Source: Dasypus novemcinctus
Lineage: Eukaryota > Chordata > Mammalia > Cingulata > Dasypodidae
Length of the DNA stretch: 64,000 bases
Assembly (NCBI RefSeq): GCF_030445035.2
Contig: NC_092216.1
Location: 11,843,405 to 11,907,404 of the forward strand
Direction of reading: 5' to 3'
In this document: positions 1 to 64,000 of the stretch, piece after piece
How positions within the stretch are numbered: the first letter of the stretch is position 1
How the letters are laid out: the number at the start of each line of letters is the position of its first letter
Notes under the pieces: model-generated
The model's database searches: none
Told to the model about the DNA's origin: nothing
What the model saw: only the letters and a program-made list of their open reading frames with translations
Made by a program: the position numbers and the translations under genes

Positions 1-1190
1 CTTGAGGATCTTTACTTTCTTCTATTATGGCTTTGATCACTATAAGAATGCTACTTTATGTATGTTTACAATTTCTTCCACATATGCTCACCCTGTGTCT
101 ACCTAATATCTTTTATCACTTCTTCATCTCCTTAAATTGATTTAGGAAATTTGTGTGGTCATTTGCTAGCTTTTTAGTTCATTCTTTTTTTATTGGACCG
201 CAGTTCCCATTTATTAGTATGGTTTGTAATTTTTTTTGTGATGTCTAGGCATCTGCTTATCTTGTTTGGTTAACTCTGTCAATTTTTCCCTCTTCCCTAA
301 GTTTTTTTTTTTTTTTTTTTTTTTTTTTGCTTTACTTTAAGTTTCTTCTGTGATATTTTGTTCTGTTTGTTCTAAAACTTTAGAATTGCCCAGGTTTAAC
401 TGAAAAAAATTTCTTTAATTAAAGAAATCCAGAACTGGAAAAGAAAGGATAATTAAAAAGAGGAAAGAAGAGGAAAAAGAAAAAAAGGAAAGAAAAAAGT
501 GAAAAAGAAAAATAGAAGAAAAACAAGGAAAGTAAAACAAAATTCAGGCCTCCATCTCAAATCATGAGCATCTAGCTAGACTCCTTCTTCTAAGATGCCT
601 GCACCTTTCTATTACCCCATGACTCTACCCTTCCCTTTTTACAAGAAGGGGATAGAAAAATCAAAGAAAAGGAAAAAAAAAAGGCCTCCCTTTTATACCA
701 CCAGGTGGTCCCTCCCTTCCAGTTATCCATGCTGATACCCAATGTCCCACTACTCATCAAATGCCCAACTGGACCTCCTTACTGGCCATCCATGTCATTT
801 GTACCATGGCCTACCACTCCAAAAGTAACCAGCTGGATCCCACTGGGTAGCTGCCCACATGGATTGCCTCACCAACTGCCACATCCTGGTGCCCATGTAG
901 GCACCTCCACACCAATCTCTCATACATATCACCACAATTTACACCACTTCCCCAGTACCTGGCTGAGCCCTATCATGCTGACCATCTGCTATGATTTCCT
1001 TAAGACCCCAGGGTTTGGCCTCAATCCCATAAGCCTTTCTGTCTTCCTGCCACTTCTTAGGATGACCACATCATGCCAGGCCCTACACCCTCTGTCCCAG
1101 GTCTCTGAAATAGCCTCTACTTCTTTAACTTTTAACTGTATACTGTGTATCAAGGAAAGCAGTGTTAATATAAAGTCGTATAACTAGATC
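1..1190 (-). mobile_element. L1 5' region, antisense
   Basis: The stretch resembles 23500-25930, where antisense L1 5'UTR/ORF1 material is attached to ORF2. Both have TTTATGTAT-TTTACAATTTCTTC, a GTATCTGTTTATCT-like block and a purine-rich tract (here 420-560). It has no intact reading frame. The 160-codon open frame at 705-1187 is a chance frame in this material. Confidence 0.45.
302..328. repeat. poly(T) tract
   Basis: 27 consecutive T within antisense L1 material. Confidence 0.9.
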
Positions 1191-2815
1191 TTTAGAAAAG
1201 TTGCCATTGATCAAAGGCATTTAAATGAGTTAGTTGAGTTATTATAGAATTATTGCTAGGGAACAATGAACAATAATAAAATGGATCTTTTTCAGAAAAA
1301 AAAAAAAGAAGAACCTCCCAGCAATAGCAGCTCAGGACAAGATGGCTTCACAGGTGAATTCTACAAATCATTCAAAGAAAAATTAATACCAATCTTGCTC
1401 AAACTCTTACAAAAATTGAAGAGGAGGGAACATTATCTAACTCATCTGTAATATTAAAGCCAGATAAAGATACTACAAGAAAAGTAAATTACAGGTAAAT
1501 ATTATAATGACCGTAGATGCAAAAATCCTTAACTAAACTCTTGCAAATAGACAAAAGAATTATACGCCATGATCAATTGGGTTGTACCCAGGTTTGCAAC
1601 AGATGTTCAACACAAGAAAATATACTAATGCAATATAGCACATTAACAAATTAAAGCTGAAAAGTCACATAATTACTTTGATGCAGTAAACTCATTTGAC
1701 AAATACCCAGCGTACTTTGTTGATAAACACTGATCAAAAGATAGAAGATAGGAATAGAATCATGTTCCTTAATGTGATTAAGACCATATATGGAAAACAG
1801 ACCACTAAAATCTTACTCAATGCTTAAAGACTGGAAATTTTCCCTCTGAGATCTGCAAAAGGCAAGGATGTGCATTGTAACTACTGTTATACCTTGGGCT
1901 AGTAGTTCTAATTAGAGCAGTTAGGCAGGAAAAAGAAATAAAATGCAACCCAATTGGAAAGGGAGAAGTAATATTTTCATTATTGCAGATGATAGGAACT
2001 ATTTATACAAAGTCCTGAAAAATCTATAAAAAAACTATGAGTGCAAATAAATGAGTTCAACAATATGATAGAATACAAGATCAACACTAAAAAAAAATCA
2101 GTGTTAGTTCTATGTGCTATAAATTATCAATCTGAGGAAGGAGGCAAGAAAAAAAATTTTAAATAGCATTAAGAGAATAAAAATCTAGGAAATAAATTAA
2201 CCAAGTGTGTAAATGACCTATTCACAGAAAACTATAAAATATTGCTGAAGAAATCAAAGAAGAACTAAGTAAATGGAAGAACATTTTTGTGATCATCAAT
2301 TGGAAGACTAAATATTGCTACAATGCCAATTCTACTCAAATAGATTTACAGATTCAAGGCAAACTCCATAAAAATTCCAATGACAGTTTGCAGAAAGAAC
2401 AAAGACAATTATCAGATTTATTCTGGCTAAGGGGCTCATAATGGTGAAAATCTCTTGAAAAAGGAGATCAAAGTTGGAAGTCTCCTACTTCCTGACTTTA
2501 AAACACATTACAAAACTACAGTGGTCAAAACAGCATTATACTGTAATAAAAACATATATATTGACTAATTTAAAGTTCAGAAATAGGCCCTCACATTTAT
2601 TGATTTATGACCAGGCCCATTCAATTAGGACAGGATGATTTCATTAACAAGTGGTACTGGGAGAACTGGATATCCATACCCAAAAGGATGAATAAGATCT
2701 GAGCCTCACACCTTAAACAAAAATTAACCCAAAATTGATCAAAAACCTAAATATAAGTGTGGGCCATAAACTCATAGAATAATGTGTAGGGAAGCATCTT
2801 CAAATCTTGTGGTAG

Positions 2816-2971
2816 TTGTAACAAATATACAACACTAATGAAGGACACTAATAATGTGGAAAATTGTGGGGGGAAGAGGATATGGGGCATATGGGAGTTC
2901 ACCATATTTTTTATATAACACTTATGTAATCTAAATCTTCTTTAAAAATAAAAAATAAAGGAGGAAAAAGA
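2816..2971 (+). mobile_element. Short L1 3'-end insertion inside L1
   Basis: Interrupts the L1 reading between TCTTGTGGTAG and ATGATTTCCTAG. It carries the same terminal block as 13130-13275 (ACTAATGAAGGA, GTGGGGGG, GGCATATGGG, TATATAACA, TAATCTAA) and an A-rich tail. Flanking ATCTTGTGGTAG and ATCTTCCTGTAG may be an eroded target-site duplication. Confidence 0.45.
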
Positions 2972-3680
2972 TCTTCCTGTAGGCAATGATTTCCTAGACA
3001 TTATACCCAAAGCACAGGTAATAAAAATAAATAATTGAGGTTTACTAAAAATTGAAAATTCCTGCGCTTCATGAAACTTTGTCAAGACACTGAAAAGGCA
3101 ACCTTTGCAATGGGAGAAAAGATTTAGAAAACACACATCAAAAAAGTATTTACTAACCACAATATATAAAGATATTCTACATATATAAAATAAAAAGACA
3201 ACCCAATTTAAAATAGGCAAGAAAGTGAGACATTTTTCCATGAAGGAAATACAAATGGCTAATACACACATGAAAAGATGTTCAACATCATTAACTATTA
3301 CAGAAATGTAAATCAAAGTCACAATAAGATATCATTTTGTAGTTAATAGAATGGCTACTATTGAAAAAAATAGAGAACTACAAGTGCTTGAAAGGATGTG
3401 GAGAAAGAATACATTCACTGCTGTTGGGAACATAGGTAAAGCCATTGTGGAAGACAGGTTTGTGGTTTTTCAGGAAGCTCAGTATAGAATTGCCATATCA
3501 TCTGGCAATCCCATTAATAAAAATATACCCAGAAGAACTTAAAGCTGGATGCAGACTGGCGTTTGTACAGAAATGTTCATAGATTATTTGCAATTGGTAA
3601 AATATGAAGCCACCCCAGTGTCCATTAGCCAATGAATAGATAAACAAAATGTCAAAATATTGCATATAGGCACAGATAAA

Positions 3681-3772
3681 GATATAGGTAGATAGATATA
3701 GATAGATATCTAGATATAGATGATATAGATAGATAAATATAGATACAGATATACACATGTGTATATATATAT
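3681..3772. repeat. GATA/TAGA-type microsatellite
   Basis: Interrupted (GATA)n/(TAGA)n tract that passes into ATACACATGTGTATATATATAT. It lies in the L1 3' region. Confidence 0.85.
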
Positions 3773-4239
3773 GATGGAATGTTTTTCAGCTATAAGAAGG
3801 AATGATGTCCTGATTCATGTGATAAGTTGGGCAAAACCCTGTGACAAGTTGGACAAAACCCTGAGGACATTATGTTGATTGAAAAATCCACATACAAAAG
3901 GAAAAATATTGTATGAATTTACTGGTGTGGACTAAGTGTAATAAGCAAACTCATAGAGTTAGAATCTAGAATATAGGTTACCAGAAGATAGAATGAGGAT
4001 AAAAAATGTGAAACTGACTTTCAATTTGTGCAATATTTCTAATTATATTGATTGTAAATATTTGTCAATGGAAAGAGGTAATGGTGGCTCATTACTGTCA
4101 GCATAATTATCAGCAGTGAAATATGTGTGTGAATGTTGTTGATAATGGAAGTTTTCGTCCATGTATATTAATAAAAGAAAACTAAGAAATTGATTTTGTG
4201 CACATATACAATCATACTCGTAATGAAACAAGGAAGAAA

Positions 4240-4610
4240 GATTCATGACCATTACATTTCTGTAACTGGTCATGTGGTCAAAGTTCATATTTATCAATAC
4301 TTTCTTCCACTACCCATTCTGTTATGCTCAGTAAGCACCTCAGCATGTTGTGGTTCTTTGCCTGGTGGGGTGACTCAAACTTTCATTCCTGAAGATTCCT
4401 GTCCATTTTAATCCTACTTGAAATGAGTAGCTGCAATTTTCCAATGAGTTTAATCACAGAGTTTGTAGTACTAGGAGATGCCCTAGAGGATCACCTGCAT
4501 TCTAGGCAAACTCTTCTTTACCCCCATTATGTAGGTGCAGTCCTATTTCCCTTTCATAGTCAGGATCAACCACCCCAGCCAGTACAGTAATTCCCTTCTT
4601 TGACTGTTGA
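4240..4610 (-). pseudogene. ERVL dUTPase fragment
   Basis: The minus strand reads KKGITVLAG, DPDYEREIGLHLHNGGKEE and, after frame breaks, VTPPGKEP. This is the trimeric dUTPase that ERVL carries downstream of integrase. Stops interrupt it. Confidence 0.75.
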
Positions 4611-5211
4611 TTCAGAGGTAATAGGAGCCCAATGTGCTCAGGTGGGAATGTGCCCATTCCTGCACATCATTTGCTGTGAAATGGGTTCCTTGATCAGAAG
4701 CAATGCTGTGTGGAATGCCATGGTGGTAGATAAGACATTTGGTAAGTCCACAGATGGTAGTTTTGGAAGAAGCATTGCATGCATGAAATGCAAATCCATA
4801 TCTGGAGTCTGTGTCTATTCCAGTTAAAACAAATCACTGCAGTTTCCATTGTGGAAGCAGCCCAATGTAGTCAACCTGCCACCAGGTAACAGGCTGGCCA
4901 CTCAAGGAATGTTGCCTTAATGGGGGCTGATTGTGGTCTCTGCTACTGGCAGATTGGGCACTCAGGAATAGCTGAAGCCAAGTCAGCCTTGATGAGGGGA
5001 AGTCCATATTGCTAAGCCCATACATAACTTCCATTCCTACCTCCATGAACACTTTGTTAATGAGCTCATTCAAAAATGGCAGAAGTGGCAGCTAGAAATT
5101 TCCCTGACATAAAAGAACCTTGTATTTTACTGGGATTTATCTCCCACCCTCTCTCACACAAATGCCTTGCCAATAAGTCTAGATTCTTTGCCTTTTCTTG
5201 CTCTCTAGGTC

Positions 5212-5640
5212 CTACCAACATGATGTCATCAATATAATGGACCAGTGTGATGTCTTGTGGGAGGGAGAGATGGTAAAGATCACTGTGGACAACATTATGA
5301 CATAGGGCTGGAGAGTTGCTATACCTCTAAGGCAAGACAATAAAGGTATACTGTTGGCCTTGCCAGCTGAAAGCAAATAGTTTCTGGTGGTCCTTACTAA
5401 TAGCAATTGAGAAAAAAGCATTCACCAAATCAACACCTGCATACCAGGAACCAGGGGACATGTTGATTTGCTCAAACAATGATACCACATCTGGGACAGC
5501 AGCTGCAATTGGAGTCACCACCTGGCTAAATTTATGATAATCTACTGTCATCATCCAAGATCGATCTGCTTTCTGTACAGGCCAAATAGGACAGTTGAAT
5601 GGAATGTGGTGAGAATTACACTCATGCATCCTTTAAGTCT
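5212..5640 (-). pseudogene. ERVL reverse transcriptase fragment
   Basis: Two overlapping open frames give the RT palm: SWMMTVDYHKFSQVVTPIAA, YAGVDLVNAFFSIAI, and a YIDD active-site motif at 5225-5236, the class III variant of YxDD. At least one frameshift or stop falls near 5327, so the domain is not continuous. Confidence 0.85.
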
Positions 5641-8116
5641 TTGGTGGCACTAATTTCTGCAATCCTTCCAGGAATCCAGTATTGCTTTCGGTTTACTCTT
5701 TTACTAGGCAGGGGAAGTTCTAGGGACTTCCACTTGGTCTTTCCAACCAAATAGCTTCACAAGTCAGGGATCCAGTGTGGGTATTTTGCCAGCTTCTTAG
5801 TATGTCTATTCCAATTATGCATTCTGGAACTTCGGAAATAACAACAGAATGGGTCCAGGGACTGAACGAACTGTGAGATGGAGCTGAGCTAAAACTTCAT
5901 TAATCACCTGACATCCACAGCCCCTACTCTGACTGGTAGACCACAGTGATGTTTTGGATCTCCTGAAATTAATGTCACTTCTGAGTAAGTGCCTAATAAT
6001 CCCCAAAATCTTTAATCATTTCCTTTTCCCCAGTGCACAGTTACAGTGGTAAAATGCCATAGATCTCCTGGGGGAAAGATGGGAGAAAGATTAATAGTCA
6101 GTATAATTTTGGGCAGTTTAACAGGATCCTTCCACAGGGAGACCCAGCCTTCTCCTCATTCAAGGGATTTGGGGTCTCTAAACTGTCTCCAGTTTGGGAA
6201 TTGATTAGGGGGCCATGATTCTCTGCATCTGTAGTTTGAGTTAGGATTTTGTTCACTTGACCTAGAATCTTCTCTTTACACAAATGCCAGAAGAAGTATA
6301 ATAGACTGCCCATCTATTTCACAGCTAGGTACCCCAGGATGTATTAGCCAATTCCATAGCTCTACATGATTCAGACTATTTTGATGTTATATTTAAATCT
6401 GCCTTTCATTGCAGTAGCCAGGCCCACCTTGACTTTGTCAATTAACTTGACTTTTACCAGACTGACAGCCTATCATTCCTATAATGTTTAAGGATTCTAA
6501 TTCCACCACTGCTCTCCCTAGAGTAATACATGAACTGTGGAACAGAGAAACCACAGAGCTCTTCAGGGAAAATGGAGTTAACCTTACAAATTTATTCCTC
6601 CAAGTCCTGGTTAAAGGTGTGTCCTCTGGCCATTTCTGGGATGGGTGGGCATCTCTCAAATGATAAATCCATTCTAGCATTCCAATCTCCCTAAGCCTTT
6701 GAATTTCCTCTTCTGCTGTATACCAGAGCAAATTGGGCATCTCAAACTCAGGTATTCTAGGCCATCTTTTGGCCCATATTTCCAGTCAGCCACCCAAACA
6801 GTTAGAGTTCTTTCTAATCCCTTGAGCTACAACACTAAATCCAGAATTTCTGCTTAGTGGACCCATATCAATAAATTCAGCCTGATCCACATTTATATTC
6901 CTTCCACAGTTATCCATACCTTTAGTATCCATTCCAACACATAGTCCCTTGGTTTCTGTCTACATAAATTCTAAAACTCATGCAGTTCTTTCTGAATATA
7001 CCTTAATTTCTCATGGGTCACATTTCATGTCTCATCTTTTGGGGCTTGTTATGATTTTAGTCTAGTAATAGGTCTTGAAGACATGAGTGGTGGTGTGGGT
7101 GGGTAAAGAGAGGGATTAGAAATGCCTTGCAAGCTACTGACCTCAGGGTATTCCCTTACATTTTCTTCTGGTGAAACAGGATTAATTTCCTCAGACAGTG
7201 GGTGGAAAGCAGTTTCCTCAGGGCAGACTGGAGGCTCAGCAGTGCATGCTGGAGTTTGGCTGGTACAGGTACATGTCTCAGGGCTGTGAGGAGGTCCAGA
7301 CTCCCTGGGGCAGCCCAGAGGCTGGGCAGGGCAGGAATCAGTTTGGCCAGTGCCCACCTCAGGGCTGGAAGTCATTTCAGACTCCCTGGGGCAAGCTGGA
7401 GACTGGATGATACAAGGTTGACTAGGTGAAGTCTGGACAGGGCAGTTAATGGCAGGCTTATCTGGTAAAGTCTCAGCAGAATTCAGGGTTCCAATGTCTC
7501 CACCAATATAAACATCATCCATGTCTCCATCCCAATTCTCTGGATTCCACTCTTTTCCAATCAATGCCTTCACTTTAACTGCAGAAACCCTCTAGACTTG
7601 AGATTTTAGTTTCCTTTTTAACTCCACTACTCATGCAATGAGAGTCTGAGTTTGGTTCTCAGATATTTTGAACCTGTGGCTACAGGAGATAAGATTTTCT
7701 TTCAGAGCACACAAAGAAACTTTCCCATAATTTATGCAGCAGTTAAGTTTCAAATTTGAAGTCTCTAAATCATCTCCTTCTTTTATAACAGTATCCAGAG
7801 TATCTAGGAGAGTCAGGCAACATCATTATACCCTTTGGCTCCAAAAAAATATTATAAGGTGCTGAAAACACTGTCACCCAGATCCTTGCTTCTTATAAGT
7901 GAGGAATTAGAGGAATCTATGATGATATTTTGCATATCTCAATTGTCAACTTGTGCCAGGGACTGTTAGCCGCCTCTTCGTTATTGGAAACGAACTCTAA
8001 TTGAATTAGAGTAGAGATCCAATTAGAGTAGAGATCCAATTGCAAATCTCCCAGAACTACCTCAGACACCCCATGTTTAAGACTCTGTTCCTCAAGAACC
8101 ACTTCCTGTACCAAGC

Positions 8117-8571
8117 TGTATAAGTCAGTGTTCTCTAGGGAAACAGAATCAACAAGAGATATCTGTCAACAGTATATGAATTTATGAGTCTCTCATGTGA
8201 CCATGGGGATGCACAAGTTCAGGTTCTGTAGGTGGGCTGCAACCAGGGGCTCCAATGAAAGTCCAGTGAAGGTCCTTGATGAGTTATGGGTGATATTGGA
8301 TGTCCAAAGATGAGCAGAAAACTTCTCACTCAATGCTGGAATCACTTTCCCTTTAAGGCATTCAACTGATTGGATAAAGCATCACTCACTGCTGAGGGCA
8401 ATCTCCCTGATTGATGCAATTGTAATCCGCTATCTAGGACTTACCATTGCAGTAGTCAATGGTGGCTAAAGTTCATAAATGCCCTTACACTATAGTTAGC
8501 TCAGTGTTTCCTTGACCAAACAATTAGGCACAATTACCTGGCCAAGTTGACACATCAGCCTAATCATCACA
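8117..8571 (-). mobile_element. ERVL LTR copy 1
   Basis: A TG...CA-bounded repeat. On the plus strand it starts TGTATAAGTCAGTGTTCTCT and ends CATCACA. It abuts the ERVL leader on both sides. It matches 9902-10305 throughout (AACTGATTGGATAAA, GACACATCAGCCTAA). Confidence 0.75.
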
Positions 8572-9901
8572 CCAACCAAACTGTTAGAGCCCTTTCTAAC
8601 CCCTTGAGATATGGCGTTGAATCCAGAATATCTGCTTAGTGGGCCCATATCAATAAATTCAGCCTGATCCAATTTCATATTCCTCCCACCATTAACCTAT
8701 ATCCTTCGTATCCATTCTCCCATGTATTCCCTTGATTTCTGTTTATGTAAGTTGGAGAACTCATGCAGTTCCTTCAGAGTATAGCTTACTTCCTCATGAG
8801 ACACATTTTATATTTCACTTTTAGGGGCTCGTGATTTCAGTCTAGTAATAGGTCTTGAAGATAAGAAGGGAGGTGGTGGTGGGTAAGGAGAAGGATTAGA
8901 AATGTCTTGCAAGCTACTGACCTCAAGGCATTCATTTGCGTTTTCTTCTGGTGAAATAGGATTAATCTCTTCAGACATTCTTTGGAAGAATTTTCTCAGG
9001 GCAGACTGGAAGTTAGGCAGAGCAAACTAGAGTTCAGCAGGTACCTGCCTCAGTGCTGGAAGGAGATCCAGACTCCCTGGCACAGGCCAGAATTGTGCAG
9101 TGCTGGCTTCAGTTTGGCTGGTTCAGTTTGGTACCCACCTCAGTGGTGGAAGGAGGTCTGGACTTTCAGGAGCAGACTGGGGGCTGGGAGATACAAGGTT
9201 GACATAGTGTGGTCTCCACAGGGCAAGCATTTTCAGGTTTATCTGGTAAAGTCTCAGCAGAATTTACTATTCCAATGTCCCCACTATTATTATCATCATC
9301 CCATATGTCTCCACCCTATATGTCTCCACTCCATCTAGGTTCCACTCCTTTCCAATCAATGCCTTCAAGTTAACAGCAGAAACTCTGCAATATCAAAATT
9401 TTAGTTTTTTTGTTAATTCTGCTACTCAAACAATCAGAGTCTGAGTTTGGTTCTCAAATATCTCAAGGCTGTGGTTACAGGAGACAAGATTTTCTTTCAG
9501 AGGAAAAAGAAACTTTCACAGCATTCATGTGTGTTTAAGTTTCAAATTTGAAGCCTTTAGCTAATCTTTTCCTTATATAACTGTTTCCAGAGTATTTAGG
9601 AGGAGCCAGTCAACATCATTGCATATTTTTACTCCACAAAACTTTGTTAACATTGAAAATACTCTCACAAAATCCTTGCTTCTTTTAAGTGTGGAGGTAG
9701 GGGACTCCAGTGATGAAATTTTGTGTATTTCTATTGCCAACGCATGCCATGGATGGTTAGGAGCCTCTTCATTACTGGAAAGTGAGTCATTATTATCCTT
9801 GAGTCCAAGAGAATAGAGGTCCCATTGTAAAACTCCCAGAACCACCACAGACATCCCATGTTTAAGACTCTGTTCTTCAAGAACCACTTCTGGTACCAAG
9901 C
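8572..9901 (-). repeat. Second copy of the ERVL gag-leader region
   Basis: Repeats about 6790-8116 in the same orientation. Both copies have CCTTGAG, AATTCAGCCTGATCCA, GGTCTTGAAGA, TGCAAGCTACTGACCTCA, and the CAAGAACCACTTC block next to the LTR. The copies differ by many substitutions and indels, so the duplication is old. Confidence 0.75.
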
Positions 9902-10305
9902 TGTATTAGTCAGGGTTCTCTAAGGAAACAGAATCCAAAGGAGATATCTGTAAATAATATGAGATTTTATGATTCTCTCACATGACCATAGGAATGCACA
10001 AGTCCAGGTTCCACACTGATGAATGACCAATGAAAGTTCTTAATGAGTTCCTGGGAGACAAAGATGAACTGGGAAATTCTCTCTGAATGCTGAAATCACT
10101 TTTAAGACATTCAACTGACTGAATAAACACCACTCATGGCTGACTGCAGTCTCCCTGATTGATGTAGATGTAATCAGCAATCTCTGCAGTAACTAATGGC
10201 TGAATAAAGTCCATAAATGTTCTTGTATTACAATTAGCCAGTGCTTACTTCAAACAACTGGGCATAGTTACTTATCCAATTTGACACGTTAGCCTAACCA
10301 TTACA
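9902..10305 (-). mobile_element. ERVL LTR copy 2 (outer 5' LTR)
   Basis: Starts TGTATTAGTCAGGGTTCTCT and ends CATTACA on the plus strand. It is homologous to 8117-8571, about 50 bp shorter, and marks the outer 5' end of the minus-strand ERVL. No matching LTR is recognised at the left end near 4060. Confidence 0.75.
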
Positions 10306-12600
10306 AATGGTTATGAATATGGTTCAATAAATCTGCGTTTAACAAAGAATAGTAGAACAAAGGGGGTATGGCCAGATCATGTGTGTTTTAATAATAATAT
10401 AAAAGTTTCATACTGAAAATAGAATTAAAGATGTGAATTGTGGTGTATAACAATATTTGAGTGGGAATAAATGATGGTGAAAGTGGATGTAAAAACAACT
10501 CAATATAATAGGACTTCAGAGGCCTTGCCTTGGGCAAAAACCAGTTTACTTACTATTTTATTTACCTGCAGTGCATCTCATGTGAATATAAGTACCCTAG
10601 TTTAATGTGGAAAAAGTTTAAATACGGCTTATTGAGATCAACTTGCTTGTAGAGAGCCCACCCCATGGAAAACAGTAATGTATAAATTGTAATGTATGCA
10701 GAAATAGTTACCAGGTGATTGGTGGTATATATACATTTTGCATGTAGAATATAGAGGAGTGCAGCATAAACTTTAAGAAATTCAACATGATTGTAGATAA
10801 ATATAATACTCCATAGATAAGCTTAACAGGAGGCTGTAGAAGCTTTATGTTTCTTTATGTTTCTAATGGAAAGAAGGGGGAACACACCATAGTTATAGAG
10901 AAATTCAATTTATGCATGAAAGCACTCATTTTGAGAGTAAGAAATATGACAATATTTGTAAATAAAAGAATCATAATTGTCAAACATCCAGTGCATATAA
11001 TGAAATGATGCAAAATGAGTTTAAAGGAATATACTAATTAATAGTGCAATGTAGAAGAGGTTGGGGAAGATTGTATAAGAAAGAAAAGTACATTTCTATA
11101 GATAACCTTGTAAATCTTTTGCCATCATTGATGCCATTGTGTAAGGACAATGTAGAGGAACACATATAGAAATAGAACAACTCAGGTGGGTGTAGAAGAG
11201 CTTACTGTAAATATGAGAAGATGGAACTTGTAGTGGTTTGAAAAAGGCATAGAAGAACTCACTATGTAATTTCACCATGTGTTTTACATAGTGCTTCTTT
11301 TTTTTTTTTTACTGAGAATGTAGACAGACATTAAAACAAAACTGAGATTTCTAGAAATTCAACATGTATGTAAATGAACACACAGGTTTGTAGTAGAAAT
11401 TTTGGAGTTATATCATGCAAACAAACTGCTTGAGATATGGAAGAAGACAGCCTTTTCATGTACTAATTTGCTAAATCTTGTGGAAATGAAGCATGGAAAT
11501 CACCTGGTATATATTAACTCTAGTTTAAATTTAAGAGTTAATTGTGGTATAAAAATTTCTTCACAGTGGCACAGAAAACCCAGGATTTTATGAGTAGAAA
11601 TGTGAAAAGTTGTTTTTAAGGCAGGCTAGTCAACTTCAGTGCAGAAATATTCTGGAGGGGGTAGAGGAGTTCGTGTTTGTAGAGTTGCATAGAAGGAGGA
11701 AACATGTGACTCTAAGAACTTAATGAAATTTTGCAAATGACTCGTAAGATATAGAAAAGCTCACCATATGAATAAAGAACATAAAAGATATGTATAACAT
11801 CATACCATAGGTTTATTTGTAGTGGGAAAGAAGAAAAAACTAGTAATATAGAAGAGCTTCTTGGTAGAAGATCAGACACATTCAAATAGCCTCATATTTA
11901 ATAGGTATATGATGAAGCACACACAAAAAATGAGAAGTCTACTGTATATGTCTATGATATACAACCAGAATTATTGAGAATGTGGAGAACACCTGTGGTG
12001 AGTAGGAACAATACTGAACATTCACAAACAGCTAATTATGATTCTAGAAGAGTAGTTTAGTTAATTAGGCTACAGTATGGTACTACTTGTTTACCCAAGT
12101 AAACACTGAACTGATTGTAACTATGAGGAAATTTAATGGAGATAAATGTCAGTTGAATGTGTCTATGGCTGTTTACATCTATAAACAACTAAGTGATGTT
12201 CTTCAACTAGATAAGAGCACCAAGAAGCCTCAGTAACCCATATCCTTATCTAATCAGATGAGGAATTCAAATGGATTAAAAGAAATTCTGAGGAATTCAA
12301 CCTCACCTTTGTTAAATTTACAATTTATGGACAGCCCTAAAAATTTAACTACCCAATACCCACTGTCAATAAGTCAGTTTTTATAATAAAATTGTTAAAT
12401 ATTTACTTAAAAATGTAATATATTTAAATGTCTATTATATATGTGGGAAGAAATTATATAAATATTCAGTCAGTTTATTTGCTCTGGAACACCATAAATG
12501 ATACAATTTTGATACAAAGACTGGTTCTTGAAAAATAGAATCTTAAGCATGGGAATTGTTAGTTGGTTCTGCATACACTTTTTCTATAATCAGATTAGAA
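10306..12600. other. AT-rich unassigned region
   Basis: No gene and no element I can name. Variants of GTAGAAGAGCTCACTATGTAA recur loosely (for example near 11045, 11150, 11190, 11245, 11665, 11750 and 11850), as if from a very old tandem repeat, but no regular period could be fixed by eye. Confidence 0.3.
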
Positions 12601-13610
12601 AAAGCCATGATGATATAGGCACAAAGGTAGATATACTGATCAATGGAACCAAATTGAAAGTTTGACCTGCACATATTTGGTCACCTGGTATTTGAGAAGG
12701 CCACCAAGTCCACTCAACTGGGACAGAATAGTCACTTCAACAAATGGCACTTGGAGAATTGGATACCCACATCCAAAAGGAAAGAACACTGCCATTACAC
12801 ATCCGATACAAAAATTAACTCAAGAGGGATCATCAAAGACCTAAATATAAAAGTCAAGTCCATTAGCCTCCTAGAAGGCAATGTAGGGAAGCATCTACAA
12901 GGTCTGGTAGTAGGAAATGGTTTCATAAACTTTACACCCAAAGTACAGGCAGCAATATAGGGACATTTTTGGGGTATTGGAATTGTTCTGAATGATGTTG
13001 CAAAAATGGATACAGGCCATTGTATATTTTGTTATAACTTACAAAATTGTGCAGGGCAAAGTGTAAACTGTAATACATCCTTAGTGGCAATGCTTCAATA
13101 TGTGTTCATCAATTGTAACAAATTTTCCTAACTAATGAAGGATGTTAATGTGGGAAAGTATGGTGGGGGGGGAGAATAGTGGGGCATATGGGTATCTCCT
13201 ATATTTTTATATAACATTATGTAATCTAATGTATTTTTTTAAAATTATAAAAAGTTAAAAATAATAAACCATGATCTGTAAAAAAAAAAGAAAATATTTA
13301 AATGTTATCTCCTCAAAATTAAAAGCTACTATGTTACAAATGATTTGTCAAGAAAGTGAAAAGGCAACCTACTCAATGGAAAGTATTTAGGAACCATCTA
13401 TCTGATAAGGACCTAATATCCAGAACTTATAAGGAAATCTTACATCTTGAAAATAAAAAGGCAAAATAATTTTTTTAAATGGGCAAGTGATTAAAAGAGA
13501 CACTTTCTAAAAGGAAATAGAAATGGTTGAAATGCACATGAAAATAAGTTCAACATCACTAGCTATTAGAGAAATGTAAATCAAAATTACAACTAGGGAG
13601 TTCCAGTATG
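12600..13610 (+). pseudogene. L1 ORF2 C-terminal fragment, sense
   Basis: Recognisable L1 blocks: GATCAATGGAACCAAATTG, then WRIGYPHPKGK and ITHPIQKLTQEG-like translation. After an insertion it continues with CTCAAAATTAAAAGCTAC and AATGTAAATCAAAATTACAA at 13590. It is broken by stops and by an inserted L1 3' end at 12958-13280. Confidence 0.75.
12958..13280 (+). mobile_element. L1 3'-end insertion inside L1
   Basis: Contains AAGTGTAAACTGTAATAC, ACTAATGAAGGATGTTAATG, a G run, GGCATATGGG, TATATAACATTATGTAATCT and an A-rich tail. This is the same terminal module seen in reverse at 14930, 19525 and 32448. Confidence 0.6.
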
Positions 13611-13752
13611 ATAGGGGAAACATCAAATCAAAGAGTTTTTATGGCTAATATTTTAAATTGAGTTGGTTGGTCATTCCAGAGGTTACACTTATGCATGTCT
13701 CAGATCTCACTAACTACCACTGTGAACAGAGCCTCAAATAAGGGTGCTCCTG

Positions 13753-14144
13753 GGAAGCAGACTTGGCCCAGTGGTTAGGGCATTCGTCTACCACATGGGA
13801 GGACCACAGTTCAAACCCTGGGCCTCCTTGACCCATGTGGAGCTGGTCCATGCGCAGTGCTGATGTGCACAAGGAGTACCCTGCCACACAGGGGTATCCC
13901 CCGTGTAGGGGAGCCCCATGCGCAAGAGTGCTCCCCATAAGGAGAGCCGCCCAGTGCAAAAGAAAGTGCAGCCTGCCCAGGAATGGTGCCGCACACACGG
14001 AGAGGTGACACAGCAAGATGACGCAACAAAAAGAAACACAGATTCCCATGCCGCTGACAACAGAAGCAAACAAAAGAAGAAGATACAGCAAATAGACACA
14101 GAGAACAGACAACGAGGGTGGGGGGGAAGGGGAGAGAAATAAAA

Positions 14145-14181
<37 letters not shown>
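13753..14181 (+). mobile_element. DAS-III-type SINE
   Basis: A tRNA-like head (GTGGTTAGGGCATTCGTCTA then GTTCAAACCC), a G/C-rich body (GAGCCGCCCAGTGCAAAAGA, GCCTGCCCAGGAATGGTGCC, AATAGACACAGAGAACAGAC) and an (AAAT)n tail at 14140-14181. Imperfect target-site duplications flank it: AAGGGTGCTCCTG at 13740-13752 and AAGTGTGCTCTTG at 14182-14194. This family is characteristic of Xenarthra, especially armadillos. Open frames on either strand here are by-products. Confidence 0.88.
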
Positions 14182-14183
<2 letters not shown>

Positions 14184-14194
14184 GTGTGCTCTTG

Positions 14195-14930
14195 AGGGAT
14201 CAAATCCCACCGGGACTCTACCTTTAAGGCACATAACCCCTTGAAATCAGCACTCTGTCAGTGAGACTTACCTTGAAATACATAATTTATTTCCCCAATG
14301 TAACAGTGTGAGACTCATTTATAAGTTACCTACACATACTTTTACACGTTAGATTTGAGTTTATAATCAGGATGATGTGCATTAAATATATGTCCAGGGA
14401 CTTAAATCCTTGGTCTGTTCATAAACTGGTTGAGCCCTGAATCTTGAAAGAACTGCAACCAACACCTACTCTCCCAGATACTGACCCTGGACAGCTAATT
14501 AGCAGATGATAATAGACAACCTCTATTCCCCAAATCAGTGAGCATCTACAATTGTAAGTTAAACAGTTCCTTCTCTCTGCCATATATGATCTAACTCTCC
14601 TCTCACTCTAAGGCAGAGCAGGCATCACCATCCCAAATTCATCAATGAACAGAAGAGAAATGCAAACAAAGACAAAGTAAATTAATATTGTACCAATGAA
14701 AGAATATGTGACATTAATATAAAGATAGTTGTTACCAGAGGTTCTGAGAGGAGAGAGTGGTGTTACATAGGGCATTTTTATTAAGTGTAAATGACAATGT
14801 AAACCATAGATATAGGTTAGTAGAAATGTATCAATATTATTCATCAACTTAACAAATGTACCACACAATTGTAAGATGTTATTGGAGAAGATGTGGAATG
14901 AGAGAGGGTAAGGTATATGAAGATCCTTTA
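14195..14930 (+). mobile_element. L1 3'-UTR-like sequence, sense
   Basis: Ends with ACAAATGTACCACACAATTG, GATGTTATTGGAGAAG and an AT-rich boundary at 14930, as in the 3' tails of L1M-type elements. The upstream part (CAGGGACTTAAATCCTTGG) resembles the reverse of blocks in the minus-strand 3' regions. The family assignment is weak. Confidence 0.4.
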
Positions 14931-17640
14931 TAGTTTTTAATTTTTAATTTTTAAAGAGGTTTTAGATTATATAAATGTTAATAAAAAGTATAAAGGATTC
15001 CCTTATGTCCAACCCCCTCCCCTCCCACTTTCTTGCATTAACAACATCTTTGACTGATGTGGTACATTTGTGAAAATTGGTGAACACATATTGAAATATT
15101 GCTACTAACTATGGACATAGTTTACATTAGAGTTTACACTTTGCCCCCTACAATTTTATAGGTTATGACAAAATGGGTAATGACCCATACCCATCATTAA
15201 AATGTCATAAAGGAGAATTCAAATGTTCTTATGTTGCACCTATTCTTCCCTCTCCCACCCCTCAGAACCTCTGATGGCCATTGCCTTTATATCAGTGATA
15301 AAGTTCTTCCATTGCTAGAATAATAATGTCTATAATAGAATAATATTATCTATGTTAGTTCATTGTTCCTTCCCCAATCCTAAGGATTCTGGAATGGTGC
15401 CCCTGTGCTCTTTGGGAGAGGGCTTAAATCCATGGGGCAGAAGAATGGGACTATCTTGCTTGCAGTTGCAGAATCTGTTCCCTGGGATGGTTCTTGTCCA
15501 TTATCAACTCCTTATTAGTGTCCTGAGTAAGTCCAAAGGAGTGGAGAGGAGGTGATGCAACTTTGTTGAGATTCAGGGTCCAACTGGAACATGGAAAGCC
15601 CCATGTTTTTAAGTCTCTTGTACTTAATATTTTTCAATTCTAGTACTAACTATAGGTTCAAATAGAAGGGACAGATGAGCCACAACTGAATCCAACTCTG
15701 TCACACTGGGGAGCATAAGTTCCCAAGTAGGGACCATTGACAGAGCACCAAACTCCTGAGCTGTCAGCCCTGTCTATAGTGTCTGGATGTCTCCAGAGCC
15801 CTCAGGATTCCCACTATTTGAGGCAATATTTACTGTAGCAGTCAAAGATATTCTGCCAAGACATGCATATGTGTAAGCTCTAGAATGACCTCCCAACCAA
15901 GTTTGAAGTCTCTTAGCCATAAAAAAAATCATTTGTTTTTACACTTTCCCCCTTTTGTTCAAGGTCTTTTTTTTGTTGCAATACTAGCTTGTCCTTGCTG
16001 GTAATCCCTTGGTGCCAGGGAGGCTCATCCCCAGAAGTCTTGTCCCACACTGGGGGGAAGGCAATGCATTTATATGCTGAGTTTGGTTTATAGAGAAGCA
16101 ACATTTCAGCAATAAGGACTGTCTCAGGAGGTAAATCTTAGGCACCCTATAATACCAGGCTAAGTTTCAATTTCAAACATAAAGGTTCATAAGTACAGGC
16201 ATCACTATTAAGGACCCATTAATTGCCCATCCTCCTTCACTAGTCACCGCTCCTGTACTCAGGTGATTCTTGTTGTCCTATTAGAGATCATGGCAGTACT
16301 CCCCAGGATAAGATTTGATATTTTCCAGTTATTGTGTGGATCTCCACCCACCATGCCAATGCCCCATGAAGACTTGAACACATTCATATGTCTTATATCT
16401 ATGTTCAAGGTCAACCTCTGACACCCCACAACAATGATCATCCCCTGCCATAATTGGAATCCTTCTGTAATCCAAAACTTCTTCAGAAATGAATCCAACG
16501 AAATAAATGAATAAAATTAAAATTAAATTAAATTTAAATTAAATTAAAATAAAAAAGAAATTAAAGAAAAAAATGTTTTGAAATAATAAAAATTAAAATT
16601 AAATATAAAAAATTTTGACATTATAACTTTCATCACTGTAAGATCTGTTCCCTTATGTGTACAGTGACATTTCTTCTGATTATTCCCCCAGAGACTTTTT
16701 TTTTTTCATTTTATCTCCAAAGAAGCTTTAGGTTACAAAAAAGTCATATACAGAAAATAGGAGATTCCCATATACCCATTATAATCCCCCTCTTTCTCTT
16801 TCCCCCATTAACTAAACTTTATATGGGGATGGTACATTTGTTACAATTGATGCACAAACACTGAAGCATTCCTACTTATTATAGTCAATGATCCACATAA
16901 TGGTTTGCAGTCTGGGCCACATGCCAACATTAGTTTTGATGAAAATAACATGGCCTTCATACATCATTGCAAAATCATGCAGAACAATTTCAATGACCCC
17001 AAAATGCCCCATGTTTCATCTATTCTATTCATCCATCTTCCTCCACTCAAGACCCATGGCAACCACCTAACTTCACTCCTTGAAGAACAAGATTCATAGT
17101 TACTTGCAACAACATTAAGGGCTTGACATAACTGGCCTGTTCTCCCGTTAGACACTGCCTATGCTCTTGCAAGACTCCTCCCTCTCTATTTGAGAATCTA
17201 GCAGGACTCCCCAACACCTTCCCAATCATTGTCTGGGTCTCCAACTACTGATATAATACACTATGACAGGATAAGCACTTACTTCCTAGAAGCCTGTTGC
17301 AGGGGCACCTGTCCTGCATATCCCCCACATTTAACATCCTAAACCAGTAAACCTCCATAGCTGTATTTGCCAAAAGAATATTCCCAATGTTGTAATTTCA
17401 ACCACATACCCCCAAATACCCAGGGTTCATCTACTCCTTCCCCAGGCTTCCCCCAGTTTCATGGACAGTACAATCCACCCTGTCCACCTTACTCTCCTCT
17501 AAAATAAGCACCACCCAACCCAATAGCATCACATCACCACTGTCATGCCCATCCATTGCCCATCCACTCCCCTTTTTATATAGGCTCACAACTCTACTCC
17601 CTGTCTGACTCCTGTCCACCTATCTTCTAGACTAGCTGTG
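14930..17640 (-). mobile_element. Two-unit L1 3' region, continuous with ORF2
   Basis: Reading right to left, the L1 reaches the end of ORF2 near 17640 and is followed by unit B (about 16690-17640), an A/T-rich joint (16500-16690), then unit A (14930-16630) with its own A/T-rich end. The same order of blocks occurs at 32448-35400. There is no coding potential. A 3' region of about 2.7 kb is far longer than the roughly 0.5 kb of human L1. Confidence 0.65.
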
Positions 17641-19524
17641 AGTCTGCTGAAATTTCTTAATTTCAGTGAGGCCATGAAATATTTTTCCTTCAGTGCCTTG
17701 CTTGCTTCACTCAACATAAGGGCTTCAAGATCCATGCATGTTATCCCATGTATTAATACTGTGTTCCTTCTTACATCTGAGTAATTCCATTATATGTATA
17801 TACCACACTTTGTTTATTCATTCATCTGTTGATGGACATTTGGGTTGTTTCAAACTTTTGACAATAGTAAATAATACTGCTATAAACATTGGTTGCATAT
17901 ATCTGTTCATGTCTCTGCTTTCAATTCTTCTGGGTATATACCCTCTGATGGAATTTCTAGATCATATGCATAGTTCTATAGTTAACTTCATAAGAAACTG
18001 CCAACTGCCAGACTGTCCTCCACAATGGCTGCACCATTCTGCATTCCCACCAGCAGTGGATAAGGGTTGCCATTCACCCACATCATCTCCAACACTTGAA
18101 GTCCTCTTTTTTTAATAGCCACAAGTCAAATGGGTGTAAGATGATATCTCATTGTAATTTTTATTCACATTATCATAATAGCAAGTGATGTTGAGAATCT
18201 TTTATGTGCTTTTAGCCATTTGTATTTCTTCTTAGGAGAAGTGTCTATTCAAATCATTTGTCCATTTTTTAAATGAGTCATTCATTTTTTTATTTTCGAG
18301 GTGTAGAATTTCTTCACATATGCTGGATATGAGGCTCCTGTCTGATATATGGTTACCAAGTATTTTCTCCTATCAAGTAGGCTGCATTTTCATTTTCTTG
18401 ACAAACTCCTTGAGGAGCAATTGTTTCTAACTTTGAGGAGGTCTCATTTATCTATTTTTTCTTTCATTGCTCATGCTTTCAGTGTAAAGTTCATAAAACC
18501 ACTTCCTTACTTAAAATCTTGTAGATGCTTCCCTACATTATCTTCCAAAATCCTTATGGCTTTGGCTCTAATATTTAGATCTTTGATCCATCTTGTGTTA
18601 ATTTTCATATAAGGTGTGAGATTGTGTTCTTTTCTCAATCTTTTGGATATGGATATCCAGTTCTCCAAGCACTGTTTGATGAAGAAGTCATACACTCCCA
18701 GTTGAGGAAACTTAGTGACCTTGTTGAAATCAGTTGACTCTATATGTAAGGATCTATATAAGAACCTCAATTGAGTTCTTTTGGTCAGTATGTCTATCCC
18801 TGTGCCAATACCATACAGTTTTGACAACTGTAGCTATGTATTATGTTTTAAAGTCATTTAACGTGATTCTTCTGATTTCATTTTTCTTTTTGAATGTCTT
18901 TGGCTATTTAGGGCCCCTTGACTTTCCAAACAAATTTCATTATTAAGTAAATAAAAATTCTGTGGTAAACTTTATTGGGATTGTGTTAAATCTTTGAATC
19001 AGTTTGGGTAGGATAGACATCTTAGTGATGTTCAGTCTTCCTATTCATGAACAGGGAATATTCTTTCATTTATTAAGGTCTTCTATGATTTTCTTTAACT
19101 GTGTTGTGCAGTTTTCTGTGTGCAATTCATTTACATCTTTAGTAAATTTATTCCTAGGTATTTGTTTCTTTCATTTGCTAATGTTAATTGTAATTTTTCA
19201 TTATTGGTGTACAGAAATGCTACTGATTTTTGCACATTGATGTTAAAACCTACCAGTTTACTGAACTCATTTATAAATTTGAGAAACTTTGTGTTGGATT
19301 TCTCTGGGCTTCCAAGATCTTGTCATCTGCCAAAAAGTTAAAATTTCATTTCTACCTTTCCAATTTGTATGCCTTCTATATTTTTTCTTGCCTTAGTGCT
19401 CAAGCAAATACTCCTAACACAATGCTAAATAATAATGAATTTGGGCATCCTTTTCTTGTTCCAGACCTTAGAGGAAAAGTTTTTAGGATTTCACAATTGA
19501 ATATGATGTTAGCTGTGGGTTTTC
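17640..19524 (-). pseudogene. L1 ORF2, C-terminal part, antisense
   Basis: On the minus strand the reading gives ENWISISKRLRKEHNLTPYM, KDLNIRAKAIRILEDNVGKH and other ORF2 blocks. On the plus strand the hallmarks are GTTGATGGACATTTGGGTTG and TCTTCTGGGTATATACCC at 17800-17950. Stops and frameshifts are many. Continuity is lost at 19524, where another L1 3' end is inserted. Confidence 0.85.
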
Positions 19525-21710
19525 TTTCTCTTTTTTTTATTGATTTTGTAAAAATATTACATTAAAAAGACAATATGAGGTCCCATTCAACCCCACCACC
19601 CCCACCCCACCACTCCCCCCCCCCCAGCAACACTCACTACCATCATCATGATACATCCATTGCATGTGGTAAGTACATCTCTGGACATCTCTGCATCTCA
19701 TGGTCAATGGTCCACATCATGGCCCATACTCTCCCACATTCCATCCAGTGGGCCCTGGGAGGATTTACAATGTCCGGTGATTGCCCCTGCAGCACCATCC
19801 AGGGCAACTCTAAGTCCCAAAGGCACCTCGACATCTCATCTCTTCCTGCTATTCCCCATACCCATATCAGCCACCATGTCCACTTTTCCCACTCCACTCC
19901 AATGCCACCTTTTCTCTGTGGACCTTGGATTGGTTATGTCCGTGGCATCTCTATGTCAAGAGGAGGCTCAGATTCCACATGGATACTGGATGCAATCCTC
20001 CTACTTTCAGTTGTAGGCACTCTAGGCTCCATGGTGTGATGGTTGTCCTTCTTCAACTCCATCTTAGCTGAGTGAGGTGAGTCCAATAAATCAGATTGTA
20101 GGAGCTGAAGTCTGTTGAGGCTCAGGGCCTGGCTATCATATTGTCAGTCCAGAGATTCAAATCTCCTAAATGTATGTTAAACCCCAACACCAACTACAAT
20201 TCCAGTAAAGTAGCATGAAAGTCTAATGAAAAGAGATTCCATCTGAATCCAGTTTCATCATGCAGAAACACCAGCTCCAAAGAAGGGCCATCTGACATGG
20301 CAGTGAACCCCATCTGCCATGACCATAGAGCCCGTGGGTCTCTTTAGCCCTCAAAGGAACCAATACCTGGGGTTGTATCTACTTCATCTGTCTCTTAGAT
20401 TCTGCTCAGTTGTGCATAAGGGCAATCCTTCTGACAGCCTCCAGACTCTTTTATAGAGACTCGTAGCCATATAAACTCATTTCTCCTTTCCATTTCCCCC
20501 TTACATTAGGTCAAACAGCATTTTAAAGTCATGTTATTATATGTAGACAGGGATATTTTGCTAGATCCGCATTGAACCTTCAATTCAAGGTCATTTTCCA
20601 GTTGCATCATCAGTTGGTACTTGATAGTGATCCCTCGGTGCCAGGGAGGCTCATCCCCGGGTGTCATGTCCCACGCTGGGGGGAAGGCATTGCATTTACA
20701 TGTTGAGTTTGGTTTCGAGACTGGCCACATTTGAGTAACGTAAAGGCTGTCAGGAGGAAATTCCCAGGCACAGTGCTGCTCTAGGCCTTGTTCTTATTTC
20801 AGGCATATAGGCTCACAAGCATAGTCATTAGTATCATGCTCTCACTGTTGGACCCTCATTCCTTCCTGGTCCTTACCGTTGCAACTGGGGGACTGCCACT
20901 GCTCCCCTAGTGACCACGACAGAGCACCCCCGGCCAGGAACCGAGTACCCCCCCCCAGCTGTAGTTTTTAATCGTTGCCACTATGAGTATATCCAAACAT
21001 TACCATGCACCCTGGACATATGCCCTGTATAGCTCCCTGTCGGCCATATATCACCTGTCAATAGTATCCTATACCAGTATTCCTCCGCTGCCATTGTTGA
21101 ACCACTCTGTGATCCAAAACTTCCTGAAAATTGAAGCCCAATATAATGTCAGGTTCCCTTACTAGTAAGATGGCATATAGCGATGGGTTTAAAGGTTAGA
21201 TAATTCTACATCCTATCTTTTTCTTTTTCTTTTTTTTCCCCTAATTATTGAACTTCTCTTCACAAGAGCCATAGACCACAGTAATTCATATATACAATAT
21301 GCAGTACTCTCACACATCCACCGTAAAACCTTTTCCCTTCCATAGTGATATTCTTATACCTTATTCATATCATATTTACTTACAGTGATGTAAAGACTCT
21401 GTGACAATAGCTTTCAAACAAGATGACATCTGTGCTTACATTGTGGTCCATACTTTAGGATATACAGTTTTCTAAATTTTTAGTTGTCCTATGTTTTACC
21501 TTATGGCTTCCATTATTAGTCTGTCGTCCCCTATATGTTTATGGTGTAATAGTATATGTTTTATATCCATCCTTGTGTACTCTCATGATAGTCCTCTCTT
21601 ATCCCACATTTACTTTGGTTCCACACATTTAACATCCATTTTCCCATCCCCTTGGTGCCCACAGTGACATCCAACCTCCGTTTCCTAAGGAGCCACGTCC
21701 AGAGATACTT
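19525..21710 (-). mobile_element. 5'-truncated L1 3' region inserted into L1 ORF2
   Basis: A 2,186-bp insertion flanked by GGTTTTC at 19518-19524 and 21711-21717. L1 ORF2 reads on across the gap (GCTGTGGGTTTTC then ATCTATACCCTTTATC). The insert holds unit A (19525 to about 21225) and part of unit B (21230-21710) in the same order as 14930-17640 and 32448-35400, so the two units moved together in one retrotransposition. Confidence 0.75.
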
Positions 21711-23009
21711 GGTTTTCATCTATACCCTTTATCATACTGAAAAGTTTCCTTCTATTCCTATCTTTTGAAGGGTTTTACATCAGGAAAGTTTGCTGTATTT
21801 TATCAAATGCTTTTTCACCACTTATAGAGATTATCATGTAATTTTTTTTTCTTTTGATCTGTTTATGTGATGTATTACATTGATTTTCTTATGCTACCAT
21901 GTCTTATGTCACATGGCCATGATCAGCACCATGGGCATTCTCTCCATGAGCATTTCCTACTGCCCCTATGCCCTGCTGGGGCAGTACCATAAGGCCAAGC
22001 AGTACGTTCACCACAGCCAGGGCAACTCCAAGCAGGGGTTCTGCATGGACAGTGCCATCCTCTCCTGCCAGGTCTACATCTCCCAGATCCTGGTGGCCTC
22101 TGCCTTTGGGAGCGTGGTGGACCATCAGGATGGTCCACGTCACCCCAATGGTGGCATCCGTGGGCTCCTTCCTGGGCTTCCTGGTGGCCACGTTCCTGGT
22201 GATCTACCCCAACGTGTCCGAGGAGGCCAAGGAGGAGCAGAAGGGCCTGGTGTCCCAGTCAGCTGCCGGCAGACGCGTGCGACGGCAAGAAGCCCCATCC
22301 TGAAGCTCTCGCGGAAGGAGCCTGCAGGGACCAGTGGAGACGGAGTCCGTGGTCTGAGCCAACACTGCTGTCCACACATTCCATGCCCGGCGGGCAAGTG
22401 ACACCGCTGGACGGGCTGCCCCGCTGCTGCTTGAAGAGCTTCACAGAAGTAGTCGAGACACCGTAGTTAGTAGCGTACGTTCGAGCTAGCGGCAAAAATA
22501 CCACACTAAGTAGTTTTCCACAATTAAAAGAAATTATTTGAAGTTCTTTAAAACAATAAGTGGTCATGGTGTATAATTTTTTAATGAGTTTTTAAGTATG
22601 AGTAGCAGGTATTTTGTTGGGGATCTTAGCATCTAGTTTAATTAGAGAGATTGGTCTAGAGTTTTCCTTTCTTGTTGCACCTTTGTTTGGCTTTGGTATT
22701 AGCACCAACATTCTATGATGTTGGGCAATGTTCTCCCCACTTTTTTTTTTTTTTTGAAGATTTTAAGCACAATTCATGTTACTTCTTTATGAAATGTATG
22801 ATAGAATTCTCCTGTAAAGTCATCTGGGCCTGGACTCTTCTCATTTGGGACATTTTGGGGGACTAATTCAATCTCATTACCTGTGATTGGTCTATTGAGT
22901 GAATCAATTTCTACTTTCATCATGTAGGCTGCTTGTGTGAGTCTAGGAATTTGTCCATTTTCTCTAAATTATCCATCTTGTTGGCATACAGATTTTCAAA
23001 GCGTCCTTT
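21711..23009 (-). pseudogene. L1 ORF2, RT part, antisense, interrupted
   Basis: Resumes L1 ORF2 after the insertion ending at 21710 (TATCATACTGAAAAGTTTCC, TATTTTATCAAATGCTTTTT). It is broken by the SLC45A4 retrocopy at 21900-22545 and continues from AGTGGTCATGGTGTATAATT to 23009, where a probable solo LTR starts. Confidence 0.75.
21900..22545 (+). pseudogene. SLC45A4: SLC45A4 3'-terminal retrocopy (processed pseudogene fragment)
   Basis: GC-rich sequence inside AT-rich L1. Translation gives MSISYCPYALLGQYH, MDSAILSCQVYISQILVASA, PMVASVGSFLGFLVATFLVI and YPNVSEEAKEEQKGL, then, after frameshifts, KLSRKE and PVETESVV with TGA at 22355-22357. This is the C-terminal end of the SLC45A4 membrane transporter, including its last transmembrane segments, with no introns. 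At least two frameshifts are visible (near 22125 and 22290), and the 5' part of the gene is absent. About 190 bases of probable 3' UTR follow. L1 ORF2 resumes on both sides, so it is a 5'-truncated retrotransposed copy that makes no protein. No clear poly(A) tail or target-site duplication was found. Confidence 0.82.
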
Positions 23010-23462
23010 TGTGGCAAACGAGGCTGGCTCTGTGAGAACCTGATGTAAGCTCAAGGAAGACCTTGAACACAGATGGTTGAAGATAACCATCACCATAATG
23101 TTTGACTGAGGAGCCCTGTAAGTCAAATAGTATGCATAGAAATTTGTTAAGTACTTAGAGGATGAAAGTGACTATAACTCTTCGAACATAGCCTACTTGA
23201 AACACACAATGAGACATTTGGTCACAAGTTGTATCAGGTTAATTGTGTCTATGATTAATCTGGAAAATAGATTCAAGAGATATGATTCATTGTTAGTTCT
23301 GCATCAAGGTTAGAAATAGGAGAGATAAATACTGGGAGAAAAACAAAGAAGCTTCTTCTTTAAGCATGCAACTGCCATGTATGCTTGTGCTTTCTTCGTG
23401 CATCTGAGTCTTGCTGGACAAGATTCTTCCCACTTCTGAACCCCAACATCCTTTATGATACA
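23010..23462. mobile_element. Probable solo LTR (TG...CA, 4-bp TSD)
   Basis: A 453-bp insert that starts TGTGGCAAACGAGG and ends TTTATGATACA, flanked by CTTT at 23006-23009 and 23463-23466. On both sides the L1 ORF2 reading continues (TTTTCAAAGCGTCC | CTTTCTTTCTGTGGAGTCAG), so this is foreign sequence in L1. The family is not recognised. Confidence 0.45.
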
Positions 23463-25930
23463 CTTTCTTTCTGTGGAGTCAGAGGTCTATGTCTCTCAGA
23501 AGATTTGGGAAACTTTCAGCCAATATTTCTGCCTGCTTTTCCCTTCTCTTCTTCTTCTGGGATGTCTATAATGTTCTTCTTTGTGGGCATCCAGTGTCTT
23601 CTTAATATCCTTAATCTCTTTGCCATCTCATTGAATTTATTAAGGAGATTTGTTTGAACAGCTATGATTAGTTGTCTCAACTCCTTTATGTCACCTGGAG
23701 GCTTATCTTGTTCCTTTAACTGGGCCTTATCTTCCTGTTTCTTGATGGATTGTAATTTTTCATTGGTGTTTTGGCATTTGGTTTAGTATAGTATTTATTC
23801 TGGGTGCAGTTTTTCTTTTATTTTAGAGCTTCCTACACTTTCTGCCTTGCTGGTTGTATAGTAGGACCCAAGGATGTAGTTGGCAATATAAGCTGTGGAG
23901 GCTCAAGTTGCCCTCACTGCCCCATGGACCAAAAAAGTTTCTCCCAACTTTCTCCTTTGCCAGGGTTTGGGACAGAGTCACAGCTGTGTGGAATAATCCA
24001 AGTCATGCAGGCCTAGACTGTAGTTGCCCAGAGAGACTGACAAAGATTCACACCCCCATCTCCCCTGCCTGACATGGGGCTGGAACTGTAGGTGTGGGCA
24101 GCAATCTATGCAGTATGGGTCCAAGATGACCACAGTTGCCCTAGTAGACTTTTTTCCATTCAATTATTCAGTCTGTGCCAGGCAAATTTACCTGCAGTTA
24201 CTTGGATAGGTTGGTTCAGGGTCTGCCAGCCTCCTCCCTGCCAGAGGTGGGGCTGAATCCTAGTCTAGGGTTGCAGGCTGCTCTGGGTGGAAGAAACCAG
24301 TTTGTGCCATCACCATGATTTTCTTCGGTCAGCCTGACTTCCCCTTATGCAGGGGCAGAGTCAAAATGGCAGCTACTGGCCTCCTTCTGACTTGGACAGA
24401 TTCACACCCCAGCTGTTCCCAGGTTATGCTTTAGTCAGCTGTGTCTCCTAATCAGTAGCCAAAATTGGTATCCAACCATCTCCTCCTTCCAAAATCCAGC
24501 CACAGAATAGTTCCAGGGGGAGTTTGTGCCACCAGAGCCAGAGTAGGATAATTGCCAGCCTCTGTGGCTTGGCGCAGGTCTTGGCAGCTTCCTCCCTGCT
24601 GGAGGTAGGGCTGGGGTCTAGGCTAGAGCTGCAATATGATTGGGATGGAGAGAAGGTGGTCCCTACCAGCACCATGATTTTCATTCCACCCCATCTCCCC
24701 TTATGCCATGCATGGAGTTAAGATGGCAGCCACAAGCTTCTTTCTGACTTGGACAGGCTCAAACTTTAGCTGGTTTTTAGGGTTATACATTAGCCCACTA
24801 AACTTACTAATCAGTAGCTGAAATTGGTACCCAACCATCTTTTCCTCTGCCATTTTTGGGAACTGTAGCTTTTAGTTCCAGCCACTGAATAGCTCCTGAG
24901 GTGGCTCATGCCATCAGTGGAGGATGGACTCCAGCCTCCATGGCGTGGAGCACTCTGTTTATGAATCTTCTCTGCAGATGGGCAGTCTCCTCCCTCCATT
25001 CCTTTAAGTATGTTGCAGGATGCTCTTCTGGCTTCCTGAAGCCCCTAGACAGGAGCTTCAGCTGGCTCCAGAGAGCTCTGGGTGTTTGCTAACTGCCCTG
25101 TAGCAGGAGCTGACTCTAGCAGCTCCTTACTTCTCCACATCTTGCTGGTTCCTCCATTATCATTTATGTATATTTACAATTTCTTCAGCATGTTATCCCA
25201 GTGCCTTCTTAATATCCTTAATCTCTTCCTTCACTTCATTAAGGTGCTTCACAATATGTGTTTGGACATCTCTGATTGCTTGTTCCATGTTCTATATCTT
25301 CTGCTGTTTAGTTTGTTCATTAGATCCTGGGCCATGTGTTCCTGGTTCGTAGTATCACTTTAATTTTTTGTTCAAGTTTAGGTATCTGTTTATCTGTATG
25401 GGTTTATTTGGTTGGTTTGCTATTATTTCTAGTGTAGAGTTTTATTTTGTTGTTTTTGTGTATGTGGTAAGGTTTTACTTTGATGCTTCATTTCTTTTAT
25501 TCTATTTCCTTGCTATTGTTTATGTTCCCTTAGGTGGGGAAATTAGTACCAGGGAAAAGGAAAGAGATAAGAATAGAGAAAGAATAATAGCAATAATAAT
25601 GAAAAAATGTAGGAGAGGAGCCATACTCAGGCCAAGGAAAATAAATAATTATTAAAAGTAAAAATATCATAAGAAGTACAGAATACAGGGGAATATGAAT
25701 AGAAAGTGGAACAGAAAAAATGAAATGAGAAATAAAATAGAGGAAGATATATAGAATCAATTAAAAGGTTGGAATGATAAGGAGAGAGGTTAAAAAGAAA
25801 AAAGGAAAGGGAAAAAGAAAGGAAACAAAAAAGAGAAAGAGAAAGAGAAATAAAAAGAAAAACGTTGAAGACCAAAAAAATGAAGTGGAATGAAAGAAAA
25901 ACAACAGAAGATACCATAGGTAGTTAGTGG
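23463..25930 (-). mobile_element. L1 5' part (ORF1/5'UTR side), antisense
   Basis: After a short ORF2 remnant the sequence jumps to ORF1/5'UTR-side material with coiled-coil-type antisense text (CTTCTTAATATCCTTAATCT occurs twice, near 23600 and 25205), a G/C-richer stretch at 24000-25080, and a purine-rich tract at 25555-25910. The endonuclease end of ORF2 is missing. No intact ORF1 is present. Confidence 0.5.
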
Positions 25931-28140
25931 GCAGAGGGTCAAATCTTGTGCAGTGGTAAGGACTGGGATAGGGAAGCACAAGTCATCAATGTTGGAGCTG
26001 TGATGAGGAAGCATTTGACAGAAAGTTTAAGTAGCGATAAGAGGAAACACAGTGCATTCAAGACTGGGCATGTTAAGAACGGGATGCAAAAGCACAGTTG
26101 TCCACTAAGACAAGAAAACACAAGAAAGAGTAGCCAACACTGTGATGTATAACCATATAGCAGAGAGTGAGTGATTTGATAGAAAATAACAGTGCAGATA
26201 TGTCAGCATGAGGATGGAGGAGGAAAAAGGAAATGCTGTAACACTGTGATAAGAAAACAAGGGAATAACTGTACAGAGCAGAGGGTTCAGAGGACACCCC
26301 AAATTAAAACTAAAGAGTAATCACCTGTAAAATAAGGAAAGCATATTCACAGTAGCTGAACTTATTGTTATTAATAAAACAGAAGTAGAGAGGTATGATT
26401 TTGAAAGCAAAGGGAATAGTAGTCAATCCTGTAAATGAGATCACAGGCAGAGTGATGAGGACTGGGATAGGGAAGCACAAGAACAGTGGTCAAAAATTCA
26501 TAAGAAAGTACAAACAGTGGAGAAAACTAGGAATATGATGCACAGGGCAGATGAATAAAAGGTGTGATAACAGAAACACAAAGATGATGAGATTATATGA
26601 TGAGAGATGGCTAGGACAGAATGGTCAACATTCTGTTTAGGAAGCATTGACTTAATGATGACAATGAGTATGGTATTAACAAGGTAAATCAATGCAGTAA
26701 AGTGAAAGCATTGAAGAGAATGAACCATGTAATGAAAAAGCAAAAGGTGGAGTGGAAAAGGCTAGGATAGGGGAGGACAGGCAGGTAGTCAGGGCTGTAC
26801 TGGGGAAGTACAGGCAGAGTAGTCAACAGTAGAGTAGGAAAAAAGAATGCTGAGTAATCAATGCTTTATGGTGAAAAACAAATCAGACTGGTGATGACTG
26901 GGTTCAGGAAGATTAGATAAGGGAAAGAACAGCAGTTTCATTGCAGTGACAGTGTAAGAGCAGGAAGAATCATCAAAACTTGAATGTGGAATGACAGGTC
27001 AAGTGCCCAAACTGTGATGGCAAAAGCAGAAGTATAGGGTAGTGTTGTCAGGACAAGAGATGAAATGGTCAGGGCACTGTAAGAAGAAAAACTCCAAATA
27101 AAGTGTTCAGGACACATATGTGGGAACCACATTCATTGGTCAACTGTGATAAGTATCACTGGGTAGAGTGGGTAATGCTGTGATCAAGAAAAAGATAGTA
27201 TAGTGGCCAAGAGAAGGATTGGAGTAGTATAAGCAGAGTGTAAATATTGTTATAGGATAAGCAAAGGCCATTCTCTGATAGGAAAAGTACCGAAAAAACA
27301 AACCGTTCAAAGCTGTGGAAGGGAATACCATGGCAATGCATTCCATGCTGTAATTGAGAAAACAAATGGATATGTTATCAAGGATAGACAAGGCAAAGTG
27401 ATCAGGTTTTACCAGGATAAGTACTGGGCAAAGCAGAGGTAGGGAAACTCATGGCAGAGTTCAATGTTGTAATATTGGAAACAATGGGTAAAGTTGTTAG
27501 GAATGTGATGGGGAAATCAGGGCACAGATGACAATGCTGAGATGTGGGAGGACAAACAGAATGCTCAAAACATGGAAATGGGACAAACACATGCAATGCA
27601 TCAGCACTGTAATTGCATTGCAAAGGACAAAGTTATGAAGAGTATGTTGAAAAAAGCATAAGGCAGAGAAATCTGAACTAGGTTTGGGAAACAATGGCTA
27701 ATTTGACAGTTTTGTAAAGGTGGAAGATCTGAATAGAGATGGGGAAATTTAGGGAATAATCACAGGAAGGGGTTATAGTTCTCTGACCTGGGATGGGATG
27801 CACGTTGACAAGAGTCAAAACTGGAATGGGGAAGCATAGGAAATGTGGAAATCAAAGGCAAAGTGCTCAGGACTAAAAAGAATGCACAATATGAAGTGTT
27901 CAAACTGTAATGGGGAAGAAACAGCAGAACAGTCAATGCTATGGTGGAGAGGTAAAGGTTAGGTTAGTGAATGCTGTGTGGATTAAGAAAAACGGAGTGT
28001 TGTCAGGGAAGTAATGGTGAAGAACAGGAGTAGAGGATTCTGAGGTAGTAAGTAGAGGCTGACATGGTAAAGAGCAAATGTGTAAAACATGGTAAAGTAT
28101 ATGTGAAAAACCCACAGCTAGCATTGAACTCAATGGGAAA
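25930..28140. repeat. Degenerate ~35-bp tandem repeat, block 1
   Basis: Diverged copies of a unit close to AGCACAAGGCAGAGTGGTCA followed by ATGCTGTGATGGGGA. Examples start near 26774 and 26807. Copies vary in length and sequence, and the array ends where sense L1 text begins near 28140. Open frames on both strands are artefacts of the repeat. Confidence 0.7.
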
Positions 28141-28930
28141 GACTGAAAGTTTCCAGCCAAGATCACAAACAAGACAAGGATGACTACTGTCTCCACTTTT
28201 ATTCAATATGGGTTAGAAGTTCTATCTAGACTATTAAGTTAAATAAAGAAATAAAAGTCTCCCAAACAGGAAAGGAAATAAAAACTTTTATTATTTACTG
28301 AAATGATCCTATGTCTAGAAAGTCCCAAAAGTCCTTAACAAAATTTCTAGGACAAATGGAAGAGTTCCTTAAAGGGGGGGATAAAAAATTAAATATAAAA
28401 AAATTTAGTAGAATTTCTACATACTTCTAAGCAAGCTGAGGAGGAAATCAGAAAAAAAATTCCATTTATAGTAGCAGCTAGTAGAATGAAATATTTAGGA
28501 ATAAATTTAACTGAGGACATAAAGTAGGTGTATTAGAAAACTACAAAACCTTGCTAAAAGAAATCAAAGAAGAGTAAAACAAATGGAAGGACATTCCATG
28601 TTCATGAACTGAAAGACTAAATATCATTAAGGTGTCAATTCTACACAAACTGATTTACAGAGTCAATATAATAATCCCCCTCCAAATCCCTACAGACTTT
28701 TTCCCCAGAAATGGAAAAGCCAATTATCAAGTTTTTTTGGAAAGGTAAGGGGCCAGAAATAGTCAAAATGTCTTTTGAAAAAAGAACAAGCTTGAGAACC
28801 ATCACTTTCTGACTGTTACTTAGCTACATTGGTAAAATAAACAAACTGATGATATTGGCACACAGTTGAATAGATTGACCAATAGAACCAAATTGAGAAC
28901 TCAGAAAAAGACCTTTACATCTATGGTGAA
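28140..28930 (+). pseudogene. L1 ORF2 fragment (RT), sense
   Basis: Reads CCAAGATCACAAACAAGACA, CTACTGTCTCCACTTTTATT (the RT palm region), then AAATATTTAGGAATAAATTT and CATGTTCATGAACTGAAAGA, all typical of L1 ORF2. It is truncated at both ends and full of stops. It stops where a minus-strand L1 3' tail begins near 28931. Confidence 0.75.
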
Positions 28931-31900
28931 GTGAATTCTTTAATAAATAAATTTTATTGATACATATTAATAAACATACAATTTACCCAAAGACTAAAAT
29001 CAGTGGTATTTGTTATAATCACAGTTGTGCATTCATCACTTCAATCATTATTAAAACATTTTTATTATTTCAATAATTATAAAAAAGACAAATGAGAAAA
29101 TTCCTCACTTTCCAATCTCTCTATGCTTCCGCCACCATACATGGTTGCTATTGCTGGCTATTCTACCCAAAGTGCTTAACCAATGGTTTTAGCATTATCC
29201 CAGTGTTGTACATTCATTCATCATCTCAAAATTTTAGGACAATTTCATCAATCCTAAAGGAAAGACTCCAGACCCCTTGGCATTACTTCCTCAGACCTAC
29301 ATAACTACTAATCTCATTTCATCTTTATAAATTGATTTATATTTACATTTTACATAAATGAAATTATATAATATGTAGTACTCTGTGTCTGGGCTCCTTT
29401 GCTTAGTATAATGGGTTTTTGGTTTGTTTTTGTTTATTTGTTTGTTTTTTTGGCCTATATTAACATTTTGTACTTTAGTTTTCATGTGTTCAGCTTCAAA
29501 GAAAAACAGTCATATATTCAATTCTACCCATATTCATATTTCACATAATACATTTATATTTCACTTAATATATTTAGTTCATAATAGGGTATTTTTCCTT
29601 TGGTGTCTGCCTTGCTTCACTCAAGTTTTCTAAGATCATCCATGTTGCAATATGTTTCATGACATTCTTCTTAGCACTTCATTATATTCCACTATGTGAA
29701 TACTCCACAATTTTTCAATTCACTCATCAGTTGATGGACACTTGGGCTATTTTCAACTTTTGACTATCACAAATAATGTTGCGGTGAACATAGATGCCTA
29801 TTTGTGTCACTGCTTTCAGTTCTACTGGGTATATACTGAGCAATGGTATTGCCAGGTATCATGGCAAGTGTATATTCATCTTCCTTAGGAACTACAAAAT
29901 AGTCCTTCACAGTGGCTGTACCATTCTACATTCCCATCAAAAATGAATAAGCATTCCTAACTTTCCACATCCTCTCCAACATTTACACTTTTCTGACTTA
30001 ACAGCAGTCAGTTTAGTATGTGTGAAATGATATCTCTTTGTAATTTTGATTTAAATTTCCTTAATTGCTAGTGATATTGAACATTTTTCGTGTGTTTCTT
30101 CACCATTTGTATTTCTTCTTTGAACAGTTGTCTTTTCAAGTTTTTGCCATTTTTTAAAATCAGATACTTCATCTTTTTATTGTTGAATTGCATGCTCTCT
30201 TTATATATCATGGATATTAAAGCCTAATCAGATATGTAATTGCCAAGTATTTTCTCCCATTGAGTCAACTGCCTTTTCACCCTTTTGACAAAGTCCTTTA
30301 AGGTGCCAAAGTGTTTAATTTTGAGGAAGTCCCACTTATCTGTTTTTTTTTTCTTTTGTTTCTTGTGCTTTGAGATAAGGTTTAAGAAGCTACAGCCTAC
30401 CACAAGATCTTGACGGTGTTTTCCTACATGTCTTCTAGATGTTTTTTAGTTGTTCTTATTTAAATCCTTGATCCATTTTGAGTTAATTTTTGTGTAAAGT
30501 GTGAGATAGGGATCTCCTTTCTTTTGGATAATGGATATCCAGTTCTCCAAGCACAATTTTTTAATAGACTACTCTGGCATATCTAGGTGGGCTTAACAGC
30601 CTTGTCAAAAATTGCTTGACTGTAGATGTGAGAGTCAATTTCTAAGTTCTTGATTTGGCTCCATTGGTCAATCTGTCTGTCCCTATGCCAATACAGTGCT
30701 GTTTTTGCCACTGTAGCTAAGTAATATGCTTTAATATCAGGAAGTGAGAATCCTCCAACTTAGTTCTTTTTTAAGACATTTTTTGACTATTTGGGACCAC
30801 TTACACTTCCAAATAAATTTGATTATTGTCTTTTCAATTTCTGCAAAAAAAAATTGTTATTGGGATTTGTATTGGGATTGCATTAATCTGTAAATTAGTT
30901 TGGGTGGAATTGACATCTTAATATTTAGTCTTCCAATTCATTAATTTAAGTCTTTCTTCCATTTATTTAAGCCTTCATTTTCTTTTAACAATTTTTCTAG
31001 TTTTCTGAATACAGATCTTTTATGTCCTTGACTAAGTATATTCCTAAATATTTGTTTTACTTGCTATTATAAAGGGATTTTTTTTTCTGATTTCATCCTC
31101 AGATTGCACATTAGTAGTGCATAGAAATGCTATTGATTTTTGTATACTAACATTGTATCCCACGACTTTCCTGAATTCATCTATTATTTCTAGTAACTTA
31201 TGTTATGGATTTTTCAGGATTTTCTAGATAAAGAATAGTGAAAAAGTTTTACTTCTTCCTTTTTAAATTTTAGTGCCTTTTATTTCTTTGTCTAGCCTAA
31301 TTCCTCAAGCTAGAACTTCTTTCACAATGTAAAATAATAATGGTGACAGCATCCTTGTCTTCTTTCTGATCTCAGTGGGAAAGCATTCGATCTTTCACTT
31401 ATTGAGTGCTATACTGGCTATAGGTGTTTCTATATACACTTTACTGTATTGAGAAAGCGTTCTCATATTCCTATCTTTTGGGGTGTTTTAGTTTTTATCA
31501 AGAAAGTGTGCTGTATTTTATCAAATGCTTTTTCTGCATCAATTGAATGGATATATGATTTATCTTCTTCAACTTATCAAGATGGTTTATTACACTTACT
31601 GATTTTCTTGTGTAGAACCACCCTTGTATACAGGAATAAAATCCAATTAATTGTTGGTGTAAAATTTTTTAATGTGCTTTTGGATTTGGTTTGCAAGTAT
31701 TTTGTTGAGGATGTTTGCATCTATAGTCATTAGAGATATTGGTTTACAATTTTCTTTTTTCATAGTATCTTTATTTGACTTTGGTATTAGGGTGATTTTG
31801 GCTGCATGGAAAGAATTTGATAGCATTCTTTTGGAAAAGCTTGAGCAAGATTGGTAATAGTTCTTCTTTGAATGATTGGTAGAATTCACCTGTGAAGCCA

Positions 31901-32447
31901 CCTGGTCCTAGGCTTTTCATCTTTGGGAGGTTTTTGATGACCATTTCGATCTCTTCCCTTGTGAATGGTTTTTGAGGTCTTCTATTTCTTCTAAAGTCAG
32001 TGCAGGTGGTTCATGTGTTTCCAGGAATTTGTCCTTCTCATCTACATTTTCTAGTCTTTTTGCATACAGTTATTCTAGTACCCTCTGATGATCTCTCTTA
32101 TTTCAAAGGTCAGTGGGAATGTCCCCCTCTCATTTATGATTTTATTTATTTGCCTATTCTCTTTTTCTCTTTGTTAGTCTAGTTCAGTTTTGTTAAATCT
32201 TCTAGAACAGCCAACTTTTGGTTTTGTTGATTCTATTGGTTTTTTATTCTCAATTTCATTTATTCTGCTCTGACCTTTACTATTTCTTTCCTCTAGCTTC
32301 GTGTGAGATTAGTTTGCTATACTTTTTTCTAGTCCTTCCATGTGTGTAATTTATATCATGTATTTTAGCTCTTTCTTCTTTTTTAGTGTAAGCACTGAAA
32401 TCTATGAATTTCCCTCTCAGCACTGCCTTTGTGGTGTCCCATAGGTT

Positions 32448-35400
32448 TTGTTGTTGTTGTTTACTTTCAAAGTTTTAAAAATTCTTTTATTTAATTGACT
32501 TTTCTTAAAGATACATAGATCACAAAAAATATGACATTAAAAAATATGAAAGGTTCCCATATACTCCACACCCCAACCCAGCCCACTCCTCCCACATCAA
32601 CAACCTTTTTCGTTACTGTGACACATTCATTGCATTTGGTGGATACATTTTGGATCATTGCTGCACTGCATCAATTATAGTTTACACTGCAGTTTACACT
32701 CTCTCCCAGTCCATTGTGTGGGTTATGGCAGAGTATATAATGTCCAGCATCTGTCCCTGCAATATCATCCAGGACAATTTCAAGTACCCAAAATGCCCTA
32801 ATGTCAATATTGCTTCTTCCCACTCCCTGCCCTCAGCAAATACCATTACCTCTGTCTCCACATCAATGATACCATTTCTTCCATTACTAGAATCACAATA
32901 ATTTTATAGTAGAACACCAGTAAGTCCACTCTAATCCATATTTTGTTCTTTATCCTGTGGACCCTGGGATGGCGATGTCCACTCCACCTCTTAATTGAGA
33001 GAGTGCTTATATTCCACGTGGTTGATGGATGCAATTACCTACATGCAGTTGTGGCACACTTGGTTCTTTGGTGTGGTGGTTGAACATATTCACCTCCCTG
33101 CTAGCTGACCTGGGTAAGTCCAACGAACAAAAGGGTAGGAGTTGCAACTCTGCTGAGGCTCAGAGCCCAGCTGGCACATGGTCAGTCCAGAGATTCAAGT
33201 TTCCTGAGTATACACCAACTCCAGCATCAACCACAGGTTCAGTAAAAGTGACACATGAAGCATGTATAGAAAGTGCACATCTGAGTCCAACTCCATCACA
33301 CTCAGGAATACAAATTCCAAAGTAGGACCCACTGACAAGGCACTGAAATCCAGAGCCATCTGCCATGACCATTGAACCTGTGTGTCTCTGTAGCCCTCAG
33401 GAGCACCAGTACCTGAGTTGCATTTACATAGCTGTCTCTTGGATCCTGCTGAGACAGGCATAAGTGTGACCCCTCTGATGACCTCCTGACTGTTTTATGA
33501 AGACTCTTAGCCATATAAACTCATTTGTCTTTACCATTTTCCCCCTTTTATTCAAGGCCTTTTTGTAGTTGCATCACAAGCTAGTGATTGGTAATAGTCC
33601 CTCAGCACCAGGGAGGCTTATCTCCAGGAGTCATGTCCCATGCTGAGGGGCAGATAATGCATCTACATGCTGAGTTTGCTTAGAGAGTGGCCACATTTAA
33701 GCAACATGGAAGCTCTCAGGAGGTAACTCTTAGGCACCCTGCAGCTCTCAGCCTGGTTCATATTTCAGGCACACAGGCTCCTAAGCATAGTCATCAGAAT
33801 CAAGGGCTCATTGGACCATGTTTTTCCACTGGTCTTTGCCCTTGCATGGGGGGAATTGTTGCTGCTCCATTAGGGAATGTTACAGAGCTCCCCTGGCTAG
33901 GAACTCAGTACTCACTCAGTTGTCATTTGTAACTCTAACTACTATGAAAATACCCAACGAATATCTGAACATTTTTATAAACCCTATATACATGCCCTGG
34001 AATATTCCCAACCATGCATACCTCATCAATAACACCTCACACCAGTGTTCCTCCCCTGCCACAGTTGAGCACATCTGTGGTCCAAAACTTCTTCAAAAAT
34101 GAAGCCTAATATCTTGCCAAATTCAATTGGTAGGAAAATGAAATAGTAATGATAAGTTTAAAAATTAGAAATAGAATACATACTAATTTAGAAAAACTAA
34201 AATAAGAATTAAATTGGGGTTTTAAAAAATAAAAAATAACAAAACTTTGTTTTTGGTGTTTTGCCTTTCATCATTGCAATAGGTGTTTCCCTGTATGTAT
34301 AGTAGCAAGGCAATTTCTTTCATTCCTTCCTCATTGTCTACATCATTTTATTTTTAATTTTGTCTTCAAAAATTTTTAGATCACAAGAAAGTCACCTATG
34401 CAATATAGGGGACTTCAATATTATCCAACATACACCCTTTTCCCCCTTCCCCTGGAATGATCTTTTTACATGTTTTTGTTATATTTGCTGTAACTGATGT
34501 ACAGATATTGAAACATAGCTAACAAACATGGTTCTATTTTGGTTTATATTTCAGACTGTACAATTTTCTAAATTTTTACCTTCATTATGATTTATTTATG
34601 GCTTACATTTTAGCCTATAGACTTTTATATATTTTTGGTGAAATTTACCTTGTCTGATATCCACCTTTGCATGATCTTATGGAAAACTTCCATTGTGCCC
34701 CAGTGACCCTGCTTCCATCTATTCTACTCCTGTCTCCCCCTCTCCTCAGGGTGCACAGTGACAACCAAACTTCACTGTTTGAAGGACCAGATTCACATGA
34801 TACTTGCAACAATGCAGAGGGCTTGACACTCTAGAATGTCCTCCCCCATTGGGAGGCATTAATTCTCTTGAGGGACACAATTCCCTATGTCTGAGAACAT
34901 CAGGCATCCCCAGGATATGGGTACACCTTCCCACTCATTGTATGGGTCTCCACCCAATGATATAATGCAATGATATTACAAGATTAGGATTCATACACTT
35001 CCTACAAGCCTGTCCCTGTGCCAGATGTCCCCTATTAATACCTTAAACAGGCAACCCTTCCTTATTATATTATCTAAAGAGTTTCCTCAACATTATAGTT
35101 TCAAGCACATACTCAACAATGCCCTTTGCTCATGTTACCCCTCTTCTTCCCCCAATACCTTGGGACATCTGACCCATCCTCCCAACCCTAGACCCCCTCA
35201 AGTCTGCACAGGCCTACCCAATAGTATTCCTTTATCCTCGTCTTATCCCTTCACTGTACTACTACTTACCTCCAATTTACCATAGATTTCACCACGTAGG
35301 TGTCAGCTCACTAATTTCCTCTCCCTGCCACCAATTCCTGTAAGCCTATCATCCAGTCTTTAGCTCTCTGAGATAGCTTGGTTTGCTTATTTCATATCAG

Positions 35401-36251
35401 AGAGGTCATGTAATATTTGTCCATCAATGCCTGGCTTACTTCACTCACACAAAGTCCTCAAGATTCATCCATGGTATCACAAATGTTTGTACTGTATTCC
35501 TTCTTACAGCTGAGTAGTATTCCATTGTATGTATATACCATGTTTTGTTTACCCATATAGCTATTGATGGGCATTTGAGTTGATTCCAACTTTCGGCAAT
35601 AGTGAATAATGCTGCTATGAACATTGGTGAGCATACATGGGCTTGTGTCCTTGTAATAGGTAATGTCTCCATGTGCTTTACACCCAAATACAAGCAGCAA
35701 AAGAACAAACAGATTAATGGGAACTCTTCAAAATTAAAGTCTTTTGTACCTCAAAGGAGTTTAAGAAAGTGAAAAGACATCCTACCCAATGGGAGAAAAT
35801 ATTTTGTAACCATAAATCTGATAGGAGACTAATATCCTGCATACATAAATAAATCTTATACCTAGAAAGTAAAAAGACAAACAACCCATTTTCAAAATGG
35901 GGCAAGAGATTTGAACAGATGCTTCTCCAAAGAAAAAACACAAATGGCTAAAAAGCACATGAAAAGATACTCAAAGTCACTAGCTATTGGGGAAATGCAA
36001 ATCAAAACTACAATGAGACACCATCTTACTCCCATTGGACTGGTGGCTATTAAAAAACCAAGACTACAAGTATTGGAGAAGATGTGGAGGAACAGGAACA
36101 CTCATCCACTCCTGGTGGGAATCAGAAGGATCCAGCCATTCTGGAGGACAGTTTGGCTATTTTCCAAAAAACTATCTATAGGTTTACCAAATGACCCAGC
36201 AATTCTACTACTGGGTATATAACCACAAGAACTGAAAACAAGGACATATCT
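32448..36251 (-). mobile_element. L1 insertion with two-unit 3' region and 5' inversion
   Basis: A 3,804-bp insertion into an older L1, flanked by CATAGGTT at 32440-32447 and 36252-36259. Right to left, the minus-strand part runs from about 35660 (end of ORF2: TWYIHTMEYYSAV, PWMNLEDFV) through unit B (34345-35400) and unit A (32448-34330) to a T-rich boundary. From about 35660 to 36251 the sequence is ORF2 in plus orientation (ATGCTTCTCCAAAGAAAAAA, TGGCTATTAAAAAACCAAGA, CTACTGGGTATATAACCACA). This inverted 5' end is the signature of twin priming. Confidence 0.8.
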
Positions 36252-36630
36252 CATAGGTTCTTATATGCTGTGTTATCATTTTCATCTCAAGATATTTGCA
36301 GAACACTTTCACAATTTCTTCTTGATTCAATGATTGTTTAAGAGCATGTTGTTTAATCACCATTTATTTATGAATTTCTCCTTTTTCCATTCATTTTTAT
36401 TTCCAGCTTCATTCTGTTATGGTCAGAGAAAGTGTTTTGTATAATTTCAATCTTTTTAAATTAATTGAGACTCATCTTGTTCACAATATATTGTCTGTCT
36501 TGGAGAAAGGATTCATGAACACTTGAAAAGAACATATAACCTGTTGTTTTGGGGTGCAATGCTCTATTGATGTCTGTTAGGCCTAGTTCATTTATCATAT
36601 TATTCATTCTCTCTGTTTATTTATCCTCTG

Positions 36631-37200
36631 TGTTGGAGAAAAGCGGCACTTACCGGGACATGGAGACTGACTGATGACAGGCAGAAAATGTATTTATTGG
36701 GAAGCTTTTCTAATAGAGGGATTCTGAAGAACAGATTTTGGGCCAGCCCCCCACCATGGTGGGGGTTTGAAGAGAGACTTCAGCCCCCTCCTGGAAGAGG
36801 GGGATTTGAATTTATACAGGCCTTTCCTTGGTGCGGAAATGACAGCTGGTGGGAGGTGGTTGAGGGTTTGAGTGAAGTGTAGGGACCAATAGGAGGCCCT
36901 AGAGATGAAATCTTTCCCTGATAGTGACTAGAAGATAGTGAGTTACAGTGTTATGGTTTCTTGGAATGCTGCAGGAGCAGATGTTTCTTTGTTCTGTAGG
37001 GATTTTATCTCTCTCTGATATGTAGTTGGGGAAGGTTTCCATTTCCCTTTACTCCCATTTCTATGTGGTTTCTTTGTTTAACCTGTGGGGAAGTGCCGTG
37101 CCCTTAGACCCATAGGCTTATGGGGGATGAGGTTAGCCTTTCCCCAGTGCATATCAGGGGAAACTGAGCTACACTTGTTAATTACTGCAAACTTCTAACA
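36631..37200 (-). mobile_element. Solo LTR with 5-bp TSD
   Basis: 570 bp, starting TGTTGGAGAAAAGCGGCACT and ending ACTTCTAACA, flanked by CTCTG at 36626-36630 and 37201-37205. L1 ORF2 reads through the empty site. A minus-strand AATAAA (plus GTATTTATTGGG near 36695) puts the LTR on the minus strand. No internal retroviral sequence is left. The family is not identified. Confidence 0.82.
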
Positions 37201-37440
37201 CTCTGACTAGAAGTTCAATCCAATATTGAGAATAGTGTATTGAAGTCTCTAACTATTAGTGTAGAAATATCTATTTCTCTGATATTAGTATTGCTATCCA
37301 GCCCTTTTTTGGTTACTATTTTCATTGATATCTTTCCCCAAACTTTCTCTTTTAATCTCACTGTGTTCTTATTTCTGAATTGAGTATCTTGCAGGCAATA
37401 TATAGATGGCTCATCAATTTTATCCATTTTATCAGTCTGT

Positions 37441-38395
37441 GTCAAATATCAGACAAAATAGATTTGAAATGCAAAATTGTTATAAGGGATGAAGAAGGTC
37501 CTTATATATTAATAAAAGGAGCAATTTAAAAAAAGAAATAACTACTCTAAATAATATTATGCCTAATCTCACTGTCCCCAAGATACACTGAAAAACTGAA
37601 GGGAGAAATAATTGTCTTTAAAATAATTGTTGGAGACTTCAATATACAACTCCCAGTAAAATCTGGGCAGAGGATAAATAAATAGAGAAGTTGAATAATA
37701 GGATAAATGAACTTTTGATAAGGCTATGAAGTTCACTCAGCTGGGTCTGAACAATCTATTCAACAAATGGTGCTGGGAGAAACTGAATATCCATATCCAA
37801 AAGATAATAAGAGAACCCCTATCTCATATGTTTATACAAAAATTAACTCAAAATGAATCAATGACATAAATATAAAACTTACCATCATAAAACTCTTAGA
37901 TGAAAATGTAGGAAAACAACATGGGTAAGAAGTAGTTTCTTAAACCTTATACTCAAAGCACAAAAAATGAAATAAGAAATAGATAAATATAATGTGATAT
38001 ATACAGACATTGAAAAATGACTTCATCATAATAAGGAAATAATTTCTTTTCATGCAACAACACGAATGAACTTTCAGGATATTTTGTTGAGTAAAATATC
38101 ATACATAGAAGGACACATGTATTATTCCCTTTCATAAACTACCTTCATTATGCAAATTCATATAGAACAAAAGTAGAATACAAGTTCCCAGAGACCATTA
38201 TGGTGACTCTAAATAATAAGGAATTATTTAATGGGTACAGAGATTTTTGGGGTGGTGAAAATTATTTTGTGATGGGGGTGATGACAGTAGCACAATATTG
38301 TGAATGTAATTAATATTGCATAATTGCACATTGAAAAAGAAAAGCATGGTCATGATTATGATAAAGAGATAAAGAGGCTGCTCTAATAGTAATAG
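37441..38395 (+). pseudogene. L1 fragments (endonuclease, C-terminus, 3' UTR), sense
   Basis: First an endonuclease-domain remnant (the IVGDFN block near 37625), then a jump to the ORF2 C-terminal region near 37740 (CAACAAATGGTGCTGGGAGA), then an L1M 3' UTR (GGTACAGAGATTTTTGGGGT, ACAATATTGTGAATGTAATT). The middle of ORF2 is deleted. It ends close to the start of repeat block 2. Confidence 0.7.
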
Positions 38396-39546
38396 GGTAG
38401 AAAATTTTGGAGTGGACAGAGCTGGCATTGTAGAAGGGAAGTGGGGAAATACAACACAGTGTTCAAGGCTGGTTGGAGGCAGCACTGGGAATAGTTGTCA
38501 GGTCTGGGAAGAGATGGTAGTGCACAGGGGGAAAAAGTTGTGTGAGTGGATAAGCACAGAACAAAGTGTTGATGTTGTAACTGGAAAGCAAAGGAAAGAA
38601 TTGTCAATTAATGAGAAGCACAGGAAGTGTGATGAGGGAGCAAAGAGCAGAAACAAAGACACAGAAATGTGTAAACAACAGATCATGGTCAGGCTGGAAT
38701 GGAATGAGCAGAAGAGAAAAGTCAGCCCTGTCATCAGGAAAGCTGAGGGCAGATGGCTGAAAAATGGTAAGCACAGGACAGAGTGGTCAACTTTGGGATG
38801 GGAATTTACAGAACAGTTAGTTACTCATGACTACAATGGAGAATTTAGTGATGAGTAGTGAAGTCTAGAGAGGAGGAAGCACAGAAAAGATTGATCAATC
38901 CAAGGATGATTGAAGCATAAGGCAGAATGACCAATGGTGGAACTTCAGGGCAAAGTAATCAGCACAGTATTGGGAGAAGAACAAACGAGTAGGAGTGGTC
39001 AATGCTAGATAGGAAAGAAGTGTTCTTCACTACCATTAGTGACTCATAGGCAAACATGGCCAACACTGTGATGGGAAAAGCATGGTGCAGTGTGTTCAAT
39101 AATGAGGTGGAGGTGATACAGACTTGTCAGATCTGAGTCAAGGAAACTTAGGATGGTGTAGTCAATATTGGTAAAAAGAAACAAAAGAATAATGGTCAAG
39201 TGGGATATGACAGAAAGAGGCAGAGTGTTCAATACATGATAGAGACACATAGCTCCAGATAGTTCATATTTTAATAGGAAAAGTACAAAAAAATTGTTTA
39301 ACACTGTCATTAGGAATTATATGCTGCACCTGGAGAAGCAAAGGACAAATTGGCTAGGGCTGGTTTGGTGAAGCACAACAAAGAGTATTCAGTACTGTAT
39401 ATTGAAGCACATGGTTAATGTATAGAAATAGAGCAGAGTGGTCAGTGCTTAGGAAGCACAGAGCAGAGTGATTAGGATAGTGATTTCAGAAACCCAGAAG
39501 TGATCTGGACCAGAATGGGAAAATCACCAAAAAAATAGAGATTTCA
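38396..39546. repeat. Degenerate ~35-bp tandem repeat, block 2
   Basis: Same unit as blocks 1 and 3. For example GCAGAGTGGTCAGTGCTTAGG-type text sits near 39435, followed by GAAGCACAGAGCAGAGTGAT. It is cut on the right by the class II LTR starting at 39547. A 148-codon open frame at 38412-38858 lies within it and is not a gene. Confidence 0.7.
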
Positions 39547-39926
39547 TGACAGAAGTAATGACTCATTGGCTGAAGAAAATAAGATGTGGTATAACCTAGG
39601 AAACAGAACAAGAAAAGAATATTCTTTGTTGAAACTCCTTTGGTCAACAGGACAGGAATGCCTCTGGTTAAGATCTATTAGGTCAATAGGCCAGATGAGT
39701 AGAAAGAAAAAAGTTGCTTTAAAAAGTTAAAATATAAACAACCTGTCCCTGTTTCTAACAATGAGATAGCAACAATAAATACCTCTCAGTTTTATGGGCT
39801 TTTTGTAATGCAAGTTTTTTCTATAAATAGGTCACTAAATTGAAATAAACTTGTCAGTGGGCATTGACTTACAGATCCCCTGATCCCTTCTCTCTTGTTA
39901 TTCATTCCCAATACAGTCTGGATGCA
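39547..39926 (+). mobile_element. 5' LTR of class II provirus
   Basis: 380 bp, TGACAGAAGT... to ...GGATGCA. It shares GAAAACAGAACAAGAAAAGAA-type blocks, GGTCAATAGGCCAGAT and TCTATAAATAGGT with the 3' LTR. AATAAA near 39850 (TTGAAATAAACTTGTC) is a possible poly(A) signal and TATAAATA at 39822 a possible TATA box. Confidence 0.8.
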
Positions 39927-39931
39927 ACTTC

Positions 39932-39949
39932 TGGCACCCAATATGGGGC
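39932..39949 (+). other. Primer binding site, tRNA-Lys type
   Basis: TGGCACCCAATATGGGGC matches the lysine-tRNA (1,2 type) site used by betaretroviruses at 15 of 18 positions. The three differences fall at CpG sites, which mutate readily. Confidence 0.75.
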
Positions 39950-40076
39950 CTAAGAAGTTTTCTCTGCAGTATCAAGGAACCAGCAGAAAGGACTCCCATG
40001 AGGGTCACAAGCATCATCCACTAAGTTTTCAACTCCAGTCTTATAGTAAGTAACATTTCCATGGATCATCAGGGTA

Positions 40077-41669
40077 ATGTGTAATCAAACAGGACAACTG
40101 GAAGAATATTCCCAGGTTTTGAAAACTTTACTGAAAACCATTGGGGTGCCTCTTAAAACTTCAGAATTGCTTGAGCTTTTTGCTTTAGTTCAAAAACATT
40201 GTTATTGGTTTCAACTGCAGGGATGAAATATCTTAAATTTGAAACAATGGAAATGAGTTATGAAGGCTCTGCTCTGAGCTTATCAGAATGGTGAGACTGT
40301 TCCTTTGTCTATTTGAGCTTTATGTCACCAGATTACTGCTCCATTAGATCCTTTGCAATCCTTTTTTGGATGAAAATGTTGCCATTAATCCTAGTGAAAT
40401 TCCCAGACTTTTTGTTTCACATCCCACTGGTATATCAGGATTAGGTGATCTGGAAGTGCATGTTTTTCCTGTTCAACTTGTTGCTCCTTTAGATTCCCAG
40501 TTGATTTCTTCAGTTTCTCCTCTACAAATGTGTCCTACTGCAAATGGTCCCTTTGGATTTTTTTCTGACACTCCTGGTGTGCTACCTTATATTAACAAGT
40601 TTGTGGTGCCTATTCTAACAACACAAATGCCACTGATGAGTTGTCTATTTCAGGGCTCATGCCAAGAGGATCCTGAAGCAATATAGTTCTTATCACTTTT
40701 CCAGTTACACTCAAATCCATTCCATGGATTTAAATAACCCTCAAGGTGGAATAGAGTTTCATCATGAACCAATTCCTTTTCAATTATTGAAATAAGCAAG
40801 CACACAATATGGTGGTTATTTCTCCTTATACTTGGACAGTAGTAAACCTGGCTTAATGTTTACAGTTTAAAACATAGTGAACTGATGAAGCTAATCAGAC
40901 AGCTCACCAGAATGCTGGTCTCCACCTCCTGTTCTTATTATAGTGGAGCAACTATTGGGCATAGGCCAGTGGGCAGGGGTAGTCAGGTAATTACAATATG
41001 ATGACATTGCTATAGTCCAGCTGTGCTTGGCATACTTAGATGCATGGAGAAAAAATCTCTTCACTAGGGCAGCCTAATTAATCCTTTTCAAAAGTGATTC
41101 AGGGTGTCAATGAGCCATATGTTGAATTCATAGCTCATTTATCTGATATTGTGCAAAAAACGATTGAAATTCCTGAAGCACAAGATTTGATCCTTTTAAC
41201 ATTGGCCTTTGATAATGCAAATAATGAAAGCAAAAATGCTATTAGACCACTTAAGTTGGTAGGAGGATCAGTGCAAGATTATATCAAAGTTTGTCAGGGC
41301 ATAGGTTCCACTACACACCAGATGGCTGTATTAGCTGCCACAATAAGAGGTAATTAAAAACTGCAAGCTAAGAGAGGAAACTGTTTTAAATGTGGGAAAC
41401 CTGGTCATTCACAAAAGGATTGCAGCACATATTTTGCTCAACAACAAAAGAATGGTGGGAGAAAAATCCCCTCCAATGTATGCCCTGTGTGTCAGAAAAG
41501 TTTTCATTGGGCTAATGAATCTAAATTTCATAAAAACAGCTCTCCTATTTTGTCATCAGGAAACTGCTTTGCAGGCCTAGCTCAAGGCCCTCAGACAAAC
41601 AATATGAGCCTACAAGAAAAATATCCAGTCAGCAATGGCCAGCAGTATGCATCCCAGTTTCCAAACTAA
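40077..41669 (+). pseudogene. gag (matrix, capsid, nucleocapsid), defective
   Basis: Betaretrovirus-like gag. The likely start at 40077 opens a matrix-like segment rich in K/L (LKTLLKTIGVPL) that soon meets stops. The capsid major homology region is visible at 41094-41170 (QGVNEPYVEFIAHLSDIVQK). Nucleocapsid zinc knuckle 1 is intact at 41382-41423 (CFKCGKPGHSQKDC). Knuckle 2 at 41481-41522 reads CPVCQKSFHWANES, with the last cysteine replaced by serine. One TAA at 41355 separates capsid and nucleocapsid in the same frame. It is not translatable as a whole. Confidence 0.8.
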
Positions 41670-41736
41670 GAGCAGCTGCTCAAGGGAGTGCTGCTGTTGA
41701 TTTACCTCCTACAAAACTAAACTTATTACTGTTGCT

Positions 41737-42766
41737 ATGGGTATGCAAACTTTACTTACAGGTATAAAGGGCCTATTACCTCCTGAAACTATTGGCTTAA
41801 TTGTTGGTAGGAGTAGTTTAACTATGAAAGGACTGCGAGTACAAATTGGCATTATAGATAGTGGTTACAAGGAAGAAATTAAGGTTATGGTGCAAGCTGT
41901 TAGTCAAGTGCAAGTTACTTTGAGACAACATATAGCTCAATTACTGCTCCTGCCCTATCACAAACCATGCACTCTTCCTTTTGATAGAAATGGGGGATTT
42001 GCGTCTATGGGGAATTACATTTATTGGCAGACTTTTGTAGGTAATGATTGGCCTGAAGTTACTATTACTATTAATGGAAGTGTTTTGGGGACTAATAAAC
42101 ACAGAAGCTTATGTGTTCACCATTGCTAAGCAATTTTTTTTTTTTTAAGATTTATTTATTTTATTTAATTTCCCCCCCCCTCCCCTGGTTGTCTGTTCTT
42201 GGTGTCTATTTGCTGCGTCTTGTTTCTTTGTCCGCTTCTTTTGTCGTCAGCGGCACGGGAAGTGTGGGCGGCGCCATTCCTGGGCAGGCTGCTCTTTCTT
42301 TTCATGCTGGGCGGCTCTCCTCAGGGGTGCACTCCTTGCGCGTGGGGCTCCCCCACACGGGGGACACCCTTGTGTGGCACGGCACTCCTTGCGCGCATCA
42401 GCACTGCGCATGGCCAGCTCCACACGGGTCAAGGAGGCCTGGGGTTTGAACCGCGGACCTCCCATATGGTAGACGGACACCCTAACCACTGGGCCAAAGT
42501 CCGTTTCCCGCTAAGCAATATTGACCTATTGACCTTGATCATGGACATTACAAAAGGTCCCAACAGTCTTTACTGGCATTGGGACTATGACAGATATTTA
42601 CCAAAGTACCTCTGTTTTTGATGTATTAGGACCTGATGGGCAAAAATCTATGCTACAACTTTATGTGGCTGAAGAAGGATTCAATCTGTGTGACTGGGAT
42701 TTGCAGTCAATGGGGAGCATTTTTATATATCCCCATGCTTTCAAAACAAGCTAAAACTATTTATAT
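41737..42766 (+). pseudogene. dUTPase-protease region, split by SINE and ERV1
   Basis: In betaretroviruses pro encodes a dUTPase fused to the aspartic protease. The open frame 41737-42129 carries dUTPase motifs (LIVGRSSLTMKG, IGIIDSGYKEEIKV) and runs into the protease start (YWQTFVGNDWPEVTITINGS). After a frameshift the active-site position reads NTEA instead of the DTGA expected in a retroviral protease, so the catalytic aspartate is lost. A DAS SINE (42135-42509) interrupts it, the C-terminal part follows (GQKSMLQLYVAEEGF), and the ERV1 insertion at 42767 cuts it off. Confidence 0.78.
42135..42509 (-). mobile_element. DAS-III-type SINE, antisense, in retroviral pro
   Basis: Begins on the plus strand with a T-rich tail and ends with the tRNA-like head (GTTTGAACCGCGGACCTCCC, GGACACCCTAACCACTGGGC). 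A perfect 10-bp duplication GCTAAGCAAT flanks it at 42125-42134 and 42510-42519. It keeps more CpGs than the copy at 13753, so it is probably younger. Confidence 0.93.
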
Positions 42767-43246
42767 TGATGTGGGCTATGGGTGGGAGGCTCTTTGTCTC
42801 TTCAGAGATAACCTAAGCTGTCTATGACTTGTGGGTATAGGACGGTAAGAGGCTGCAGTCCTGACCTTGGTGACCATGGCAACGACTCCAGTCCCAGCGA
42901 ACAGTTTAACAATGCAATGTCTATAAACTTTAAATATTCAGGAGAATTGCAAACCAAATGTGCTAAAAGCTCATCTAGAATGTATGAAGTCCATGCTAAA
43001 AGCTTACCTAAGATGTGGAAGATGTATATGCTAATTCAAGCCTATTGAGAACTGAAACAAAAGGACCATTTAACCTTTCCTCTCTGTATAAAAGAAATTC
43101 AAAAGTCTTGTTTGGGGCTCGGGTTTGCAACAGGAAGCTCCTGAGTCTGGCCGGCCATCAATAAACCATTTTTCCTTCTCAAAATCATTCCTGAGTCCTG
43201 GCCCCTCTATACACAAATAATTGAACCTCTCTCAAACTCTACAACA
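42767..43246 (+). mobile_element. 5' LTR of nested ERV1
   Basis: Starts TGATGTGGGCTATGGG and ends CTCTACAACA. It contains a TATA box in CTGTATAAAAGAAA near 43085 and a poly(A) signal in CCATCAATAAACC near 43160. It matches 50096-50573 along its whole length. Confidence 0.9.
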
Positions 43247-43250
43247 TTTT

Positions 43251-43268
43251 TGGGGGCTCTCCCAGGAT
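43251..43268 (+). other. Primer binding site, tRNA-Pro type
   Basis: TGGGGGCTCTCCCAGGAT matches the proline-tRNA site of gammaretrovirus-like elements at 15 of 18 positions, a few bases after the LTR end. Confidence 0.75.
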
Positions 43269-46200
43269 TGCAAATGAAGGCCAGAGATGGTAGAATTTTG
43301 CTGCCCCTTCCAAATCTCTGAGGAAGCTGGGAGGACTCAGGGAACCCCAATCTGGGCACCCCTGGATTAAATTTAATCCAGAAAAGATGTGGGCTCTACC
43401 AGAGTCTTCCCGACAAAAAATCAAGGGCAATGGAAGGTCTGAAGAGAAAGTATCTGGGAACGAAAAAGAATTCTGAACATGGAAGAAGGTAAGACTCCCC
43501 AGGTGAGTACAGACTGGAAAGCCTTAGCTTTAACTGCTAGGAGGGGGAGGCTGATCACCTCCCAAGAGAACCCTAGTAGCCCCAGAAAATTGGGGGGAAG
43601 CCATTCTCTCTAGGTCTGGAAAAAGGAGGAAAACTGGGGAAAAGCCTGGTGTTTTGGGTTTGTCTAACTGCATGTTAGAATCTGGTACTGTTCTTATATC
43701 CACTGAAGGAGTGGAGGCTTTATTATAATAGGAAGGAATGTTTATAGTTTCAAGTCCTAAAGTCTTGGAAATTGGCCTGGATTTTTTTAAAAACTTGGTT
43801 ACAGGAAAATGGATTGGCTTTTCTAGTGAAGCTTGGTCTGGGTGTAAAGTTAAACAGTGAAAAAGATCAACTGGAATCTTTTGTTATGGTGCTGAATTGT
43901 GAATGAATTAGCTTTATACCAAATGATAATGTTAAGTGTTCTCTTTAAAGTTTGTGATGGCTGAGAGGGCAGCCATGCTGGAAAAATATATATATAGAAA
44001 TTGTGGGTCAGATTAGTGACCTTTGTGCTTCTGTCTGTGTCAGCTCAATACTAGTGTTGGAGTTGTGTAGTAATGTAAAGTAGAATTTAATTGAGCTGGA
44101 ACACTCTCTTGCCATTGGCAAGGGGGTGAATTGATTATAGGGCAAAACTGTGGAGTCTGGATGTTTGCAGACTCTGGATGTTGCGCATGCTCTGATGCCT
44201 TGTCTCTGGTCCACCCCTTTGCCAGAGCTTGGATGCTGTCTGTGTCTGTGCCATGCACCCGGGTTTGTTGGGGCTGCCCCAGTCAGGGTGGCTGGGTCCC
44301 TGGGAGGGGTGCCAAATTTAAGTAAGTTCTGTCTGCCCATTTTAGCAGAAAGCTGGAAAGGGGGGAGTGCCTTGCCCCTTTCCAGTGAATCCACACCTTC
44401 TATTCATGAGCCACATTCCTATTTGATTGTTGTGCACCTGACTGCCTGGAAGGGGGGAAAGTGAAGGGGATGAAAAACAGAATCAAAATAAATGCAGTAA
44501 AGTTCCCTCCCTGGGGTGTCAAGGCCAAAAATTACATTTGCATTCTGCCCAGCTTCTTTACTTTTCTGAATCTTTCTGTGTAAGACTGTAAAAATACTTT
44601 GATATGTTTTAGAGCTGTAAAGTTGTCTGAAAAAAGAGGCTATCACTTGAAACAATAGACCTCTAATCACTTAATAGCCTTTTCAGTGGTCTGGCTAAGA
44701 ACTTCAGGGTTGTGAGACTGTGGAGGGAAAAGAAAATAAAAGAATGAAATGCCACTTTGAAATCTATGTTTAGCTTTTGTCAGTTGCTGGTGCCTAAGAA
44801 TTCATGGTAAAAAGGTAAAAAGGTAGTTTGAAATGAATCTTTAAATACCAATACTCTCTTGCTGGTGAATTAAATGCATAACTTGCAGATGAGAATTTGT
44901 TCCATTACTAAGAAAAGGAAAGACTTCTAAGAATTCTTGTAGCTTAATTAATAAAAGTATCCAATTCACCTTTGGGTTAAAAAAATTAATGAAAACTGTA
45001 ACTAAGAGTTAAGATCATTTATAAATGCATTTATATTATAAGACAGTAGAAAGATAATAACTGAAATTATAACTGGGTGAATTTAGCCTGAAACTATTAT
45101 TGTAAGTGTAAATTCTAAACTAACCTTACCTTCTTCGTTTATGGTTACTTCAAGCCTAGCCTCACCCCTTGCCTTTGCCTATAGTTATTTCATAACAGCT
45201 CCTGTCCCACTGGTATTAGTAACCCTGCTTTCTCTCTTGAATCCAATATAAATGAAATTGCTGCCTGGTGGAATTATTAGCCCTTGAGTTTAAACAACCT
45301 CTGGAGTTTTATTATCCCCAAGAACTGGGAAAGAAAAGGGGGGTGGGGGGGGAGTCTCCTGCCTTGATGGTCAGTGTTCCTAAGAGTGGCAATTCATGAG
45401 AGAAACCAGTCTGTCTCCCTGAGGCTTCAAATAGCCTCCGTAAATATACATAGAATTAATCTTGTTGCTTATCCAAAATTCTGCTAAATTCAAGGTAAAA
45501 TAAAAAGTTCTGAAACAAGAGAAAATTGTGTTAAAATATTGGGAACATTTTGGTTACAAGCCATTAGTTAAGAAACAAAATCCTTGTGTAAAACTGCACA
45601 GTCATAGTGCAAATTAAGAAAAGTTTCAGGAGTCTTTGAAATGTTTTGCAGTCGCACTTATTTTGTAAAAAATGGAAGTTTTAAGTAATTAAAGTTATGT
45701 TTTTGTGCCAAACTATTCATGTCTGCCTATTTGCTCAAATTATTGAGGTTAAATATGTAGTTATATAAGTAATATATATTTCTGAAACCCAAATTAAGCT
45801 AAAGAGTATATAAAATAATGCAAATTATAAATAACATCAATGAGTTGTGTTTCTGTGTCTAACTCTATTTGTGTCTACCATTTGCTCGGTGTATGTCTTC
45901 ATATATCAGGATGATAGTATCAAATTAACAAGTGAGAATTCTTAAAAGAACTCTATTCAAATTGTTAAAAATTAAATATACAGTATATATGTGAATAAAT
46001 ATTCTTGGAGCCCAAATTAGACTAAGCAGGATGAAAAAGTCATATAAAAATCTGAATATAGAAACTACTGGGAAAGGGCCTCCTCTTTGCAAAGAACTTT
46101 AAAGGCAAGACTAAGTGTGGCAGATTAAACCTATCTACTAGGCTAAGGAATTAAGAATCAACTTGCCCTGTAATTTCCCAGTTTAAACTTTTGCCAGCCA

Positions 46201-48936
46201 TAAAATGTATTAAAAAAAAAAAAAGATTAGTTTAGTTTTCACATAAAAGAAGAATATATTGATTAATGTAACCTGGCAGCCTACTGCCTCAGTCTCTCAC
46301 TCCCGGGTTAAACAGCAACAAAGGAAACCAGCTTAAGCCAGTCCTATAGGCAATAAAAAAGATACTCAAGAAAAATCTAAGTCAATACCAATTCAGCACT
46401 AAATTCCATTCCTTATCTAACAAAGGGGAGCAGATAAAAAACTAAAATGGTTGGAATGTGATGGAGGAAGCGGTTAAATCACAAACTTTTGAGTGGGAAA
46501 GTTAGATCTTCTCAGATAGGCTGTAACTTCTGAAGTACCCAATTTATGGAGAAACAGAGGAAGAGCTCATGTGATAGGCTTAGGGGTATAAATTGTGTCA
46601 TTTTTCTTTGTTCAGGGTGCCAGCCATGTTTTCTGGTCATGTGCCCCATCTTGCAAGATTGAGAATAAATTCTTTTCTTCTCCACAATAGGGTGAGGCTT
46701 ATTTTCTCCCAGAAGAAAATTTCTTTCCAACAAAAATAAAGGTAATTAGTGGCTCTGTTGACAAATTTCAGTAAGTAAAAAAAAAAGTCCATAAAAACTA
46801 TGGAGAGATCTTTCCTGGACTATTATTAAACAAATTAAGTAATTGTGTAATGTGTTTTGAAAACTGGTAATCAGTATGCTTTTAAAAATTACTCATTTTC
46901 ACAACTTAAACAACAACAGCAAAAAGTTTTAGCTTCCTGTAAAAATAAAAAGAGAACATTCCTTGCATAAACTATAATGGTTTCAATTTTATTTAGCTTA
47001 AGTGTAATCTCCCATAGTTAACTTATAAACTAAATTAACATTATACATACAAAATCTTTAAAGTAATAAAACTTTAAGTTCACATTAATAAAATTAAGTT
47101 AAAAAAGATTGTAGATATGATCTCTTAAAGAAATTAAATTTCTTTGGTTAGTAATTATAATTTACTAAGTTTATTTAAATGTAAGGTAACTAGTCAATGT
47201 GGTTGTAGTCAATTATAAAAAGTTTGTAAAACATCTTCCAAACTGAAAACATTTAAATATTTCTAGTTCTAGAAGTCATTGTTAACTAAAAACTTGGATT
47301 GGTATTGGTTGCAAAGAATAACTTCGTGGTAATAAAACCTGTCTGAAGGCCACCACAAGGTACATATTTAAGTAAATGGTAATAAAAAGTTATCTTGATT
47401 CTACTGGGAATCTTCTGTTTTCATTTTAACAATGGAAAATTGTTTTTTTCCATCTATTACTAAAGTAAAATACCTACTATTATCTTCATGGTAAAATATA
47501 TAAGTAAACAGTCTTTTGATATATGATATGTTGCATTAAATTGCTTAAAATATATATAAAAACAAGGAATAATCTTTAACATTGTCAAACTCTTTCGTGC
47601 ATTCAAACCAGGCCTTGAATGCATTACATGTTGCCTCTCCATGTGAGTTATTGGCTAGGCTGGTCACTGACCCTCAATTAGAAATATTTGCTATGTCAGC
47701 CTCTGGTTCTGCTACTGAAGTCAATGGAAACTACGGTGCAGTTTCAAGCTCCTGCAGCAGCCGATGATGACTCGGTACAACCAAGTGTACAATGGATATT
47801 GTCTCCAGACTGGCATTGTGCACTATGCACCAGAAAGCACTATGCACCAGGCTGGTAAAATACTGGAAACTCTCTCTAGAATCAATGATGCTGTGACTTG
47901 CTCACTGGGAAGAACATGCTAAGTGGAGCCATGATACCAAGATACTCTAAGTAAAACTTAAACACAATTGGCATTATGGCCTGCTCCCATGGAGAGATAA
48001 CATGTAAAGTATTACAAAACTGAAATTTAAAACTATTAATTGCAACTCTAAATCCTTTGCATTAAGTAATACATTAATTAATATTAAGTGCTATACTCTT
48101 ATCCTGTACTAAATATATGCCTAATAATTATAATGTTATCTTTTATATTTTGGATCAAGTGCAAAAGTATATTAGACATGTTAAATTCTTAGTAAATTTA
48201 TTTTCTAAACAGTTAATAAACATGTCTATAGAATAAGGTGGCAGTCTCAGCCAGGCTCAGTCAATTTACTGTATTCTACTGTACTCTACTGTGTAGCAGC
48301 AAAAATGAGGCTTGCTTGCTAATAATGAGTCACCTATTGACAAATTAAAATTACTAGAAATTGTACAATTAAAACCAAAATGTAAAAAAACAAAACAAAA
48401 ACCTTTATTCACTCCCACAGCTAAAAACTAAGAAAATTTCCAACTTGGTATACTAATCCTGAATGAAACTAATTGCCCAAAGGGTGCCAGTTCACCAGGA
48501 GCATCTGACAGAACACATGAGTGCCAATCATTGAACAGCTTGAAATGTGTCTTCAAACAAAGCTAAGTATCTATTGCAATTTCCCTCTAAAAATAAATAA
48601 CTTAGAAAAAGTATATATATATACACAGTTCCCACCAGCTTTTTAAAAGGAGTGCCATTGTTATAGGCACCTAACCTTGTCTACCTCTGTAATCTAATGT
48701 CCTCTTTTAAAAACAGGTATTCCAAATTTTTAATTAAATTTGTTTCTTTCACAGTGAACATTTTATTAACCATATGAAAACTTCATCCAACTTTGTACAG
48801 AATGCCAGATCCATCTTCCTCCAGTTAAAATAAAATAAGTTTTACACCTTGTTAGGCAATGACTACAGCCCATGACCAGCAGGAAGCAGTTACAGAAAAG
48901 AGATCATTTCCCTTCAGCACCGATTTTAGATTAAAG
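43269..48936 (+). other. ERV1 internal region, non-coding
   Basis: After a leader with a splice-donor-like CAGGTGAGTAC near 43500, the region is AT-rich and without long open frames. No retroviral zinc knuckle, YxDD, integrase or envelope motif was found on either strand. An LTR-like stretch (46455-46735, with GAGAATAAATTCTTTTCTTC) may be a further solo LTR, but no exact duplication flanks it. Confidence 0.55.
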
Positions 48937-49455
48937 GTGTAATGCGATCACCCCTCGGGCTGAAGTGTGGTTTGCTGGCCTGGCGGGGGAGCGGCCGCGG
49001 CAGGCCAAGCCGCTGCCCCCATAATAGGGTGGCCGGTCGGACTCACCGCCACCCCTGAAGGGAGCTTGGCATGGGCGCAGAGTGCCCTCGGGTCTCCCCT
49101 TCTCGGCAGCCATGCTTCCGCGGCTGCCCCTCCTCCCGGATGGCGCCACACGATGCCTGTGGGGCGGCACCCTTCTTCTTCTTTCTCCCTGTGCAGGCAC
49201 AGGGCGGAAAATTCCAGTCTGCCCTTTTCCCCTCCCCCGACAGCAGCAACAGCCAGGCGTGGGCGGGAAACTCAAGTCTGCCCTCCACCCCAGCAACAGC
49301 AGCCACCAATCCCTAAACCCTGCCCCTTCCCCCAGCAACAGCGACAGCCAATCCCTAATCACCACCCCTCCCCCATCCAGTACCACCCACTGACCTTTCG
49401 CTGGCAACCAATCAGAACAGGGTGTGGCTTCGACCAATCAGCCTTCCCCAGCCCC

Positions 49456-49484
49456 TATAAAACTGTTGCCTCTCCCTCAATAAA
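49456..49484 (+). promoter_or_regulatory. TATA box and poly(A) signal of the solo LTR
   Basis: TATAAAA followed 17 bases later by AATAAA, with two CCAAT boxes 20-50 bases upstream. This compact R region is typical of retroviral LTRs and may keep promoter activity in the plus direction. Confidence 0.7.
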
Positions 49485-49666
49485 GTGGACTTGCGTGTTT
49501 ACCTTGTCTCCCCGGTAGTTCTTCTGCTGTGCGCCCTCCAGTCCTGAGAGCCCCCAACAAGGGCCTGGCCTCCCTTGTCCCCAGTTCATCGCCTGCTTCT
49601 CTGGGCAACCCCCTCGTCGCCGGCTTCGCCGGGCGACCCTGTCAGCCGAACCGCGCAACCCCTTGT

Positions 49667-49782
49667 GAGACCGATCCCTCGTCTGCTGCCGGACCGACTC
49701 CTTCTCCCAAGTGGGACCGACCCCTCGTCCCAAGCGGGACCGACCCCTCGTCCAGAGCTGGACCGACCCCTCGTCCGCAGCC
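49667..49782 (+). repeat. ~23-bp tandem repeat in the solo LTR
   Basis: Five imperfect copies of a unit around GGGACCGACCCCTCGTCC plus five variable bases, in the U5 part. Confidence 0.85.
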
Positions 49783-50081
49783 AGACCCCACCTCTACCGA
49801 CCGAGCAAGCCGCCGCAGTGTAAACTCTTTAAGAATAAAATAAAATTAATAGATGGATCTGGAACTTGACTGGAAATCCATGTGAGTGCCGGTGGACCCA
49901 GGATGACTGCTGTGGGCCCCCGCCCCAGGATTCTGCTGTCCAAAATAAAAACTTCTAAACTTCTAAAAACAGTCCTGGATGCTATACTGAAGATTGATAA
50001 ACAATCAATCAAAACAACAAACAGCCATCCACCTCATAGCTCCAACAATAATTATGCCAAAGCTTAGCAAGTTAAACCTGG

Positions 50082-50095
50082 GCAAAGGGGGGAAA
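50082..50095 (+). other. Polypurine tract of nested ERV1
   Basis: GCAAAGGGGGGAAA directly before the 3' LTR, the usual plus-strand primer position. Confidence 0.75.
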
Positions 50096-50573
50096 TGATG
50101 TGAGCTATGGGTGGGAGGCTCTTTTTCTCTTCAGAGATAACCTAAGCTGTCTGACTTGTGGGTGTGAGACGGTGAGAGGCTGCAGTCCTGCCCTTCATGA
50201 CCATGGCAACGACTCCAGTCCCAGGAAACAGTTTAACAATGCAAGGTCTATAAACTTTAAATATTCAGGGGAAATGCAAACCAAATGTGCTAAAAGCTTA
50301 TCTAGAATGTATGAAGTCCATGCTAAAAGCTTACCTAAGATGTGGAAGATGTATATGCTAATTCAAGCCTATTGGGAACTGAAACAAAAGGATCATTTAA
50401 CTTTTCCTCTCTGTATAAAAGAAACTCAAAAGTCTTGTTCAGGGCTTGGGTTTGCAACAGGAATCTCCTGAGTCTTGCCAGCCATCAATAAACCATTTTT
50501 CCTTCTCAAAATCATTCCTGAGTCCTGGCCCCTCTATACACAAATAATTGAACCTCTCTCAAATTCTACAATA
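50096..50573 (+). mobile_element. 3' LTR of nested ERV1
   Basis: Starts TGATGTGAGCTATGGG and ends TTCTACAATA, where the terminal CA has mutated to TA. It is followed by the duplication ATAT. Confidence 0.9.
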
Positions 50574-50589
50574 ATATGGATATGAAGTA

Positions 50590-50846
50590 TAACAATATCA
50601 GAAAGAAAAATGAACATCAAGGATTAGTTTTCCAAACCCCTTCTGAATCCATAAGGACAAATTTAATGTAGCAGCCATTGTAACAAAGGGCATTATTATC
50701 CCCATTACTTGGTTTATGAATATACCAGTTTGGGTTGATCAATGGCCCCTTTCTTTGGAAAAAACTTAATGCCCTTCACACCTTGTTCAAGAGCAATTAT
50801 CCTAAGGGCATAATGAACCATCACAAAGCCTTTGGAATTCACCAGC

Positions 50847-50884
<38 letters not shown>

Positions 50885-52300
50885 AGCAAATGGCAGATGC
50901 TCACAGATCTTAGAGGTGTTAATAAAGTTATGAGCCCTTTGGGGACCCTACAACCACGGGTTCTACAGCCCTTTATGATTCCTGAGAATTGGTCTTTGAT
51001 TATTATAGATTTGAAAGATTGTTTCTTTACCATTCCTCTGCATCCTTCTGATAAAGAGAAATTCACTTTCTCTGTTCCTGCTATAAATAATCAATCCCCT
51101 ATGCAGAGATATCAGTGGTGTGTATGTTGCCTCAAGTCATGAAGAACAGTCCTCCTATGTGTCAATTATTCATTCATCAACCTCTATAGGTGCTCAGAGA
51201 AAAGTTTCCTAAAGCCATGATTATCCATTATATGGATGATATATTATTTGCACATTCTTCAGATGACAAGTTACAACAATTATTTCAGTGTGCTGAAAAG
51301 GTGCCTTCTGAGTATGGGTAACAGATTGCTCATGAGAAAGTTCAGTGGAACACCCCTTATTGTTATTTGGGTATGCAATTGGCAAATGGATGTATAAGTC
51401 CACAAAAGATACAAATAAGAAGAAATAAATTAAATACTTTAAATGATTTTCAGAAACTTTTAGGGAACATTATTTGGATTTGATCTAATCTGAGAGTCCC
51501 TAACTATATGTTGCAGCACTTATTCCAAATTTTGGAAGGGGACTCTGACCTCTTGAACCCAAGAAAATTGCTCTTAGAGGCAGAGGAGCAAGTAGTTCTC
51601 ATTGAAGAGTGGGTTTCTCAGGGACAATTGACTCAAATAGATTCTGATAAAACTATAGATTTGGTTATCTTTTCTACCCCACAATCTCCAACTGCCTTAT
51701 TTTAGCAAGATGGAATTTTGGAATGGATATTTATTCCTAGTAATAAAAAAAGATTGCAAACATATTTACAGAAACATTTCTATCATTGCTAAAGGTTGGC
51801 TATGGTTCTTGCAACTTGAAGGGACTGATCCTGATTGAATAATATGCAGCCTGTCTAATGATGAAATTAAATATCTTTATGCTACAAATACAAAATGGCA
51901 AATTGCTATTAGAGATTTTCAGGGAGTTATTGATAACCATTATCCCACCTTTAAGCTATTAACATTTTTACCAAGAACAACATGGATTTTACCAAAAATA
52001 GTTAAATCAGTTCCAATATAAAACCCATTTACCATTTTCACAGATGGTAGTAGCAATGGTAAAGCACCTTATGTCACTCCTCTCGTGGAAAAGGTTTGGC
52101 AAACACTGCATACTTCTGCACAAGGTACAGAATTATCAGCTGTTCTTATGGTCCTGCAAACTTTTAAAGAGCTTCTTAACATTATTTCTGAATCTGAATA
52201 CATTGGTTTGACAGTTATTCAAATTGAAATTGCTATTATCTCTGTAACCAATAAACTTTCTGAAATGCTTCTTCAACTGCAGGCACTTATTCATTAACAA
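50590..52300 (+). pseudogene. pol: reverse transcriptase and RNase H remnants
   Basis: Resumes the class II provirus after the ERV1. RT blocks: PVWVDQWPL near 50725, [15 protein letters not shown] at 50890-50935, [20 protein letters not shown] at 51000-51058, and the YMDD active site at 51229-51240 in a different frame. RNase H begins with FTDGSS near 52037. A run of 29 A at 50853-50881 replaces the short lysine run before SGKW-type sequence. Several frameshifts and stops make it inactive. Confidence 0.85.
50853..50881. repeat. poly(A) tract inside RT
   Basis: 29 A in a row where related RTs have a few lysine codons. The RT text continues on both sides, so this looks like a homopolymer expansion and not an insertion tail. 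Confidence 0.85.
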
Positions 52301-52447
52301 TCAAATTCTCTGTATATTACTCATATTGGATCACATTCTGCTTTACCTAGACATCTGTCTGCGTGTAATGCACAGGCTGATATCCTGGTAGGCTCTGTAC
52401 AGAATGCCACCAAATATCATACTCTTACTCATCTCAACAATAAGGGA

Positions 52448-53248
52448 TTGCAACATAAAGTGCAGGAAATTTTAAGGCATTGTTCTACCTGTGGCCCTCT
52501 CATGGCAGCACCGTTTGATAAAGGCACTAATTCCCAAGGGCTGGCCCTGAATCAAATTTGGCACGTGGATGTTATGCATGTCCCATCTTTTGGTAAATTG
52601 CAATATGTTCATGTTTGTATTGACACTTATTCTCATTTTCTCTGGGCAACAGTGCATAGTGAGGAAAGATTTTGTCATGTTTGTTCATATATGTGGTCTG
52701 CCTTTGCACTCATGGGATGCCCTGTACAAATTAAAACTGATAATGGTCCAGGTTATTCTGGTAAACAATTTGCAAAATTTTGTTCTCATTATTCCCTTGT
52801 TCATATCACAGGAATTCCTTATAATCCTACAGGCCAGACCATAGTTGAATGGTTAAATCATACCCTTAAACATATGCTGTTAAAACAAAAAGGGGGAGAT
52901 GATGATATAATAGTATCAAAGGATCAACTGACAAAGGTTTTATTTACTTTAAATTTTCTTAATGTATATGATTCCATCACACTGGCTGAATGGCATTATC
53001 CTTTAAATAAAGAAAAGGTTTTATCTGGCCAAACTGAATATCAGCCGGTATATTGGAAAGATGTCTTGACTAACACTAGGCATGAAGGGAAAGTTAAAGT
53101 ATGGGGGCAAGGATATGCTCTTATAATTACAGGAGACAGAGAACAAATTTGGCTACTGGCATGGCAGATTAAACAATGGGCAGAGAATAAGACATCCTTC
53201 CTTCGTGATGCTTCACCTCTTCCTGACAACACCAATGATTCTGGGTAA
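52448..53248 (+). pseudogene. pol: integrase, longest open frame of the provirus
   Basis: 267 codons. The end of the HHCC zinc region (LRHCSTC) is followed by the catalytic core, with aspartates in WHVDVMH and KTDNGPGY and the glutamate in IVEWLNHTLK, the D,D-35-E order. A C-terminal WKDVLTNTRHEGKVKVWGQG segment matches the DNA-binding end. The first histidines of the zinc finger lie upstream, beyond a frame break. The D-D-E residues are kept, but the protein lacks its pol context and is not expected to be made. Confidence 0.85.
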
Positions 53249-54818
53249 TGTAGCTGAAAACCATAATTATTGGGCATACCAAATCCACCATTGTTGAGAG
53301 CTTCAACATGGGCAGATTCCCCATTTCCAGTATTTTTAAATAAAATTTGTATTTTCCCAGGACCTATAGATCATTGATTACCTTTGAAACCTGAGGAAGA
53401 AGGAAGAATTATAGTAAATTTAATCTTTCCTTTTGATGATTGTCCTTTGTGTATAGGAAAAGAGCTTCCCTGTATGAGAATACAGAATCACACTATGACC
53501 ATTACTAAAGCCAATGGTACCAAATTGTTTATTACTGTATTTCCATCCTATAATAGTTCTCTGGCCATGTTACAAAATTATAATTGTCCACCACAAGAAC
53601 AAGATGATGAAGAAAGATGGTAAGATTGTCATAAGGGAAGAGGAGATGTCACTTGTAATGATTCCTACAGAATGGTATGGGACAGTGCCCCTATGGGGTA
53701 TCCCACTAATAATAGTGGCAGCTTTACATGGTATGGGGTGAACAATAGTCTACTTAGTGCTAGTGGACAACATCCTTTTCTATGGTTCATGAATGAAAAG
53801 ACTATTATTTACTAATAGATCAGTTATTTGGAAAAACAAAGGAAGGTGGTTACCTTCCCCATGGACTAATTGTACACAAATTGTTCAGAGAAATTTATGG
53901 AAAGCATTTCTTGGATTAGCCCCCACTTATAAGTGGCTTGGGAATAAGAACAACACTGGACACTATCTTTTTTTTAATCAAACATGTTATTTCAAGACAT
54001 GTGTACAAGATCCCTACATTTTGTGATAGGAAAATTAGAAATTAGAAATCAAACCCTGTTTTGTAAAAATTGTACACTATATACTTGTATTTTTGAAAAT
54101 ATTTTACAGGAAAATGAAACTATCATGGCTGCTTGCAGAAGAAAAGGAGTATGGGTTCCACTGCAGATGACCAAATGTGGCAGTCATCACCTGAAAGTCA
54201 ATTGCTGTTACATCTTGCACAAGTGTATCTAAAATGAACAAAGTGACTAATAGGACTGATTATTGCTGGGATATTGGAACTGATTGGAATAGTAATAGCC
54301 ACTGCCACAGCTGCTATTGCATTACAAGCAACAATGCAGTATGTGCATGATTGGCATAGAAAAGCCAGTGACCTATCATATTGATGAGCAGCTTAGTAAT
54401 AGTTTTATGATTTAGAATCTGCTATATTTCATAATGGAGATCAATTACATAATCTAAACTTACTGAGAAGCCTTAAGTGTGATTGGAATGAAAGCAACTT
54501 CTGTTTTACACCACTTGTCTATAATTCTTCAGAGATAGAATGGGAAAAATTTTTTTAAATCATTTATTGGGCCACAAAACAAATATTTCATTAGAAATTG
54601 TTGAATTGCAAAAGAAAATATTAGAATTGTTTCAGAATCAGATACATGTAGCAACTGATAAAGATGTTTTTTTCTGATTTAATTTCTCATGTTATGAAAC
54701 TTAACCCTATAAATTGGTGGAAATCACAGCAGTTTATATCATTCTGAGGAATAGGGATGGCTGTTTTAATAATATTGCTTATAACAATGGCCTGTCTTAA
54801 TCGATATGTTACAAAGTG
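53225..54818 (+). pseudogene. env remnant, class II type, defective
   Basis: Follows integrase with slight overlap, as in betaretroviruses. Fragments of the surface part (cysteines and N-glycosylation sites at 53384-54230) lie in different frames and are separated by stops. A hydrophobic glycine/alanine-rich fusion-peptide-like segment lies near 54255-54340, and a transmembrane-like segment near 54755-54800. No continuous frame exists. Confidence 0.7.
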
Positions 54819-54992
54819 ATTACAGAGCACCGGCCAGCTGGGATGAGCCAACAACCTTGTTGTTGCATGAGTATTGCAAAAACCCCTCTAAATATTGTGC
54901 CAGAAGAGCTTTGCTAGTAGTCAATGATGGGTAAGACACTTATATTGTGATAAGGGCAATCTAAGACAGGCACAGTCACCCTGGCACTGAAA

Positions 54993-55006
54993 CAAAAAGG
55001 GAGAAA
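54993..55006 (+). other. Polypurine tract of class II provirus
   Basis: CAAAAAGGGAGAAA immediately before the 3' LTR. Confidence 0.65.
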
Positions 55007-55390
55007 TGGAGAAAGTAATGACTTGTTGGATGAAGAAAATAAGAAGTAGTGTAACCTAGGAAACAGAACAAGAAAAGAATGTTCTTTGTTAAAACTCCCT
55101 TGTCAACAGGACAGGAATGTCTTTGCTTAAGAACTGTTAGGTCAATAGGCCAGATTAGTAGAAAGAACAAAGTTGCTTTAAAACGTTAAAATATAAATGG
55201 CCTGTCCCTCTTTCTAACAATGAGATAACAACAATGAATCTGTCTCTGCTTTATGGGTTTTTTGTAATGCAAGCTTTTTCTATAAATAGGTTGCTAAATA
55301 TAAATAAACTTGTCTGTTGGCATTGACTTGCAGATTGCCTGATCCCTTCTCTCTTGTTATTCATTCCTTATAACCTTTGGGCTAGATGCA
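55007..55390 (+). mobile_element. 3' LTR of class II provirus
   Basis: TGGAGAAAGT... to ...CTAGATGCA, homologous to 39547-39926 throughout. The right flank enters the 35-bp repeat array. Confidence 0.8.
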
Positions 55391-57300
55391 ACAATTCTAT
55401 CTTAGGATGTATAAGGTAGGATGATCAACACTATGGGGAAAGACAAAGCAGAGTGATCCACACACTGATGGTAAAGCACAGACAGGATGGAAAGTACTCA
55501 ATGGGACAAGTACATGCACAGTGCTTGAAACATGATGGATGAAATAGAACAAATTGATCAATTGGTAATGATGGAAGCATAAGGCTGAGTGGTCAGTGCT
55601 ATGATGGGAGAGCCAAAGACAGAGCAGACAATATTGGGTGTTGAAAACACAAAAGCAGAGAAATCAACACTATGAAGGCAAAGCACAAGGCTGGATGATC
55701 AAAGTTGAGATGGGGGAGAATTGGCAAAATGGTCAATGCCAGCAAATGTTTCTATAAAGAAATAGCAGGAAGAGTAGTCAAAAAAGTTAAGTGGATAGGT
55801 TCCTAACTGTGGAAGCATAGACAGAGTGGTTAATACTTTGATGAAGAATAATACATCTTAGTGGTGAGAAGAGTGAATAGACTTGTAAAGGAATAGTTGT
55901 AAAGGAGTAGCCCAGCCCTAGTTGGAGAGGGCTTTCAGTGCTGGGTCGGAGAAAGAACAGGATAAGGAGGTCACTGCTGTGATAAGGACAGCCAAAGAAG
56001 AGTGGTAAATACTGTAATAAAGAAAGAGGCAGAGTGGTCAATGCTATCATACAATTAGCACAGACAAATATGATGAGGGAGGTAAGGGCAGAGTGGACAT
56101 GTAAGTCATAAAGAAAACACTGACAGAGGGCTATATGTTATTATGAAAAAGAACTTGAAAAGTGGTGAGGACAGTGATTGGGGAAGCACAGGCAGGATGG
56201 TCAAGATTGGGATGGAAGAACAGAATATGGTGATCAATATTTAATGGGGAAATTATAAACAAGGTAATTAATGTGATTAGGAAATATAGAATAGTATCTA
56301 CAATGTGATGGAGATATTCACAGCATGTTTTTCAAGTAGGCTATGGGGAAACCACAGTGGTGTCACTGCTGTGATGAGGAAGTTCTAGGGTTGGGGATAT
56401 CACAGAGAATGTTAGCATAACTTTGTTAGGTAACAGAGGGCAGAATGATCAGTACTATAATAGGGAAGTACAGAGTAAAGTGTCGGTGTGGCCATTATGG
56501 AACACAGGAAAGAAAGCCTGGATTGGAGAAACATCTGCCAAGCAGTCAGGAGATATGGGTGAAACATAGGGCAGAATAACAAAACTATTAATAATAATGG
56601 AGGTATAAGGCAGAAGGGTCCAAATTTTATTGGGGTGGAAGAGAGCAGAATGATCCTAGCAGAGATGGAGAAAACACGGGTAGAATTATCAGGGCTGTGC
56701 TGGGAGAAGCTAAGTGTTGAATGATGGGGGAGGAACAGATAGATCAATGCTGTGACTGGGATAGCAGAAGTCGAAGCAGCATTATGCAAGGGAAGCACTG
56801 GCAGCGTGACATAGACTGGGATGGGGAAGCACAAAGCAGAGTCCCCATAACGTGTTGCAGAAGCACAGGTAGGTGGACGGGGCTATAAATGGATTGAAGT
56901 CAATGGTGTGATTTGGAAGAACAAAGCAGAGTAGTCAATACTGTGAAGTAGCAGTACTGATCAGGATATTCATCAATGTGAGAGGAGAATAACAGGAGTT
57001 GGATATGGAGAAAGCAGGGGAGTAAGATCAACATTGTGGTGGGAAAGTATTGGAGAGAGTGGTTAAAGCTGTGGTGATGCACAGGCAAAGTGGGGGGAGT
57101 GTAGAGGATAGGCAGGGAAAAGTTATCAATGCTTTTATGGGCATGCTGTTATGGGAAAATACAGAAATGTCACTACTGTGGTGTGGAAATATGGTAGGGG
57201 CCCTACACAGAAAACAAATGAAAACAGGGAAGAGTAGTCTATGCTATGCTAGAGAACATATGAGTGTTCAAGACAGGGAAATATTACTGAGAGAGGGGGG
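55391..57300. repeat. Degenerate ~35-bp tandem repeat, block 3
   Basis: The clearest part of the array. Consecutive units start at 55576, 55611, 55646, 55682 and 55717 (spacings 35, 35, 36, 35). The unit is close to AGCACAAGGCAGAGTGGTCA plus ATGCTGTGATGGGGA. The right edge blends into unique sequence near 57300. Confidence 0.78.
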
Positions 57301-57435
57301 AAATACAGTACTATTGGGTTTCGCATTTACCCTTTTAGTTTCCTTTACTGATGATCCTCATTTCTGTACAATATTGCAAGCTACAATTCCTTACTTTTCT
57401 TTTTTACCTGAAAAACTCCCTTTAGTAACTTTTGT
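57301..57435. other. Short unassigned stretch
   Basis: Between repeat block 3 and an L1 3' end. An open frame crosses it (FAFTLLVSFTDDPHF), but it joins repeat and L1 sequence and is not taken as a gene. Confidence 0.3.
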
Positions 57436-58309
57436 TACAGAGACCCACAGGTGCTATGGTCATGGCAGAAGGCTCTGGAGTTCAGTACCATGTCAGTTGA
57501 CCCTACTTTGGAGTTTGTGTTCCTGAGTGTGATGGACTTGGACTCAGAAGTAACCTTTCTACACATGCCTCTTCTGTTACTTTTACCAGACCTGTGGTTG
57601 GTGCTGAGGTTGGCGTATACTCAGGAGGCCTGAATCTCTGGACTGTCGATGGGACAGCCAGGCCCTGAGCCTCAGCAGACTTGTTGGTTTATTGGACTTA
57701 CCCTGGCCAGCCAACAGGGAGGTGAAGGTCAACCACCACACCAGGGAGCCAAGAGCGTGTACAACTTGCAAGCATGAGTACTGCATCCATCATCCATATA
57801 GAATCTAAGCCCCCTCTCGATATAGAGGTGGAGTGGATACAACCATTCCAGGGTCCACAGGATGGAGGAATAGAATATGTATTAGAGTGGATTTATTGAC
57901 AGTCTACTATGGAACTATTGTGATTAGTAATGGAAGAAATTGTAGCACTGATGTGGAGAAAGTGGACACAGAAAGTGGCCGGGAAAGGGAAGAAGAGATA
58001 TGGTTTGGGGGTATTTTCAGGACTTGGGCATTTTCCTGGTTGGTACTGCAGGGACATATGCTGGACCTTGTATGTCCTGCCATGGCCCACAGGATGGGCT
58101 GGGGAAGGGTGTAAACTACAGTGCAAACCACTATCCAAGCAGTATAGCAGTGCTCCAAAATGTATTCACCAAATGCAATGAATATCCCACAATGATGAAA
58201 GAGGAGGCTGCTTTGGGAGAGGGGGATGAAGGTGTGGGGAGTATATGGGGACCTCATATATTTTTTAATGTAACAACAACAACAACAAAAAACAGGGGAA
58301 AAAAAAAAG
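57436..58309 (+). mobile_element. L1 3' UTR fragment (unit A), sense
   Basis: The reverse of the block order at 32560-33400: GACCCACAGGTGCTATGGTC, CAGGAGGCCTGAATCTCTGG, ACACAGAAAGTGG-type text, ACCTCATATATTTTTTAATG, then an (AAC)n and A-rich tail at 58275-58309. It carries only the terminal unit of the two-unit L1 3' region. Confidence 0.65.
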
Positions 58310-59936
58310 ACGGTGCAGAGTGGATTATTTTAGTATCAAATTTAGCAGCACAATGCTTGTTATGCAATAACATGGCAGCTGTGCTAAAAGAATACAATAG
58401 ATTTTGATATTACCAGATTAACCACCCATAATATTCCTCATTTGTAGGCAAGGAAAGATCATAACAATGAGAAAATTTTAAATAGAGTATCTCATTCAGC
58501 AGAATCTTATCACAGCAGAATTTCTGCACAAAGTAAAAAGTGAAAATGAGGCTGGAACCAAAGAGCAATGAAAGACATTTACCAATGGCACATTAATTTA
58601 ATCATGTTTGATTATAGCAGTTAGGAAACGTGTCCAGAGAAAATAAATGTGTTTAGTAATATTAGCACTTCAGAGAGAACTGCTTAAAGAGTTGAGATCA
58701 ATGGAAACATCAAAAGTTAATTAAAACAAGACAAATGATATAAAGTGCCTTTTCTTGGCTCTTGAGAAGTCGGTAGATGTTAGCAGTACTTCTCATTTTT
58801 TAATTTGGGGAATCACAGTCTAGTTGGAAGTAACCAAAAAATTAGCCTTTATGAACAGTCTGCATGGAAGAGTTATAGAAAATAATATTTTTAAAGCTGA
58901 AAAAACACAAATTCAATATATCCTCAAGTAGCAAAATATGTACAGCAGACAGCTGGACAAATTTTACAAGCTTGTACAAATATGAGTTTTATAATGTATA
59001 GTTATGTATTTATTGTATTATTTATCAATAGGCATGCTACAGGAAATATCTGAATCTATCCTATGCATATTACCAATAGTATCAATGGTGAAATTTATTT
59101 GTTCTCACGGATTTCATCACCAGTTCTGAGAATTTCTGTCAGACACAGAAGCTGAAGATCCTATTTGCCCAAACTCAAATCAGTTTGATGGCTTAGCAGT
59201 AATAAATTTTACCCCTTTGGATGTCCTGTTTGTTCCAGTACCATTTGTTAAAAAGTTGTCTTTCCACTATTGACCTAAGTTTTGCACGTACCCAAACTTT
59301 TTTTTATGATTAACACATTTCCCAATTTCATTCCCTCAATCTTTTATTCCAAGAAGTGCAATCAGATCCACATTTTCAAAATATACCCACTGTTAAGTTT
59401 TATTTTTAACAAAAGGAAAATAAAATTTAAAAGACAACTGAAACCAAGAATTTCTTGTTTTGCTCTATTTTTGTTCTTAACAAAGTAATTAATTACATCA
59501 TACAATGTCTTTTACAATGAGAACCAATGGGAGAAAAGAAAAGGAGGTAGAGTAAAGGTGGAAGTAACCTTCAAGCACCAACATGTTTTAAAATACAAGG
59601 AAAGAAAGGAGAAAGATGAGTACAGGAAGCAGAGGTAACAAAAATTAAAAGAGGGGCTATCCTTTGCCTTCTGGGTTTGTTTTACTTGCCAGTTCGTTTT
59701 ACTTGCCCAGACTAGAATGGTTCTGACTTAGGAAATCATCCACTGTGTGCTAATCTAAGAAATGTTATTGGCAAAAGGCATCTGGGAAAAGTCATACAGA
59801 GCATGGCCCTCTTATCAGGACTTAGAATATCAAACATCTTAAGTTATACATTTAGACTGATAATGCTCAGGACCCTCCCAGGTTATGGCCTAGAGACCTG
59901 GGACTTCTAAAATAAAATTTAAAAATTTTGCTATTG
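58310..59936. other. 3' flank of KDM5D, probable 3' UTR, otherwise unassigned
   Basis: AT-rich sequence with no gene of its own. The 3' UTR of KDM5D must start at 59936 and run leftward. Minus-strand AATAAA signals (TTTATT on the plus strand) occur at 59343-59348 and 59399-59404 and could end the transcript, but none can be chosen by eye. About 59218-59290 resembles an antisense L1 ORF2 scrap (CCAGTACCATTTGTTAAAAA). The remainder, 58310-59200, I do not recognise. Confidence 0.45.
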
Positions 59937-62931
<2,995 letters not shown>

Positions 62932-64000
62932 CTAAAAGCATTTAGGAAAAGAGGAATCCACCTTTAAATGATACATGCATAAATTTTTTTGTTGTTTTCC
63001 AGTCAAAAGCATAAACAATAAAATTTTTATTGGGGGGAACAAACGAACATAGGAGAATGTTGGGTATGTGACTGAAATTATAAAGTTGAGAAAACTCTTT
63101 AGAAAATATATTAAGGAAAGGTTAAGGTGCTTGTTTAAGGTGCTTAACAGGGGGTATCTGGCACAGAGGCAGGTTTCTAGGGAGTGTGTGAATACTCATC
63201 TTGTCATAGTGTATTATATCATTGGATGGAGACCATACAATGAATGGAAAGGTGTACCATCATCCTGGGAAGGCCTGCTGTTCTCAAACAGAGGAAAGGG
63301 TGTTTCAAGAGAGAACTGGAAGCTCCCAATGGGGGAGGACAGACTAGTGTGTCAAGCTCTCAGCATTGCCTGAAGTTATCTGTGAATCTGGTCCTTCAAG
63401 CACTGAAGCTTTGTTTTCAGGGTGGGCCCTGAAGGGAGCAGGAGAGAGGAACAGAATAGATGGAAGCAGGGGTAACTAGAGGGCAATGGAAGTGTTTCAC
63501 AAGACTGTGCATGATGGATATAGGACATGTTAAATTTTACCAAGAATGTATAAAACTCTATAACCTAAAATGTAAACCATAATGTAACTAAAACCTTAGA
63601 AAAGTATACAGTAAAATATAAACTGTAATGTAAACCAAGATGGAACCACGCTTGATAGGTATGTTTCAATACCTGTACATCAGCTGCAACAAATATAACA
63701 TGAATATGTAAAAAGATCATTGCTGAGGAAGGGGGAAAAGGGTTTGATGTTGGATAAACTGGAGTCCTCTATATTGTACATCTGATTTTACTGTGATCTA
63801 AAACTATTTTGAAGACAAAACTAAAAATTAAAAAAGAAAAAAAAGGATAGACACTGAGGAAGGAATTAAAGAAACTGCCTTGCCCCTGTTGCTTCAGGGC
63901 AACATCTATTACAGTGCTGAAAGGTAAACTGTCAAAAACAAAGTGTTATGGTATTTTTCATTTTTTAATACTACAAATTTTTTTTACTTTATTTTAGTTT
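62932..64000 (-). other. KDM5D: KDM5D intron reaching the window edge
   Basis: Begins at the acceptor of the exon ending at 62931. No KDM5 exon is recognisable up to 64000. Most of it, 63135-63845, is an L1 3' fragment in the opposite orientation to the gene. Confidence 0.6.
63135..63845 (+). mobile_element. L1 3' UTR fragment (unit B) in KDM5D intron
   Basis: Plus-strand copy of the L1 3' region found on the minus strand at 34345-35040 (shared blocks around CCCCCATTGGGAG, TATCATTGGATGGAGACC and TGGAACCA-type steps, read in reverse). It ends in an A-rich tail at about 63825-63845. It contains only the ORF2-proximal unit, so that unit's A-rich end was once a real transcript 3' end. Confidence 0.65.

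Follow-up and report, generated by a model that had tools for sequence, protein, structure and literature searches.

Three blocks of a degenerate 35-bp tandem repeat near a probable KDM5D gene of Dasypus novemcinctus, and their likely origin in one minisatellite-type array

Mammalian minisatellites consist of units of 10 to 60 bp repeated head to tail, and the 5' regions of rodent L1 elements carry tandem monomers that are longer than the unit studied here. Tandem arrays normally keep exchanging copies, thereby erasing their own history. For xenarthrans, an excerpt of one report describes the sloth satellites SATCHO1 and SATCHO2, with units of 117 and ~2292 bp, respectively, the copies of SATCHO1 varying by about 3%, and cites a centromeric satellite of Dasypus with a unit of ~173 bp (PMC7644632). 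In this report, we analyzed a stretch of 64,000 nucleotides of Dasypus novemcinctus (hereafter the window), in which an initial annotation had pointed to a degenerate tandem repeat of about 35 bp, split into three blocks next to a Y-linked gene. Our main finding is that the repeat is real, and that its about 150 head-to-tail copies are probably the remains of one minisatellite-type array that was amplified once, then decayed, and was split by L1 elements and a provirus. Among the matches listed in literature searches, we found no description of such a 35-bp repeat; six words of the unit, searched in 5.39 million papers, led among those listed to one bacterial paper.

The repeat was characterized with a cyclic profile having match and insert states and allowing deletions, which was trained on the blocks against an order-0 background. 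Of 12 candidate unit lengths, each trained from random starts, 35 was the best (1478.7 bits), with lower scores at 36 (1438.0 bits), 34 (1383.8 bits) and 24 (482.4 bits), while shuffled blocks at length 35 reached only 189 to 246 bits in all four shuffles. The consensus unit obtained without a seed from blocks 1 to 3 is GGGGAAGCACAGGGCAGAGTGGTCAATACTGTGAT, and each block trained alone, likewise without a seed, gave this same 35-bp unit. When a seeded profile of length 34 was trained on one block and used to score the others, all six pairs gained 233 to 462 bits, as compared with means of -66 to -178 bits over 60 shuffles per pair (z 25.6 to 36.7). The reverse complements of the blocks scored -533 to -1091 bits, and the reading on a single strand is therefore firm. 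Both the degenerate period near 35 bp and the existence of one unit common to the three blocks are thus borne out, the former by the profile period and the shuffles, the latter by the consensus that each block yields alone and by the cross-block scores. Autocorrelation smoothed over five lags peaks at 33 to 34 in all three blocks; unsmoothed, its top lag is 5 in block 1 and 19 in block 2. Tandem Repeats Finder, the check proposed by the initial annotation, reported no array of ~35 bp in the blocks, either at the default score of 50 or at a score of 30. The array escapes the program, as its copies match the consensus at only about 65% of positions, and is an example of what this program misses.

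A profile scan of both strands of the window returned three segments, 25928-28040 (607 bits), 38318-39527 (345 bits, with hardly any signal before about 38400) and 55403-57279 (584 bits), in good agreement with the blocks previously placed at 25930-28140, 38396-39546 and 55391-57300. In the rest of the window, nothing rises above chance level: the best other segment scored 17.2 bits, against up to 17.0 bits in three shuffled windows. Decoding gave 159 units and part-units, all on the + strand and head to tail, with a mean identity to the consensus of 0.649. Block 1 (25928..28085, + strand, about 2.2 kb) holds 61 well-aligned units, block 2 (38394..39546, + strand, about 1.2 kb) 32, and block 3 (55394..57300, + strand, about 1.9 kb) 51. 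The total of about 5.2 kb that had been estimated was matched (5210 bases were used in the simulation comparison described below), as were the five successive starts 35 to 36 bp apart in block 3, found at 55570, 55606, 55641, 55677 and 55712. The unit of 35 bp lies within the range of about 10 to 60 bp of minisatellites, and its copies follow each other head to tail on one strand as theirs do. A search of viral and prokaryote contigs with a 22-base word of the unit hit three and one loci, respectively, and no array: at each locus, a single match stands alone around the word, with scores from 21.8 to 25.1 bits, and one locus (L004) has a second match of 14.1 bits elsewhere.

The array is downstream of a gene, whose stop is separated from the nearer end of block 3 by about 2.6 kb. 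The features at 59937..61699 (- strand) are probably the last exons of a member of the KDM5C/KDM5D family. The frame 60923-61699 (- strand) contains a PHD finger according to Pfam, together with a PLU-1 match below the cut-off. Over 72% of the query, its identity to a named human KDM5D protein is 84%; a structure-library search with this frame returned 11 other PHD-finger sequences, none of them named KDM5. The frame 60268-60705 has no Pfam match and is 82% identical over 73 residues to protein P0014, which we take to carry the C-terminus of KDM5C. The last exon is only 41% identical to the P0014 C-terminus over 49 residues, and the C-terminus of the window gene presumably resembles that of KDM5D. 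A KDM5D search with the last exon gave nine candidates, none with an E value up to 0.001. In a tree, the window copy has no supported placement, and its end branch (0.061) is longer than those of 15 of the 17 other rows of its clade. Judged by its sequence, the gene beside the array belongs to the KDM5 family and is likely to be KDM5D. Of the claim that the array adjoins a Y-linked gene, the adjacent KDM5-family gene thus stands, and Y linkage is likely rather than proven. KDM5D is counted among the ancestral Y genes, and was lost four times, according to an excerpt of PMC7674692.

Instead of a free-standing array, the repeats might be a tandem region inside an interspersed element, such as the 5' part of an L1, a DNA transposon or an LTR element. 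Block 1 does adjoin the 5' side of a minus-strand sequence that we take to be L1-like (25163..25927, - strand), and block 3 adjoins another repeat-derived sequence with an A-rich tail (57310..58308, + strand), presumably a truncated L1 3' end. However, the window has a single related L1-like copy, at 55-540, which is partly similar to the sequence next to block 1 (K2P 0.546 against 25163-25904) and has the part that adjoins the array there, yet the repeats are absent from it: the profile gives only a chance-level 13.2 bits over a purine-rich stretch, and no array lies alongside. Blocks 2 and 3 lie outside both LTRs of the window's provirus, where a retroviral LTR element would have its repeats between them. 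Moreover, an internal tandem region of 5.2 kb with about 150 units would be unusually big. An origin within an interspersed element is the best placed of the alternatives, and still an improbable one.

The DNA between the blocks had been described as L1 material and one provirus. Both were recovered, the former between blocks 1 and 2 and the latter between blocks 2 and 3, but the provirus contains a second LTR element. The insert between blocks 1 and 2 (28086..38393, both strands) is made of L1-derived sequence and other stretches. Three quarters (75%) of its 10.3 kb resembles other parts of the window, and five stretches of more than 150 bases have no resemblance elsewhere in it. By sequence, 35445-35750 (-) and 35866-36222 (+) match solved structures of L1 ORF2; for a further candidate L1 at 31347-31733, no structure match was found. 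Pfam recognized none of three L1-looking frames, two of which (18507-18833 and 35866-36222) matched L1 ORF2 structures. The insert thus contains L1 sequence and is not assignable to L1 throughout. K2P distances within four other pairs of L1-like sequences in the window, besides the pair of 55-540 and 25163-25904, range from 0.26 to 0.42.

The interrupted provirus between blocks 2 and 3 (39547..55393, + strand) has LTRs at both ends, from 39547 to about 39925 and at 55007-55393, which are 86% identical (K2P 0.156, that is, 0.078 per copy). In its interior, Pfam matches a gag-type zinc knuckle, a dUTPase and an integrase, each in a separate open frame. The second LTR element nested in it (42767..50573, + strand) has LTR-like ends that are 94.5% identical (K2P 0.057), with ATAT on either side, and is younger than its host provirus. 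Within this nested element, a C-rich unit of 23 bp is repeated about five times at 49669-49787. Elsewhere in the window, adjacent direct copies of ~1.75 kb (6790-8571 and 8572-10305; K2P 0.259) make 6790-10305 an old tandem duplication. The stretch 21871-22401 is coding-like and resembles a transporter gene of the SLC45 family in what looks like processed form, a Pfam match being absent in the frame tested. A tRNA-Gly call at 13756-13829, which we take to be probably a SINE head, has a related copy on the opposite strand at 42136-42509.

That the three blocks were once a single array, as initially proposed, stands in part. Unit, strand and a similar level of decay are common to all three, with L1 sequence between blocks 1 and 2 and a provirus directly between blocks 2 and 3; that they were once contiguous is inferred from where they lie, how they are oriented and how alike their decay is. 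Flank alignment and shuffles revealed no clear target-site duplications at the junctions. The provirus flanks, ATTTCA and ATTCTA, agree at four of six positions, and local alignment of the flanks finds nothing; the score of 9 at the L1 junction is attained in 119 of 200 shuffles. Across the provirus, the repeat phase, read by hand, is off by about 7 of 35 bases. Such observations would also suit blocks that arose as separate arrays, or as duplicated scattered copies, and never formed one run, as would the slightly greater decay of block 1 (identity 0.632, against 0.663 in block 2 and 0.668 in block 3). On the other hand, blocks 2 and 3 stop within about 20 bases of the LTR edges of the same provirus, all blocks have the same unit on the same strand, and identity across blocks (0.502 to 0.516) is like that inside blocks (0.490 to 0.522). 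We consider a separate origin of the blocks to be less probable still than an origin in an interspersed element.

The preferred reading, one array that was later split, also agrees with the relations among copies. Measured on held-out data, identity to the consensus amounts to 0.64 in block 1, 0.66 in block 2 and 0.67 in block 3, as compared with 0.52 to 0.56 in shuffles (five each). The copies were compared with each other using the 144 of the 159 units that have at least 25 aligned positions, which left out 15. Pairwise identity among these averages 0.505, against 0.506 expected if columns are independent, so that the copies are star-like in their relations. Neighboring units are no closer than distant ones (lag-1 z -0.1); over 30 lags, z is highest at lag 8 (2.8), followed by lag 17 (2.3). 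The right end of block 2 did not cluster with the left end of block 3, as had been suggested for a broken array, in a comparison that is powerless because neighboring units show no clustering inside blocks either.

We then compared the array with simulations of star-like decay (one run per setting, with our own rate matrix). The real identity of 0.654 is bracketed by those obtained at 0.45 and 0.55 substitutions per site, and the real 284 bits per kb points slightly past 0.55. Near that range, the real array differs from the simulated ones by more insertions and a broader spread of G retention. Copying units from a neighbor at half time gave, in simulations, lag-1 z values of 3.5, 5.3 and 10.6 when 10%, 20% and 40% of units were copied. 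Since the real value is near zero, later exchange between neighbors must have been rare or absent. Exchange of units thus probably stopped long ago, with decay of about 0.5 substitutions per site since then. The star-like decay also speaks against the continuing differences in array length among individuals that are typical of minisatellites.

The copies may not have started out entirely alike. Columns 27 and 28 show the strongest covariation of 595 column pairs, and none of 2000 permutations of this pair reaches its value, which, at 0.189, is barely above the maximum of 0.187 among 600 pooled random pairs. The commonest pairs at these columns are TG, CA and GA (26, 21 and 19 of 144 units). 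A mixture of two unit types gains 110.5, against 87.0 to 102.6 in 12 column-shuffled sets, and is not well resolved. The base at column 27 has no clear spatial order along the array; it avoids matching 16 units away (z -3.5, 18 lags), maybe by chance. Tentatively, these data suggest that some variant units, with TG, CA or GA at positions 27-28, were present from the outset and scattered along the founding array. Such variants would explain the low retention of A26, A28, T27 and T32. In addition, C24, inside GGTCA, is retained in 0.75 of copies, versus 0.50 to 0.64 at the remaining C positions (P 1.5e-4). Retention also varies among G positions (P 0.011), with a spread of 0.06 versus 0.03 to 0.05 in star simulations. 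Plain neutral decay does not explain this uneven retention, unless it is an alignment effect; the high C24 and uneven G retention may reflect either weak constraint or the anchoring of alignments. Selection for the array, be it as a series of protein-binding sites or as part of a noncoding RNA next to KDM5D, would account for the same two features but is the least credible reading of all, given copies at about 65% identity with no invariant core, a run broken by large insertions, and no family match in the whole window with Rfam at the gathering score (with block 3 only and E up to 1, Rfam gave a single weak match, E 0.26).

The single decayed array would have formed in one amplification, by unequal exchange or slippage, after which exchange among copies would have ceased, a loss that would fit a non-recombining Y. 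The copies would then have decayed one by one while L1 elements and the provirus inserted into the array, leaving it presumably without present function. Its decay of ~0.5 is about six times the 0.078 substitutions per site of each LTR copy, so that, if rates were steady, the time since exchange in the array ended is roughly six times the time since insertion of the provirus. At usual mammalian rates, the age of the array would reach 100 million years or more. The placental radiation is placed at 90 to 100 million years in an excerpt of PMC7674692. It is conceivable, though we hold it to be rather doubtful, that the array was frozen before this radiation and that other orders still have it, unrecognized, at the corresponding place next to KDM5D or to KDM5C, the X-linked partner; it would then be a datable fossil satellite of the mammalian Y, one of a class unseen by standard repeat finders. 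Were it common to other placental orders, the persistence time of satellites on a Y could be tested with it. At this locus, there is no clear trace of exchange since the copies began to diverge, and some 150 of them seem to have started out nearly alike and to have decayed side by side. The array would thus record decay cleanly at one probably Y-linked place, and give a relative clock for insertions.

Compared with described systems, the array is closest to mammalian minisatellites in its unit length, its head-to-tail order and, presumably, its kilobase size as one run, but differs from them in that its copies are about 65% identical to the consensus, form no local unit families and are missed by Tandem Repeats Finder. 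As in the case of rodent L1 5' monomers, tandem repeats are found beside an L1 5' end, here at block 1; unlike in that system, the related L1-like copy in the window is free of repeats. With SATCHO1, SATCHO2 and the Dasypus centromeric satellite, as far as these are described in the excerpt cited above, it shares its nature as tandem DNA of xenarthrans, and it is set apart from them by unit length (35 bp versus 117, ~2292 and ~173 bp). The array is most likely a dead minisatellite, of a known kind, yet unusually old, decayed, star-like in its copies and missed by Tandem Repeats Finder.
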